Of a stretch of DNA of 64,000 nucleotides, positions 1 to 64,000 are shown piece after piece. The number at the start of each line of letters is the position of its first letter. Position 1 is the first letter of the stretch. Made by a program: the position numbers and the translations under genes. Origin of the DNA: Leishmania infantum JPCM5 (lineage: Eukaryota > Euglenozoa > Kinetoplastea > Trypanosomatida > Trypanosomatidae); the NCBI RefSeq assembly GCF_000002875.2, contig NC_009413.2, forward strand, positions 873,823-937,822, read 5' to 3'. The notes beneath the pieces are model-generated. The model worked only from the letters and a program-made list of their open reading frames with translations. It searched no databases and was not told the origin of the DNA.

Positions 1-604
1 CACGTAAGCCCTTTGTCTCACGCACGGCTTTCTGTAACTCCTGCTGCAGCTTCAGATTTGCATCTTCCAGCTCGGCAATCTCGGCGGCGCGGTGCTTCCT
101 TGTCTGCATGTTGTGGAAGCGCCACCACCTGAGTAGCGTGCGGCTGCGCAGTCGTTCCTTGTTGAGCGCCTCGAGCAGCTCTACGTTGGTGACGGTGCGC
201 TGCTTACGCTCCCGCACATGTGCGCGCCACTTGGCGAAGTACCGACGTGCCAGGGCGAGGAAGTCCGCCTTGGACCGCAGCGGCACGTCTTGACGCACAC
301 GAATGGCCGATCGCACATTCTCGGAGGTTCGCATTTGGGTAAAGGCGAGCCACCGCATGAAACACCGAGTGTACTCCTGACGAAGGGAGTTGTGCTTCAG
401 CATCGTGGAGCACCGCTTCAAGTGCGTCTGCAATCTGCGTTGTCGGATGGCAGCCGCCCACGCCGAGAAGGCCCGGCTTGCATGCAGAAGCTCGTTGCTA
501 CGGCCCAGCAGTCGCGCTGTGTGTAGCTGCGTCGCACCCTCTGTGGCCGCCACCACCCCTGTCGGTGACCTACCACGCCGTGCGCTCCTCGGCGATGCGT
601 GCAT
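1..604 (-). CDS. Sfi1-like Trp-repeat coiled-coil protein, N-terminal part (runs off left edge)
   Basis: The minus strand is open from an ATG at 604 to the window edge, giving about 201 residues that begin MHASPRSARR. Four Trp-centred motifs (AFSAW, CFMRW, YFAKW, LLRWW) are spaced 36, 41 and 34 residues apart, and an E/Q/K-rich coiled coil starts near the edge (AEIAELEDANLKLQQELQKA). A repeated F/L-x-x-W in a charged helix is the hallmark of Sfi1-type centrin-binding proteins of centrosomes and basal bodies. The start is supported by a poly-pyrimidine tract just upstream and an AG at 619-618, about 13 nt before the ATG. A centrin-binding role at basal body or flagellum is inference; a generic Trp-rich coiled-coil protein is the alternative. 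The C-terminus lies outside the window. Confidence 0.72.
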   Translation of the reverse strand, partial: MHASPRSARRGRSPTGVVAATEGATQLHTARLLGRSNELLHASRAFSAWAAAIRQRRLQTHLKRCSTMLKHNSLRQEYTRCFMRWLAFTQMRTSENVRSAIRVRQDVPLRSKADFLALARRYFAKWRAHVRERKQRTVTNVELLEALNKERLRSRTLLRWWRFHNMQTRKHRAAEIAELEDANLKLQQELQKAVRETKGLR

Positions 605-2432
605 CGTGAGGGCACCACTGCAGCAATGGAAGACGGCAACCGAGAAAGGAAGCAGACGACGACGACGAAACAGAAACGAAAAAAAAAAAACGACTGTGGG
701 ACAGCGGGGCAGGGCAACGTGGCGGCGGATGTGAGCAAAGCGCCACGCGAGTCAAGAGAACACGGCAGAAGCGGTGCGCTCGTGCGTGGGGAGAGGGAGG
801 CCGCGCAGACGGTGCGGCGGAGCCACAGCGGCACAAAGAAAAGGGCGGGGAGAGGGGAGCGAAGTGGCTTTGAGTGAACGATGGCACACACACACACACG
901 CACGCACACAAAGAAGCGCCGAGTGCCTTGATAACGGACCAGCAAGGAAAAAAGACGGACAGCACCGGCAGCGATGACGACCAGAGCGACTCGAACAGGG
1001 GACGGAGGAAGACAAGAGTCGAGAATCAGCGGCAAAGACAACCACGAACGCGCGCGCACAGAGAGAGAAAGAGTGACACTCCTCAATGAGATATGCACAC
1101 ACACACACACAAAGACACACACAGAAGTGGGCAGTGGATCTGAGGCAAAATGGGGAAGCGGGCAAGAAAGTAGGTGGCGTGGGCAGGAACGCAGGAAAAG
1201 AGTGCAGCACACACACACATGTACAGTTCCTGGCGGGGTGTATACTCCTCTCGCCTATACCTCGTAGCGATTCCCCTCTTCAAGGCGGTCCGACAGAGGG
1301 AGAGAGGGTCAGAGACAGGCCGGGTGAGGCGAGAGAGGCGGGCGTCGGGGGAAGTCCCACACGCACACACGTACAACCCATTACCCACGCGATAACGAAG
1401 GCAGTACGAGCGCACGTGCCAACGGATCGGCGAGCGCAGAGGGGAGAGAAGCGCTTACAAGAGACTGCTGGAGTACACGACACAGCGACATGAAGTTGAG
1501 ACCCTGGACGGATAAAGAGAAAGGGCAGTGTGCCACGTGGCGAGCAGACAGCCACGTGTGGGTGTCTCTGGTTTGAGCTGTATCGGGTTGCGCTACTTGG
1601 TGCGTGTGTGTTTAAGAGCCCCTGCTTCTTGCGCTGCCCCTTCCTGTGCTGCGCGGAGCGGATGTGAGCAGAGAGAGAGAGAGATGCACGCCTTCGCGTT
1701 TACATACCATACGAGAAGCTCTCCTAAATCACACGTCCGTGCAAACAGCGTGAGGACGAGGAGGGAGGAGAGGAAACGAGAGAGAAAGGTGGGCGACGGC
1801 ATGCGCAGTGCACACACCGGGCCAACGCAGCACAACATGGTACGAGTATTAACGCATGAAAAGACAGGGGAGAGAAGCAAAGAGAATAACAGAGGCGAGG
1901 GCGGAGAAGGGGAGAGGGACGATGCTCAGCGCAGGAGACACACAACGCTGCGCCCGCACAGAGCGTAACGCACACAAAACGTTATGGCGCGGCCGTGAGG
2001 TAGCAGCCGATGGGCTGCACGAGTGAGACAAAGAGCCGGTCATCGCTGCCTTTGCACATTTCCTGCGATTGCTTGTTTTATCTGTGTCGCGTGCTGCAGC
2101 ACATCTGCTGCGCCGTGGATGCCTCCATGACGACTCGATGCGACGAGGTATCGAGTGACTGAAGGAGAGAAAAGAGCAGGAAAAACAACAGAAAGCGAAG
2201 TAGCGGATGTTAGAGGGAATTGGTGGTGGCGGTGGGGTACAAACTCGGCTGTAAAACTGGGAAGAAGGAAAGACGACCGCAACATGCAGCGTTGAGGCTG
2301 GGAGACGAGGAAAGAGAGGCACAACGAGGAAAGTCGACGATCATGTGTAGCTCCGCTCCCTTCCGGCAAAAAAGAAAACAGCACCGCTCGCTAAGCCCTT
2401 CCCCTGTCTTGCGCGCCGGCTCAGATCTATCC
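605..2432. other. Intergenic spacer, no gene seen
   Basis: The plus strand is strongly purine-rich (sense strand pyrimidine-rich). It holds CA microsatellites at about 886-912 and 1096-1110 and many GAGA-type tracts. Open frames here consist of Val/Cys, Thr/His or Ser/Arg runs produced by the microsatellites and are not credible genes. It should contain the 3' UTR of the gene at 2433-4043 and the 5' leader of the Sfi1-like gene. Confidence 0.7.
617..691 (-). promoter_or_regulatory. Candidate trans-splice signal for the Sfi1-like gene
   Basis: On the minus strand a long pyrimidine tract containing a T12 run (679-690) is followed by the first AG at 619-618, only about 13 nt before the ATG. This is the usual kinetoplastid layout for spliced-leader addition. 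The exact acceptor is inferred. Confidence 0.45.
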
Positions 2433-4043
2433 TCAGTGGGTGAGCACAAAGTCCATCATGTGCACAAGATGATGGTAGTGTGTAGGGAGGTGTGGCAACT
2501 GCTGCACCGCCAGCTGTGCGTGCCCCTCCCAGTGCTTCTCAACCATAGCCTGCGCTGCGTCCGCGAGGTGGGCGGCAGCGGGGCGAGCATGCGCACCTCC
2601 GGCATCATGCCGCATCTCCCCTTGTTTGGGGAATCGCTCGTGAAGTCGCACAAGGAGCGCGAAACACGCCAGTCCTTCCACAACAACGCGGGTGGTGGGC
2701 ACCGGTGGCATTACGGTCTCTGATGTCCGTGGCGACCATGACTGCGCGCCCACGGCGTCTTGTTTCAGTCCACCTCGAGCGTCCCGCTCCTCCAGTGATT
2801 CGGCGCTGGTGGGGTCTTGTGATGCATTGGCTGCGTCGACCGTTGCCGTGGTGAAGCAGCCGCGCAGAATAAGCGTGGTGGTTTTCTGAAGGACGGTGAG
2901 GGCGAAGAGCCTCCATCCAACGTCGTCGGTGCGACGCTCGCTTGCAAGCGACTGCATTCCTTGCGGGGGCGCGGCTTTCTCATTCCCGCTGCTGCTCAGA
3001 GCATCGGATGACCGCTTCTCACTTTCGTGGAGGCTCGTCTCTCTCGCAGCACGGGCGCTAGTCTGTAGATGGTACACCGCCGTGCACATGGCGTTGGCCC
3101 AGCGCCAGACACCTTCCATGCAGAACGCGGGCGGCATTCCGGGATCGAGTGGGTCGTTCTCACAGCCGTGGACCGCCGTTATTGCACCCTGGATGCTGTA
3201 CTCCTTTGCCTCCCACGGCGCCAGAAGGCCGACATATACGCGCAGCAGCCACGCCGCCGCGGTCGCCGGCGTCATCCGGTGCGCTGAGATCATCTGCTGC
3301 ACGACATCGGGGAAGAGGCGGACGCTGAAGCGGTGCAACGGCACGGCAATTCTACTCGGTGCCGTGCTCTCCACCGCCACGCCGCTGTCCTCGAACCACG
3401 CGACTGTCTCCTGTGCGACGGCGACAAGAGCGGCGGAATGCGAAGCGGCGGCCGCCTCCGTATTGTAAGGGAGGCGCAGCGGATACCCAATGGAGAGAAA
3501 ATACTGCAGCAGCAATGGAGAGGATGAAGGCAGCTGGGGTGTGCCTGCCGTGCTGTCACCTGCCAGGCTTGCGGGCGCCTGCCCTGGAGGCGCAAACGGC
3601 CCTCCAAGCAGCTGTGGAAATGCCGTCCCCATCAACGCAGCGTACGGAGACGGCGAGGAGCACTCCGAGGTATCAAGACGGCGCCCCGCCTGTGTGCTGT
3701 CACACAGCTTGGCGCCGTTGCGCGGCTGTTGCGGTCCTTCGCTTCGGTGGCGGCGAATCTCCCTGTACAGGTCCACCGCAGAGCGCTCCCAGTCGTCGAG
3801 AACTGCGACACTACCATGATAGGGGTGGCCGCTGTTGCTGCTGTTTGCGTGACGGATGGTCACTGCTGCGGCGGTAGACGCGCCGGATCCGGCTTGGTCA
3901 GACAGTCGTGGAGTTCGCCGAAAGCGCAACTGCTGTGTTGTGCAGTAGACGCCGCTGCTGACGGTATCTTGTTGCACATCGCCGTCAAGCACGATCCCCC
4001 AGTTCGTGAAAGGTGGTGTCGTTTCAAAAGGTGCCTCGCTCAT
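2433..4043 (-). CDS. Hypothetical protein, 536 aa
   Basis: The frame encodes 536 residues starting MSEAPFETTPPFTNWG. It stays open upstream of this ATG but has no earlier ATG, only a TTG, so 4043 is the first usable start. I recognise no domain. The N-terminal third is rich in Ser, Ala and Gly and looks disordered. The middle (about residues 180-330) is more ordered, with hydrophobic helices such as LLLQYFLSIGYPLRLPYN and AAAWLLRVYVGLLAPW. A Ser/Glu-rich stretch and a short helical C-terminus follow. There is no obvious signal peptide or membrane segment. Function unknown, probably kinetoplastid-specific. A short upstream ORF (4040-4099) ends in an ATGA overlap with this start. Confidence 0.8.
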   Translation of the reverse strand: MSEAPFETTPPFTNWGIVLDGDVQQDTVSSGVYCTTQQLRFRRTPRLSDQAGSGASTAAAVTIRHANSSNSGHPYHGSVAVLDDWERSAVDLYREIRRHRSEGPQQPRNGAKLCDSTQAGRRLDTSECSSPSPYAALMGTAFPQLLGGPFAPPGQAPASLAGDSTAGTPQLPSSSPLLLQYFLSIGYPLRLPYNTEAAAASHSAALVAVAQETVAWFEDSGVAVESTAPSRIAVPLHRFSVRLFPDVVQQMISAHRMTPATAAAWLLRVYVGLLAPWEAKEYSIQGAITAVHGCENDPLDPGMPPAFCMEGVWRWANAMCTAVYHLQTSARAARETSLHESEKRSSDALSSSGNEKAAPPQGMQSLASERRTDDVGWRLFALTVLQKTTTLILRGCFTTATVDAANASQDPTSAESLEERDARGGLKQDAVGAQSWSPRTSETVMPPVPTTRVVVEGLACFALLVRLHERFPKQGEMRHDAGGAHARPAAAHLADAAQAMVEKHWEGHAQLAVQQLPHLPTHYHHLVHMMDFVLTH

Positions 4044-4595
4044 TGGGAACGCCGAGCTTTTAGACGATGCGGCCTTAAAGTCGCTATGTGTGCAGGCATG
4101 TGTGCCGCTGTGCGCAGGCCTTATGGGCGGCTTTGCTGGTGTCCTGTGGGCTTTCGAACGAAAGGGAGGGGAAAAGAAGGTGGATGAGATATGGCGCGGC
4201 GTACCCCACACAGGCAGCGCAGGCAACGATGACGCGTATGCAAGGACATATTCTCCGACCCATACGGGTACGTGACGAGAGAGACTTCGAGAAGATCAAG
4301 CGGGTCATGGCTGCTGCGGTGGGGATGGGAGGGGAGGGGAGAAGCGTTTTCTCGACAAGGGTGGCCCCTCAGCTCTCCAGTTGCCGTGAGCTAGATTCCA
4401 CAAGCGCGCGTGGCTCTGCAAGTTGCTGCGTCGCATCCGACTCGGCAATATCCTTCACAAACTCCATGTCGACGTTAAAATGTGAAGAGCAAGCGCCATG
4501 TGATCGCCAAAGGAGACCGTTGCGCCATGTGTCACACCCAAACACAGAGACAACAATGAAAAGGGGAGGGCGAAAGAACAAGCGGGCAGCGGCGG
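4044..4595. other. Intergenic spacer between hypothetical and deaminase genes
   Basis: About 550 bp with no credible gene. It holds the leader of the hypothetical gene, including a 19-codon upstream ORF, and the 3' UTR of the deaminase. A purine-rich block on the plus strand (about 4320-4345) is a further pyrimidine tract on the sense strand. Confidence 0.6.
4152..4183 (-). promoter_or_regulatory. Candidate trans-splice signal for the gene at 2433-4043
   Basis: A pyrimidine tract on the minus strand (about 4160-4183) is followed by the first AG at 4152-4151, giving a leader of about 107 nt. The acceptor is inferred from the usual 'first AG after poly-Y' rule. Confidence 0.35.
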
Positions 4596-5705
4596 CTAGC
4601 TCGACACAATGCAGACGTCCACAGGCGCCTCCATCATCTTTACGCGCTGCTGCGCTACAGCGAAGAGGTGCACCGTGACAGCCGGCGAGGCAGCGTAGAC
4701 GAACAAGCGCAGTGGCGTACGCTCTTCTTGAAGACGCGCACGCGCCACGTGGCATAAATGATTCCAGCACTCCGGGCAGGGAAAGATGGCGACGGCCTGC
4801 GCAGCGGCCGGGCCGGCATCGCTACAGGCTGTTGCACAAGAGCTGCATGTGGCTGATGCCGGCGCAGCAGCCTTTTCGCCCGACTCCAGTGCGTGGTAAG
4901 ACGTCATAGGCGAACAGCGAGCAGCCAGGAGAAACACGTCTGCCACGTCGGCGTAGATACAGCCGCTGGCGGCCGCAGCCCCGAGCGCGTTCTGCTCCGC
5001 ACACCCCTTCAAGATTCCGCGCAGCGTCGCCCCGGCGGGGTTGATGCGCTTGTGAAATGCATGGTTGACCCCTGTGAAGACTTCGTCACCGCAGGCGGCG
5101 GCGCCACTCTCCGCAGAAAGCGCGTGATGGTGAGGAGAAGCGACTACGCGACTCACGACGAACAGCTCGCTATGAAGCGAGTCCACTGGCGCCGTCGAGG
5201 TCCGAGTTTGAGGCGACTTTGAGCCACTTTCCCCTTCTCGGGAGAGCAGGTGGTGCGCTGCAGCAGCCCTGGAGGCTGCCTCCACGGCATTGCTTGATGC
5301 TTGCCGAAGGCTGGACAGACGTCGTAGCAGCCCTCGCAAATGAGTAAAGTGGGCCAGTTGCGCGGCGCTGAGTTGCTGTGCTGGCCTGGAGAAGACATGC
5401 ACCTTGGAGCTCCCTTGAGAGCGTCCCAGCCCGGCCGCAGTCCCTCCGCCTCGCTTTGGGCTATTGTTGCAACGGTTGCCTCTGCCGCTGCCGCTGTCCG
5501 GCCCCCGGAACCTCTCGAAGGATGTGTCCGCACACACGTCTGTCGGCAAGCCTGAGAAAGCTTGATCTCGATCCGCCTCGGCAGTGCACGTGAATCGAGC
5601 AGAGTGGGCGAGCGCTGAGTTGCTGTTGGAGGGAGACAGTGCAGACAGCCCCAAGAATCGCCGCTGCACGGCGACGCAGCGGCCAGCGGTGCGAGAGACG
5701 GGCAT
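4596..5705 (-). CDS. Cytidine-deaminase-like zinc protein, possibly mitochondrial (369 aa)
   Basis: The C-terminal half carries both halves of a cytidine/deoxycytidylate deaminase zinc site. A Cys-Ala-Glu motif lies in LKGCAEQNALGAAAA, where Cys is a zinc ligand and Glu the proton shuttle. A PCxxC motif lies in FPCPECWNHL. About 90 residues separate them, including a Ser/Ala-rich insertion. This arrangement is shared by free-nucleoside, nucleotide and RNA deaminases, so the substrate is not determined. The first ATG gives MPVSRTAGRCVAVQRRFLG, basic and without acidic residues, resembling a mitochondrial presequence. About 150 Ser/Gly-rich residues of low complexity follow before the domain. 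A GTG lies three codons further upstream. The fold assignment is good; substrate and compartment are inference. Confidence 0.8.
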   Translation of the reverse strand: MPVSRTAGRCVAVQRRFLGLSALSPSNSNSALAHSARFTCTAEADRDQAFSGLPTDVCADTSFERFRGPDSGSGRGNRCNNSPKRGGGTAAGLGRSQGSSKVHVFSRPAQQLSAAQLAHFTHLRGLLRRLSSLRQASSNAVEAASRAAAAHHLLSREGESGSKSPQTRTSTAPVDSLHSELFVVSRVVASPHHHALSAESGAAACGDEVFTGVNHAFHKRINPAGATLRGILKGCAEQNALGAAAASGCIYADVADVFLLAARCSPMTSYHALESGEKAAAPASATCSSCATACSDAGPAAAQAVAIFPCPECWNHLCHVARARLQEERTPLRLFVYAASPAVTVHLFAVAQQRVKMMEAPVDVCIVSS

Positions 5706-6097
5706 CCCGTACACGTTCTAATGTATGTTCAATGTGTATAGCCGCGTGCATATGAGGTGCTGAGCAACGCCGTGAAAGCCAAAGTAATGAGGGCACGTGC
5801 AGCGCGACCGGGAGAGGGGTGAGGTAGAAAGTACGGCAGGGAGAGGTGAGAGCAGTGGCTGCAAGTGCAGCGGCAAGTATTCAACTAAGCGCTCCGTCGA
5901 AAGAAAGACGAGATCTGACAGCGGCACCAACTTGCACGAGATGGACTCACCCACAGAGTGCGCACGCTCACGCAGAGGCCCGTCGCGTCCTGTAATGCTC
6001 TTGTTGCACAAGTACTCGCGGCGGCCATTGCGGCGCCTTCCACGTTGCACTGATCACTTCGACAGCAGCGGCTTCCGAGCACGAGCACGTTTACTCC
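5706..6097. other. Intergenic spacer
   Basis: About 390 bp containing purine-rich tracts on the plus strand (about 5809-5860), which are candidate pyrimidine tracts for the deaminase gene. No gene or RNA feature was recognised. Confidence 0.55.
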
Positions 6098-8203
6098 TCA
6101 CTCACGACATCCTCTACTACCGCCCTCAACCGATACAGTGACTTCTGGTGGCCTCTTCCATATCTTTGCCACGTAGAGAAAGCTGGACCGAAAGACGCGG
6201 GGCCAGAAACGACTCCCCAAGTCGGCGTGCTCGTCCGCAGAGGGGGCGCCGTGATTAGCACCTTCGACATAAGCGTACCTGTCGTGCCCTCTCTGCACTG
6301 TGCCGTAGTCGAAGACGTGTGCATCCAGGAGTCGCTGCACGTCACGCCGTTGCTCCTCGCTATCCATCCGCACACAAGCGGCGACGCTGTCGTCACTGGC
6401 AACGCCAGGCACACTCTTCCCGTCTACCTCATGCGCGTAAGAGAAGGCTGGTACCAAAACGGCTGTAGCCCGTCTCTGGACCTCATTGACCGTGGGACGG
6501 CCGCACACGTCACACTGATCCACCTTCTCATTGACCGCGTTGGCGCGCTCCAGGAATCGGCGCACAACATACTCGTTTTGCACGTACGAGTAGGAGCAGG
6601 TGGCGTACACAAGCGTCCCACCTGGTCGAAGCTGGCGATAGCCATTGTCTAGCAGCTTCGACTGGAGAGCAAAGAGAGAGGTGGATGAAGGGGAGGGGGC
6701 GTCTTTCTTGCTGTGCTCGCCGCTCTCAGCACGGGAGCTTGCGAGGGGCTGCGAAGATGCTGATGGCGCCTTCTCTGTCTGCGACCCCACTTCACCCTCC
6801 GCGATGCCAAGGTTCATGTGATGCATGCGATACTCGTTATCAACGCCTCTGCCTTTCCGAATAGTCGATACCGCCGAGGACGCCGAACAAGTACCAGGTG
6901 CGGAGTTGCGCACTGTATCAGCGGTATTCGCATGCGGCGCGCCGAGCTGCATGTGGGCGACAGAGCCGTCGTGTGAGCACTCTGCATCCACAAGAACGCG
7001 GTCAAATAGCAGCGGCTGCGGCCGCGACGGAGACGTAGTCAATGCATCATCCGCTTGCGAGCCGCAGGCTTTTCCGTGCAGCCATGCAGCCACAATGGCG
7101 CGGATGTGGGTGGGGGCATAGACTACGGTTGGCGGCGGACTCGACTCCGTCTCGTGAGAGACTAAACACGCAGCCGCCCCCGAAGCTGGACGGCCTCGCT
7201 TCGATCCTGCGGTTGTCGTGGTCACGTTGTGCTGACGTTGAAGCAACCGCTTCTCCACCTTGGTCAGCCCTGTCCCAGCATCCACAGCCGATCCGGTGAG
7301 ATCGAGCGCTGCCGCTGCGCTTTCCATGGAGAAGCGGCACCCATCACCGGCAAACAAGCACACAGGAAGCGATGCCTGAGTGTCAGCGGTGCCACCCTGC
7401 TGCTGCTGCTTTTTGAGTGTGGATCGAGTCATATATAAGCGAGAGAGACTCACATCCACGCCAACAACGAGGCCGTCTGCTAGGGCCGGCGACGCCACAG
7501 AGAGCTGCGCGCCGGTGCCCCCGCCGTGACCCCTCGTCACTGCATCCGCCAGAAGTCCCAGCTTCATGCCGGGAGCACAGCAAAGGTCCAGAACACGATC
7601 CCCCTTACGCGGATGCAGAGCCACCACCGCCGCTATCGACGCCGCATCCATCGCAAGCAGCGTCCCGTCCCGAAAAAGAGGGTTGCTGCCCATGGCGTAC
7701 GACCACGGGAGGGCAAACACACCGCAAGGCAGCCACGCCACCGGCTCGACGGACTCCAAGGGCAGGCCAGTGAGCGCAGCGAGGCCGAGACGTAACACAC
7801 CGGCGCGCGGAGCGTCGTCGCGAGTGTTGCGCTTTCGACCCTGAGAAGCGACAGCCTCATCGGTGGCCGTCGAGGATGCCCTTGTGGCACCTGCACGCAT
7901 AGAGGCATGCAGCGTGGTGACCATCCTCTGTTCTTCAGGAGACAGCAACGTGCTTGTGCACATCCGTGCTGCCGTCGAGTGTGCGTCCAGCCGCAGAATG
8001 GCTTCCGCCCCGGCGTCCAGTACTCGTTCCTCGCATCTCGGATTGATACGAACATAGCGGCGACGATGTTCGTCGTCGAGCAACGCACGCGCGTCAGCGA
8101 ACACCTCGGGTGGAATGCATCCATCCTCGCAATGACGGATAAGCTCAGCTGAAAATGTGTGTGGGTAGTTGCTGTGTGCTGCACCAGTGGCACCTCCAGC
8201 CAT
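6098..8203 (-). CDS. NOL1/NOP2/Sun (NSUN) family RNA m5C methyltransferase, 701 aa
   Basis: This is a SAM-dependent RNA cytosine-5 methyltransferase fold. A PUA-like or linker N-terminus leads to LPWSYAMGSNPLFRDG (about 165-180). SAM-binding motif I is DRVLDLCCAPGMK (202-214). Motif IV is VLVDAECSHDGS (403-414), and the catalytic motif VI is YATCSYSYVQNE (533-544). In this family one Cys of motif VI attacks C6 and the motif IV Cys releases the product; both are present. Motif IV reads E-C-S instead of the usual P-C-S-G. Long Ser/Ala-rich insertions separate motif I from IV and IV from VI, making it longer than most NSUN proteins. The start is M at 8203; the frame upstream is only a translated CA repeat with no ATG-led alternative. 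The target (rRNA, tRNA or mRNA) cannot be told. Confidence 0.9.
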   Translation of the reverse strand: MAGGATGAAHSNYPHTFSAELIRHCEDGCIPPEVFADARALLDDEHRRRYVRINPRCEERVLDAGAEAILRLDAHSTAARMCTSTLLSPEEQRMVTTLHASMRAGATRASSTATDEAVASQGRKRNTRDDAPRAGVLRLGLAALTGLPLESVEPVAWLPCGVFALPWSYAMGSNPLFRDGTLLAMDAASIAAVVALHPRKGDRVLDLCCAPGMKLGLLADAVTRGHGGGTGAQLSVASPALADGLVVGVDVSLSRLYMTRSTLKKQQQQGGTADTQASLPVCLFAGDGCRFSMESAAAALDLTGSAVDAGTGLTKVEKRLLQRQHNVTTTTAGSKRGRPASGAAACLVSHETESSPPPTVVYAPTHIRAIVAAWLHGKACGSQADDALTTSPSRPQPLLFDRVLVDAECSHDGSVAHMQLGAPHANTADTVRNSAPGTCSASSAVSTIRKGRGVDNEYRMHHMNLGIAEGEVGSQTEKAPSASSQPLASSRAESGEHSKKDAPSPSSTSLFALQSKLLDNGYRQLRPGGTLVYATCSYSYVQNEYVVRRFLERANAVNEKVDQCDVCGRPTVNEVQRRATAVLVPAFSYAHEVDGKSVPGVASDDSVAACVRMDSEEQRRDVQRLLDAHVFDYGTVQRGHDRYAYVEGANHGAPSADEHADLGSRFWPRVFRSSFLYVAKIWKRPPEVTVSVEGGSRGCRE

Positions 8204-8811
8204 GGCGGGCACACACACACACACAAAGACACACGGCGAGAAGAACAGAAAAGAGCCCCAGTCGTTGCTGAATGACAGACCGGGAGGCCTTGTGCGCTGA
8301 CTTTGTAAAGGAGGCGTCGTATGGCGGGCGAGCTTCTCGCAGAGAGGAGGAGGGAGGGGATTGGCGTAGCGGCGAGATTTTGTCGTTCACCTCGCCGCAT
8401 CCCTAGGCACAGATCGGGGGTGGGCGGAGAGGGCTGCGGACGACGAAGAGCCCTAGACGGGAGGGGGTAGGGAAATGAAACTCTGGTCGTCGCGTTGACG
8501 GGAACCAGTTCAGAGAGACAGGTGGTGTTTCGCGCACTCGGAGTAGTGCCGGACGTATGCGCACGTGTATCTCGCCTTCTTCGTTTCGCCCATGAGCGTG
8601 TGGCTCTCGCGAAGTTCCTCGTGCTGTTTTTTTTTTGTGGATGTGCACCCCGTTCGTGTAAACAGGTTCTGCGCGTATATGTGAATGAAAACAAAAAACC
8701 ATTTTCGACGGCGCGGGCCACGCGCCTCCTTCGACCAACGTCCACACGACTGTGGAAAGCTGGCCTGTTATGTTACGAGCGCGTGCGGGGTGAGTGGAAG
8801 GCACCTCACGC
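8204..8811. other. Intergenic spacer
   Basis: About 600 bp. It contains a CA repeat immediately upstream of the NSUN start (8211-8224), the pyrimidine tract noted separately, and a T10 run on the plus strand (8627-8636) in the presumed 3' UTR of the PPR gene. No gene seen. Confidence 0.6.
8336..8360 (-). promoter_or_regulatory. Candidate trans-splice signal for the NSUN gene
   Basis: A 20-nt pyrimidine block on the minus strand (8341-8360) is followed by AG at 8337-8336, leaving a leader of about 132 nt with no upstream ATG. Inferred. Confidence 0.35.
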
Positions 8812-10926
8812 TTACAGTCGTGATTTTGGTCCTCTGGCACCGGGTGCACCCACCGCAGCGGCAACGGCGCCCTCGCTGATCGGCAATGCAGGCGGCGCCA
8901 TCTGTCTGAGTTGATCGGGGTAGTGCACCGGGACAAGCAGAACGCCGACGCGCACTGCATTCCAATGGCGCACCGCTGCAAGCTGCGATGCGTTTGTGGA
9001 AAGCACGTGCACCTCCGCATCGGGGTTGAGAGACTTGAGCATGGCGGCCACCGCTGTCACGCGCTCCACGGAGGTGATGCGGCGGGGAGAGTGCAGCACC
9101 ATCGGGAAGGCTGCAGTCGCGGCGGGCAACGCCTTCGAAGAGACGAGCGAGGAAGCACCTATGTCGGCAGCACCTCTATCTGCTTCGCGTATCACGAGGT
9201 TCTTCGCGGCGTCCTCTGTGCCGCGTTCTCCACTCTGATCGGCTCTCACGGCGCCGGCGACCTCAGCGGCTTCTCCAACAGGTGTGAGACGCCTCAGCAG
9301 CGCTTGGCCATACGCGGAAACGGCCTTCGCCACTGTTGTCGGAGTTGGAGGGCTTTCGGGCAGCAGGCTCTGCGTCTCCGCCTCTTCACGCAGCGCCTTC
9401 AGCGCCTCAGGACTGGCTGGCCCGCCTTCGGAGAGGTACGTGTGTGAAAGAAGCTGGTGCGCATAGGGAAGCACACGCAGCATGCGCCACTCCTCCCGTT
9501 TTAGCAGGAGTCCCAGGCGACGCAGCGTCGTCTTTATGTGGAGCCCTTGCACTGAGTTTCCATTCTCGCGGGCGCGCCGCACCAGCAGGCGCACGGACGC
9601 AAACGGAACAAACACCGAGTCGTAGTGGTGGATAAGGGACTCGAAAGTCGTCGAGAGCAGGACGTTGTGGTCGACCACAGCCACCCGCCCTTGCACGAGC
9701 CAGCGCTGCTCCAGCGAGCCGCTGGTTCCGAGCTGCCGCGTCGCAGCTGCCACAACGTCGCCAATCTTATCCTGGAAGGACTCGTACACGAGCAGGGCGT
9801 CGTGGGGACGGGGATGGGAGAGCAGCGCATCCACCATGGCGACACTCAGGGAAAGTGTGTGGGTCAGTGGGTTGCCGGCATCGACACAGTCCAGCTTGTA
9901 CTCGCGCTCCGCGAACTGGGTCGCCTCGTGGTTCAGCTGCATTCGGAACAAGTTCAGCAGCACGTTGCGGTACATGGTGTCGGTTATTGGCATGCCGAGC
10001 GCGTGCGCCTCAGCGACGCAGCGGATGCTGTGGGCCACGCTGTGCGGATGAAGCTGCTGCAGTGTGTTGAGAGTCTCGGTGCTGGGTTGCACGTTGTGCT
10101 CCTGCATGGAGTGGAACAGTTCAATACCCTTCTCCCAGTTACGGCCTCCCATGGTGGCGAGCACCGCGTTGTAGTGCCCCGCCGTAACCTCCACGCTTGC
10201 CTCCAGTGCGCGCAGAATCGCCAGACCGTACGACCACCGCGCCGGCATCTTGCTTTGTGCGATGAGGCGAAGGAGCTCGAGGTAGACGACGCCGTTCGGC
10301 TTCGTGCCGTGCTGGACGGCGTCCGAGAAGACCTTTAGGCCCATCTGCCAGGGCCCGTAGCGGCGGCACGCGTTCATGACAGCGTGGGTAGCAAGCGGGT
10401 CCAGCACCTGCTGATCGCGCCACATGCTTTCGCAGTGCCGCATTGCCGCCCTCCAGTTACCGGCGTTGCGGTAGGTCGACAGGAGGGCGCCGTGAAGGCG
10501 TTCATTCACCTTACCCTCCGAGACGGCGTCCTTCCAGAATTGCAGCGCTTTGCGTGTTTGCCGCTCGTCATTCGCATGTGCCATGAGGACGCAGTAGTGC
10601 TGCGATGTGAGAGGCTGCTTGGCATCGCGGAGCGCCTGAACGACCACCTCGGTGCGGTCGAACCGGCGCAGCGCGCGGTGTTGCTTGAGAAGAGTGGCGA
10701 TCTGCTCCCGGTGGAGCTCGTTCACCTGCAGGGCGTGCTTCAAGGCCACCGGCAGCCGCTCCGTCGGGGTCTGCGCTAAAACAGTCGTAACAGAGGGCTT
10801 GGCTTCGCTGGTATGATGAACAAGGTTCTTGCGTTTGCCGTAGAGAAGTCGACCCACGTTCGGCTCTCGTGAACGTCCTTGCTTATAAAGCGCTAGAGTG
10901 CGCCGCATGCTACCCCCGAGCCACAT
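8812..10926 (-). CDS. Pentatricopeptide repeat (PPR) protein, probably mitochondrial, 704 aa
   Basis: Residues about 85-400 form helical repeats of PPR type. Examples are SQHYCVLMAHANDERQTRKA, DPLATHAVMNACRRYGPW and TAGHYNAVLATMGGRNWEKG, the last followed by IELFHSMQEHNVQPSTET. Each has the Y/N-x-L-(I/M)-x-A pattern and the closing 'M...G..P' turn of a 35-residue unit. PPR proteins bind single-stranded RNA in a sequence-specific way. In trypanosomatids most act in mitochondrial rRNA and mRNA maturation and translation. The basic N-terminus (MRRTLALYKQGRSREP from the second Met) fits mitochondrial import. The C-terminal 250 residues include a Glu/Ala-rich linker and a segment (ITSVERVTAVAAMLKSLNPD) that I cannot assign. 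A clear poly-Y and AG lie just upstream of the first ATG. Confidence 0.88.
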   Translation of the reverse strand: MWLGGSMRRTLALYKQGRSREPNVGRLLYGKRKNLVHHTSEAKPSVTTVLAQTPTERLPVALKHALQVNELHREQIATLLKQHRALRRFDRTEVVVQALRDAKQPLTSQHYCVLMAHANDERQTRKALQFWKDAVSEGKVNERLHGALLSTYRNAGNWRAAMRHCESMWRDQQVLDPLATHAVMNACRRYGPWQMGLKVFSDAVQHGTKPNGVVYLELLRLIAQSKMPARWSYGLAILRALEASVEVTAGHYNAVLATMGGRNWEKGIELFHSMQEHNVQPSTETLNTLQQLHPHSVAHSIRCVAEAHALGMPITDTMYRNVLLNLFRMQLNHEATQFAEREYKLDCVDAGNPLTHTLSLSVAMVDALLSHPRPHDALLVYESFQDKIGDVVAAATRQLGTSGSLEQRWLVQGRVAVVDHNVLLSTTFESLIHHYDSVFVPFASVRLLVRRARENGNSVQGLHIKTTLRRLGLLLKREEWRMLRVLPYAHQLLSHTYLSEGGPASPEALKALREEAETQSLLPESPPTPTTVAKAVSAYGQALLRRLTPVGEAAEVAGAVRADQSGERGTEDAAKNLVIREADRGAADIGASSLVSSKALPAATAAFPMVLHSPRRITSVERVTAVAAMLKSLNPDAEVHVLSTNASQLAAVRHWNAVRVGVLLVPVHYPDQLRQMAPPALPISEGAVAAAVGAPGARGPKSRL

Positions 10927-10947
10927 GATGGATAGAAAAGACCGAAA

Positions 10948-10972
10948 CTCGACGGAGGAACGAAAAAAAAAG
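10948..10972 (-). promoter_or_regulatory. Trans-splice acceptor candidate for the PPR gene
   Basis: The minus strand has a T9 run inside a pyrimidine tract, followed by AG at 10949-10948, about 21 nt before the ATG at 10926. It is one of the clearest poly-Y/AG/ATG arrangements in the window and supports the annotated start. Confidence 0.55.
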
Positions 10973-11024
10973 CGTGCGCCACTGGTGGTGTTGTCCAGCG
11001 CTCACCCAGCGATGGCGAATGCCC

Positions 11025-11042
11025 GTGTGTGTGTGTGTGTGT
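11025..11042. repeat. GT dinucleotide microsatellite
   Basis: Nine GT units read directly on the plus strand, followed by GGTGGGCGGGTGGG. Confidence 0.9.
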
Positions 11043-13062
11043 GGGTGGGCGGGTGGGTGTCTCCTGCGTACTCCAGTGCTCCTTCCACTGGGTAGTGGGA
11101 TAGACTACTGAGCGCGCACTCCATTGAGCGTCGACGGGAAATGCGCGGCGGAGGAAGGGGTGCAGAGACGGCGGGGGGGGGCAAAGAAAGGAACAAGCAG
11201 CTTGAGAAGAGGGAGGACAAAGGATGAGGCGTCGTGGCTATCTTTCTCCATATGTGTTGCCATGCCCACCTTCTAGGCTACGGCGCACAAGTTCGCACGA
11301 CTTTGACCAGCGGAGGCGCACTGCATGTGAGTGTTTCAATGCCACGGTGCTAGAAGGAGGAGTTCGGGGGGGGGTGAGAGCGAAACGTCAACGACACAGG
11401 CAAGCGCTCAGCGCTTGAAGACGCACACACGCCCTGACGTAGACGCGCGCACGACGGAGAGCTCATATTTGCGGCTCGGCGAACAGGACTACTCCCGCGT
11501 ATGATGTTCCATTGTCACCCACTTGCTCACGTATGAGTGTCGGGTTTGTTGGCCGAGTCTTCCGTGTGCATTTCAAGTATTAGTAACTCCGACAAGTCAC
11601 AGCGAGAAAGCTGCAAGGGGAAAGAGGGACTCCCGCGCGGCATCGTTTCGCCACCTGCGTTCGCCCACACGCTCATGCACGCGCGCGCACACACCCACGC
11701 AGCGACAGTGGCACCTCCAGCAGGTTCACCACGAAAAATGAAACACACAAAACAACCCCCTCCCACTGCCATAAGAACGCTTGACTGCAAGCGCGGCTGG
11801 TGTCGATGTACACCATCCACAGCAGCAGGCATCCAGACCTAGGTAGCTACTTCACGCTTCTCACATGATCGCATCCCACTCACACTGAATTTCACTTCTG
11901 CTACTCAGCCGCCGTGGGGCAGCAGTGACGCAGGCAGACGCGCCCGCACGGAAGCCATGCAACAGGAGAACAAAAAGGAGGAGCAGAGCCGAGTTGCGGC
12001 TCCGACGTCGAGAGAAGAGAACCACAAAGCCCAGACGAAAAAAAAACGAGCAAAACGAGAAGGGCACAGGTATACGGCCCCGAGCTCATCAGCTCACAGC
12101 AATATTGGACGAGTAAAAGCAAGAGAGAAAGAGGGGGCAGGGAGGGAAGAGCCCGGCGCCCAAAGCGGCGAGCCCCTCCACACACACCCACACACATGCG
12201 ACACCGCCCCTCTTCGGCCCTCGGTCTTCTCTGTTCTCCGCCGGACTCCACCGCCGAGCGAAAAAAAAATGAAAAAAAAAAGATCTGCCGCAGACGGGGG
12301 CTTGACAGACACACTCGCATCAGAGGGAGGAGCGGGGAGGGGACTCGTCCCTTGTTCCTCCTCCCCTCCTGTCGCACCATCCCAGCAACATTCGGCGACG
12401 CACGCCGTGGGAAGAAGGGGAGGGAGGGAGGGAGGGGTAGAGAAGACGCGTGGAGGACGGAGAGAGAAAACACGAAGGCAGAGGAGCATAAAATGTAGCT
12501 GAAAACGAAAAGAAGTGGAAAGATCACGCCAGCGCGGCGGCGGCAGCGGCGGCGGACGTGAGAAGGTCAGAAAAGTGCGCCACCCTATCGAAAAGATACA
12601 TTGCGTTCTTCCTCCTTCCCTTTTTATTTTCCGTTTGCACGAGCGTGCAGGGAGACAGCGGGGATTCACAGAGTGAGGGTCAGAGCCGCTGCACAGGGGA
12701 GAGGTGCGCACCGAGAAAGGAAGAAGATGCACAGGGGATACCTTGCCTACGAAGACGTGCACCGCGTTCTGTAAAGGAGTAGAGACCGGCGTAGAGAGAC
12801 GGGGAGGCACACATAAAGGTCAAAAAGTCGCTGCGCTGGATGGGGAGCTAAAACGCAGACAGCGTTCATGCGCTGTCGGCATGCCACTCCTTTCTCCAGC
12901 GCCTCTCTACCGATGGCCTCGTTGGCTCCGCTGGCCAGAACCCATCTTCTCAACTACCCATCTCAGGTATGGGTGTACGCGCTGAGGAGCACGTGCACAG
13001 AAAAACACGCACACATCTTTTGCAGTAACCCTGCCGCGCCAGCTCAACTGCTTTGCGTTCTC

Positions 13063-15510
13063 TTAGCCCAACTTCCTGACCAGCGTATCAGAGAGGAGAA
13101 GCACCAGGTCCGCGGCGACCATGGCATTGCGCACGACCTTGAAATCCACCAGGTAACCTTTATCGTGCCGCTCGTGAATGCGAAAGAAGTAGAGGGAAAT
13201 AACGACAGGATTTGCCGGTGACGAGGCTGGTTCCGCAATTGCGGAGGTGGAGGCAGCGGCGCTCGCTGGTGGGGACGCGCCGCGTGGGTCACGCGGCGAG
13301 GACGTCGACTCAGACCCGCTCTCAATCGCATGTGCTGACTGCAGCACTCCCGACGCCGCGCTTCCAGAGACTATCGCCGCTTCCTCGTCTCCGCCCTGTA
13401 GGCCGCCGAAATAGTTGCCGCGCGCGACCTGGCTCGAGCTAGTGTTGAAGCCGCCACCTGGTGCGCTCCCGAAGCTGCGAGCCGCAGCGCCTGCCCGGCG
13501 TGTGCGGGTTATATGTGCGTGGATGCACTCCTCGTCGCGTTGCATGCTACCGGCGATGTCTCCGTCCTCGTGATCGTCACTGCTGCCGCTCCCTGGGGCA
13601 CCGCTGCGGCAGCCAATCCGGATCGGTGCAGAGGATTCAACGGAGTAAGTGCTTAGCGTGTTTCGGCGTGTGGACGCGTTGCGGCTCTGCGTCGAGTCCG
13701 CCATCACACTCCATGTCTCGGCTGTTGACCGTGCCAAGAGGCGGAAGGGCGAGACCACCTTCCACTGCATCTTGAAGGTACGCAGGACGTCATAGATGGC
13801 GGAAAGCGCCTGCTCTGCCCGCCAGTCCGTCATGATACCGATGCGCCAGCCGTAGTTGTTCTCCACAATGAACTGCTCCTCCTCCGCGGTGTACATGGCG
13901 TGCTTGCGGGCTACAGATCCGACGCGCGGCTGGTCGCTCAGGTTCGCCCCCAGCTGCGAGGCGGCGGTTCCCCCTGTGCTGCTCTGCATGCCAGCACGCC
14001 GGTAGCTGCTGCTGCCGCCCGTGAGCCCCGCCGCGCCGCGCAGACTGCCTGGCGCATAAGAGGAAGAGCCTACGCTGCCGGAGCCGACCAGGGATCCGGA
14101 GCACATCTTGGAAGTGATACGGAAGGAGCCGACTGCGATCGACCCGCCTGGACCGCCATTGCCGCTGCCATCGCTCAGGCTCGTATCGCTCACCTTTGTT
14201 GGGTCGCCAAGGGTTGCGACGGAAGCGGGCACGAAGCAGCCGCGGTTGTAGGCCCACTTGTTCCTCGTGGCGTCTTCTTCGTCAAGCAGCACCACCATCG
14301 CGGGGCTCTGCGTCAGCATGAGGCCCATGTTGAGCTCCCGCTCTGTCGCCTTTGGCTGAAACTTCGTCTGCTGGGCGCCGATGACGTGGCTCACCCCGCG
14401 GGACTCATCGCCGGACATGCCAAGCTCGCGCACTTCAGCCGCAATCTCGCGACGGCGGCGTGCGTCCAACAGAATATTATAGGCGACAAAGGCGGCCCCG
14501 TAGCCGAGCTCGAGCTCCTTGCGCACATCTCTGTCCCGCACTCCCAGCCGCTTCGCTGTTTCGCTCACCAACACCGATAAAATGCGGTCTTCCTTCACGC
14601 TGAAGATGGACTCACTGTAAGACAGCCGCATTGGCAGGCGTTGATTGAACCAGGCGTTGTCGCGGATTTGCGGGACGGTGAGCCGCACGAGTGGGTCCAC
14701 GACGAGGATCTGCTGAATGAGCTCCCGCGGCCCCGTCTGCATGTTGGATGGGATGGCATACTTGCCCTTCTTGATCTTGCTGAAAAGGAGCGGGATGCTA
14801 TCCTCGTCGAACGGCAGGCACCCGCAGAGCAGCGCGTAGAGAATGACGCCACAAGACCATACATCCACCTCTGGACCAAAGTACAGTTTACCTGAAATGA
14901 CCTCCGGTGCGGCGTAGTTGGGCGACCCGCACGACGTCGCGAGGAACTCGCCATCCTTCGTGATGTTCGAAAGACCAAAGTCGATCAGCTTTACCTGCAG
15001 CCCAGTTCCCAGCAGAATGTTCTCTGGCTTTAGGTCACGATGCACGACGCGGAAGTGGTGGCAGTACTCGATCGCGCACACAATCTGCTGGAAGATGTAA
15101 CGCGCCTCACTTTCCCGCACGCGGCCCTTCTGGACAATGTAGTCGTACAGCTCTCCGCCTTCCACGTACTCCATAATAAGGTACATGTCCGTAGGTGTGG
15201 AGATGACCTCGTAGAGACGGCAGATGTTCGGGTGAGAGAACAGCTGCAGAATTTCGATCTCGCGGTGAATCTTCTTGTCCATGTTGGCGGACTTGAGTTT
15301 TTGGCGGTTGAGGATCTTGATGGCGACATACTCTCCAGTGTGCACGTGTCGCCCTTTCTTCACCTTGCCAAAGCTACCGCGGCCGATGGTCTCGCGAATG
15401 ACGTAGCTGCCGATCATCTGCTCGGGCAGCATCGGGTTCGCGCGGGGACCACCGCTACGAGAGTGTGGGTAGCTGCCCTCTCGTGACGGTGGGTACGCGG
15501 CCTGTGCCAT
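13063..15510 (-). CDS. AMPK/SNF1 catalytic (alpha) subunit, Ser/Thr kinase, 815 aa
   Basis: The kinase domain spans about residues 35-293. It has glycine loop IGRGSFGKV (42-50), lysine K65 in VAIK, HRDLKPEN (157-164), DFGL (177-180) and an activation loop ATSCGSPNYAAPEV, where T192 matches the LKB1-type phosphorylation site of AMPK. A UBA-like autoinhibitory region follows (ETAKRLGVRDRDVRKELELG). The alpha C-terminal/KA1 region appears split: the first part (NNYGWRIGIMTDWRAEQALS) lies near 550 and the last strand and helix (YFFRIHERHDKGYLVDFKVV) near 768-787. Roughly 170 Ser/Gly-rich residues lie between. AMPK senses energy status as an alpha-beta-gamma trimer; partners are not in this window. 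Which of the two trypanosomatid alpha paralogues this is cannot be told. The ATG at 15510 is first in frame. Confidence 0.93.
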   Translation of the reverse strand: MAQAAYPPSREGSYPHSRSGGPRANPMLPEQMIGSYVIRETIGRGSFGKVKKGRHVHTGEYVAIKILNRQKLKSANMDKKIHREIEILQLFSHPNICRLYEVISTPTDMYLIMEYVEGGELYDYIVQKGRVRESEARYIFQQIVCAIEYCHHFRVVHRDLKPENILLGTGLQVKLIDFGLSNITKDGEFLATSCGSPNYAAPEVISGKLYFGPEVDVWSCGVILYALLCGCLPFDEDSIPLLFSKIKKGKYAIPSNMQTGPRELIQQILVVDPLVRLTVPQIRDNAWFNQRLPMRLSYSESIFSVKEDRILSVLVSETAKRLGVRDRDVRKELELGYGAAFVAYNILLDARRRREIAAEVRELGMSGDESRGVSHVIGAQQTKFQPKATERELNMGLMLTQSPAMVVLLDEEDATRNKWAYNRGCFVPASVATLGDPTKVSDTSLSDGSGNGGPGGSIAVGSFRITSKMCSGSLVGSGSVGSSSYAPGSLRGAAGLTGGSSSYRRAGMQSSTGGTAASQLGANLSDQPRVGSVARKHAMYTAEEEQFIVENNYGWRIGIMTDWRAEQALSAIYDVLRTFKMQWKVVSPFRLLARSTAETWSVMADSTQSRNASTRRNTLSTYSVESSAPIRIGCRSGAPGSGSSDDHEDGDIAGSMQRDEECIHAHITRTRRAGAAARSFGSAPGGGFNTSSSQVARGNYFGGLQGGDEEAAIVSGSAASGVLQSAHAIESGSESTSSPRDPRGASPPASAAASTSAIAEPASSPANPVVISLYFFRIHERHDKGYLVDFKVVRNAMVAADLVLLLSDTLVRKLG

Positions 15511-15590
15511 TGTGTGCAGCTTTCCGTGATGGCTGGCAATGGTACGGCGATTGTCTCACAGGAGAGGCTAGCGTGCAGCAGCGCAGTGAC

Positions 15591-15643
15591 CTGGTGGAAT
15601 GGTGGTGGAAGACGTGGAAAGGAAAAGCAAAAAGAAAAAGGGG
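15591..15643 (-). promoter_or_regulatory. Candidate trans-splice signal for the AMPK gene
   Basis: A 28-nt nearly pure pyrimidine tract on the minus strand (15616-15643) is followed by AG at 15592-15591, giving a leader of about 80 nt. Inferred. Confidence 0.45.
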
Positions 15644-16255
15644 TTGAGGGAGACAGTAGCTCTGCGTGTTACGCACAACGACAGGACGCTCACAGAGGGG
15701 GTGGGGGCGGGGGCGCGTGAGATGAAGAAAAGAGACGCGACGGGTAACGTATGGCGAAGCGCGAGGAAGATATATACAGATGCAGAGAGAATGTAAGCGT
15801 GGCTCTTCGTCACGCACACGCACACACGCATAGAGCGAGATTGATGCGCCTAAGAGTGGGCAACAAGAGCGAGAAAGAAGGAGAGAACGATGGCGGAGGG
15901 AAGTGAATCTGTGCAGCAACAAGAAGAGGTGGTGGTGGTGGTAAAAAGAGAGGGAGGGAGAAGGAGGAGGAGAGAAAGGCGCGTAGTGTGGGGCGTGTAG
16001 GAGCACAAGACAACAACAACAAAGGTACTGTCAGAGAGGTCGTAGGAGCAAGAAACGCCTGCATGCACACCAATAACGAGCACACACGCACACAAAGACA
16101 CAAAGCGAAATTTGAAGGCTGCACAAGAGATGCGAGATGTACGCCAAAGTGGAAGTAGGGTGGGCGGGTGGCGGAGCACAGAGATGGTGAGGGAGGGAGA
16201 GGAAGGGACGAAGGTGGGCGCTCGACAAAGCAACCCCATTCGACCCTGTCGTGCA

Positions 16256-16304
16256 ACACACACACACACACACGCACACACACGCACACACACACACACA
16301 CACA
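16256..16304. repeat. CA microsatellite, interrupted
   Basis: About 49 bp of CA with two CG interruptions, read directly. It is the longest dinucleotide array in the window. Confidence 0.92.
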
Positions 16305-16789
16305 ATAAAACACCTCGCTCTCGCACTAGGCGACGCCTCGTAGTGCGGAGGTGCTCCTCTAAGAGGAAGCAGCGCAGAAGTAAAAAGAAAGGGGGAGGAA
16401 AGGAGACTCAAGAGAGACGGAGATTTAAGACGTCGCACGTGCGCGTGTCTGTGTGCCTGAGCCTCGGGTGCAGAGAGACGACTGGGCGGCACAGAATCGA
16501 CAGCGATGAAGCAAGGCTGACCCTAATCGACTTAATTTTTTTTTTTTGCTGAGCGCACACGAGCTTGGTGAGTGTGGCAGCCCAGACACCGACACTGACG
16601 GACCTATACACGGCAATACGCGCGCAGAGAGGGAGAGAGACAAAGCACTCAAAAGTCCACGCAGGGGACGTGAAAAATAAAATAAAATAAAATGTGAGAC
16701 TACTACGCACTTATGTTGTGTGTGTTGGGGGAAGAGGAGAGGGGCGAGAGTATTTTTGATTGCGTGGTGAAATGAACGCGAGAATGCAA

Positions 16790-16812
16790 TATATATATAT
16801 ATATTTATATTT
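16790..16812. repeat. TA microsatellite
   Basis: Alternating AT over about 17 bp, then ATTTATATTTAAAA. It is an AT-rich island in GC-rich DNA, within the presumed GPI1 3' UTR. Confidence 0.85.
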
Positions 16813-17439
16813 AAAAGGAACTCAGGAGTGCGTATTGGCCGACGACGTGTGACTCGGCGATGAATCACCAAAAGAGTACAAGATACGGTGGGGTGTAGGG
16901 AGGGAGAGAGAGGGTGCAGAGTGTGTGTTAGGGGAGAACGTGAATGCATCCACCACACGCTCTTAGCATGCTCGCGTCTGCGCAGCTCGGCAAGAGCAGG
17001 AAGCGAATAAAAAGTAAACCGCACTGCGCACTTGCCCACTGAGCGCGACAAGCGCACGACACGCGTCCATGCGGTTCTGCTGGTTCAGCTAAGGCGAGTT
17101 TAGCTCCACGTCGACGAGATGCTGTGCAAAGCCTGTTTCCAAGTGCAGAACGGCGTGCCCACAGACCACCACGCAGACACACGCATACGAGCACGCCGTC
17201 AGAATAGGTGCGGCACTTCCTTGTGATACGGGGGATCGTGCGAGCTGTCGGTGGTGGCTGTGGGAGGAGGTGGGGAGGGGCTGGTAACGTCGACCTTGTG
17301 TTTCTTTTTTTGGTTGGCGTGCAGTGCCAGTGAAGGAGAGCGAAAAACGAAAAGCAAACACAGAGAGAGAAAGCAAGGAGACACACATGAGCGATATGGC
17401 ACAGCGCCACATTCTTTCCTGCTCATATACTTCCACTGG

Positions 17440-20085
17440 TCATTTGTGCTTCTTGGTCGTGTCCTTCTCAGGTGACGGCGTACACAGGGTGCACCGTGGC
17501 GACACGCAGTTGGTCAGAAGATGGGGCCCGAGAATGTCTGTCATTTTCGGTAAGTACTCAATCCTGCCGCGCAGCACCAACGAGACTACCTTTGCCGGCC
17601 ACAGGCGGGTCATACTGATGTCCACAACAACGAAGAAATCAGTCAGCATAGCAGATAGTGGGAGCGGCAGCGCCTCCACTGTCACCTCAACCGTGTGGGA
17701 GGCGAGCTCCTCCTCGTCGTGACCTGGGCGGCTGCCACAGCCGAGGAATCGACGCACACTGGTGATGACAGGATTCGAGAGCGCCACCCCGCCACTTAGA
17801 CGATGCCGTGCACACAGCCAGTAGACGATCGGGTGGATAGGCACATGCAGCGAGAGGTAGGCAATAGACTCAAGGCACGTCTCCATGTACCAAATTGTTG
17901 CCAGCACAAAGGAAAAGTACAGGTAGTACACGGCCAGCGTTGGAAACAGAAAGATGATGATGACGAAGAGAAATGTAGCGGCCAGCATCTGATCCACCTG
18001 AAAATGGTAAATGTCGTACCGCTTGCGCAGGGGGTTGTACTTGACACCGTAGAACTGGCGGAAGAGGTTTGTCAGCAGAACGCGGGCGAAGCAGTATGGC
18101 AGCGCAATGGCGTGGTGAAGGAAGCGCAGGTGGAGCGAGACGAGCCCCGTCACGTCCGAGACGAGGGCAGCGGCGGTGCTGCATCCCAGAAGACAGAAGA
18201 TGCGCAGGTGAAATGCCATGCTGACCCACTCGTACACCGCTTGGCGTTGATCCTCGGATGCTGGGGAAAACCACGTTGACGCCGCCGCCGTACTGACGGC
18301 GGCGACTGTGCTGCACACGTTCCCCTCCACCGCCACCGAGGCCGCTTGGAAGGACACAAGGCTCGGCAGCGTGGCAGGAGACCATCTCAGCAGCGCATCC
18401 CACACCTCCAGCACGCACTTGGCGAAGAAGCAGAGGGCCATGTTCAGGTCCTCGTTCACCTTTAGCCCAGCGGGGTAGCCGTCGAACCAGTCCATGTAGG
18501 ACGCGTGCACCTCATACAGCCAGTGACGCGTCATGTACTGCGAGGCAGCATAGAGGGAAGGGCCACAGGCTGACAAGCACAGGTAGACAAGCACTCCGAG
18601 AACCAGGTCCACTGCGCAGCGCGAGACGTAGCCAAAGATGCAGACATAGCGGTGATTGATGGAGGACGAGACTTGGTGCGGCAGCACCGGATGGAGGCCG
18701 CAGGAGTCGTTGGCGAAACTGACGGCGCACAAAAAGTGTGCGAACTCGGAGGTTCGATAGAGCAGCACCTCCGCTGTCCTGCTGAAACGCAGGAGCTTCA
18801 AGAGACCCACCACGTAGGTGGAGATGAAGTCGACAGCGTACTTGAGCACCCCCGTCAGCGGCTCCTCGGTGTCCTCCTTGACGTAGTTGTACAATTGCTC
18901 CTTCTGCATGACGCGGCGCACATGCCGGCCAGCGCGCATCGTCGCCAAAAAGACGCTCATCTCTGCCCTGTCCGTGGTCGAGGTAAAGTCGAGGCGAGGC
19001 GGCACGCCCGCCGGCGGCGGCAGCGCAATGCTGTGGGATGGGGCCGGCGTACTCTGCGCGAGGAGCTTCTCGAACTGCAACGCCGACTGCCCCCTCCCCC
19101 TCCGATCGTTGCTGTCCAGTTGGTCCATTTCCGAGTCACTGAGCGTCATCACGCCGATCGGCGCTGCCGTCGCGCTGCCGTCGCCCTCCGAGAGCGACAT
19201 GCTCTCCTCCTGGGTTACTGGCAGTCGGTCGCGCAGGGAGCTGTTCCGATGCAACTCAGTGGTAACGGACGCGTCCTGTGCGGAGCTGCTGGCCTGAACG
19301 GTGAAACTCGGGTTGGCATTGAAGGACGTCCCCCAGCGCTTGTCTGCCAGCACACTCGACTGTTCCCCCGTGTCGCGGTCGGAGAAGCAGCTGTCCTCGG
19401 CGGCCAGTGTGATGGAGTCGTTCACGACGCTCGTGTAGCACCGGCGCTGCTGGTGTCGCTTGAGTACGCGCGGCTCCGCCTCTTTGCGCATGACCTGCGG
19501 GAGCAGAACACCCTCCAGATTCGAGTTCGCGCCTGGTGCGCACACCGGCGCGACGCCGCTCTGCAGCTGTCGCACGCCTGACACCCCGTAGAGCGCTGTG
19601 GCCGAAAAGATGGTGGGGCGAATGGAAAGCGCCTTTGACGGATCACACCGCACGACATGCAGCTGGCAGGGCTGCACGCGCGCGCCGCAGCACCACAGCT
19701 CCGCCAGCACTGGCCCCTCAAGGAGCTCCAGCCAGAGATAGCTGCCCTTGCGTGCGCCGCGGATGTCTTCCTCCTGCGTGACGGAGCAGAAGTTACAGCT
19801 GCTAGGGGCGCTGTTGGGCCGCACGCAGCCGAGGATGTTGAGGTTACTGTACGGTATCTCCGGCATGTGCCCCTTGTAGTTTTGCAGGACACACCTGATT
19901 TGCTGCAACTCCGCCTTCGCCTCCAGCAACGTGCAGTTGCTCAGAAACCAGGTCACGATGATGTACAGGCTGCGGTCATTCCACCCCACCACCCACGCAA
20001 TAGAGTCGTTCGGGCCCAGGATCTGCATGGCGGCCGAGAGTGGCCATACCAGCATGCAGATTTCGGTTGTGCTGGAGAGCGGCAT
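17440..20085 (-). CDS. GPI1: GPI1/PIG-Q subunit of GPI N-acetylglucosaminyltransferase, 881 aa
   Basis: The C-terminal region (about 640-800) matches the GPI1/PIG-Q family. The signature FRQFYGVKYNPLRKRYDIY, followed by VDQMLAATFLFVIIIFLFPT and YYLYFSFVLATIWYMETCLE, corresponds to the conserved 'G-K-K-W-N-x-L-R-x-R-x-D...D-Q-L-L' core and the membrane helices after it. Several more hydrophobic segments lie at about 440-560. The N-terminal domain (residues 1-180) is Cys-containing, and residues about 230-390 are Ser/Thr-rich and probably disordered, making the protein longer than yeast or human orthologues. The complex makes GlcNAc-PI on the cytoplasmic face of the ER, the first step of GPI anchors. 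The ATG at 20085 is clear. Confidence 0.9.
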   Translation of the reverse strand: MPLSSTTEICMLVWPLSAAMQILGPNDSIAWVVGWNDRSLYIIVTWFLSNCTLLEAKAELQQIRCVLQNYKGHMPEIPYSNLNILGCVRPNSAPSSCNFCSVTQEEDIRGARKGSYLWLELLEGPVLAELWCCGARVQPCQLHVVRCDPSKALSIRPTIFSATALYGVSGVRQLQSGVAPVCAPGANSNLEGVLLPQVMRKEAEPRVLKRHQQRRCYTSVVNDSITLAAEDSCFSDRDTGEQSSVLADKRWGTSFNANPSFTVQASSSAQDASVTTELHRNSSLRDRLPVTQEESMSLSEGDGSATAAPIGVMTLSDSEMDQLDSNDRRGRGQSALQFEKLLAQSTPAPSHSIALPPPAGVPPRLDFTSTTDRAEMSVFLATMRAGRHVRRVMQKEQLYNYVKEDTEEPLTGVLKYAVDFISTYVVGLLKLLRFSRTAEVLLYRTSEFAHFLCAVSFANDSCGLHPVLPHQVSSSINHRYVCIFGYVSRCAVDLVLGVLVYLCLSACGPSLYAASQYMTRHWLYEVHASYMDWFDGYPAGLKVNEDLNMALCFFAKCVLEVWDALLRWSPATLPSLVSFQAASVAVEGNVCSTVAAVSTAAASTWFSPASEDQRQAVYEWVSMAFHLRIFCLLGCSTAAALVSDVTGLVSLHLRFLHHAIALPYCFARVLLTNLFRQFYGVKYNPLRKRYDIYHFQVDQMLAATFLFVIIIFLFPTLAVYYLYFSFVLATIWYMETCLESIAYLSLHVPIHPIVYWLCARHRLSGGVALSNPVITSVRRFLGCGSRPGHDEEELASHTVEVTVEALPLPLSAMLTDFFVVVDISMTRLWPAKVVSLVLRGRIEYLPKMTDILGPHLLTNCVSPRCTLCTPSPEKDTTKKHK

Positions 20086-20937
20086 AATTCAGCCAACTTC
20101 GTTTTCTTCCGATCGGCGCGTGCGTGTACGTGCGGGTTTGCGAGTGCACGTAGAAGGGTCGCTAAGCAATCTGTGTACGACTTCGCTGCCTAGTGCGAAA
20201 GAGGGAGGTGGGAAGAGGTACACGACTGGGTAAACAAGAGTGAAGAGCACGAAGGACGACCAGCGAAGCCGAGCAAGGCGGCGCAAGGGATGCGATGGGT
20301 TACACGGGAGAACAAGCCGGAAAGCGGGGCGGGTAGGTGAGAAGGAGGGGTGAGAAAAATTGAGAGAATACACAGCTGACGGTGCGCTTCATGGCAGCGA
20401 ACGACAAATACGAAAGAATAGCGACACGATGCGCCAGCCCGTGCAACGGCAAAGGATCGAAGACAGAGCACACAAGACTGTTCATGTACGTCTCAGACTT
20501 CCCGTGCGTGTCGCCTGCGGCTGAGGGGTTGCGCAGTGAAGATCTGCTCGAACGCTGCCACGCCAAGGTGAACAGAAACGTGTGGCCACTGCCATACGTT
20601 CGGACCTTTCACGTCCGCTTTACCGTTTTTTAGATCTTTTAAAGCATAATCCCCTGCTCTGCGCGGCACGTTCTCCATGCCAGCATTCGTTTCCGTCCTC
20701 CTTTGCCCTACTCCCCATCTCTACTTGTTCTCGTAGAACCGCGCTTCTGCAAGCATCGCAATGGATGCGCAGTGGATGGGGCAGAGGGCGGGGGTGAAGA
20801 GGTGCGGAGGGTACGCGCATGGGGGGGGGAGGGCGGGTGTGTGCAGGATGAGTCATCAAGCCAAAACGGCGCACACACAGACGAGGGAGAGGCGAAACTG
20901 CTCAAAGACAGCAGAAGAGCTGCACACGGGTGCTCAA
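20086..20937. other. Intergenic spacer
   Basis: About 850 bp, including a G-run near 20821-20829. It holds the GPI1 leader and the 3' UTR of the coiled-coil gene. No gene seen. Confidence 0.6.
20190..20218 (-). promoter_or_regulatory. Candidate trans-splice signal for GPI1
   Basis: A pyrimidine tract on the minus strand (about 20196-20218) is followed by AG at 20191-20190. The leader would be about 104 nt with no upstream ATG. Confidence 0.4.
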
Positions 20938-23900
20938 CTATTCCTCCTCAAAGCCAAAGCCGGAGTAGAACGGGTTGTCATCATAAACCGGTCGGTTTGA
21001 CGGCTCGGTCGGAAACACGGACGGAGGCGGGTAATGCGAGAAAAGGTCACTGGCTGCGGTGTCAAAAACGGGCGGTCGCTGCCCCGCCTCAACGTGTCCG
21101 AGGATGTACTCGCCAAGGATACTGGGCTGCTGCTGCTGCTGGTGCGCGTGCGGGCCCGGCCACTGCTGCACCTCACGCTGCGCATTCTTCGAGGGACGCT
21201 TCCTGCTCTTCTTCTTGCCCTTCACTTCCACTTGCCGCACCACTTCTGTCAACTCGTTGGTGCCCGCCGCGGTAGTGCAACGTGGCGCCTCGTCTACGCG
21301 ATCTTGTGTAGTGCGTTCGTCCTTTCTCGATTGCGCATTGTCTTGCTTTTCCTCGAGGATCTCCTCACCGGCGTCGTGCTCGCCCACAGCCTCCTCGCCC
21401 TCGGCGCCGGCGTCATCGCGCACTTGCAGCGGATGAGCTTCCTTATCTGCCCCTTCCTCATTCGGTCGCTTCGCGGTAAAAGCGAGGGCATCGCCGTCGC
21501 GCTCTTCCGGCTCGCTTTCCGCGGCGACCTCCTCCGCCGGCTCATCGCCAAACTGCTGCCCCTGTTCGTCACCACCTTCGGCGGCATCTGCGCCTGCTTC
21601 CGCCTCCTCTTCCCTCGTGTTCTCGAGCCCCTCGGCTTCGTCATCTCGCTTCGCTGACGCGACCTCGGACTTTGCTGCACCTCCGCCCACTTCCCGATCC
21701 CTCTCAGCCGTCTCCGCCTTCGCGTCTGTCGTCACTTCGGGAGGAGAGTCGGAGGCCTCTTGCTTTATGTCAACGCTGTCCTCATCCTTGATCGCGCCAT
21801 CACCTGCACCGTCGGCGTTCACCGCCTGATGCTGCCCGGGATCATCTAGTAGGAGGGATTTCCACGCAACCGATTCAGCCTTCCTTACCTCGCAACGGTC
21901 GAGCGTCTCTGTGGTAGACAAATCCTTCTGTTTCTGCAGCTGAGCCACCTGCGCTTGCAACGCTTCCACCTCGAGCCGCGCCTGCTGCATGGCAGCCGCC
22001 AGCGCGTACCGCTCCGTTGTCGTGGTGTCGGTCAGCAACTTGCGTTGCTGCTGGATTTGGGCAGCGAGAGAAGCGGCACTGCTGTTGCGCGCGGTGCATT
22101 CGGCCGCGCGCTCCTGCAGCGCCTTGGCCTTGGCGAGGGCCTTCTCTAGCAGAGACGGCACCTCTGCCATCGAATACTGAGCGTACTGATCCAGCTTCGC
22201 CTGCGTCTCTGTGAATTTCGCCCGAACCTCCGCAGTCTCGGCTACAAGGCTATTCTTCCATTCGGCAGAGAGCGCGCTGATGGTACCCTGAATCGCATCC
22301 ACGCGCAGCGGCAACTGTGGGACGCGCACCTGCGATAGAAGTCGATCTTTGCCGACGGCATCGCTTTCACGCTCGTCATCCTCGGCGCACGTTAGCAGCT
22401 GCATAGCGCTTTCCAGTTCTGGTGTGGTGCTTGTGACGGGTACGTCGGCGCTGCTCGCGTCTCCGCGCTGGCATTCCGACTCACCCGCTTCGTCACAGAG
22501 CTGCAGAAGCCGGATCAGTAGAGCAACATCCCGCTTCTCGCGCTCGAGAGGCGCCATGCACCTGTGGTGTACCTGCGCAAGTGCGGCATTTATCGCCTCG
22601 ACGATGGTTGCCTGGGAGGCGTGCAAGCTGTCGAGCAGCTGCTGCTCCTGCAGCAGGAGAGGAGCGGTGCGCGGGTTGTGCAAGTTGGCATCGTCGCTGC
22701 GTGTGTCGCTCGACAAGGGCTCCGCGGCATCCGCATCCATGCACCGGCGCAGGAGCAACTCAGCAGTGCGGCACCAGGCATCTTCGCTGGAATGGGCACA
22801 CACTTCCGCTTCCACCACAACATCCTGCGTTCTCTGCCAATGTTTCGCGTTTTCGGCGAGAAGAGAGACAAGCGAGTTGGCGCGCGTCTGCACCGCCTCC
22901 AGCATAGAGAGAACCTGGACACGGGTGGCCAGCGAAGCCGCAGGCACGGATGAGTGAGAGCGCGGTAACGGCGCGAGCCCATCGCCTTCATCCTGCGCTT
23001 TACCTTCGTCGTCTACATCTTCGTGTGGGTCACTAATGTCGCCCCTGGCAGCGTCGTCTCGCTCGTCCGGTGGCTTCGGCGTGGATGCCACAAACGCGAT
23101 AAGGCGCGCCAGGCCGTTATAACTTGCACGACGGAGATTATCCACCAGCACCGCCTCCAGCGTGCGCGAGTTCCCTCTGGTATCTGCCGTGGCTGCCAGC
23201 GAAGCGATTGCGGTGGCCTCAGTCTGCGAGACCCACGCTGCGCCGAGGACGCGACGCGCGCACTTTTTCAGGTACAGAAGCTCTCTCAGCAAGCGGTCAC
23301 GCAGCCCTTCGTGCCGCGCGCACGTGTCTGCGACGGCTTTCATCTTTTCCGGTGTCACCTCGTGTGGCGGTGAGGTGAAGATGCACGACGGCTGTGGCAC
23401 AGGAGCAGAACAAGACGCAGTGGCGGCACGGCCAGCGCCAGTTACGGCCCTCTCCGCGTTACGCAGGACGGCCAGTGTCAACGCGGTTTGTAACTCTTGC
23501 CGGCGGCGCAGCAAGATCTTCCGCAGTCCCATCGCCCGCATCTCAGCTAGGGTCACAGGCGAGTACAAGTCTCGCAGCTCGAGCGCTTGCTGCGCGTGTG
23601 CCGCGAAGAGGCTCCACTCCAGCGCGTGCACACGACGCTGCCGCAAATCTGCTTCGGTCTGCAGTGCGGCTTCTGTGAGAGCCTGCAATTCCTGCAGTAA
23701 GCATTGGCACCGGCGTCCCACCTCCGTCAGCGCTGTGGCAACTACGGACATGTTGGTGCAGCACTCTGGATCACGGAAGAGCGTGTGCACCTTCGCCAGA
23801 GTTCCACCGAGGGTGGTCAGGCCGTTCGTTTGCCTTTGCCACATGTCGTTCAGAGGAGACGCAGCGAGTGGGGAAGCGGTCAAAGGACGCGTACAGTCGG

Positions 23901-24801
23901 GCTCCTCCTGTCTTTGCCCCGCAGCGGTGGCCGACACCGCGTCAGCGAGGCCTGCGTCCTCGTGTAGGCGGTACAAAAGTTCCTCGGTTTCCGCCGTCCA
24001 TCTCTCCTGATGCTCCGCCTCAGCACGCATCCATCGTGCGTGGGAGCGCAGCAGCCCCGCCGCTTCGGTGCAGCGGCGATACTGCAGCTGAGCATGCTCC
24101 ATGCGATGAGCCAAACATGCTAGTCGAGCTTCTGTCGCCACATCCGCCGTGAGGTCTTCGGCACTCGGCCAAGCGCCGGCGGAAGAGATAGTCATCTGCT
24201 TTTCAGAATCCGCGCTTGCGTTAGTGGAGGCCGTAGCGCCACCACTAGCATGCAGACACGACGCGCCCCGTGCCTGTGACGCCAGATAGGCCTGCTGCTG
24301 TGCTGCCACCTCCGTCATCAGCTTTGTCTCCCGCTGTGCCATGCGCAACGCGAAGCCGCCTTGGCGAGCTCGCTGCTGCTCCTGCGCCTCCATTTCCGCC
24401 ACACGAAAGAGTAAGCTGCGGTACTCGGCTGCGTAGGCACCATCGTCGCCGTCGCCACTGTTGCTGTCGTCATCGTCGTCAGCCTCGTCCACTGCCTCTT
24501 CATTGTCGGCCTCCGGTGCTGTAAGCTGTACCTCAGCGGCCCGTGTTGCGGACGTCTTCGCCATGGCGTGCTCAAGGAAGTTCTCACGGCGTAGCGATCC
24601 CTGCTCGTTGGTCGCTGCAGTCTCTGCCTCGTACTGGACTTGGCCATCCGCTGGCTCGGAGGTCAAGAGGGCTGTTGTGGCAGGCGCTACGGAGACTGGC
24701 TGTCGGCTGGCGGGCTGCTGCGGCTGCGCCGAGTCCGCCGGGGTCAGAGAGGCAAGCACCTCTTCGTCTTCCGCGAGGGGATTCCTATATACGCTATCCA
24801 T
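20938..24801 (-). CDS. Large acidic coiled-coil protein, 1287 aa, function unknown
   Basis: This is a continuous frame from ATG 24801 (MDSVYRNPLAEDEEVL). An acidic Asp/Ser-rich stretch near 110-125 is followed by long Ala/Gln/Glu/Leu-rich helices, consistent with coiled coil over much of 125-970. The clearest heptads are near 890-975 (for example AMQQARLEVEALQAQVAQLQ). Residues about 1000-1180 are extremely Glu/Asp/Ala-rich, then a basic patch (KGKKKSRKRPSK), a Gln run and a Pro/aromatic tail ending DDNPFYSGFGFEEE. There is no catalytic motif, signal peptide or membrane segment. The design is that of a cytoskeletal or scaffold protein (flagellar, basal-body or nuclear), but I do not recognise it. 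Confidence 0.85.
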   Translation of the reverse strand: MDSVYRNPLAEDEEVLASLTPADSAQPQQPASRQPVSVAPATTALLTSEPADGQVQYEAETAATNEQGSLRRENFLEHAMAKTSATRAAEVQLTAPEADNEEAVDEADDDDDSNSGDGDDGAYAAEYRSLLFRVAEMEAQEQQRARQGGFALRMAQRETKLMTEVAAQQQAYLASQARGASCLHASGGATASTNASADSEKQMTISSAGAWPSAEDLTADVATEARLACLAHRMEHAQLQYRRCTEAAGLLRSHARWMRAEAEHQERWTAETEELLYRLHEDAGLADAVSATAAGQRQEEPDCTRPLTASPLAASPLNDMWQRQTNGLTTLGGTLAKVHTLFRDPECCTNMSVVATALTEVGRRCQCLLQELQALTEAALQTEADLRQRRVHALEWSLFAAHAQQALELRDLYSPVTLAEMRAMGLRKILLRRRQELQTALTLAVLRNAERAVTGAGRAATASCSAPVPQPSCIFTSPPHEVTPEKMKAVADTCARHEGLRDRLLRELLYLKKCARRVLGAAWVSQTEATAIASLAATADTRGNSRTLEAVLVDNLRRASYNGLARLIAFVASTPKPPDERDDAARGDISDPHEDVDDEGKAQDEGDGLAPLPRSHSSVPAASLATRVQVLSMLEAVQTRANSLVSLLAENAKHWQRTQDVVVEAEVCAHSSEDAWCRTAELLLRRCMDADAAEPLSSDTRSDDANLHNPRTAPLLLQEQQLLDSLHASQATIVEAINAALAQVHHRCMAPLEREKRDVALLIRLLQLCDEAGESECQRGDASSADVPVTSTTPELESAMQLLTCAEDDERESDAVGKDRLLSQVRVPQLPLRVDAIQGTISALSAEWKNSLVAETAEVRAKFTETQAKLDQYAQYSMAEVPSLLEKALAKAKALQERAAECTARNSSAASLAAQIQQQRKLLTDTTTTERYALAAAMQQARLEVEALQAQVAQLQKQKDLSTTETLDRCEVRKAESVAWKSLLLDDPGQHQAVNADGAGDGAIKDEDSVDIKQEASDSPPEVTTDAKAETAERDREVGGGAAKSEVASAKRDDEAEGLENTREEEAEAGADAAEGGDEQGQQFGDEPAEEVAAESEPEERDGDALAFTAKRPNEEGADKEAHPLQVRDDAGAEGEEAVGEHDAGEEILEEKQDNAQSRKDERTTQDRVDEAPRCTTAAGTNELTEVVRQVEVKGKKKSRKRPSKNAQREVQQWPGPHAHQQQQQPSILGEYILGHVEAGQRPPVFDTAASDLFSHYPPPSVFPTEPSNRPVYDDNPFYSGFGFEEE

Positions 24802-24995
24802 CTCCTCCCAAGCGTCTGTCGCCCGTCAGCCAGGGCAGACTTTCGGGCGCTTTGCGGAGGTGCCGAGGAGGTTCCCTCGCCCCTCGACCGAATCAGCCAA
24901 GCGCACTCACACGCACGTGTCAATGACGCCCTGTCCGCACAGCAAGCGCCTGTCTGTATCTGTGTCTGTGTCTGTGTCGGTCTGTGGGCATGACA

Positions 24996-25026
24996 CTGAT
25001 GCAGAAAAGAGAAACAAGGAAACAAT
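24996..25026 (-). promoter_or_regulatory. Candidate trans-splice signal for the acidic coiled-coil gene
   Basis: The minus strand has a pyrimidine tract (about 25002-25026) followed by AG at 24997-24996. The leader of about 194 nt would contain one upstream ATG at 24991. Confidence 0.4.
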
Positions 25027-25299
25027 ATGGCGGAGTGGTGAAAAGAGCGCCGAGATGACGTGCCTAACGGCGTATTTTGGTGTCTTCGCATCATACGGGG
25101 AGATGATGGCGATCGCCGAAAGCCAAGGGCATGGAGACAGAGCATCTGTACGGGTACCCGGCCCCACATCCTACTAATAGAAGGCAAGGCAGGGCAGCGG
25201 TCGAGCTCGAGAGACACCGAACAACAGCGCTTCCCACCGCATCTCCATGTTCTTTCGAGCACGGATGAATGCCTGGACAACACACTTTTTTCTTTGTGT

Positions 25300-25895
25300 C
25301 CACCCTCTCTGCCATACAACATGAGTTGCACGCCACTCCACCCGCCCCCAGCCTGCCACAGACCCCACCGCGTGGTGCGAAGCAGCCGTGGACACACGCG
25401 CTAGAGAGTGCGCCGACTCCGTCATCGGAGCACGGCCCCCTGCGCCAGGCTCCACCCATCACCGCCGCTTAGCCGGTCGCCTCGCAGCCGCGCCACCCAT
25501 TGTGCTGGTCGCCACCCAGTGCATCTCCTCGCGGTCGCGCAGACTGTGCCTCCACCAGCAGGCAGTGCGGGGGCCGTGTGGGATACGTTCGAGTCACGCG
25601 GACACGTCGCCTATCGCGTGGATGGCAGAAGCGTGCGCACCGTCGCTGGCCTCTCCAGCGCAACAATGTCCACAGTCTGACCGCCGGCATGCGTGGCGGT
25701 ACATCGCTCTGACCCTCCCGCCCTCCGCCATGTCCGAGGTGCGTGAAGTTTTCACCACCTGAAGTGGCTCGGCGTTGGCAGGGATAGGGGGTGGGGGCTG
25801 CATAGCTTCCCCCACACAGAGCGTGGGGAGGGGGAGAGGGGTGCACTGCGCCCTGCGATGCCACGCGCGGAGAGGGGTGTCCGCCCCCGTCACCA
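25300..25895 (-). mobile_element. SIDER2-like retroposon, copy 1
   Basis: About 0.6 kb, nearly identical to the copies at 51674 and 56421. Shared sequence runs from CCACCCTCTCTGCCATACAA to GCGCGGAGAGGGGTGT; flanks differ. On the minus strand it ends in a short A-rich stretch (about 25275-25300 on the complement), fitting a 3' tail, so it lies in sense orientation with the genes. Size, location in an intergenic transcript region and copy number fit the Leishmania SIDER2 family. I assign it by these properties, not by comparison with a consensus. It falls in the presumed 3' UTR of the gene at 29206-31443, or in a spacer preceding the coiled-coil gene. Confidence 0.7.
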
Positions 25896-26689
25896 ATTAA
25901 GCCAGGAGCGAAACCAGAAAACAAGAGAGAGGCATATAAAGCTGACGCGATCCGCGCAACAGCGAACGCTGAAAAAGATCGTTTTCCCGTGGTCACCAGC
26001 CCGTACAAACAAAAAGGAAGACGCGCACAACAGGGAAAGACAACGCATACACCCATGCAACAGCTTGGAAACGCACGCGCGCACATCCAGGAAGGAGCGG
26101 TGGCTGTAGTGAAAGTGGTGGGAAATAAAACAGCAGAGCAGAGCTAAGGGCAGAACAGACCCTCCTCTCACCATCTTTTCCATCCCCAAAGAAGGCGAAG
26201 ACGCCACAGTCTGTGCGCAGGTGTGTAGCACACGCTAAACAACAACGTATGCGAACGGCAGGAAAGATAGTAAAACGGCGAGGCCACACAACGACGAAAC
26301 CGACGAGAGGGCGAGAGAGACGCACACATGGACAACCGTGAGCGCGCAAGCTAAAGGAAGAAGGGCACCAAAACAGAACACAAAGGACACGCGAAATGAG
26401 GAAGGGAAAAGTACAGCTAACAAAAAACCAGGCAAACACCGTACTGAAACCAATCTTTTTAAAGACAGAGACAGAGAAAGAGGGGGGGGGGTAGGAAAGA
26501 CACTCTCTGAGAAAAATGCACACGCACAAGCGCGAACAGACGAGTAGCGCGAGAGTAAGCCAGCCGGCGTGCAGAGAGAGAAAGAAAAGAAATGAAGAGA
26601 TGAAGCCAAAAGCAAAGCAGAACAACAACAGAAAAGAATGCAGCCAAACATATTGCCCTTTCTCGCGCGCCAGCACGTCCTTCTATCGC

Positions 26690-28560
26690 GAGCAGCTCAG
26701 CGAATACGCGCACGCAGCCGCAGCCCACCTGCCTCTGCTGCGCCACCCCTAAATCCTCGTCGTCCAGCACGAGCCGTCTGCCGTCGAGTCGGGTCATGCG
26801 CCCTGCATTCTCGTCCTTCCTCGCACACGTGCTGCGCCATCGACGCCACACGGAGACTCGCGTGGGCTGCATGCCTTGATCCACGCGGTCCGTGCCCGGG
26901 CTCCTGCTCGAGGGCGCGAGCGGTGGCGCCCGTCGTGCGGACAATAAGGGCGTGGTCGAGGCGCATGCCGGGAGAGTTCAAGGAGGGGGCGGGCCAGCCT
27001 CAGGTCATGGCCCTCTGAAACCCGGCACAACCTGCCTGTATGTCATGCTTTTCTCCCTCTCAGCTGCCTCAAGCCGCGGCACCCCATAGGATGGCGTGGC
27101 GACTCTCCACATGGGAGCCTGGAGGGCTCGATGGTGCCATTCGGGGGTGTTCTCGTCCTGCTTCCGGCATCCGTGCCTCATCAGCCGGCCCGGCCGGATG
27201 GAGGAGGTGCCGCCTGCTTGCGCACGCGTGCGCCTCGGCGTCGATCGGTATGGATCTCTTCGCGCCGCTTTCGCCCATCACTCCTGCTCGGCTGACCTCT
27301 GCATGCCGTGACTGGATGTGGCGCAGCACCCCAGCTGTGGCTGGCAGCGCATGCTGCAGCGTGCTCGCACTTTCCGACCTTGGGATTTGCTTCAGCACGA
27401 CGTTGCTGTCCGGGGAGGGGGTTCGCTGCACTCGCACTCCCTTTCCGTCGATGCCACAGGGAGGGGCCGTGGCTGGTTGTCCCGCCCGCACGCACCGCGA
27501 CAGGCCGGACGCTGCCGTGAGTGTGAGGCAGCAGGGGGCACTCCACCTTCTCCCGAGGCCGCGCGGCTTGCATAAGTGCGGGTGGGCCCAGCCGGAAGGG
27601 ACACGCTGATGGGTGTATGCCCGCGCACAAAAAAAACGCGTAGCTCGTTCTTCTGAAGGGGTGCACAGGGCAGCGACAAATACCCGACGGGGGAAGCCCG
27701 TGCAGCGCCGGCGAGATGAGTGCAATCACACTACTGCGTCCACGACCATGGCGTGCAACGCGGTGTGCTCTGAGCCTCGAGCGATCCACGAATATCGCGT
27801 AGCATGCGGGGCACAGCACCGGGGCGGACGCCCTCCTAGGAAAGCGCGGGCGGGAAATGGGACTTCGAAAATGCTAGCACAGCAGTAGGCAGAACGCCAT
27901 CTGCACCCCATGCTACCACTACCAGCCACCCGCCGCGGCAGGAATCCGAAGTGCGGACAGGTGCCGGCGCAGAACTGGGTGAGCACAGTCTCCTGTCGGC
28001 TGGTAAGCTCATCATCCCTGCACTTCTGGTGAGGGACGGCTGCTGCCAAGCAGCTCGTTTCCGTCGCGTGTCGCATCGTGTAGCAAGCTTTTGAAGAAAT
28101 GTCGTCCTTGCGCCTGAGTCCGGTGACGAGGTCGGCGATCCATGCAGCTGGCGTCGGCGCCTCTGGCATGGCTGGCTTTGCTGTCTTAACCACGTCGTTC
28201 TCGTGCTCCAGTTCACAGAAAACACGCACAAAGCGAAGTGGGAAGCGGAAGTGGCCGGCTCGAGACGCCACCGTTGGTGCCCAAGTATGTCGCCGCATGT
28301 CGTCCTCCTCTGTTGCAGGGCCCGTGCCGAGCGCCGTGGGAGGCGACAGCGAGTCTTTTGCCGCAGTCACAGTCGTTTCGATGTTGTGGCTCATGAAGTC
28401 GGCTTCGCAGGAATTCAAGTCCAAGACTATCACCATAGCGCATCGTGGGTTCTCGAAACTTGATGTCTGCGTGCACCGCACCATCCGCTCACAGCGAGTG
28501 AAAGAACTCCGCAAAACAGGCGGGCCACTGCCTGCTGACCCATATGAGAGCTTCTAAGCC
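26690..28560 (-). pseudogene. Degenerate ingi/L1Tc-related non-LTR retroposon (DIRE), 5'-truncated and frameshifted
   Basis: Minus-strand frames carry remnants in the correct order. About 28355-28163 resembles the C-terminal half of an ingi-type RNase H (ALGTGP, MRRHTWAP, RAGHFRF, then ELEHENDVVKTAKPAM, where the His/Asn/Asp pattern has decayed). About 28004-27897 matches the linker typical of these elements (TSRQETVLTQFCAGTCPHFG, ending CRW). An intact C2H2 finger lies at 27813-27748 (C-x2-C-x12-H-x4-H). A decayed finger lies at 27542-27477 (APCCLTLTAASGLSRCVRAG, with His replaced by Cys and Gln), and another at about 27362-27303 (ATAGVLRHIQSRH). These lie in different frames, so the element is broken. 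Endonuclease and reverse transcriptase domains are absent. The boundaries are approximate. Confidence 0.82.
27748..27813 (-). other. Intact C2H2 zinc-finger motif inside the DIRE
   Basis: The motif has exact C-x2-C-x12-H-x4-H spacing, beginning CPACYAIFVD and ending RVARH, typical of the C-terminal nucleic-acid-binding fingers of ingi/L1Tc elements. The surrounding frame is not a functional ORF. Confidence 0.8.
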
Positions 28561-28735
28561 GCTGGCCGATAGCACCATCACATCCCGCGTGTGCAACTCC
28601 CGCGCCAGCTATGCAGGATAGCCTCCCTGGCGTGAGTGAGGAGACACAGGCGGGTGCGGTGAAGCGGGCTGGTGAAGTATTGGACCGAGAAAGAGGAACC
28701 GGAAATTTAAAACTCAAAAACATCCCAACCCTCGA

Positions 28736-28800
28736 AACATATATAGTACATATATATATGTGTGTGTATACCGAGATATATAACCATAGGTATATATAGA
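28736..28800. repeat. TA/TG-rich low-complexity tract
   Basis: Repeated ATATAT and TGTGTG blocks read directly. The tract lies in the presumed 3' UTR just downstream of the gene at 29206-31443. Confidence 0.8.
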
Positions 28801-29205
28801 GAAAGGGGGAGAGGGATGTATGCAAGATATTGGAACACACGCGGCAAGCAGGTGAAGAAAAGAGGGAGACACACGCACACACTCTCACACGCACGCACAC
28901 AAAGCATTCAAGTTTCTGCAAGTAAAGGAGAGAGAGGTGAAAACCGTGACATTGACGAAGAAAAAGACGGAAATCAATGAAATAATAATATATAATAAAG
29001 AAAAAAAAACACAACAAGCATATCCGTGAGAGAAGCACCGGGAATACCAGTCAACCGGTTCTGTCTCCCAGGCTCTTTAGCCTCTCCGCCACCGACTAGT
29101 GTCTCACGACGAGAGCAATACTACACGTTTCGAGGTCTTCGTGCCGCAACGCCTGTCTTGATGTGCACACATCCGCGCACACAGGTGGTTTTTCGTTTTC
29201 CGACC

Positions 29206-31443
29206 TTAGGAGAAACTCTTCTGCCGCGAGAACATTTCAAAGAACAGCTTGTTGTCCTCCAGCGCTCTCTTGGCCAGTTGCTTGCGGTGCGGCACCCCGG
29301 CGTTGATAATCGTCCGCCGACCCGGTTCACAAGCAGATCCGTCACCAGTTGGACGCCGCGGGTCAAAGAGCGGTAAATGTGCTGAAGCAACCTTTGCAGG
29401 GACCAACCCAGTCGTGGCAGTCGCCGGCACGTCTACTTGCGTCGGCTCCAGCAGAGGTCGCCGCGGCAGCGAGGGGCGGATGGTGCTCTCGCCTTGCTTC
29501 CCCTTCGCGGGAACGAGAATACTGGCAGGACGGTGCGCAACGTGAATGGGGCAGAAAGATATGCTGTCGCTCGAGAAGGAATGCGAGGAGGTGGAGGTGA
29601 TGGTGCCGCCGCTGGAGCTGAGGGGTCCTTTGGAGTCGTTGAAACAATGTGTGCTGTCCTTGTCGACATCCGCGCCTAGCGTGGAGGTGCGTCGGGCCAA
29701 GGGGGTGATGGACGGCAGTGGTGGAGTGTCGGCAACCGACAGCGTGACTGCAGACGACGCTCCCACCTCGAGCAAGTGTTGCGAGTGTGGTGTGAGTACG
29801 TCCACGTCCGTGACAGGATAGTGCTCACGGCCGTGTGTGGCGCCAGCACCGTCGGCGGGCACAGCTGTGGCCTGGTAGCCGCAGAAGCACACTGGTGTGA
29901 TGGAAGTGCCTGTCCGAAAGTCCGATTCGCGCATCTCGAACGGCAGCCACTGGACACGCGTGGAAGCGCGATCACGCCGGCGCAGCAAAGTGCGGTGGCG
30001 CACGTAATTGGCAGAGCTGCCGACTGGCACATCTTCACACCGGTTTCCAGACAGCGGTGCCTTTTCCAAGACCGGTGGCGGCGATGCACCAGTCTCATCG
30101 CTACTCCCCGCCCCTACCTCACCGGGCCCGCCGCCGCCGCTGCTGCTGCTGCTCGTATTAGGCGGCACGGCTCCACAGCGAAACCACGTGCAGCCTGCCT
30201 GCCCAGCTGCACGCGCCTCGTGCATTTCTTGAATAAGGTTCACAAACTTCACCGCTTCGTCGTGCAGCTGCTTGCGCGCCAGCTCCTGCTCGGACAACGA
30301 AGACTCGACCGACTTCGGCAACGACTCGAGGGACGCCGTGGACGCACCTGGCAGGGCTTCACTGATGCCCTTTGAGGCATCCGAAAAAAGATTCTGCGTA
30401 CTTGAGGCGCTATTGCCGCCACTGTTTCTTGAGGATAATAGAGCTGAGACTTCTCGAGCCGCACCCAGCTCATGGTGCCCGCGGTGCAGCTCCAGAAGTC
30501 GAACGCCCAGGCGCTGTATTTCCGTGGAGGTGACTGCATCGTTGACGGCAAAAGCACGTGAGTCGAAGCTGATGTCAAGCAAGGCACTGGACACGATGTG
30601 CGCCGCGGCTGCGGCAGCCGTCATTGAGGACGATGCCGCGAAGGATCCTGCAGCCGCCTGCGCAGGATCGCTTTCTGGCGTCCTGCCATGGCTTTTGCTC
30701 GCTGTACCGCCGCTTTGTTTGCGGAAGTTCTGTGGCACGAAGTAGCTCCTCGCGGACATCGATATGTCCGGCAGCGTCGTGGGCGGGGTGACGGTGTTCG
30801 GCAAAAGGCTTGTTGCCATGAGAGACGCGCTCGAAATGGCGCTGGGGCACAGCGCGGTATTGTTGGATGCTTTCATGCGCGCTGCTGGCGCTGCCGCTGC
30901 GGTTGCTACCGCTTGCAGAGGCGTCGCGCGCTCCAAGAGCGGTGGTGGCGGGAGCGGCAACTCGCGCATCGAGCTATCGGCGGAGTAGAGGGAAAAGGCG
31001 CTACACGAGCTATTCACGGACATCTCCATCTCCGGCATCGAGGACACGGAATGCGGCATCGCCGTTGCTGTGGCTTCCACCATCCCGATCGACGGCACGT
31101 GGGACGGGGCTCGCGTCGACTGCGGATTCGCTATGGACGAAGAGGATGAGGGAAACAATGGTCGAACGAAACCGCGCGGCGCAGAGTGCGGATAACTACT
31201 GACAGAGTTCTTGCACGTCGTGGCGTCCGAGCTCGACACTATGCTATGAGCCCGCGCCGCTGCCCCTACATTCTTCAACGCCGGCGGCCCTGGCACAACG
31301 GGCGCATCCGGAGGCGCGGCAGAGTCGAGCCGCGAGACGTCCCTGGAGGTGCCATCTGGCTCTTGAGCAAAGGACTGAGGAGCTACGGGCTGAGCACGGT
31401 GGTTGCTCGCATGAGGCTGGAGCATGCACAGTGCGCCTCCCAT
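29206..31443 (-). CDS. Ser/Pro-rich protein with candidate N-myristoylation signal, 745 aa
   Basis: The first ATG in the frame (31443) gives MGGALCMLQPHASNHRAQ; only a GTG precedes it. Gly2 with small residues and Cys6 resembles an N-myristoylation plus palmitoylation signal. The rest is very rich in Ser, Ala, Pro and Thr and mostly disordered. More ordered pieces include a helical segment near 370-440 (SEQELARKQLHDEAVKFVNL), a possible Cys/Trp patch (AGCTWFRCGAVPP), and a conserved-looking segment (RRRDRASTRVQWLPFEMRES, then FRTGTSITPVCFCGYQATAV). The C-terminus (GVPHRKQLAKRALEDNKLFF) is helical and basic. I do not recognise the family. Confidence 0.82.
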   Translation of the reverse strand: MGGALCMLQPHASNHRAQPVAPQSFAQEPDGTSRDVSRLDSAAPPDAPVVPGPPALKNVGAAARAHSIVSSSDATTCKNSVSSYPHSAPRGFVRPLFPSSSSSIANPQSTRAPSHVPSIGMVEATATAMPHSVSSMPEMEMSVNSSCSAFSLYSADSSMRELPLPPPPLLERATPLQAVATAAAAPAARMKASNNTALCPSAISSASLMATSLLPNTVTPPTTLPDISMSARSYFVPQNFRKQSGGTASKSHGRTPESDPAQAAAGSFAASSSMTAAAAAAHIVSSALLDISFDSRAFAVNDAVTSTEIQRLGVRLLELHRGHHELGAAREVSALLSSRNSGGNSASSTQNLFSDASKGISEALPGASTASLESLPKSVESSLSEQELARKQLHDEAVKFVNLIQEMHEARAAGQAGCTWFRCGAVPPNTSSSSSGGGGPGEVGAGSSDETGASPPPVLEKAPLSGNRCEDVPVGSSANYVRHRTLLRRRDRASTRVQWLPFEMRESDFRTGTSITPVCFCGYQATAVPADGAGATHGREHYPVTDVDVLTPHSQHLLEVGASSAVTLSVADTPPLPSITPLARRTSTLGADVDKDSTHCFNDSKGPLSSSGGTITSTSSHSFSSDSISFCPIHVAHRPASILVPAKGKQGESTIRPSLPRRPLLEPTQVDVPATATTGLVPAKVASAHLPLFDPRRPTGDGSACEPGRRTIINAGVPHRKQLAKRALEDNKLFFEMFSRQKSFS

Positions 31444-31625
31444 TCGCACGTGCCGAAGACGGCCAGCTTTCAGTGATCGCGAATATGCCTCTCGAAATGC
31501 TGTCGGTGCCTGTGGGTGCACTTCTCAGTCAAGACAGCGTCCAGATGGCTCCGAGCAAAGGGGATTGGTCCGCGAGCAGGTGAGTTTAGCTACGGAGTAT
31601 GCGCAAGAGACGACACTGAGGGACG

Positions 31626-31708
31626 CTGAATTGCGACACCGCCACACACACACCCGATGCGGCAATACAAACAACGTGAAGGAAGCGAGAATGCAGAGAG
31701 AGAAACGG
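31626..31708 (-). promoter_or_regulatory. Possible trans-splice signal for the MGGALC gene
   Basis: A pyrimidine tract on the minus strand (about 31682-31708) is followed by the first AG at 31627-31626, giving a leader of about 180 nt. It is weaker than the other cases. Confidence 0.28.
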
Positions 31709-32117
31709 ATTCCGACACGCATCAGGAGATGGGGCGTAAGGTGAAAGGTAGCTGACGGTCGGCCAAAATGGGCCCGAGTCTCCACAGTCACACTGAAGGC
31801 AGAGAGAGAGAAGCAAACAAATAAAGATCGACGGGGCAGAGAAATCTACACACACATGAAGCAAACAAAAAGAAATGTGTGTGGAAAGAGTGGATAAAAA
31901 TGGGGTTTGGAGGGGAGGGGGAGGGGGGATGCCTGAACACAGGCCTCTGCGTTTACAAGGGCGACAGAATCGTGTGAAGAAACGGAAAGTAATAAAGCAA
32001 AAAAAAAGGAAAGACGCTGCTTAGACAGGACCAAAAAAAAAGAGCGAGGTGGTGGTGGATGGGGCTGAGTGGGAGATGCGAGCGCGGAGAAGAGGGGGTA
32101 TACAACGCGCAAGCATG

Positions 32118-32141
32118 CACACACACACACACACACACACA
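32118..32141. repeat. CA microsatellite
   Basis: About 12 CA units read directly on the plus strand. Confidence 0.9.
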
Positions 32142-33299
32142 GACGTACACAGACACGCGCGCTAGAGAGTCTTTAGAGGCGCACGGCTCAAGAGCGCGAC
32201 ACAAGGAAAAGGAAAAATACGATTACCCCATAAAAAAAGACAGTAGCGTATGCCGCGCGAGCCCCCGGAGGAGGTCGCAGCAAAGGAGGAACACCAGATA
32301 GAAGTGGTAGAGAGTGCAAGACGACGAAGAGAGAAAAGATGAAAAATAAACAAATGAGAGGCGCCAGACGGTTTAAAAAAGCGAAAAGAAGGGGAAAGGG
32401 AAGGGAAGGGCGAACACAGGATGGAGAGATGGGAGCGGCGTCGTACGAGACAACAAAAAAAAAACGAAAAGAGAAATACAGTGAGAGAGGGACAAGAATC
32501 GGATACTATATCAACGTTTATGGTAAGGCGTAGAGACGGAGGGAGGGGGTGGGAGAGGTGGGCGGAATTGCGTTGAGGGGTCAAGTACAAGGACGAGAAA
32601 CAATACAGATGGATTTGGCGGAGATCGGTGTAAAAAAAAGAAAACGAACAGACAAAAGGGGACAGAGAGAGCGCGCGCACACACACAAGCACACACCAGA
32701 TGATCGCAGCACAGAAGGCCGACGCACCGAGAGAGATAGCAAGAGACGTAGAGGATCACTGAGGAGGTGAAGGAGAGGAGGCAAAGACACAGATACAGCG
32801 GTTGAGAGTTCGTTGTTGTACTCTGCCTCTCTTCATTCCCGTCTCGATTTATCGTATCTCGGCAGATGTCGCTGCTCTTCTTGCCTGCGTGTCGCTTCTG
32901 TTTCTTTTTTTTTCTCGTTCGTTTGCTCGGTTGCTTCGTTATGTTTTCTCCCACGGTCAGCCGTACGGGTTCGAGACGTGTGTGCTGTTAGATTTCTCTG
33001 CTGCTGCCCGTATTTCGCCCTTCCTGGCCGCTACCGGCGTTTTGTCTTGATGGGGAGGGAGTAGATAGCGTAATGACACGTACAGACAGAAGCAAACAGC
33101 AATCACATACGCACACACACGCTTACACTTTACACACACCGAAAAAGAAAAACCAAAAAGAAACGAAACTGCGCGGCACAAGCGAAGGGGAAAAACCAAT
33201 GGCACACGCTGTAGTGTTCCTGTTTGTACGGAAGCTGTGAGTGCTCGGACGCGTTGGAAGTCGTAGTCGTCGTAAGAATGACTAAGCCGGCGAGAGAGA

Positions 33300-33312
33300 G
33301 GGGGGGGGGGGG
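33300..33312. repeat. Poly-G run (13 nt)
   Basis: Thirteen consecutive G residues on the plus strand, C in the transcript, preceded by GAGAGAGA. It is the longest G-run in the window. Confidence 0.9.
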
Positions 33313-34076
33313 CAAACAAAAGACCCCCACACACGCGTACAAAGAAAAAACGAAAACGACAAAGACGAACAAAATAATATATCCAAATATTAAAATATGA
33401 AAAACGCAAAAAAACGGCAAAGCAAAACACGAGAAATTCACGTCAAGCACAAACCGAACAGAGGAAAAAAGCAAGCAAGCAACGAACAGCGGCGGGAAAA
33501 AAAGGAGAGGGGAGGTGGCGCTGATGTTGATGCTGCTGAAACAAAGACCATAAGAGAGACAGAAGGGGGGGAGAAGAAAAGGCGAATAGAAGCACAAAAC
33601 ACACAATAACAAAAAGAAAAAAGTCCCAGAGAGAAAAAAAAGAGGAACAAACACGCACGCACCGGCAAACAAAGTAACTTTTAAACTAAAGCCGGGGCCG
33701 ACACCGAACAAAACAAGTAAGAGCTCGACACACGCGCAGAAGCAGAACAGAAAAGTCTAGTCGCTCACCAACAAAGTCTTTTCTCCGTTTCTCTGCCTCT
33801 TGAACACAGAGGAGTACGACAGGCAAAACACACACACACACACACAATCACTACGTTTTACAGGCAGGCACACCAAGAGCACACGAGGGGGTGCTCGCGG
33901 CAAGGTGGATGCGGGGAGCGGGAGGGGACGCAGACGAATCAGTGGGAAGGTAGCTTTAAAGAGAAAGACTAAACAGGACACGCAAACATACAAGTGAGCC
34001 CAAGACACAGATAGATACGCCTCTCATAGCAACGCCACTTTGTCTTCTCGCTTATCTGCGCAGAGTTGCCACAGTG

Positions 34077-34159
34077 GGGGGGGGGGGTAGGCAGAGGTGG
34101 CGAGAGGTTAGGCCAGGGAAGCGGCGGACAGGGGAAAGGAGGGAGAGGCGGGGGGGGGG
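34077..34159. repeat. Clustered G-runs (11 and 10 nt), G-quadruplex-capable on the plus strand
   Basis: G11 at 34077-34087 and G10 at 34150-34159, with intervening GG/GGG tracts, read directly. This could form a quadruplex on the non-transcript strand; structure not tested. Confidence 0.7.
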
Positions 34160-34749
34160 AGGAAAGAGGACCAAAGTAGTGTACACGCTGGGGTGCGTGA
34201 AACAACGTAAAGGAAGAGCACGAAACTCAAAAAAAAAAAACAAGGCACCAGCAACGCCAACAGCAACACAAACGAGAGAGAGAGAGCGCAAGCGACAAAA
34301 CAGAAAAAGCAAATGGCAGTTAACACACGTATGATGAGGGAGGGTTGAGGGGCAGGGGTGGAAGAGAGGGAGGCAAAGGATGAAGCGGGTTGCTAACAAA
34401 ATCAGACACCCGTCCGCACCCCGCGCGCGCAAAACCCAGACACAGACGCACCTACGGGGCAAGGAAAAAAGGGGGTCAAAAAAAGGTTACAGAGCAAAAC
34501 GAATGCTTCTACGTATCTCTTCTTTTTTTGTTCGTGGCTGTGTATGCTGTCCTCTCTTTTTTTTATTTCTTGGTTGCTCGCAGGTGTGCGGCCAATGGTT
34601 TCACCTACATATAGGTAGATGGAATGCTTGGCTTTAGATGCGGGGCAAAAAGGTCCAACAACGAACGAGAATAGAGACTTAGGGAGCCGTGATATTATTG
34701 CGACTCGCAGGTGTGCGGGCGCGCATGCGCACGCAACGACGAGAAGCAA

Positions 34750-34762
34750 ATATATATATATA
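34750..34762. repeat. TA microsatellite
   Basis: A short alternating AT tract within the presumed importin 3' UTR. Confidence 0.85.
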
Positions 34763-35810
34763 CACCCCTTTTTTAGTGTTCTGACGGAATGGAGAGTTAC
34801 AGGGGACAGAGACGACCCCCTTGTTTGCGTGTGTGTGTGGACGATTTGTGAACGGCGTGTGTAAATTCACGTGCGTGTACGGGGAGTGGAGGGCCGGCAA
34901 TCGTGGAGGCGAGTAGAGTGTGTATCCACGCAGACGAGAAATGGCCAACTGCAATGTAGCCGCGCGATCACACGGAAAAGGGGGGACAACATCCATTGAC
35001 AAACATACGCATGTGTAGGACAGAGAATAGGGATAAGAGAAATCAGGAAGACTACAGCCGACGCTGTGAAAAAGAGTTGCGGGCGGCGCAACGGTGTGCG
35101 CAAGCGCGCTCACGGTCGGACAGCAATAATGAGCGAACGCTCGAAAGCACGAGAAGGACGCAGAAGAAGGAGCGGTAGTGGGCAACGCACGCATGCACGC
35201 ATGCACACACGCAGACCACTGTCACCTTGTGACCATCACCACTTCTTCCCCGCACTGCGTCCATCCGGCGTCGTCTTCAACCTCAACACACCGCCCACTG
35301 CACCACGACACACTGAAAGCACAGGCATGTTGGTGGTGGGGGGGGAGGCACGCATGGCACTGAAAGAGGCACTTCAGACGGTGGCGACAAGAGCATGTGC
35401 CTTCCCTTTGTTTTTTTTTCGTTTCGCTTTACAGCTTGCAAGACAGGCGATCGGGGCCCTGACGACGCAATCCACTTGACGTTTCCGCACTCCGACAGCT
35501 ATTTCGAGTGGAGGAGAGTGGGTGGGGTGCATGTGTTCATCACACAAGCAAAACAAACGACGGTGTGTCTGCGGAGGAGATAGCTTGTTTCCGAAAAGCG
35601 GTTATCGGCCTTGTGTTTACGCACCGTGTGCACAAGTACATATGCAGACTCAGACACATCGGAGAAGGTTTCACGGAGGGCGGAGAGCAGCGGGCACCAC
35701 GCGGATGCGTTCACGTCTTCTTACCTCCTCTTCTTCCTTATTATTCGATGTTAACAGATTCGCCGTCACCCTGCCGGTGCCACTCGTCACTGCGCTTCCC
35801 CCTCCATGGA

Positions 35811-38800
35811 CTATGCGGTCAGCTCCGCACGCTTCCGGAAGTCTTCCTTCATGGCTGCCTCCAGCTCCTTGCACAGCTGCCGATAGCGACCAGCGGTGTG
35901 GGAGGCACGCAAGTAGTCGCTTTCCGGGCGGAGCACGGCATGCGCCGCGGCTTGAGCGGCTGGGCTGAGCTGTGGCAGCATGCGCACCCAGTTGAGAAAA
36001 AACTCGACCTCGTTGATGTCATCAATTGGGCTCTCATAGTCGTCACCCTCGTCCAGCTCGACGCCCGCCTGCGCGGCTGCTAGATCGTCGTCCATGTCCT
36101 CCAACGCGTCCTCGCAGGCCTCCATAGTGTCATCGCCGCCGTCCACGCCTAGCACTGCCTCGTCGCTGATCTCACAGCCCTCGATGTCTTCCTCGACGCC
36201 AAGCCTAATCTTCTCCAGATTTGCCTCCGACGTCGCACATCGGGGTGCGTAGGTTGCTTCGTTGGTGAAAATGCAGTACTGAACAAGGCGCGTCAGAGGA
36301 TCCAAATAACGAGAAGCGAAGTCTGCCCGCGGCGGCGGCGGCGTGGCGAGGTGCGGGTCGGTGGCGTATGCGAGCAGCGAGGACAGGCCAAGGATGGTCA
36401 CCTTTCGCGTCAGCAGCGACAGGTTCTCGACTACCTCCCCTGCGTCGTCCTTCTTCACCTTCTTTTTGCGACGGCCGGCACTGCTAGCCCCAGACGCGGA
36501 GAAAGAGGCGCCATCATCGATGCAACCTCGGAAGAGGAACAGGAGACCATCGAAGAAGCTGGGGTAGGCGTTGACCTGCACAATAACGTTAAAGGTGGCT
36601 GCGGCGTCGTAGTAGAAGCAGTCCAGCAGCGCCGCGATGACCCAGATGCGCACACGCACGTCACCGCCCTGAATGTCGGGGTGAAGCAAGGACTTCAGGA
36701 GCAGTCCCACAAACTGCGAAAGGTACGGGTCGAACAGCCCGGGGTGCTCCGTGTCTGCCTTGGCCGTGTGAAGCATGGCTTCGATGAGCTGCGCCGGTGC
36801 CATCTGGCACTCCGCTACGCACACCACGCCCCCAATCAGCATCTTCTCGCACGTTTTGTAGGTGGCGGTCATCAAAGCTGTGTCGCCGAGGAACTCGGCC
36901 GGGGCACCAGAGACGAAGTTGTCCAGCACTTCCTCAATCGAGTTAAAGAAGTCGACGCCGATGCCGGAATCCACCAGTGCGTAGATGAGAGGCAACAGCT
37001 CCCAGCACTCCGGTGGGATCGGCTTGGAGAAGTAGAGAACGTGCAGCAAGATCGACAGCGTCTTCTCCATCATGTCGAAGCTGTCAGGCTGCTGCAGTAC
37101 ATGCTTCACCAGACGCAGCGCGTCAACGCGCACGCTCGTGAACGCTGCGTCATTTTCTCCGCAGCTCGTGACAACGGTGAGGACCGCGTCCAGCAGCGCA
37201 TCCGCGCTGAACGCGGCCTGCTCGTACACGCTCACACCCATCTCGTCGTCGCCCAGGCCGCCGTTCCCGTCTGCCTCCTGCAGCTCCATGTCATGCATGG
37301 TCGCCAAAAAATGTTGGACGAGGGTGTGGGCCAGCTTTCCCATTACCGGCGTCATCTCCGGCGCAAACTGCGTGGTCAGGTGCAGGATCACCAGCGGCAC
37401 AAAGGTGGTCTGCACCTTGCCGAGAAACGCGAGACATTCCTCAACGAGCGGGACAACGATCGGCTTCAGGTACTGCCGCGCGCGCTTCAGCTCCAGCAAC
37501 GTGCACATGGCATCAATGCCGGCCAGCCGCACTCGCATGTCGGCGTCCTGAATGAGGCCACACATCATCTGAATAAAGGAGGCGAAGTCTGCCTCTGATG
37601 GCATGAGCACCTTGCTGTAGCGTTGACACACGACGATGGCCTTGCAGCGAACGCCAACACACGGAGTCGACGGCTGCAGGAACGGGGCGACGTAGCGTAC
37701 GAGCACCTGCGCCATTTGCCCCTCCCAAATCGCGGGCACCTCCTTTAGAAACTTGCGCAGGATGGAGAGCAGGTGCAGGAAGCCAAACAGGCGCGCCTTG
37801 CCGGCCTCCGTCGTGAGGTCCGCGGACTCGAAGCCGGCCGTGAGAATGCCGAGCAGCGCCTGCAGCAGCGGCGCAGGATCGTGAAACTTCTTCTTGCTAC
37901 TCAGAAGCGCCAAAATCGTATTGGAGGCGGCCTGGCGCGTCGACAACTCAGCGTTGCCTAAGCTCTCATCCACCATATATTTGACGTAGTCGGCCAGGTC
38001 GCCTTCATCGGCGAAGACCTCCTCGTCGACCTCATTGAAGCACATATACGGGAAAAGCAGCTGCTCGACCAGCTCCATCGCGTGCGGACGCAGGTGCTGC
38101 GTGTAGAGAGTCTCATCCAAAGTGCACAGCTTCACGTAGCGCAGCGCAAACATCTCCGACTTTTGATGCGTGCGCCGATCCGTCGACGACACACACAGTT
38201 GCAGCCACTGCCTCCACGTGGAGAGGAAGGCGGCGCTGTGGGCCTGCAAGAAACGCTTCGCCACCGGGGCCGGCTTTTTGCGTCGCGTCGCGTCGTTGAT
38301 GATGGAGTACGAGACCATGGAAATGCGTTTGAGACACTTGACGTACTCTCCGTACACCGTGCCGCCTGCGGCCAGCGCGGCCTCGTAGTGCTGCTGAGGA
38401 AAGGCCAGCATGAGCTGAAAGAGTCCATCCAACGCGTCGCCGCTCATCTCCTTTGAGCTCGTCAGCTGCAGCCCACTCTCCACAATACACTCGCTCAGCT
38501 TGAAGACCAAACGGTACACACGCATGTCGTCGTACCCAACGTACTCCGGCAGCTTGCGCACCAGCACCGCACACACCTGCAGCTTCAGCGGCGTAGGCTC
38601 GAGCCCTGGTGTCTTGAAGCGCTTTGCGTACGCGTAAAGGAGCTCCAGCGCCCCCAGGGACTCATCCACGCCGACGGCGTTCAGGTCACGGTCAATAAAA
38701 GGCATCAGCTCCCCAAGATAGTTCCACTCAAATCCGCTCGTCACATTCATGATGCACGCTCGCAGAACGCGGCGGTGCCTCTCCGACACGCGGAACATGC

Positions 38801-39086
38801 CAGCGAACAGCAGCGACTCCATCTCTGCCAAAAAGCCGGGCGTGTTGGTCACGACGTCGTCTCCGATGAGGTGGAGCATGGCGTTCTTGGCAAACAGCAG
38901 CGCGGAAAGGCTCTGCTCTGCAGGCAACGAGGGCTCAACACCGGTGCGCAGCAGTGTGAGGAGGCAGGTGGGCCCCGTCTCTGGAGACTGCATTGACGCC
39001 TCCAACTCCGTCGTCGCCCGCGTCCGCTCATCTTTGCTTCCGTGGTAGGCGAGCTGGAGCAGCTGGAGCACGTCCACATAGGCCAT
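35811..39086 (-). CDS. Importin-beta family karyopherin, importin-7/8 (Sxm1/Nmd5) type, 1091 aa
   Basis: The N-terminus (MAYVDVLQLLQLAYHGSKDE) is followed by an importin-beta N-terminal-like segment (RTRATTELEASMQSPET, then the LSALLFAKNAMLHLI helix). HEAT-type helical pairs then run over the whole length. The very acidic stretch near 1010-1060 (for example DVDEGDD-like runs and YESPIDDINEVEFFLNWVRM) closely resembles the C-terminal acidic 'SPLDDVDE' region of importin-7/8 and yeast Sxm1/Nmd5. Such proteins bind RanGTP and carry ribosomal proteins, histone H1 and other cargo into the nucleus. The length of about 1,090 residues fits the subfamily. The ATG at 39086 is the first in frame. Confidence 0.88.
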   Translation of the reverse strand: MAYVDVLQLLQLAYHGSKDERTRATTELEASMQSPETGPTCLLTLLRTGVEPSLPAEQSLSALLFAKNAMLHLIGDDVVTNTPGFLAEMESLLFAGMFRVSERHRRVLRACIMNVTSGFEWNYLGELMPFIDRDLNAVGVDESLGALELLYAYAKRFKTPGLEPTPLKLQVCAVLVRKLPEYVGYDDMRVYRLVFKLSECIVESGLQLTSSKEMSGDALDGLFQLMLAFPQQHYEAALAAGGTVYGEYVKCLKRISMVSYSIINDATRRKKPAPVAKRFLQAHSAAFLSTWRQWLQLCVSSTDRRTHQKSEMFALRYVKLCTLDETLYTQHLRPHAMELVEQLLFPYMCFNEVDEEVFADEGDLADYVKYMVDESLGNAELSTRQAASNTILALLSSKKKFHDPAPLLQALLGILTAGFESADLTTEAGKARLFGFLHLLSILRKFLKEVPAIWEGQMAQVLVRYVAPFLQPSTPCVGVRCKAIVVCQRYSKVLMPSEADFASFIQMMCGLIQDADMRVRLAGIDAMCTLLELKRARQYLKPIVVPLVEECLAFLGKVQTTFVPLVILHLTTQFAPEMTPVMGKLAHTLVQHFLATMHDMELQEADGNGGLGDDEMGVSVYEQAAFSADALLDAVLTVVTSCGENDAAFTSVRVDALRLVKHVLQQPDSFDMMEKTLSILLHVLYFSKPIPPECWELLPLIYALVDSGIGVDFFNSIEEVLDNFVSGAPAEFLGDTALMTATYKTCEKMLIGGVVCVAECQMAPAQLIEAMLHTAKADTEHPGLFDPYLSQFVGLLLKSLLHPDIQGGDVRVRIWVIAALLDCFYYDAAATFNVIVQVNAYPSFFDGLLFLFRGCIDDGASFSASGASSAGRRKKKVKKDDAGEVVENLSLLTRKVTILGLSSLLAYATDPHLATPPPPRADFASRYLDPLTRLVQYCIFTNEATYAPRCATSEANLEKIRLGVEEDIEGCEISDEAVLGVDGGDDTMEACEDALEDMDDDLAAAQAGVELDEGDDYESPIDDINEVEFFLNWVRMLPQLSPAAQAAAHAVLRPESDYLRASHTAGRYRQLCKELEAAMKEDFRKRAELTA

Positions 39087-40024
39087 GGGCGCCTGCTTTA
39101 CACGTCACTTTCCTTTTCTGTGGTGGTTCTCGGGTGCACTTGGTGGAATGCACTCGCATGCTGTCAGAAAAGCAGGGGCAGGGGGGGGGGAGAGGAGGAG
39201 GGGGATGAGGAAGGGGTATGATGGGGTGAAGGAAGTGGATGCACAATGATAAAGCACAACAGACATCCACGTGGCGGAGAGGGCGTTGGATCAGAAGCAG
39301 TAGCAGCATTGAGCGACACAGAACAGCAAAAGGCAGACAGCGACTCCCTGCCATCGATCCATCTGGTGTGTGAGAGAGAGAGACAGAGAGACATAGTGCA
39401 GTATACACGAATATTCTGTCTTCGTTGAGGAGGCTCGAAAATGGGAGCTGCTGGAAAGAGCTGACGAGAAGGCAGCGATTACATTGGGCCGTGCCCCCCT
39501 CCCTCCGTTCCCCTCCCCTCTTGCTCCGCTTGTTCCGCCTTCCTGATCAAGGCGTTTTTTGTTGATGTTGCTGTTTTTCTGGTGCATTCCAGTATTCCGT
39601 CCGCCTACTCTCCCTCTCTCACAACACGAGACGTACTCGACTGTTCGTCGCAAGCGCACGCCTGCACGCATGTGAAGTAGGCGCCGTGAGAGAGGACTGG
39701 CGAAGAAAGAGAGAGAAGAAAAAAAAAGAGGCCTAAAGGGCCGTGTTCAATCGGAAGAGAAAGCATGCACGCACACAAAAACACACAGACAGACAGACGA
39801 GTAGCTGCTGCTGCTGCGCCGAGTTCCATCGATATTGTTTCGCGTGAGGCGTGAAAACAAGTGTATAGAAAGGGACTCTTTTTCTTTGTGCGCCGTTTCA
39901 AGGGGGTGCGCAAGAGGCACCTTGAGACGAAGAGCAGACCGGGAGGAGGGAGTGGGTAGTGGTCAGATGGCCCCCGTCGCTTGTCTCTCGTACATGGCCA
40001 TATCGCCGATCCGTTCCTTCCATA
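39087..40024. other. Intergenic spacer
   Basis: About 940 bp with the importin leader signals at its left and the 3' UTR of the basic protein at its right, plus A-runs near 39720. No gene seen. Confidence 0.6.
39161..39217 (-). promoter_or_regulatory. Candidate trans-splice signal for the importin gene
   Basis: An almost pure pyrimidine tract of about 50 nt on the minus strand, including a C-run, ends at AG 39162-39161, leaving a leader of about 75 nt. This leader would contain an upstream ATG at 39159. Confidence 0.5.
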
Positions 40025-41353
40025 TCACAGCGGCGCTTGAAAGGCGATGGCGGCATTGTACGTGACGGGGCGGTGCTGCGCGTTGAACGGTGTCGTGTCC
40101 TCGGGAAAGCACGGGTCAAATACGACAGCATCGGTGCGGCTCTTGGTGGCTGCGTGATGAACAGCCGCCGTCCTACGGCTGCCTCGCCGCAGATTTGCCT
40201 TGCCCTTCGGCTTCCGCTGGCTGTGCGTAGCCGATGCGGCGCTTGCTCTACGGCTTGTCCCGCCCGCAAGAGCGCCTGGAGACGACCAAGGCAGCGTTTC
40301 GGCCGAACCGCTCGAGAAGGGTTCGGCTTCGCCGACACCAGTACCTCCTACGACGCCTTCAGCGTCGCTGGGCGAAGGCGGACCGCATGATGCGACGCCA
40401 TCGACTCCGGTCGTTGATGCTCGCTCTTTGCGAGAGGCGGGTTGCCAGCGTCGACGATGCGCAGTGCGCCTCTGGCTCTGCTTCGTCTCTCTGACTTTAC
40501 GCCTTTTCTTTTGGCCTTCGGCGCCCAACGCGACACCGCGGCGGCTGCGGTGCGACGTGCCGCCGGTGCCTTCAAAGCGCACCTTCACAATGCGCAGCGC
40601 GAGGACGCCTCTACAGCGCTGGACGCGAAGCAGCAGACACGAGGAGTAGTTGCGTCTGGGGGCAGATGCAGCCGTTGCGTTGCTTACCCGACTTCGACGC
40701 TGGCGGGCGGCTAACGGAGTAACGGTTGCAGCATGGAAGTCCGAGATGGTAAGCGGAATCGTCACGCTCACGGGCGGACTTGCTCGCGTGCCACTCTCTC
40801 CTCCCTCCTCGCCCGTGACGGCGGTCTCGAGCTCTTCAATGACGTCGATCGACACTTCAGAGACACCAAGAGCTTGCTGAACACATGTCTCGATGGCGTT
40901 CGCGAAGGCACCGTCATCGTTCGCATCGGCTGAGTGCGCCACACCGTTGAGCTGAGAAAGGAGCGCCTCTACGGCGTCCGATCCTCCTAGCGCCTCCACC
41001 GCTTCCGCTAACGTCACTTCTTCCGGTGGCTGTGCCAGCTCTACCGACGCAGGAGGCACAGAGACGCGGAGCAGTTGCCTGAGAAGTGGGTGCGTTGTAG
41101 CAGCGTCTGCTGACCGAGACACTGACGCCACCGTGGCTACCGTGGTGGGTGCGGTGGTAGCAGCAGCAGCGGTGGTCGACTTCACTCGCGCAGGACGCAG
41201 AGAGGAGGCAGTCGTGACCGAGAGGCGCGGAAGCAGCGATGAGCGGTGCGCGGTCATTTTTCTATTCAGCGATTTCAACGGTGGTGCATGCGCCGCTCCA
41301 AGCACCCTTCCCGCTGTCGACTCTGTTGTGATCAATGCTGGCGGTAGAGCCAT
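40025..41353 (-). CDS. Basic Ser/Ala/Arg-rich hypothetical protein, possibly mitochondrial, 442 aa
   Basis: The chosen ATG (41353) gives MALPPALITTESTAGRVLGA, with an Arg/Ser/Ala-rich, nearly acid-free first 60 residues that could be a mitochondrial presequence. An earlier in-frame ATG exists at 41479. It would place the T-rich tract (41358-41399) inside the coding sequence, and it lies between another poly-Y and its first AG, so it is less likely. Residues about 120-230 are acidic and helical (LAEAVEALGGSDAVEALLSQ). The C-terminal half is strongly basic (RRKVRETKQSQRRTAHRRRW) and ends PFNAQHRPVTYNAAIAFQAP. No known domain. Confidence 0.72.
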   Translation of the reverse strand: MALPPALITTESTAGRVLGAAHAPPLKSLNRKMTAHRSSLLPRLSVTTASSLRPARVKSTTAAAATTAPTTVATVASVSRSADAATTHPLLRQLLRVSVPPASVELAQPPEEVTLAEAVEALGGSDAVEALLSQLNGVAHSADANDDGAFANAIETCVQQALGVSEVSIDVIEELETAVTGEEGGESGTRASPPVSVTIPLTISDFHAATVTPLAARQRRSRVSNATAASAPRRNYSSCLLLRVQRCRGVLALRIVKVRFEGTGGTSHRSRRGVALGAEGQKKRRKVRETKQSQRRTAHRRRWQPASRKERASTTGVDGVASCGPPSPSDAEGVVGGTGVGEAEPFSSGSAETLPWSSPGALAGGTSRRASAASATHSQRKPKGKANLRRGSRRTAAVHHAATKSRTDAVVFDPCFPEDTTPFNAQHRPVTYNAAIAFQAPL

Positions 41354-41399
41354 CTTGACAGAAACCAAAAAAAAAAGTAAAGAGGAAGAGACCGGAAGC
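41354..41399 (-). promoter_or_regulatory. Poly-Y tract and AG directly before the ATG
   Basis: The minus strand has a T10 run in a pyrimidine tract, and the first AG thereafter (41355-41354) is immediately followed by ATG (41353). If used, the mRNA leader would be only the spliced leader. Confidence 0.4.
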
Positions 41400-42239
41400 G
41401 ACACCAACAGCCTCAGCTCCACTGCTGCCTGTCTCAGTGCTTCGGTGTGCACTTGCGCGGAGAGAAAAGCGGCGAGCATAGAAGAGAAGGAGGGGTGTGC
41501 CGGGGGTGGACAGCGGTGGCCCGGAGGAGGGCGAAACAACAAGCAAACACACACACACACACAAGACAACCAATAAAAGGGGTAAAAAGATCATCAGCTG
41601 CCTCCAGATATGAGGAGGAGGGTGTTAGGGAGGCGGCGTCCCTTCGAGTGCAAGTGCACGCCAATGCACTCGAGTTGTTCACCTCAGCGTGGTCACGGCA
41701 CCCCGTCTGCACGTGCGGGCGTTACATGGGAGATGCGCCTTCTGGATCAAAACCATGTCATCTACGCTGCGAGCGGGATGGGGGCCGAGAGAGCGAAGAG
41801 CGAATGCGTCGAGCTCGTGTGTGCGCGATTCGTGGGCCAATGAGCATCTCTGTGAAGAGAGCGAGCGAGCGAGGAAATCAATCAAAAGAAAAGGATTACA
41901 GATTGAGTGCCTCGGGCAAGGCGTGGGGCCACCCCTCTGTTCCGTGTTTTCGCCCCGCAATTCCCCACCGCGGCTCACACACTGGCAAACCATCCTACGC
42001 CCTATCCTTCTCCTCTCTCCCTATCCGTCTTCCTCGCCGGCGATACTCGTTCAGGCGCGCCAGCGCTGTCGTTGACAGGTGGGAGGCGAGAAGCCTTGTC
42101 GTATAACCCATATCGGAGACGCAAACAAAAAAAAATCAGCTGCAAGAGCTGCTGGCGCAGCGTACGAGGTCGCCTAGCTCACTCGCATGCAAAAAGAGAA
42201 GAGGAGGAAAAGACCCTGCGCGACAACTCCAGAGGACAC
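41354..42239. other. Intergenic spacer
   Basis: About 890 bp with a CA tract at about 41548-41562. It holds leader signals for the basic protein and the 3' UTR of the dehydrogenase. Nothing else recognised. Confidence 0.6.
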
Positions 42240-43595
42240 TCACGAGAGGGAGAAGAGGCGACCGTCGATCAACTCTTTCGTCGCGAAGTAGTCCACTGTT
42301 TCCGTCCACATCCATTGCTGCTTCGCATGCGATAACGACACAGCCGGGCCCGGTATGCCAGGGAACAACGTGGAGTTCTTGAAGCCGGAACGCTGGCGCG
42401 CGTTGTTCACCATGTCGCGGTAATAAATGGTCTGATCCTGACCCATTCGAAAAAAGTGGCCGTTGGAGTGCTCGTGGCGACGCGAGAGGGCGAGGTCGAC
42501 CACGTACATGGAGGCAATCACCGGTGTCATGCGCAGCAGTGCTGCCGCCTCACCGTCGAGCAGCCATTGCAGCGGGAGTTGGCTGTTTGGTATGATTCGG
42601 CTGCGAATCGGCCCGGGGTGCAACACGTTCACAGTGCAGGTCGCTGCCAAGATCCGGTGCCGTTCAACAAAGCGAGCCAGCGAGAAGGCGAAAAGCAGCT
42701 CCGACATCTTCGCGTTGCCGTACCCGTCGAAGCGGCTGAAACAGTGCTCCAGCTCCTCCTGGCTGCTCCATTCGTGGAAGGTGGACGCCGCCGTTGGGTT
42801 GGCCGTCGCCGCTGCCGCAGATGTCAACACGACCATCCGCCACGGGGGCGGCAGCGCCACGGCCATCGACTGCGAGCGAGAGCTCTGCAAGCGGCATTGT
42901 AGCAGCCGGAGCATCAGCAGACTGTGCCCAACATGATGCGTGGCGAACTGCTCCTCGAGATGCTGCTGCGACAGCCGCGGCGGGCTGCACATGGGGCCGG
43001 CGTTGCAGATGATGATGCGCAGCGCTGGGTCTGCCGCGACAGCGTCGCTGAAGTTGCAGACAGCCGCCGTGTCACTCATGTCGCACGCGTGAACAAACAT
43101 ACGCCCCACTCGCCCATTCCACTCCTTATGCAACAACAATTGACGGTCGACAGCGCTCGCGAGGAGGTAGCGTGATCGCTCGGCCTGCCGCCCATTGCGC
43201 GCCACTCCGTGCACGTTCACGCCGCTGAGGAGCAAGTTGAGCGCAGTGTAAAAGCCGATGCCGCCATACGACACGCCAGTGACGATCGCTGACGGGCCGG
43301 CGCCCACCTCGTTGAGGCCGGCCCACAGCCGGCGGTCAATGAAGGAGCGGTTCAGCTGAAGAAAGATCGTCTTCTCGTTGGCCGTGCTGTGGCGTGGTGA
43401 TGAGGCGGCCAGCTGCATGACCAAGTCACCGCGCATCAGTGACGCTGCCCGGTTCCGTTTGCCGAGCCAGACTCGTCCAGTGCGGATGTACATGATATAG
43501 TGGTCCGCAATGGCGATGAAGACGCCGCGGAGGAGAAACAGGAAAAACTCCCACGTCCACGACACCCTGCAAAGGATGTCATGCAAGTGCCACAT
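42240..43595 (-). CDS. Membrane-anchored short-chain dehydrogenase/reductase (retinol-dehydrogenase-like), 451 aa
   Basis: This is a Rossmann-fold NAD(P)-dependent oxidoreductase. The cofactor loop is TGVSYGGIG (106-114), with NAG at 198-200, catalytic Ser259 in VVLTSAA, and Y292-x3-K296 in GYGNAKMSE. A further motif, NVLHPGPIRSRI, follows. An N-terminal hydrophobic helix (about residues 14-37, WTWEFFLFLLRGVFIAIADH) suggests anchoring to ER or another membrane. The substrate is unknown; retinol-dehydrogenase-like SDRs act on retinoids, sterols or lipids. The open frame extends 167 codons further upstream, but that part is low-complexity, crosses the poly-pyrimidine tract and is unlikely to be translated. 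The AG and poly-Y upstream (43629-43668) support the start at 43595. The C-terminus (FSLS) is not a clear glycosomal PTS1. Confidence 0.87.
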   Translation of the reverse strand: MWHLHDILCRVSWTWEFFLFLLRGVFIAIADHYIMYIRTGRVWLGKRNRAASLMRGDLVMQLAASSPRHSTANEKTIFLQLNRSFIDRRLWAGLNEVGAGPSAIVTGVSYGGIGFYTALNLLLSGVNVHGVARNGRQAERSRYLLASAVDRQLLLHKEWNGRVGRMFVHACDMSDTAAVCNFSDAVAADPALRIIICNAGPMCSPPRLSQQHLEEQFATHHVGHSLLMLRLLQCRLQSSRSQSMAVALPPPWRMVVLTSAAAATANPTAASTFHEWSSQEELEHCFSRFDGYGNAKMSELLFAFSLARFVERHRILAATCTVNVLHPGPIRSRIIPNSQLPLQWLLDGEAAALLRMTPVIASMYVVDLALSRRHEHSNGHFFRMGQDQTIYYRDMVNNARQRSGFKNSTLFPGIPGPAVSLSHAKQQWMWTETVDYFATKELIDGRLFSLS

Positions 43596-43628
43596 CAGAG
43601 TACTCAGGAGCGCGCGGAATGCACGTCT

Positions 43629-43668
43629 CTGTGAGCGTGATGACAGGCGAGGGAGGAAGGGGAAGGGG
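43629..43668 (-). promoter_or_regulatory. Candidate trans-splice signal for the SDR gene
   Basis: A 20-nt CT-only tract on the minus strand (43649-43668) is followed by AG at 43630-43629, leaving a 33-nt leader with no upstream ATG before 43595. Confidence 0.5.
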
Positions 43669-44210
43669 TTAGTCCTCAGTGATACTAGGCACAGAAAGAA
43701 GCAGGGAAGGTGGCACGGTGCCAAGAAGGGAGACGCACTCAAAGAATCGTTGCACTGAGCACGGCAGAGTAAAGCCGGAGTGTTGACATAACGGGAAACG
43801 TGTAAACACCCTCCCCCCCCCCCACACACACATAGACGCGCGCGCGAAGCGGTACACGCAATGACTAAACGCGGCCGAGTATCTGAAGATGTCGCGCTAC
43901 GTGATGGCAGAGGGGGGAGGAATGCAGTGGAGTCAATACAAAACAGAAAAAAAAATGAGAAAAGGGCCCACAGAGACGTGGCAACGCGTGCGCTCGCCGA
44001 AGAGAAGGGGAGGGCTGGAGACGTTGCCAAGGCAGCACAACCCACACGTGCACCGACTCTGGCAACCTCCTCAACGAAAACACGCAGCAGCCACAACTGT
44101 CAACCGTCTCGTGAAGCGAAAAAGGCTGGGGAGTGGAAAAAGGCAAAAGAAAATAAACGAACAAAGAAGGGTCGACGCAATGTGATGATGAGGGAGCAGG
44201 AGAGGGAGAT

Positions 44211-44273
44211 GCGTGTATGTCCGTATGTGTATGTGTATGTGTATGTATATAATGTATGTGTATGTGTATGTGT
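44211..44273. repeat. GTATGT tandem microsatellite
   Basis: About ten imperfect GTATGT units with one ATAA interruption, read directly. Confidence 0.9.
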
Positions 44274-45634
44274 CGGCTGTGCTGGGAGGACACCTGCACA
44301 CCTCTCCTCGCTCGATGGGGGTGGTGGTGGTGAAGGGTGGAAACTGAGACTGACAGGGTGTGGTTCTTCGTCACAGCACTCCCCGAGACGACAACTACCG
44401 CCACCGCACTTTTGCCTTTCCGTCGTCGATTGAGCAGTGAAGCATACGATCACCTACCGCGGCAGATGTGTCACGACATCTGTGTAAGAGGTGCTGATAA
44501 CCTAGGCGACGTCTACTGCGAACAGGAGCGAGGAGAGGTGCAGGCGTCGGTTCAAAGGGAAGGCCAACGCCCACGTATAAGAGGAAAAGGCAGAGATGCC
44601 ACGGCGCCACCAAGACAAGAGCCTGAAGGAGCTCGAGCACACACCAAAGATACTGTAGCCGGAGAGATGTCGATTGGAATGGGCTGGGGTGGTTGGGGTG
44701 GTGGTGAGGGTGGGTGGTGAAAGGCAGAGGCGGAGAGGGAACAAGCTATACACGGTGGCAACAAGAACCCGTAATGATACACGCACACGCGGGCACACAG
44801 AACGTGAGATGAGGTGGGGGATAGCGGGTGTGTGTGTGTGGGGGGGGGCGCTGGAGGAGGGAAGGAAGGCGAATATGTTGCCTCAGCGTGGGTCCTGTCG
44901 GATTAAATAGTTGCGGTGGCTCCAAGCAAGCGTATTAGTGAAATAGTGATAGTCGTTGTGTGAAGGTGAATCTTCATTGAGGGGGGTTGGGTGAGTTTTT
45001 TTTTTGGGGGGGCACGGAACAGTGTGCGACGCATTGAGTTTCTGCCGTAAAAGAACAGCAGCCACAATACAGAGAGGAAAGCAAGAAGGGGGGCGAGTGT
45101 ACATCCGTAAAAAAGCCATAAGCAGGCCGCCGGGGGACAACAGTGAAAATAATAACGAAAACGAGAAGGGTGAATGAGAGGCGACGCGAGGGCGCGGCTT
45201 CAGAGCCAGGCTGGCCGGGCTCCAGAGGACATCAACCACTGGCGGAGATGCAGGCACAGAACGGCTTCTCGTCTTCCAGTTGTTTCATGCCTCTCACCGC
45301 ATCTGCCCCCGCACTAGCTCACTTTGCTTCGTCTTCTTTTTTTTTTTCGGTGTGAGTTCCCCTTGTGTGCATGTGTGTCCAGTCGCGTCACTTCTATAGG
45401 GGCCTGTGATACGTCAGCGTGATCTCTACCGCCCCTGCACGCAGACACAGCCTCCCCGCCTTCTCGTGTCAGCTGCGGGTCCTCTTGTACAGAAGGTTGC
45501 TCGTACAGTTAGCGAACATAAACGTGCTGGCTGGCCCACTTGTCGACGCGCATTCCTTACAGAGCCTCGAGGCTGCATTATCGCACCGTAGTTGTTTTCT
45601 CTGTTATTGACTCCGTCACCGTTGTCGAGCCTGC

Positions 45635-48600
45635 TTAAGCATCTTCTTCCGCGCCACTATCAGGGCCGGCGTCGCCATCGGGCCTATCCCCAGCACCGCC
45701 GTTGTCGTTGACGTTAGTACCGCCGCCTGCCTCGTCGGGCCTAGCACCCTCAACGCCCTCGGCGGTGTCTGCTGCGGCGGGTGGACGGCGCTGATACGTC
45801 TTGCGCTGCTGGTGCTGCTGCTGTGCCGTCAATTCCGCCTCCAGCGCCGCCGCCGAGACGGACTCCGCCACTGTCATATGCACTACCTTTGATGGCTGGC
45901 CACGGTACGTTATGGGAAGGCTCTCACCAATGCACTGCTCAGCCTGGAGCTGGTCTAGCACCTGCTCCCAGTGATGGCACTGGCGCAGCAGCTCGTCGTT
46001 GCCGATCATCACCATGGCGAAGCGGGCACGAGAGCAAGAGACGATCAAGCGGTTGCGTGTCCGAATGAAGTCCGTCAGCTTCTCGGTTCGCACCAGAGAA
46101 AGGATGATGACGTCGTTCTCGTCACCCTGATAGAGGTCGACGGTGCTGACGCGGACGTCCGCCAAGGAGCGCAGCCGCAGCACACCGCGCAGCATGCGGC
46201 ATTGCCCGAGATACGGCGTCACCACGGTGATCGACTTTTGCAGCACGCCCTGCGAGACAAGGTGAGCGACGGCCTGCTGCACCATACAGATCTCACGTGT
46301 GTTCACCTTACTGCGGCTGCCGGGCGCCTCCTCCTCGGGGTAGCGGTGGCTCCAGAAAAACACGCGCGTGGCAAGTCCCGGTACCCGATCCGCCCCGGCC
46401 ACTCCCGACGCGGCCGGGAAGGGCCGCGCCAGCACTGACACGTGATCGATGAGGGGCTGCGGCGAGTAGAAGGGGCGAATCAGTCGAGAGATGTCCGGGT
46501 GCATGCGGCGTTGCTCCGTCAGCCGAATCGGCTGCATCTTCTGCGCCAGTCGCTCAAACAAGGACAGGTTCAGGTGGTTTATTTTCTCATATTGGAAGGT
46601 CTCCACCTTGGGCTGGAGCTGGTAGTGATCGCCGATGAGAATGATCTGCTTCAGAGAGTCCGTCATGCAGGCCAACAGCTGAGACTCCAGTACCTCGGCG
46701 GCCTCCTCCACCACCAGCACACTTGGGCGCAGCGAGCGCAGTAGGTTCTGATTCATAGCGCACCCCGTCGTCGTCAGCCCCACGACATCCGCGCCCTGCA
46801 GCAGAGATAGCTTCAGCTCATCCATGGCATGCCGGCGCACCCGGATAACGCTCTTCATCGTCTCCATGATCGTCAGGCAGTCGCGCGCTTTGGCGGCGAT
46901 GGTGTTCGCGATGAGGTACGCGTAGTACTCGTGCCGTAGCCGTGGCGTCAAGCTCCAGAGGGAAAGGAGCTCTTCCGGCACCCCAGCCGGCCGCGACGGC
47001 GGCTGGCTGGCAAGAAGCAGCGCCTCGGCGGAGAGATAGGTCTGGTGCAACTGGTTGTTAAACTGGCGCCTCTCCTCCTCGCGCCGCATCTCCTGAAAGA
47101 CACTCAGCGACACGTCTTCTTCCTCTCCTGTCTCCAGCTCTGCGGCGCCTGTCGCCGGCCCCGCTGTCGCAGTCGAATCCGCGTGAGGCGAGGACGCCTG
47201 AGTTCGCCGTGCGCCGAGCAGCTCTGCCATGCGTGTCTGCAGCAGGGACTGGTAGTGCGCGGGCGATACTACGTCCTCCGCCTCGTCGAGGGTGCCAATG
47301 TACTTCTCCCCCGCCAGCCACGCCTCTCGATCGTCGAAGGTGATGTGCCGGCGCTGCTCCGCTGTCAGCCACCGCTCAAAGTACACCCGCGGCACCCGGC
47401 CGTTCTCCAGGTAGTGAATCTCCTTTGTCAGCCGCTCCAGCCGCTGGCTCAGCACAAAGAGTCGATCCTTGAGGCTGTTGATGGCGGCGCGATCCATGCT
47501 GCCGTGGAGGAGGGCGCCGAGGTTGTAGCCGTCGAGGCGGGCCTCACGCGAGCGACCACCGATGCGCACCACCCGCTTGCCGCCCGGGAACGTGCTGGCG
47601 CTGGACGACAGTGAGATTCCTGCCGCAGCAGCGGACATGCCGGCGGTGAGCTGCTGCCCAACACGGGGGCGGTTCATCTCCCACAGCCCGCAGTCAAGCA
47701 AGTCCAGCAGGAACTCGTCCAGTGCGTGGTTCTTGTACGTGATGACGACCATGGGGCCGACTTGCGGCAGCAGGTCCTCCAGCCGGGTCGAGCGGAGCAT
47801 GTCGATGCTGACCTTCTGCAGAATGTCACCTGATGCAACGAGCTGCTTGTAACGCACGTACGCCTCCACGACACGGCACCCAATGAAGGACTTGCCGGTT
47901 CCTGGCGGGCCCTGCACGAGGATCATCTTCGAGACCGGAAGCTGGCGCATGACCGCCTTTTGCCCCTCGTCGAGAGCGAACTGGCTGCGGATTTCCTCTG
48001 TCAGCTCCTGGAACGTCACCGCACAGTGGGGCGGGATGTACTCCACTAGCTGATCCACGTCGTCGCTCGGCGCCGCGGCGCCTGCGGAGTGGCTCGCCAT
48101 GATGTCCAATGCGGCGGCAGCCGTCACGGAGGCCGCCGCCTCTGGACTGACTAGTTGACGCACCAGTGGAAGCGGCATCGCCAGCGGGCCGCAGAAGGCC
48201 TCGAGCGCACGCATTATGCTCTCGTAGCCGGCCATGAAGATGGGGGTTTCCAGCAGGAAGGAGCGATCAAGACGACCACCGGCAGCGTTGCGGTCGAGGG
48301 CGGCGCGCATGAGCTCGAAGGATGAGCTGCCCTCGCACGGGGAGACGGCGATGACACCAACGTCCATGAGAGCGGCGTCGCAAGAGGACACGACACCCCA
48401 GAAAAGCTCGTTGTTCCGGATGGTGGTCGGATCGAGAGCTGTGGAGATGCACACGGTCGTTCCCTCGTGCAGTTGCGCCCGCAGGTTCGCCTTGGGGCTG
48501 TGCGGGTGCACCTCCAACAGGTAGCTCTCGGGGTGGCTGTAGTCCCGGTCGCTGGTCATCACCTTGCCGAGGCACCGCACCCGCGAGTAGACACGAGCGT

Positions 48601-50482
48601 GCTGCATATCGGATATCGTCTCCTGGCTCGGCTCATACGACGGCAGGGAGTAGCACACCGCCGGCAGCACCCGACTGACAGCCTCAAAGGTGTCGGCCCT
48701 CAGAAGCCTGCACTGGTCGCGAATGAACGTATCACTATCCGTGTACGTGGCGGCCCCGCTGACAGGCAAGTTCGCAGCCGCAAAGACGGAGGTCGGGCTC
48801 GGCGGGGGAACCGAGAACTCTTCCGCTGTGGGGATGAGGGCAACCCCAGACGAGCCGCTGCCAGGAACAGCAGCGCCGGTGGTGGTATCCACAGTTCGAG
48901 ACAATGCCGCTGGCCGCAGCTGCTGTGCAAGCCGTGCCTGGACAAGCTGCAGGCGTCGCACGGCTGCTCCGCTCGCTCGCGTCAGCCGCTCGGCAAAGAA
49001 GGCTTGGAGCTGCCGCACCACCGCCGCTTCAGGATCGGCGGCGGTGTCCAAGTCACTCACGGCAGCCTCGCCAGCGCTGTCTTTCGCAGTGCTGCCCGCG
49101 TCGGAAAGCGGGTTGTAGCAGCGCACCAGAATCACGAACTGCGCCACTTCCACCCATCTGTCCTCAGCCAACCGGGCCTCGGCTGCCGTCGCAACAGCCG
49201 CAGATGCACCGAACTTATCTGTGGCGGTGTGCCGTTCTAGCGCATCCCGTACCATGTCGGGGTAGAAACGAGGCAGCCGTAGAGGCGGAGTCACAGCAGT
49301 CGCAGTCGCCGCCGTGGATGTAGCAGGAGTGACGGTGGTAGCGCCGCCTCCTGGTGCAGCCGCCGCGGCTGCTGCTGGCGTACTCGGTGGCGCAGTGCAC
49401 AGTAGCGCCAAGAAGGCGCTGAGAACCGGCACGTGAATCGGCTCGCGGTTACCGACAAAGGTGGTCAGCTCGACCAGCGCGTGCACCGCCTCGACGTATA
49501 GCGGTACGTCTTGCTCGCGTAGCACGTGCAGCCAGCGCAGCAGCACAAACCACTCGTGTGTGTGCATGAGGAGGGTAGCCATAACCTTAATGGGATGGCG
49601 GGCGGCACGGCAGCGGTGGAGAAACTTTCGGACGTCCTCCAGCGTAATTACCGGTCGCTCGTGGCGCACGTCGACGGCGATGGGGTAGTCCCGGCTGGGG
49701 TCCAGCTTGAAGGTGACGTTGTCACCAACGACGACCGCCTTGACGCCGACGTCGACGCGGTCAACAAAGAACTTCAGCTCGCCCATGCCAGCCACGGTGA
49801 CGAAGCCGATATTGTTCGCCTCGTCGAGACGGCACACTGTCCCGCGACGGCGCTCGTCTGCTGTGAAGAGGTTCGTCGCGGCAGCTGTGGAAGCACGAGC
49901 GGCAACCGCACCGCTTCTGTAGGCCGCCGTAGGCTCAGCCCGCGGCTTTTGCTTTTCTTCAAGGATGCGGCGCAGCTCCACACGCTGCAGGTGTTCCAGG
50001 TATTTCTTCAGCACCGACGACTGCGGTGCATCCTTTGACGACGCGGCAGGCGACGCTGCCGGACCTGCGCCCTTAGTAGCAGTAAGGGTCGCTGGGCCCT
50101 CGGGCGCCACGGCTGACGCGGAACGCAGACGCTCCGAGCAGTGCAGACGGGTGTGGCCGCTTTCACCACAGAAGCGGCACCACCGTTCCGACCGGAGGGA
50201 GAGCAGGTGCTGTGCATGCCACCGCGTCAGCCAAGCCACCTTCTCCTCGACAGACCCGAAAAGAAAAGTGTCTTTCACGGCGTAGCGCTCTGATTGCTTG
50301 TCCGCCGGCTCATAGTGCTGGCGCAGTCGTGGATGAGCGGCCAACAACTGAAGGAACGTGAAGCCGTTGCACAAGACCTCTTCCGGGTTCGCCCAATCCA
50401 CGCATGCGTTCTTCTCCTCCGTCCACTCCGACAGCAGCGGCATCTGCACGTTGGAGGGGTGGGGGAGGGGTAGGGCTCCCAT
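45635..50482 (-). CDS. Large SF1 RNA/DNA helicase, ZNFX1/UPF1-like, with CCHC zinc knuckle, 1615 aa
   Basis: A CCHC zinc knuckle (C-x2-C-x4-H-x4-C, in WCRFCGESGHTRLHC) lies at about 102-116. A beta-rich segment near 215-270 (GFVTVAGMGELKFFVDRVDV) looks like a cold-shock/OB fold. The helicase core runs from about 840 to 1500: Walker A GPPGTGKS (about 855-862), MVVITYKNHALDEFL, Walker B-like VLVVEEAAEVLES (about 1250-1262), GDHYQLQP, TEQRRMHPDIS, STVDLYQGDENDVIILSLVR (about 1445-1465) and VSCSRAR. The EEAAE form of motif II and 'KNHALDEFL' are characteristic of ZNFX1/NFX1-type helicases. An Ala/Pro/Thr-rich linker lies near 370-400, and the tail is Gly/Asp-rich. ZNFX1 relatives act in small-RNA pathways and antiviral sensing; the role here is inference. 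The first ATG is at 50482. Confidence 0.9.
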   Translation of the reverse strand: MGALPLPHPSNVQMPLLSEWTEEKNACVDWANPEEVLCNGFTFLQLLAAHPRLRQHYEPADKQSERYAVKDTFLFGSVEEKVAWLTRWHAQHLLSLRSERWCRFCGESGHTRLHCSERLRSASAVAPEGPATLTATKGAGPAASPAASSKDAPQSSVLKKYLEHLQRVELRRILEEKQKPRAEPTAAYRSGAVAARASTAAATNLFTADERRRGTVCRLDEANNIGFVTVAGMGELKFFVDRVDVGVKAVVVGDNVTFKLDPSRDYPIAVDVRHERPVITLEDVRKFLHRCRAARHPIKVMATLLMHTHEWFVLLRWLHVLREQDVPLYVEAVHALVELTTFVGNREPIHVPVLSAFLALLCTAPPSTPAAAAAAAPGGGATTVTPATSTAATATAVTPPLRLPRFYPDMVRDALERHTATDKFGASAAVATAAEARLAEDRWVEVAQFVILVRCYNPLSDAGSTAKDSAGEAAVSDLDTAADPEAAVVRQLQAFFAERLTRASGAAVRRLQLVQARLAQQLRPAALSRTVDTTTGAAVPGSGSSGVALIPTAEEFSVPPPSPTSVFAAANLPVSGAATYTDSDTFIRDQCRLLRADTFEAVSRVLPAVCYSLPSYEPSQETISDMQHARVYSRVRCLGKVMTSDRDYSHPESYLLEVHPHSPKANLRAQLHEGTTVCISTALDPTTIRNNELFWGVVSSCDAALMDVGVIAVSPCEGSSSFELMRAALDRNAAGGRLDRSFLLETPIFMAGYESIMRALEAFCGPLAMPLPLVRQLVSPEAAASVTAAAALDIMASHSAGAAAPSDDVDQLVEYIPPHCAVTFQELTEEIRSQFALDEGQKAVMRQLPVSKMILVQGPPGTGKSFIGCRVVEAYVRYKQLVASGDILQKVSIDMLRSTRLEDLLPQVGPMVVITYKNHALDEFLLDLLDCGLWEMNRPRVGQQLTAGMSAAAAGISLSSSASTFPGGKRVVRIGGRSREARLDGYNLGALLHGSMDRAAINSLKDRLFVLSQRLERLTKEIHYLENGRVPRVYFERWLTAEQRRHITFDDREAWLAGEKYIGTLDEAEDVVSPAHYQSLLQTRMAELLGARRTQASSPHADSTATAGPATGAAELETGEEEDVSLSVFQEMRREEERRQFNNQLHQTYLSAEALLLASQPPSRPAGVPEELLSLWSLTPRLRHEYYAYLIANTIAAKARDCLTIMETMKSVIRVRRHAMDELKLSLLQGADVVGLTTTGCAMNQNLLRSLRPSVLVVEEAAEVLESQLLACMTDSLKQIILIGDHYQLQPKVETFQYEKINHLNLSLFERLAQKMQPIRLTEQRRMHPDISRLIRPFYSPQPLIDHVSVLARPFPAASGVAGADRVPGLATRVFFWSHRYPEEEAPGSRSKVNTREICMVQQAVAHLVSQGVLQKSITVVTPYLGQCRMLRGVLRLRSLADVRVSTVDLYQGDENDVIILSLVRTEKLTDFIRTRNRLIVSCSRARFAMVMIGNDELLRQCHHWEQVLDQLQAEQCIGESLPITYRGQPSKVVHMTVAESVSAAALEAELTAQQQHQQRKTYQRRPPAAADTAEGVEGARPDEAGGGTNVNDNGGAGDRPDGDAGPDSGAEEDA

Positions 50483-51673
50483 TACCACGAAGCAAAGCGA
50501 AGACGACTACAACGGTAGCGTCCGTTCCTGGTGGATGAGCAGGTCGCGTTGTGTGTTCACAAGCGGGCGAAGAGACAGGGAAGCGCAGACACACAGGCAA
50601 ATACTCCGTCCTTCACTCCTCCGACTCATGCAGCTTGGCCTCCCTCTATCTCTCACGCCGTGCCTCTCCGATAGCGCGCCTTCGTACAAGGGCGCACTTG
50701 AAGACGGGAGCGAACCCGGACTCTGGAGAGGCCTGCCGAAGCGTTTGGTAGTGCGTGCTTGTGCCTATGGGCGCTCGTTGTGTTTTACCCGAGGCTACTT
50801 AGAAGGCATCAAACAACAACAAGGAAAGACGGAGAGAAGAGCAACGTGCTGAGCTTCAATCGATACATGCCGACGCACAACACAAAACACCAACACACAC
50901 GCAGACAGCAAGAGGAAGACGCACACACATGTGCACCGAGAAAAGGATCTCGAGAAGCTCGCGAAGCGCTGAAGAAGTAAACACTCTATTAGCGGCGCGT
51001 AGTGTGTGAGAGGGGGGAGGGAGGGCGGCTACACCGTGCGCGCGCGAGCCAGCGCCGGCGTGTGAATGCAGAAAAAGAAAGGGCAGAGAAGCAGTGAAGA
51101 TTGGTTGGGGGAGGGCCCAGTGAGGAGAAGGGGAAGCAGTTTTGCGGTGGGGTTGGTCAGCGCTTAATGTCATCGCCTAGGTCGGCAGGCGCGTCCGACA
51201 GGGATGCCACATGCACGTTGACGCTCCCTCGCTGGAACACACAAGCGGGAGCGCGCGAAAGCTCGAGCAGATATGTGCTTTTCGTCACAGGCACGTCGAA
51301 GGTCGAAAGAGGGAGAGTTGTTGAATTTTCCGAGTCCGCCGCTTTCCTCTTGCTTTGTGTCCGTTGGAGTGCCCTACCCCACGTTCTTTGGTTCGCTTCT
51401 TCGACTTCCATGAGAACCATGCCTCACGTTATCGAGACGAGACAGAGGACAGAAACGGCTGTCTGTGTGTCACGTGAGAGGCGGTCTGTGAATTTTGCAC
51501 TATGCACGCCGCCACGATGAAGCCGCGTTTTCCCGGCAACCACATTTGCAGGCAATACCATGGCAAAATCCTCCATCAAACTCATCGTTAAAAACACAAG
51601 CGCACACCACACGAATGCGCGCCTCGTCCGAGATGTCCAAATGCAGTGCGCGTCTTTTCCGTCAAGGTGTCTT

Positions 51674-52278
51674 CCACCCTCTCTGCCATACAACATGAGT
51701 TGCACGCCACTCCACCCGCCCCCGGCCTGCCACAGACCCCACCGCGTGGTGCGAAGCAGCCGTGGACACACGCGCTAGAGAGTGCGCCGACTCCGTCATC
51801 GGAGCACGGCCCCCTGCGCCAGGCTCCACCCATCACCGCCGCTTAGCCGGTCGCCTCGCAGCCGCGCCACCCATTGTGCTGGTCGCCACCCAGTGCATCT
51901 CCTCGCGGTCGCGCAGGCTGTGCCTCCACCAGCAGGCAGTGCGAGGGCCGTGTGGGATACGTTCGAGTCACGCGGATACGCCGCCTATCACGTGGATGGC
52001 AGAAGCGTGCGCACCGTCGCTGGCCTCTCCAGCGCAACAATGTCCACAGTCTGACCGCCGGCATGCGTGGCGGTACATCGCTCTGACCCTCCCGCCCTCC
52101 GCCATGTCCGAGGTGCGTGAAGTTTTCACCACCTGAAGTGGCTCGGCGTTGGCAGGGATAGGGGGTGGGGGCTGCATAGCTTCCCCCACACAGAGCGTGG
52201 GGAGGGGGAGGGGTGTACTGCGCCCTGCGATGCCACGCGCGAAGAGGGGTGTGTATGCGTGTGTGTCCCGGTCACCAG
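51674..52278 (-). mobile_element. SIDER2-like retroposon, copy 2
   Basis: About 0.6 kb, differing from copy 1 at roughly nine positions including a 2-nt gap, and from copy 3 at roughly seven, counted by eye. It has the same orientation as the genes. It lies in the presumed 3' UTR of the DUF4139 gene, about 1.4 kb past its stop. An open antisense frame is shared by all copies but has no ATG start. The right border after GAAGAGGGGTGT is less certain. Confidence 0.72.
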
Positions 52279-52429
52279 GGAGTTCTGAAAGGCAAGCCCC
52301 ATCTGAAGACAACTGGAAACGACGATAAAGACGCGAGCAAACATAACTTCACGATAGGCACAGAGAAAGTGACGGAGTTGAAGAGGGAGGCCGGCCTCCT
52401 TCGATCAGACACGGAGACACAAACACCCA

Positions 52430-52485
52430 CATATATATATATGTACACATACATACACGTGCACACACATCTATATATATATATG
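52430..52485. repeat. Two TA tracts flanking a CA-rich spacer
   Basis: ATATATATATATA (52430-52442) and TATATATATATAT (about 52471-52485), read directly. Confidence 0.85.
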
Positions 52486-52706
52486 TTAGAGCACAGATGA
52501 AGAGCAGGATGAAATAGAAAAAGCACAAAGGGATGTCAAGGAAGAGAAGCATAAAAAAAAGAATGAAAGGTGATTCTCTCCAACGGAGCCGCGGGCAACG
52601 GTGGGATGAGGGAGAGTGAGGTGGTGTGCGTGAGAGAGAGAGAGCGGGTATCGGTGAAGGGGAGCAAAGACAGGTGCAGTCAAGCGTTCCCACAGGCGTA
52701 CACAGG

Positions 52707-52734
52707 GACACACACACACACACACGCACACACG
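52707..52734. repeat. CA microsatellite
   Basis: About 14 CA units with one CG interruption, read directly. Confidence 0.9.
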
Positions 52735-53695
52735 AATCACGTGCTCTTTGGCATCCCTCTTCTATGCCCGCTGGTAGAGTTATGTGAACGTGCCAGTGTA
52801 TGTGTGTGTGTGCGTCTGTGGCGTGCATATTGTTCTCATTCCCCGCCCCTGCGAAAATCTTCTCTCTCCTTTTCCTTTTTTTTGATTGTTGCTCTTGCGC
52901 GTGAGTGGTGGTGTACACACGACACAGTCGCCCCACAAAGAGAAAAGTCAAACGACTGCGCTGGACTAAGATGGACGGGTGAAGGAGAAGAAAAAGGGAA
53001 AAGAAAACGACGAGAGGGACGCACATGTGCACGTGGGGGCGATTCATGCGCCCAACAAGATGATATGTGTGCATGTATGTGTGTGTTTGGATGGAGAGAG
53101 ATGCCGATACGGACGGAAGGCGGGGCATGAAGCGTCCTCCCCGCCCTCTAGCGCAGGCGTCCGTACACATGCACACACGTGAGAGACAAGAGACACAAGA
53201 GATGGGAGGAACGAACGCAAAAAAAAAACCAAAGACAGCGAACGGAGCTCCTGCCAACCCGCCGCTGCGACTCTTACGTGTCGCAGCAAGAGGAGAAACG
53301 TTTGTACGCAAGAAGTGGGCAGGAAGAGCGAAACACCAGCCTGCATCCGCCTCAGGTCGGTGGGAAGATGGGGTGTGCATTGCTCGGTATCAACACCAGA
53401 AGAGCAAAGGAAACAGAGAACACGGCGCCGGCAACGTAGTTGCATCCCCTGCACATGCTCGAGTGTGCGTGTGCGCGTGCTATGTTCTCCCCGGCTACTA
53501 CGAGGAGTTCAAGCGAGTTACACTACAGAAAGTCATCTCACTATGCTGACTAGCGGCGTGGCAGAGGCCAGAAGGACCTTGGTCGCCGCGGCGGTTTGCT
53601 TTGATTTTCACAGCCTATCTTTCTCCGCCGTATGCCAGGCCACCGCGCATGTGCTTACAGGCACGTAAGCACTAAACTGCTAGAGAGGCCCTGAC

Positions 53696-55618
53696 TCACA
53701 GCCCGTATATGGTGGCGTTGCTCGGTGCCTCCACTTCGAACGCGAAAACCAGCTCAACGCTCTCGCCAGCACGCACCCTGCGCTCAATCTCCACAATACC
53801 TTCGTTGTTGAGCAGGCGTAACTTGCGCCGCTCCTGTTCCACCCTGTCCTCCTCATCGTCGTAAATGTAGACGTCTTCGTGCGGCTTTGCTGGCGAAACG
53901 AGCCGCACCTGCAGTAGCTCCTCACTGCTGATGGGAATGTGCTCCACAAGCTTGATGCGCAAGGCACCGTCTACGGAGCCGGTGGCACGTTTCTTGTTAC
54001 GAATCGTAATCCTGTACGCGTACGTCTTCACTTGGTTCTTCTTTCCCTTCAAGTACGAGCTCTGCACCTTGTTTGCTTGACGCAGCAGCACTCGCTTTAT
54101 CTCCACGCTTGGGTCAGCACCAAAATACATGTCCAACTTACTCCCTGATGCGCACTGCTTGTCGATACGCGACCGCAAAACGTAGTTCCCATCCAGGAAC
54201 ACGGCTACCTCACCGGGCAGTAACAAGAAGTCGCTCGTGTTCGTGATCTTGGCGTGTGTGAAGGCGGCCAGCGACTTTTCGGGCACGCTCATGTAGCTGA
54301 TCGCCGCAGGCATCCGGAGCTCGGCCAAGGGAAGACGCGTCGTCTTGCCGTTCGCCATCACGGTTTGCGGGTTGGGTATGGCAAAGTTCATGATGGCCCC
54401 GGTACCGGCCTGCTCCACCTGCGCCATGGCACGCTTTATCATCGGCGCTGCGCAACGGGCAGGCGCCCTCTCCGCCAAGGCAAAGCAGATCCCGTCGTCC
54501 GCGCAGTCGGCCATGGCGGCGTTTGGGCTCATCATGAACTGGGGCGTCGGCGGCGACGGCTGCACGACGCCGCAGCGCCAGATGGTCATGGCTGGCGGTA
54601 ACGCAGCATTCCGTCTCGGAACCGCGGAGGATAGCGTCAATGACACATCTTTCAAGTCATCACCGTAGTTCAGAACGACTTCAGCGTTGTAGTACAGCAC
54701 CACTTCGTTCGTCACTGTGTTCAGGTGCACCTCGTACACGGCGTTCCACCGGCCGCTCGGAACCATGTACGACACGTATACCACCGCCTCGGGTCCGGCT
54801 GGAACGGGCTTCAGAACTTTGAGCGTCAGCACCACCACGTCCACTGTCGTCCCCGCTTCATCGCTGCGGCCACTGCGAGGGCTTTGCCCGCCGTTGACTA
54901 CGCACAGCTTCATCTCAAGCTCCGACTTCTCAGCCTCGAGCGCCTCCTTGGCGCGCAGCAGCTCCCGCTTCGCCTTCGCGTGCTCTCTCGTTGCGTTCTC
55001 CAACGCGTCGAGGTGCGCGCCCCACATCTCCGGGTCATGCAGCGCAGCAGTGCACATCAGCGGCGCGGCCTTGCACGGCTCCACCGCACTCGTTACACAA
55101 TCCACAGTGTAATCGCGCACAGCGGCAGCCTCGGCTTGCGCAATCTCGTTGAGTTGAAGCTTCTGCTTCACCGTACGGAGCTGCGACTCCAGCTTGCGAC
55201 GCGCGTTCGCCGATGATGTGTCACCTGCCCCTTCTCCGTCCGCGTCTGAGTCGCTGGCGCTCGCCACCTCTGCAACCCGCGTCGCCTCCACTGCCACCGT
55301 CCCGTCGCTGCGCAGGCAGCGGCGTTCCACCTCATCCACCAGCACGCCGGCGAGGATGACTTTGCCGTCAAACGAGGCACCGAACTCCACCTGCACCGAG
55401 TCGCCATCGAACCCGCACTGCCCGTCGAATTTCTTTGGCATCGGCACCATTACCTGCACCTCGTTCACCGGTGTGCTGAACGACAGAGGCGCGCACCGGC
55501 GCTGCAGCGACTTGTTCTGGTATATGGTCGCCCGATCCACGCGCGGCGCCACGTGCAGCGTCAGCGGCAATGCACTGGCGCCGGCAGGCGGGGACGTTGC
55601 GGGGGCGGCAGCCTGCAT
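53696..55618 (-). CDS. DUF4140/DUF4139-type (mucoidy-inhibitor A-like) coiled-coil protein, 640 aa
   Basis: The start is the first ATG, MQAAAPATSPPAGASA at 55618; the frame extends 35 codons further but only from a GTG. The N-terminus shows a DUF4140-like beta domain (DRATIYQNKSLQRRCAPLSF and VQVMVPMPKKFDG). A charged coiled coil follows (about 130-270, for example RKLESQLRTVKQKLQLNEIA and REHAKAKRELLRAKEALEAE). Then comes the DUF4139 core (about 290-640) with the characteristic 'W-x-x-x-Y' segment GRWNAVYEVHLNTVTNEVVL, YYNAEVVLNYGDDLKDVSLT and LSSAVPRR. It ends in beta-rich sequence (VEIERRVRAGESVELVFAFE). These proteins are widespread in bacteria and scattered eukaryotes; their biochemical role is not established. 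No signal peptide or membrane segment is visible, so a soluble protein is likely. Confidence 0.85.
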   Translation of the reverse strand: MQAAAPATSPPAGASALPLTLHVAPRVDRATIYQNKSLQRRCAPLSFSTPVNEVQVMVPMPKKFDGQCGFDGDSVQVEFGASFDGKVILAGVLVDEVERRCLRSDGTVAVEATRVAEVASASDSDADGEGAGDTSSANARRKLESQLRTVKQKLQLNEIAQAEAAAVRDYTVDCVTSAVEPCKAAPLMCTAALHDPEMWGAHLDALENATREHAKAKRELLRAKEALEAEKSELEMKLCVVNGGQSPRSGRSDEAGTTVDVVVLTLKVLKPVPAGPEAVVYVSYMVPSGRWNAVYEVHLNTVTNEVVLYYNAEVVLNYGDDLKDVSLTLSSAVPRRNAALPPAMTIWRCGVVQPSPPTPQFMMSPNAAMADCADDGICFALAERAPARCAAPMIKRAMAQVEQAGTGAIMNFAIPNPQTVMANGKTTRLPLAELRMPAAISYMSVPEKSLAAFTHAKITNTSDFLLLPGEVAVFLDGNYVLRSRIDKQCASGSKLDMYFGADPSVEIKRVLLRQANKVQSSYLKGKKNQVKTYAYRITIRNKKRATGSVDGALRIKLVEHIPISSEELLQVRLVSPAKPHEDVYIYDDEEDRVEQERRKLRLLNNEGIVEIERRVRAGESVELVFAFEVEAPSNATIYGL

Positions 55619-55714
55619 GGCGCACAGTTTTGGGAGTTGCTGAAGTTTCACACGGATGGAGAAGAGAGAAGCGGAATCGGGATCAGCCAGATAAGAAGGA
55701 TCACCTGCTGCAGC

Positions 55715-55778
55715 CTCAGCCACAAGTTGGCGCGGACGACCAGCGACGGGAAAAACAAAAGATGGAGGAACGAAGGAA
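55715..55778 (-). promoter_or_regulatory. Candidate trans-splice signal for the DUF4139 gene
   Basis: A pyrimidine tract on the minus strand (about 55748-55778) is followed by the first AG at 55716-55715. This lies downstream of the GTG at 55723 and so excludes it, supporting the ATG at 55618 (leader about 96 nt). Confidence 0.5.
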
Positions 55779-56420
55779 TACCGGAGTAAGACTTTCCTTT
55801 TCTAAAGGAAGAAATCGTGAATGCCAGGGATCCCGAGCGCGCACGGCAGGCTGTGGGCACCCCAACACCACCAGGCAACACAGAGGTGATCGAGCGCCCA
55901 GCCAAACGCGCACGCACTCACCGTGGTATGGCGCGTAAGGCGGCGCTTGCGCGTTTGCGAGGCGATCTAAACAGGTCAACGCGACAGACAATGCTTTTCA
56001 AAGGCTCGGGTGGGCCCGCAGCGAAGGCGATCACAGCGAGAGCCAGAGTGGAAAGGATTCAAGGGACCAACAAAGGCAGAAAAAAGACAACGCATACGTG
56101 CCAAAGGATCTGGCGCGTGTGCCTGTGTCTGATAATGAGGAAGGTGTCGTACAGCCAGAGAACCTCTCGGAGGCGGGGGGGGGGCAAACGACCAAGCTGT
56201 CCAGGCGCACACACGCGTTCGTATAAATGTGTACGCGTTTGCATTGTTCGCCGTGTGATCGTGGCGGCGTCGAGTTCGGAGATCCAAAACCGATCGCCGC
56301 GGTTGTATGAAGCACACACACACACAAAGGAAAAGGATACGGGGGAGAACGAGTGAGAAAGTCGTAGTGGCTTGGCAAGCACTCGAGAGACTACATCGGC
56401 AGAGTATTTCTTTGATGGAT

Positions 56421-57010
56421 CCACACTCTCTGCCATACAACATGAGTTGCACGCCACTCCACCCGCCCCCGGCCTGCCACAGACCCCACCGCGTGGTGCG
56501 AAGCAGCCGTGGACACACGCGCTAGAGAGTGCGCCGACTCCGTCATCGGAGCACGGCCCCCTGCGCCAGGCTCCACCCATCACCGCCGCTTAGCCGGTCG
56601 CCTCGCAGCCGCGCCACCCATTGTGCTGGTCGCCACCCAGTGCATCTCCTCGCGGTCGCGCAGGCTGTGCCTCCACCAGCAGGCAGTGCGAGGGCCGTGT
56701 GGGATACGTTCGAGTCACGCGCACACGTCACCTATCACGTGGATGGCAGAAGCGTGCGCACCGTCGCTGGCCTCTCCAGCGCAACAATGTCCACAGTCTG
56801 ACCGCCGGCATGCGTGGCGGTACATCGCTCTGACCCTCCCGCCCTCCGCCATGTCCGAGGTGCGTGAAGTTTTCACCACCTGAAGTGGCTCGGCGTTGGC
56901 AGGGATAGGGGGTGGGGGCTGCATAGCTTCCCCCACACAGAGCGTGGGGAGGGGGAGGGGTGTACTGCACCCTGCGATGCCACGCGCGGAGAGGGGTGTC
57001 CACCTCCCCG
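56421..57010 (-). mobile_element. SIDER2-like retroposon, copy 3
   Basis: About 0.6 kb, about 98-99% identical to copy 2 by eye, in sense orientation. It lies in the presumed 3' UTR of UGGT, about 550 nt past the stop. On the minus strand the end at about 56420 is followed by a short A-rich stretch, as in copy 1. Confidence 0.72.
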
Positions 57011-57561
57011 TCCGTCGTCAGAGGCACAGAAGTCCTTCCCCCCTTGAAAAGAGAAGGAGGGTGAAGGAGCTGTGCAACACATACAGACGGTGGAGCGTGT
57101 GGGCCGCCAGATGTCTTTTCCATACAGCGAGAGCGGGGGAGAGTTGTGTGTACGTGTATGACGTGTCGCATGACCTCATCGAGCAGACTCTGGCCTTGCA
57201 CGTTTGCGGGCATTCACCGTTCTTGAGTGTGCGTACGCGCGTCCTACATCAAAGACAGTACCGTCGTGCTGCGAACACGGTGGCGGTGTCTGAGAGTAGA
57301 GGAGAACACACAAGAAAGGGCTCAAAGAAGGGAAAGGAAACAACGAAAGGCATATGGGTTGACTAACCCGCATACGGGCCGAAACGAGATGACGCTGCGA
57401 GCTTGAAAAACAGACACACACGAAACAAAAAAAAATAGTCATAACCTATCGTAGCGCCGTGCCAAACACACATCCGCACGCGAAAAAAAAACTCCTACGA
57501 CCTTAAAGATGCACAGAACGGCGTTCATAGAGGATCCCTCTCCACGCCATCGCCTCGGCAC

Positions 57562-60500
57562 TCACAAGCTGGCGAGCACACTATCCGACAAGTTCTGCAG
57601 CTTGTTGTCCAGCTCCTCCCAGCCGGGAATGATCATCTTGGCGTTCTCCAGCTTTGGCATCTTCGTCCGCGGGTTGTTGCAGAGGTCGATCGTCTTGGCT
57701 CTCGATTTGCTTTTATCGCTGCACCACGTCTCGCACCAGAGCCACTCTTCTGGCAAGGAGAAGATGGGAATAGAGTGCTGCAGGTAGTTGGGCAGGTCCT
57801 GGTCGAGGTTCTGCAGGCTGTTCGGATCCCCTTCTAGGCTCGCGTAGGTGTCGCGGTACTGGTCGCCCGCAAACATTGCGCGAAAGCGGCGAAGGTCGAC
57901 AAGGAAGATAGCGCTGATGTGGTAGGGCTTGCCGCGCAGGTGGTCCTTCCAGAATCCCCGTTCCCAGAATCTGAAGGACATGGTCGCCTTGTTTTTGAAC
58001 TTAAGGCAAAACGGGGTCATGGCGATTGGCTTGCCGCCAATGTCCATGTTGTACAACTCGTGCAGGTCCGCTTGAGCAGTCTGGTCAGCGTCGACGAAGA
58101 TGATCCGGTCGACATCGAGAGGGAACAGCACGTCCAAGAAGAGAATCTTGTAGGCCCAGATCTTGCGCTGCTTCTCTGTTTGCCGTGGCAGCCACCACGG
58201 CCAGCGGTACGTCACGAAGCCGACTTCGAACCCCAGCCGCTCCGCGAGGAGGGGGATGTACCGCTTGAACTGCGGGGAGAGAAAGTTCTCAATAACCCAG
58301 AACTTGATGCGCGTCGTGTTGGAGCCGTGCTGATCACTCGACGTTTTGTGAACGCTATACATCATCATTCGTAGAAAGCGCTCGTACAGGTGACCGGAGG
58401 CGACGGAGAAGATGTTGAGCGTCGGTTTCGCTGGCAGCGCAGGCTTTGCGTCACGCGCCGAATACGAGGGAGGCCACTCGGGTCGCACATCGGACGCCAT
58501 TTGCTGCAGGATCGTGTGCAAATCGGCTGCCACCTCGGATGTAGGCGTGTGACCCACCTGTAGCGACAGATAACGGCCGCGGAAGGAGTCGATCACGAGC
58601 GGGATGCGCTGGCCGTGTGTCCTGTTCGTCAGCAACGGCCCGTTCGCCCCCTCCGTGCAGCCGCGCACGGCGTGGCCGTCGATGGCCTTGATGCAATAGG
58701 CCGCCGCCACCGGGCCTTCCTTGATGGAGAGGTGCCAGAGTCCTGGGTTGGCCTGCAGCTGGTAGTATCCGCCGTTGCTCGCCATTACCTGTGTGTCGGT
58801 GGTGCCGGCTGCCGAGTCCACCTCCGAAGCGCCGCGTGCGCGAGACGAATGGAGCAAGGAGAGTGGAAGCCCGTCAGGGGCGACACCCGTCTGCACATCG
58901 GTCGTACCACCCGTTATCAGCACTGAGTGAATGCGGTAGACGGCTGTCACAAAAAGATTGCTTCGAGGCAGCCTCGACAGCATGATATTGTCCAGATCCA
59001 CCTCAGCATCCTGCGAGAAGACGGTCCACGACGGCGGCTCGTCGATGCCCAGCGTGAGCAGCGTCGACGACGGCATTTGCGAGAAGGTGGCATGCGGCGC
59101 GACGACGCGGCCGGAGGTTGCCTCGAACGCCAGCGCTGGGCTCGCGACGTACTGGTAGAAGTTTCGAATCGGGAACTTGACATCCAGTGATGGATTCAAC
59201 AGAACAGTGAGGCGAATGTGCAGCGGGGACTGGACGAGGTAGTGAGCGAGCGAAACGATCACTTGAGCATCACGCGACGAAGGATCCACTACGACGGTCA
59301 CATGGTGCAGAGGTTGCGGCACCGCCCCACTCGCTGTGCCTGCTTCTTCCCCAGCATTCCTGGCGACGTTGCTCACCGTGAACAGCACTGCCTGCAGCGG
59401 CTTCCAGTCATTTTCAGACCCGAGGATGCGCTCCTCCCGCATCAGAGCAGACACAGAGGAGCTCTGCTTCCCCATGTGCTGCGAGATCTCGTCACCGAAC
59501 ACGCTGCTCAGGCAGGCAGCTTTGCTAGCGAAAAAGTTGTTGTCTAACTCATCTGCAGCGTAGCCCCCGTCGGCGGTGCTCATCTCGGCAAATCTCACAT
59601 TCATTAACGCCTTCTGGGCCGCTTTTGTGATGGGTGCCACGAGCCGAGCTGCCGAGAGAACGTCTGCAGCGCTAAAGCTGGCATCCATGGCAACGATGCG
59701 GCCATTGATGACCAGGGCAACGCTGCCAGCGCTTCCGTGATACGCTTCGGCGAAGGCGGACCAAAACTGCACCTTTGCGCGAGCCCACTGCGACGATGCA
59801 CTTGTACCGGTGATGCGGGAGACACCGACCAACTCCTGCAGGTCGGCAGGGAGTGGTGCCGCCGCCAGCGCTGCAGCTACCGTCTCTGTGCCCAGAACAG
59901 GGTTCACGCCTACATTCGCCGACGTCACGGCTTTCGCGATGTGGGACACGTACCGTCGAAGTGTAGTGTACCGCGCTGCCTTCGGCGTCCTGCTGCGAGC
60001 CAGCTGCTGCTGAAGCGCTCCAATGTGGCGATGAAAGAGAGAGGTGGCGGCTGGAGATGAAACCAGCGAAAGTCGCAGCATGCCGCACACTTCATGGATC
60101 GCTCCTTGCGCCTTCACGGCAACGCCGCACTCCTCCAGCGCTTCCATAACCGTTTGCAATTGCTGCAGCATCGCAGTCGTGAATTCGCACGGCAACATCA
60201 CAAGCTGCGTGAGTGCCGGGACTTCCTCAGCGTACGAAGCACTATACACGTATGGCAGACTCTCAATGTAGGCGACCGTAGCTGGCGTGTCCGACCACCG
60301 CATCGTCACCGGGGCACGCACTAATGCGGGTTGCAGGTGGTCCGCAGCGCCTCGCTGCTTGAGAATGGCGCTGTACATGTCCTTCATCTCGTCTCGCAGG
60401 GCCCCGCTTGCTGCCCACCCCCGCAGCAACGCTATCTCCCTCTGGAGCGCGGTTGACATGACGGCCATGCTATTCTCCAGCAGGACACCGTTAAGGAAGG

Positions 60501-62925
60501 TGACCGGGTACTCTGGAACACGGAAGCGGCGCAGCGCCGCTTGCGTCTCGTGGTAGTGGCTCAGAAAATCCGCATTGCTCGTCAGTTTACCGACATCGGA
60601 GTTGAGCTGCGCCTGTGCGGTCCTCGTGCACACGCGAGTTATCACCACGTCAGGAATCGTATCCGCCCTGGCCTGCTTGGCTTCCTCCAACAGCTCCATC
60701 AGAAAGATCAGCACATTATTCTCCTTGCCCCTAGCGGCAAGGTGATACACGAGAGCGAATACCTGAAGCGCGGCCTGCGACCCGGCAGACTCGCCCTTGA
60801 ACCCTCCGGCACCACCCTGCACCCCTGCCTCAAACACAGGCGACCATGTCTGGTCCGCCAGCGCAAGCCCGTAGCGAGCGATGAGGCCCTCCTGATGGAG
60901 GCGGAACAGCAGGGATATCATCTGCAGACTCGACCTGGAGACCGGATTCCACAAGAACACGAAGTTCAGCAGGTTGCGCCGCGGAAGCGGTGTTTTGGCG
61001 TAGCCACGGGCTAAGAGGATCGAGAGCACCGGTGGCAGCCTCTTGAGCCGCGGGTTCGTCTCGACATTGTTGATCCAGATGATGTGCACTGAAGGAATCG
61101 CGTACGCGGCCTCTGTATCGACGCTGCCCTCGAAGCTGGCAATGGTGCGGCGAGTTGTCCGCTTCACGTAGTCGGCAACCTTCTCGAGCACTGCGGGCGC
61201 CAATGGCACCGTGCGCGCCTCGCGTACTGCGTCTTCTGCGGCAGACGCAGCGTCATCAGCGGCAACTGCGTACGTGGTCAGCACCGTTTTGATGCGCCGA
61301 ACGAGCCGCTCTTCCTCATGCAAGGCATGCAGGACTCCAAATAAGGTGAGTTCCTTCTCCTCCACTCGCCAGCCGTCCACGAAGAAGGCTGACTGACCTG
61401 GCCTCATGCGCTGGTGAAGAATGAGCAAAGTCTTCTGCACCTCCACGAGTCGGCCGGGTAGTGCCGCGATGCGGGAGAGGGCGGTGGCGTACGTCGGGAA
61501 CCGCATCACCAAGTCCGTTAGCACGTGCAAGCGCCGGATGTGGTTCTCCACTTCGCTGATATACTGCGTCGCCGCAAGGCCTATTTTCTGCAGCTCCCGC
61601 ACATCAAAGTTCACCTTCACGTCGTCGCTGCCCATCTCCTCGTCAAGGAGGATGGCGAATTCGTCGAGGGAGGCAGCCAAGCCCGGGTAGCGCTCCTTCA
61701 GCCGGCCAACGTGAAAGCCGCCAACGATGCGGTCCACCTGCGTCTTCGGTACCCGCTTTGCCGCAGCCGGAGCATCGGTGCCGTCATGCGACGACCCCGC
61801 ATCCACTGCCGTCGAGCTCTGCTCCTTGGCTCGTTGCTGCGCGGCCGCCTTCTCATCCAGCACCTTGTACTCCATGTTTTTAATGTCCACGGTAACGCCA
61901 TAGCCCTGTACAACCAAAGGGCTGTCCCACAGACTCGTCATCGCTGCTGCCAATGACCGCTCAGGTGCACCAGCAGCGGCGCAGAGACGTGACACCGACA
62001 CTGGTAGATGACGCCAGAAATAGGCCGGAACACCAGAGACGGTGGCACTGGCGGCGTCGGAGGGGGTCGACAGCTCCACGGCAACGCGGTGCAGCGCGTG
62101 GGCAGCAGGGGAGCCAGGCAGTCCATACAGAACCACCACAGCCGGTACCTCGCGAACAGCAGCCAGCGATGACGCCGGGTGACGGTGATCGAAGCTCGCG
62201 AAAGCAACCTCGTCTATGGACACCAAGGCATCTCTGTGTTGCGGCCCCGCACCACCAGCTGCGTTCTTCAGGGCTGAAGGTGTTTTGACACGAAGCGCCT
62301 GTAGTGGGGCACCTGGAGCAGTGCGGGTGTAAACTACGGCGAAGGGTTCGCCACAGGCCAATCTGTTCCCGCTGCCACGCTCACCTTGGTCACTGTCGTC
62401 CCTCTCCGACAAGGACGGCGGCGTCGTCTCGCGGAGAGCCTTATCCGCAAGGGTGTAGTGCGCCTCCACTGCCGGCGAGTAGACGCGAGCCGCCATCTCT
62501 GCTTCAAAAACGGCCCTGTTGGTGCCTCGCGTCTCAGGCAGGCGAAAGAGAACCTCGAGAAGTCTCATGTACTGCAGCTGCTGCGTGAGAAAGCGAGCGC
62601 TAGTCGCCTCGCGCGCCCCCTCAGAGTCCGCGCTACTTCTTCCGCGGTCCTGCGACGGAGACGGCGGCCAGAGGGCATCAAGGCAACTGTAGAAGGCCTC
62701 GTCGCCGAAAGAGCGCGCGGCCCACTCGCAGCCCTCCTGATAGAGCGACGTCTCGTTCCACGAAGCTTCCACAGCAGCGTGGATGCCCTTGCCAAGCGTC
62801 CTCTGCGCCGTGACGCCTAGGATGAGTAACATCAGCAGTGGCAGCAGTGCGAGAAATGAGATTAAAGACGACGGCATTGCACCTCCGCTCGTCCTGGGCC
62901 TCGAGGACGTCGTCAAGCACGGCAT
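57562..62925 (-). CDS. UGGT: UDP-glucose:glycoprotein glucosyltransferase (UGGT), ER folding sensor, about 1787 aa
   Basis: The C-terminal ~285 residues are a GT24 domain. NIFSVASGHLYERFLRMMMY, KFWVIENFLSPQFK, a DxD motif in IIFVDADQTAQADLHELY, AMTPFC and NLDQDLPNYLQ match the catalytic core of UGGTs. The ~1,450 residues before it correspond to the thioredoxin-like and beta-sandwich folding-sensor region, low in complexity only locally. UGGT reglucosylates N-glycans on misfolded proteins in the ER so that calreticulin retains them. The first ATG (62925) gives MPCLTTSSRPRTSGG; the second (62877) gives MPSSLISFLALLPLLMLLIL, a classical signal peptide. Either start places the hydrophobic segment within the first 40 residues. 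The protein ends SDSVLASL with no HDEL/KDEL-type retrieval signal. Confidence 0.95.
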   Translation of the reverse strand: MPCLTTSSRPRTSGGAMPSSLISFLALLPLLMLLILGVTAQRTLGKGIHAAVEASWNETSLYQEGCEWAARSFGDEAFYSCLDALWPPSPSQDRGRSSADSEGAREATSARFLTQQLQYMRLLEVLFRLPETRGTNRAVFEAEMAARVYSPAVEAHYTLADKALRETTPPSLSERDDSDQGERGSGNRLACGEPFAVVYTRTAPGAPLQALRVKTPSALKNAAGGAGPQHRDALVSIDEVAFASFDHRHPASSLAAVREVPAVVVLYGLPGSPAAHALHRVAVELSTPSDAASATVSGVPAYFWRHLPVSVSRLCAAAGAPERSLAAAMTSLWDSPLVVQGYGVTVDIKNMEYKVLDEKAAAQQRAKEQSSTAVDAGSSHDGTDAPAAAKRVPKTQVDRIVGGFHVGRLKERYPGLAASLDEFAILLDEEMGSDDVKVNFDVRELQKIGLAATQYISEVENHIRRLHVLTDLVMRFPTYATALSRIAALPGRLVEVQKTLLILHQRMRPGQSAFFVDGWRVEEKELTLFGVLHALHEEERLVRRIKTVLTTYAVAADDAASAAEDAVREARTVPLAPAVLEKVADYVKRTTRRTIASFEGSVDTEAAYAIPSVHIIWINNVETNPRLKRLPPVLSILLARGYAKTPLPRRNLLNFVFLWNPVSRSSLQMISLLFRLHQEGLIARYGLALADQTWSPVFEAGVQGGAGGFKGESAGSQAALQVFALVYHLAARGKENNVLIFLMELLEEAKQARADTIPDVVITRVCTRTAQAQLNSDVGKLTSNADFLSHYHETQAALRRFRVPEYPVTFLNGVLLENSMAVMSTALQREIALLRGWAASGALRDEMKDMYSAILKQRGAADHLQPALVRAPVTMRWSDTPATVAYIESLPYVYSASYAEEVPALTQLVMLPCEFTTAMLQQLQTVMEALEECGVAVKAQGAIHEVCGMLRLSLVSSPAATSLFHRHIGALQQQLARSRTPKAARYTTLRRYVSHIAKAVTSANVGVNPVLGTETVAAALAAAPLPADLQELVGVSRITGTSASSQWARAKVQFWSAFAEAYHGSAGSVALVINGRIVAMDASFSAADVLSAARLVAPITKAAQKALMNVRFAEMSTADGGYAADELDNNFFASKAACLSSVFGDEISQHMGKQSSSVSALMREERILGSENDWKPLQAVLFTVSNVARNAGEEAGTASGAVPQPLHHVTVVVDPSSRDAQVIVSLAHYLVQSPLHIRLTVLLNPSLDVKFPIRNFYQYVASPALAFEATSGRVVAPHATFSQMPSSTLLTLGIDEPPSWTVFSQDAEVDLDNIMLSRLPRSNLFVTAVYRIHSVLITGGTTDVQTGVAPDGLPLSLLHSSRARGASEVDSAAGTTDTQVMASNGGYYQLQANPGLWHLSIKEGPVAAAYCIKAIDGHAVRGCTEGANGPLLTNRTHGQRIPLVIDSFRGRYLSLQVGHTPTSEVAADLHTILQQMASDVRPEWPPSYSARDAKPALPAKPTLNIFSVASGHLYERFLRMMMYSVHKTSSDQHGSNTTRIKFWVIENFLSPQFKRYIPLLAERLGFEVGFVTYRWPWWLPRQTEKQRKIWAYKILFLDVLFPLDVDRIIFVDADQTAQADLHELYNMDIGGKPIAMTPFCLKFKNKATMSFRFWERGFWKDHLRGKPYHISAIFLVDLRRFRAMFAGDQYRDTYASLEGDPNSLQNLDQDLPNYLQHSIPIFSLPEEWLWCETWCSDKSKSRAKTIDLCNNPRTKMPKLENAKMIIPGWEELDNKLQNLSDSVLASL

Positions 62926-63103
62926 CACCCTACTCGCCTACCCAGGCAGCTCACTTTGTGTATGTGCGTCCGTGTTTAGCGATGCGAGCAACCACTTCGC
63001 CCCTGTTTTCCACTGCTTGGAGCGTCGATAGGAGCGCGGTGCGTCACAGCTCGGAGGCAAAAAGTATAGAAGTGTCTCTGCACGTGTGTGCTTCCTGATG
63101 AGC

Positions 63104-63192
63104 TTAGGCAAATAAATAAATATATATATATATATGCAATACAAGAAGGAAGGAAAGCAAAGGACAGCAGGAGGGGGAGAGCGAACGGAGAA
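63104..63192 (-). promoter_or_regulatory. Possible trans-splice signal for UGGT
   Basis: A CT-rich tract on the minus strand (63141-63192) is followed, beyond a TA tract, by the first AG at 63105-63104. No ATG lies between it and 62925. Inferred. Confidence 0.35.
63121..63135. repeat. TA microsatellite
   Basis: An alternating TA tract next to AAATAAATAAA, read directly; it lies between the UGGT CT tract and its ATG. Confidence 0.85.
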
Positions 63193-63323
63193 TACAGGCT
63201 GGAGCGTGTTCAGCGCGATTTTTTTTTCGCTATTTGGTGTAAAGGATGCGCTTGCGTAGGCTTTCCTTCCACCTTTTTTTTCGTTTTTCTCTTGCTTTTT
63301 CGTCTGAGCGATAACCATATCTA

Positions 63324-63340
63324 TGTGTGTGTGTGTGTGT
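63324..63340. repeat. GT microsatellite
   Basis: About eight GT units read on the plus strand. Confidence 0.85.
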
Positions 63341-64000
63341 TTTGGCGAAACGATTTCTCTCGTTCTTTGCACGGTGGAGCGGCAGCGGAGCGCGTGCAAC
63401 AAAAAAAAAAAGCACTGGAAGGAAATGGATACAAGAACAGCAACACTTTAAGCGAAATCGAAATCGAAAAAAAAAAGGATGTATGGGTGATTTCTGCAAA
63501 TGATGGGAGATGCACCAACCCCTTTTTTTTCTCGATTGTTTTTTTTCTTTTCATGCAAGCGGTGCCCAAACACAAGCACACACATAGAGAGAGATATACT
63601 CGTCAGGCGATGTATGCGCGTGCGAGTAGGTCGGGTGTCAAAATCCGCAATAGCGAAGTCCCCCGGCCAGCCCCACACAAAAAAAAATATGTTTTAGTCA
63701 TCATAGAAGATCAGGCGTGGGTGCGGTGGAGAAGGTTGGGGTCAAGAAGGGCAAGGGTGGCAATAGAAGAGGGCACAGAGAGAGATGGATGGATACTGTG
63801 GCGATGCACCGCATGTTCGTGTATGCGTGTCTGAGAAGATTATTAGGCGACCATACAAAAAGGAGAGGGAGGGCCTGCCGCTACTCGTCCCGTGCCTCCC
63901 AACCACCACCATCACCACGTCAGGAGTCGCATTTACCACGCCTGGTAACACCGCTTGGTTTTTTTTTGGGAGGGGGGAGAGGGGGCTGCTGTGCACTCGC

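Follow-up and report, generated by a model that had tools for sequence, protein, structure and literature searches.

Near-identical neighbouring SIDER2 copies in Leishmania infantum suggest local ectopic gene conversion

Among the repeat families of trypanosomatids, SIDERs are described as the largest (PMC11520807); they are also described as extinct. SIDER2 has been presented both as a regulator of mRNA and as a recombination substrate; it is described as carrying two tandem 79-nt signatures at its 5' end, with cleavage sites in signature II, which is functional in reporter tests (PMC5509151). Inside 3' UTRs, SIDERs are reported exclusively in sense (Smith 2009). The closest described systems are the SIDER2 proximity subfamilies or clusters, in which copies at least 85% identical are likewise grouped in one chromosomal region (PMC2424063; PMC11520807). 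In repeat alignment groups (RAGs) and repeat-mediated amplicons, low-copy direct or inverted SIDER2 repeats on one chromosome are substrates of homologous recombination (PMC4028189); that work concerns amplification, and the term gene conversion is absent from its main text. In tandem gene arrays of Leishmania such as beta-tubulin, undifferentiated paralogues cluster by species (PMC4413820), whereas the copies considered here are dispersed, non-coding, tens of kb apart and found in both orientations. In the literature searched, which extended neither to subscription papers nor to supplements, we found no proposal of SIDER gene conversion or concerted evolution, and no paper combining SIDER2 with homogenization. 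Where SIDER co-occurs with 'concerted evolution' or 'gene conversion', these terms refer, in the available parts of the papers, to other things than SIDER elements; PMC6597758 has a single mention of SIDER2 and a single one of gene conversion, with no relation between the two. Thus the proximity clusters themselves are already known, and what is new here is the mechanism.

The stretch of DNA analysed (the window) is 64 kb of contig NC_009413.2, hereafter C29. It contains three SIDER2 copies: e899 at 25300..25895 (C29:899122-899717), e925 at 51674..52252 (C29:925496-926074) and e930 at 56421..57012 (C29:930243-930834). Pairwise local identities are 571/581 (98.3%), 576/589 (97.8%) and 572/579 (98.8%) columns. 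With e899 as query, the other two copies gave E-values of 2e-292 and 9e-292; their likeness is therefore not due to chance. The initial annotation had placed three copies about 98% alike at these positions, and the measured range of 97.8-98.8% bears this out. Its limits were accurate to within a few bases at the low-coordinate ends, which are the 3' ends of the elements, but the 5' end of e925 had been drawn too long: the alignable part of this copy stops at about 52252, which leaves 26 of the bases assigned to it (52253-52278) outside the near-identical core. Between the three copies there is no unrelated SIDER2, as no further match occurs in the window at E 1e-3. No Rfam family reached its gathering score within the window.

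Assignment to SIDER2 was borne out by sequence, size and G+C. Indeed, e899 as query matched all 20 fetched chr32 elements listed in Table 1 of Requena 2008, with best pieces of 64.5-75% identity over 146-575 columns and E-values from 5.7e-31 (best) to 5.8e-12 (weakest). The window copies measure 579-596 bp with a G+C of 67.6-68.3%, the SIDER2 criterion being about 550 bp and a G+C near 66%. The same 20 elements, whose strand matches the published table, set the sense direction of SIDER2. All three copies lie on the minus strand, the strand of the genes, and their sense orientation agrees with the initial annotation; window ORFs of at least 250 aa (longest, non-overlapping) are all on this strand. 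An A-rich 3' end is clear in e899 only, and a search by eye revealed no target-site duplication at this copy; for chr32 SIDER2, A-runs in about 28% and absence of clear target-site duplications are in print. In size, G+C, match to chr32 and position on the sense strand downstream of genes, the copies do not differ essentially from SIDER2 of Leishmania, and local near-identity is normal in the family.

The three neighbouring genes had also been named correctly, with domain support for two of them, and all are on the minus strand. Upstream of e930 is the gene for UDP-glucose:glycoprotein glucosyltransferase (UGGT, 57562..62925; Pfam Glyco_transf_24, UDP-g_GGTase and Thioredoxin_12/13/14), and upstream of e925 the gene for a DUF4139 protein (53696..55618; PF13598). 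The gene upstream of e899 encodes a 745-aa MGGALC protein (29206..31443), for which no Pfam match was found at E <= 0.001. The distance from stop codon to element start is about 550 nt for UGGT/e930, 1420 nt for DUF4139/e925 and 3310 nt for MGGALC/e899; e899 is 499 nt from the ATG of the next gene. A 343-aa ORF between the DUF4139 gene and e925 (52349..53380, minus strand) was rejected as a coding gene by codon usage. It is probably not a gene, because its score of -0.216 per codon lies at the very top of what wrong frames give (-0.54 to -0.22), below the lowest training-set gene (0.073). For a 252-aa ORF at 27726-28484 the codon score is borderline (0.079), and one protein match out of 1359 candidates covers 58% of it at 81%; we lean towards considering it non-coding.

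Sequence comparison showed that the flanks of e899, e925 and e930 are mutually unrelated, and segmental duplication as the origin of the three copies is thus ruled out. In the alignment, element 5' ends are variable among the compared copies, and by eye the outer ends of e899, e925, e930 and a fourth copy, e947, vary while their cores are alike.

The extent of this likeness was assayed by a genome search with e899 as query, in which 40 matches were scored of 624 candidates. Among these 40, every match of at least 97% identity over at least 410 nt falls within C29 899-971 kb, where both orientations occur; off C29 the best identity is 73%. The same search also showed SIDER2 clusters on C23 and C14. 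A first chr32 query recovered itself and one copy at 99%, the next match being at 74% (40 scored of 705). A second found eight places at 91% or more, all in C32 18-128 kb, and beyond these at most 76%, mostly over short stretches (40 scored of 497). The initial annotation had asked whether the genome holds many equally similar copies. The answer is divided: among the 40 scored matches, only four others reach at least 97% to e899 over at least 410 nt, all within about 72 kb, but many similar clusters exist elsewhere. Its view that such close identity is unusual for SIDER2 is wrong at the local scale: 311 clusters at 85% or more have been published, 88.4% of them on one chromosome. The published number of SIDER2 elements in L. 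infantum is 1448. The window copies, neighbours on one chromosome at well over 85% identity, are such a cluster. Since proximity clusters are already published (PMC2424063; PMC11520807), the locus is not special in itself.

Over 243 kb of C29, 15 of 20 elements fall into three blocks; e953 and e990 are mosaic, and e987, e994 and e1018 stand alone. Identity is 99-100%, 97-99% and 90-100% within the respective blocks and 69-81% between them. It drops with distance (rho -0.46 over 187 of 190 pairs; 1 of 5000 permutations as low). Twenty-five pairs share at least 95% over at least 100 nt (15 inverted, 10 direct), at spacings of 2.7-71.7 kb, and the third block extends over a strand switch at about 1037-1041 kb. 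Unlike the published proximity clusters, the C29 blocks contain strangers (e987, e994, e1018). Of these, e1018 sits within block III yet is only 67-70% identical to all others, against the rule of Requena 2008 that no unrelated SIDER2 lies between cluster members.

Element e990 is located between blocks II and III. Its 5' part (390-409 aligned nt) resembles block II at 96-98% but block III only at 74-80%. Its 3' part is 95.6% identical to e1023 (182 nt) and 84-96% to block III overall, whereas the four full block II copies reach 74-77%. A one-breakpoint test on e990 gave 0/5000. In e953, the alignment revealed a diverged patch inside an otherwise similar element (longest identical run 169; 0/5000). 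The PHI test on ten block II and III sequences, including e990 and omitting e953, e970, e1053 and e1057, gave 0/2000. Counting against conversion, PHI gave no signal of clustered incompatible sites for block III (807/2000; 7 sites) or for C32 subfamily A (683/2000), and the set of block II plus e990 has just 3 informative sites.

Such chimeras could also be produced by assembly, if swapped reads of near-identical repeats had homogenised and joined copies in this sequence only. At 75 contigs and 32.07 Mb, the sequence probably represents an older assembly, and repeats of 400-600 bp would approach one read length, which would make wrong joins possible. However, e970 shares the junction of e990, with 100% identity over the 16 nt that follow it, so that an artefact would need two places wrong in the same way. 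Moreover, the copies keep private differences and separate ends, and such clusters have also been described in L. braziliensis, in L. major and in a recent assembly of L. infantum. We therefore consider an artefact quite unlikely.

Paralogues and orthologues were compared on chr32, with 36 of 45 subfamily members, pre-selected in print by paralogue identity of at least 85%; the L. major identities are the published table values, as given there. The other nine members (4 F, 1 H, 1 J, 1 L, 2 M) and all nine orphans stood outside the comparison; subfamily M is thus missing from it, as its two members are among these nine. For 33 of the 36 elements, strict global alignment placed the best L. infantum paralogue above the identity published for the L. 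major orthologue (medians 95.9 and 85.0), and for 29 even the worst paralogue was above it; in the other three, paralogue identity is not above that of the orthologue. Table 1 of Requena 2008 names an L. major counterpart in each of its 54 rows, at least one of them (1141454r) non-collinear. For the 36 compared elements, each counterpart is collinear and has the same strand, indicating that these elements predate the species split.

This result bears on the reading in which copy-and-paste retroposition landed near its source, the copies of a cluster being alike as sisters, as the Discussion of PMC11520807 suggests. Unrelated flanks, the A-rich 3' end of e899 and the variable 5' ends of the elements are consistent with it. 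It is nevertheless unlikely: the chr32 elements are older than the split and still more like their paralogues than their orthologues in 33 of 36 cases, chimera e990 and the diverged patch in e953 are left unexplained, SIDERs are described as extinct, and inspection of e899 by eye showed no target-site duplication. Nor was the recent spread proposed in the initial annotation supported, given ends that differ by eye while cores agree and the collinearity of the 36 chr32 elements with L. major. Its other proposal, local gene conversion, gains support from the mosaics, the block-border chimera and the chr32 paralogue identity above the published orthologue identity.

Selection for a common regulatory sequence could also keep cores alike. 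The three window copies share 220 invariant bases on the 5' side, and signature II is active in reporters. However, the 3' half holds another invariant stretch, of 192 bases, so invariance is not confined to one place, and near-identity ends at block borders while covering e947 and e970, which are antisense, as well as copies on either side of the strand switch. Selection is thus very improbable as the explanation.

The G+C comparison drew on every row of the published tables (54 and 48). Elements without partners have a lower G+C in three species: 67.3 with against 62.7 without partners in L. infantum, 67.0 against 61.6 in L. major and 67.4 against 58.5 in L. braziliensis (per-family p of 7e-4, 1e-4 and 1e-3, respectively). 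This contrast is as GC-biased conversion predicts, with decay of old copies as a confounder.

We conclude, with a probability of about 0.78, that the window copies are old, separately inserted SIDER2 relics whose cores are held nearly identical by ectopic gene conversion among neighbours. Three retroposon relics would have inserted separately long ago, and homologous recombination between the repeats would since have kept their cores near-identical, acting between neighbours whose spacing reaches about 70-80 kb, whatever their orientation. This reading builds on local near-identity, unrelated flanks, sharp identity blocks, mosaic and chimeric copies, and chr32 paralogues closer than published orthologues. 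We infer that the exchange is gene conversion rather than another kind, that it is still active and G+C-biased, and that the chr32 result is valid for C29. The C29 mosaics and the border chimera point to exchange, whereas ancient insertions are suggested in the Discussion of PMC11520807; the sequences fit local gene conversion better than such copy-and-paste insertion. A wider proposal, that SIDER2 undergoes domain-wise concerted evolution over about 10-110 kb by ectopic GC-biased conversion among dispersed direct and inverted copies, with chimeras at the borders, is tentative and held at slightly less than even odds. One point against the main conversion reading is that a general process of this kind should also affect SIDER1, unless SIDER1 copies are too diverged; the available part of Smith et al. 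(2009) reports no proximity relation of SIDER1 beyond gene duplications.

Judging from their position after the stop codons, the three copies would lie in 3' UTRs. The mRNA ends were approached by pattern matching of pyrimidine tracts on the minus strand. A tract at 55748..55778 (AG at 55715), about 640 nt beyond e930, is a candidate trans-splice acceptor of the DUF4139 gene; that at 50561..50583 (AG at 50528), about 1090 nt beyond e925, would serve a helicase-like gene, and that at 25003..25022 (AG at 24996), about 280 nt beyond e899, a 1287-aa gene. By the same pattern, nearer tracts are present beyond e930 (e.g. 56169-56184), e925 (e.g. 51434-51455) and e899 (25179-25194), and other tracts occur on both sides of each element. 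Thus, mRNA ends are likely to fall beyond the elements only if the tracts closest to the next ATG are used. Because the candidate tract of the 1287-aa gene is just about 280 nt beyond e899, the MGGALC mRNA may end near or inside this element. By analogy with published SIDER2s, the window copies probably serve as 3' UTR elements that destabilise mRNA; since the cores agree, the genes would carry the same regulatory sequence. Shared mRNA control of the three genes is therefore plausible, and weakest for the MGGALC gene.

If local conversion makes neighbours alike, a change arising in one 3' UTR can be passed on to the genes of its neighbours, dating of insertions by sequence similarity would be impossible, and the size of a homogenised block would measure the distance over which repeats meet in the nucleus. 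Under the wider proposal, the high G+C of SIDER2 would be partly a by-product of conversion, and retroposon proximity would be a record of the reach of recombination along the chromosome.

The three copies in the window (e899, e925 and e930, starting at window positions 25300, 51674 and 56421 and named after their position in kb on the contig, C29) showed pairwise identities of 97.8-98.8%. All three are on the minus strand, which also carries the window's longest non-overlapping ORFs, and the initial annotation was right in describing near-identical copies on the same strand. Sequence, size and G+C identify them as SIDER2 elements, which bears out the class proposed for them. Sequence comparison revealed no relation between their flanks, and blastn over the whole 64-kb window detected no fourth copy. 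On chromosome 32 (C32), SIDER2 matches were found at the place and strand listed in Table 1 of Requena et al. 2008 (PMC2424063) for 20 of 20 stretches; the G+C of elements cut at the listed coordinates equalled the listed decimal in 11 of the 20 and deviated by at most 1.7 points in all of them. As that table describes L. infantum chromosome 32, the genome matches what is expected of L. infantum. The window corresponds to C29:873823-937822.

The genome assembly (32.07 Mb, 75 contigs) was searched with e899, and 40 of 624 candidates were scored. Among these 40, identities of 98-100% occurred at five places including e899 itself, all at 899-971 kb on C29 and one over 410 nt only. Two further places reached 89-90%, seven places at 1012-1060 kb on C29 reached 72-78%, and identity off C29 was at most 73%. 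A chromosome 32 control query from a two-member subfamily (members at least 85% identical) found its partner at 99%, the next match being at most 74%. A second control, from an eight-member subfamily, gave 91-100%, all inside C32 18-128 kb, with the next match at most 76%.

Over 243 kb of C29, 15 of 20 elements belong to three homogenised blocks, and identity between blocks drops sharply to 69-81%. The window copies share a near-identical block with e947 (C29:947100-947670) and the truncated e970 (C29:970880-971289). These last two are antisense to the polycistron; e970 is devoid of the element's 3' part, and e947 deviates in its last bases only. The remaining five elements comprise two mosaics (e953 and e990) and three solitary copies (e987, e994 and e1018). 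The solitary e1018 (C29:1018031-1018513) sits inside block III and seems to have escaped homogenisation; it is 67-70% identical to all other elements, and its G+C of 61.1% is the lowest among the 20. Orientation was inverted in 15 of the 25 C29 pairs with at least 95% identity, and block III crosses a strand switch. Thus, likeness follows chromosomal distance, not orientation or transcription unit. The switch is divergent (C29:1037766-1041267), with block III on either side and e1050 in antisense.

Local proximity clustering of SIDER2 is already known. Requena et al. 2008 described the chromosomal proximity of subfamilies (at least 85% identity), and Smith et al. 2009 came to the same view on SIDER2 of L. 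major, but not on SIDER1. Ferreira et al. 2024 (PMC11520807) reported 311 clusters, 88.4% of them on a single chromosome, concluded that gene duplication is not their explanation, and in their Discussion suggested ancient copy-and-paste insertion as the cause; the terms "gene conversion" and "concerted" are absent from their main text. The sequences analyzed here favor local gene conversion as the origin of the clusters.

Element e990 (C29:990938-991515), located between blocks II and III, is a chimeric SIDER2 at the border of two homogenised blocks. Over about 400 aligned nt, its 5' part shows 96-98% identity to block II and 74-80% to block III. Its 3' part is 84-96% identical to block III overall (95.6% to e1023 over 182 nt, 91.6% to e1012 over 190 nt) and 74-77% to the four full-length block II copies. 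The single-breakpoint test gave 0 of 5000 shuffles. The junction sequence is also present in the antisense copy e970. Scored in 30-column windows, e953 ran at 0.93-1.00 for four of them, fell to 0.63 and 0.67 in the next two and stood at 1.00 in the five after that; the longest identical run was 169 (0 of 5000 shuffles), and the single-breakpoint test gave 13 of 5000. The PHI test for clustering of incompatible sites was strongly positive for ten block II and III sequences including e990 (0/2000), and gave no signal for C32 subfamily A (683/2000) or block III alone (807/2000); block II with e990 offered three informative sites only.

The initial annotation had proposed recent spread or local gene conversion. 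Core identity among e899, e925, e930 and e947 is 97-99%. By eye, their outermost 20-30 nt differ at both ends, yet the end type is the same. Similar cores with different outer ends do not have the look of fresh insertions, which speaks against the first proposal; the second is favored by the mosaics and by the chromosome 32 paralogues.

For the latter, 36 of 45 subfamily members from 12 of 13 subfamilies were compared, each of them collinear with the L. major counterpart listed for it and matching it in strand. In 33 of 36 cases, strict end-to-end alignment gave the best L. infantum paralogue a higher identity than that published for the L. major homologue; the three misses (794401, 827594 and 1219109) lost part of their score to unmatched ends. 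With end gaps left out, the paralogue was ahead in 36/36, in one row by 0.3 points only. The published preselection of paralogues at 85% identity or more would not alone produce an excess of this kind. Elements that both species already had before the split can be closer to paralogues than to orthologues only if something rewrote them afterwards. The L. major identities are published values and a single Leishmania genome was analyzed; these, with the age of the assembly (probably old), are the weakest points.

G+C content was compared using Requena 2008 Tables 1 and 3 (chromosome 32). Partnerless elements versus subfamily members had 62.7 (n=9) versus 67.3 (n=45) in L. infantum, 61.6 versus 67.0 in L. 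major (grouped by L. infantum subfamilies) and 58.5 (n=8) versus 67.4 (n=40) in L. braziliensis. With one value per subfamily, p was 7e-4, 1e-4 and 1e-3, respectively, and G+C climbed with family size in all three species (rho 0.73-0.85). This difference fits the prediction of GC-biased conversion. However, isolated old copies drifting slowly to A+T would produce a difference of the same sign, so the pattern supports GC-biased conversion and does not prove it.

On the minus strand, e930 lies about 550 nt past the UGGT stop, e925 about 1420 nt past the DUF4139 stop, and e899 about 3310 nt past the MGGALC stop (745-aa protein). Pattern matching placed a pyrimidine tract plus AG, typical of trans-splice acceptors, close to the next ATG in all three cases: about 640 nt beyond e930, 1090 nt beyond e925 and only 280 nt beyond e899. 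If those acceptors are used, a poly(A) site would fit past the element in the first two cases. Nearer tracts lie about 240, 220 and 110 nt past e930, e925 and e899, respectively, and additional ones between gene and element at all three loci. From these patterns, e930 and e925 are likely within 3' UTRs; membership is uncertain for e899, the copy farthest from its gene. Upstream of e925, a pyrimidine tract of 40 nt with AG immediately after it (window 52968-53007, minus strand) is the longest acceptor-like tract in its intergenic stretch and could mark an unannotated transcript. A 252-aa ORF (window 27726-28484, minus strand) between the MGGALC gene and e899 is borderline in its codon usage and has a single, partial protein match (81% over 58%).

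SIDER2 is reported to destabilise mRNAs via cleavage in signature II (PMC5509151) and to accompany low expression, and about 14% of clusters reportedly appear co-regulated (PMC11520807). The window copies have two invariant stretches, one of 220 bases towards the 5' end and another of 192 bases within the 3' half, so all three would give nearly the same signal if they are in mRNAs.

Altogether, neither the window copies, as SIDER2s, nor their proximity cluster is out of the ordinary. The interest lies not in the locus itself but in the sequence evidence that points to local gene conversion behind such clusters.
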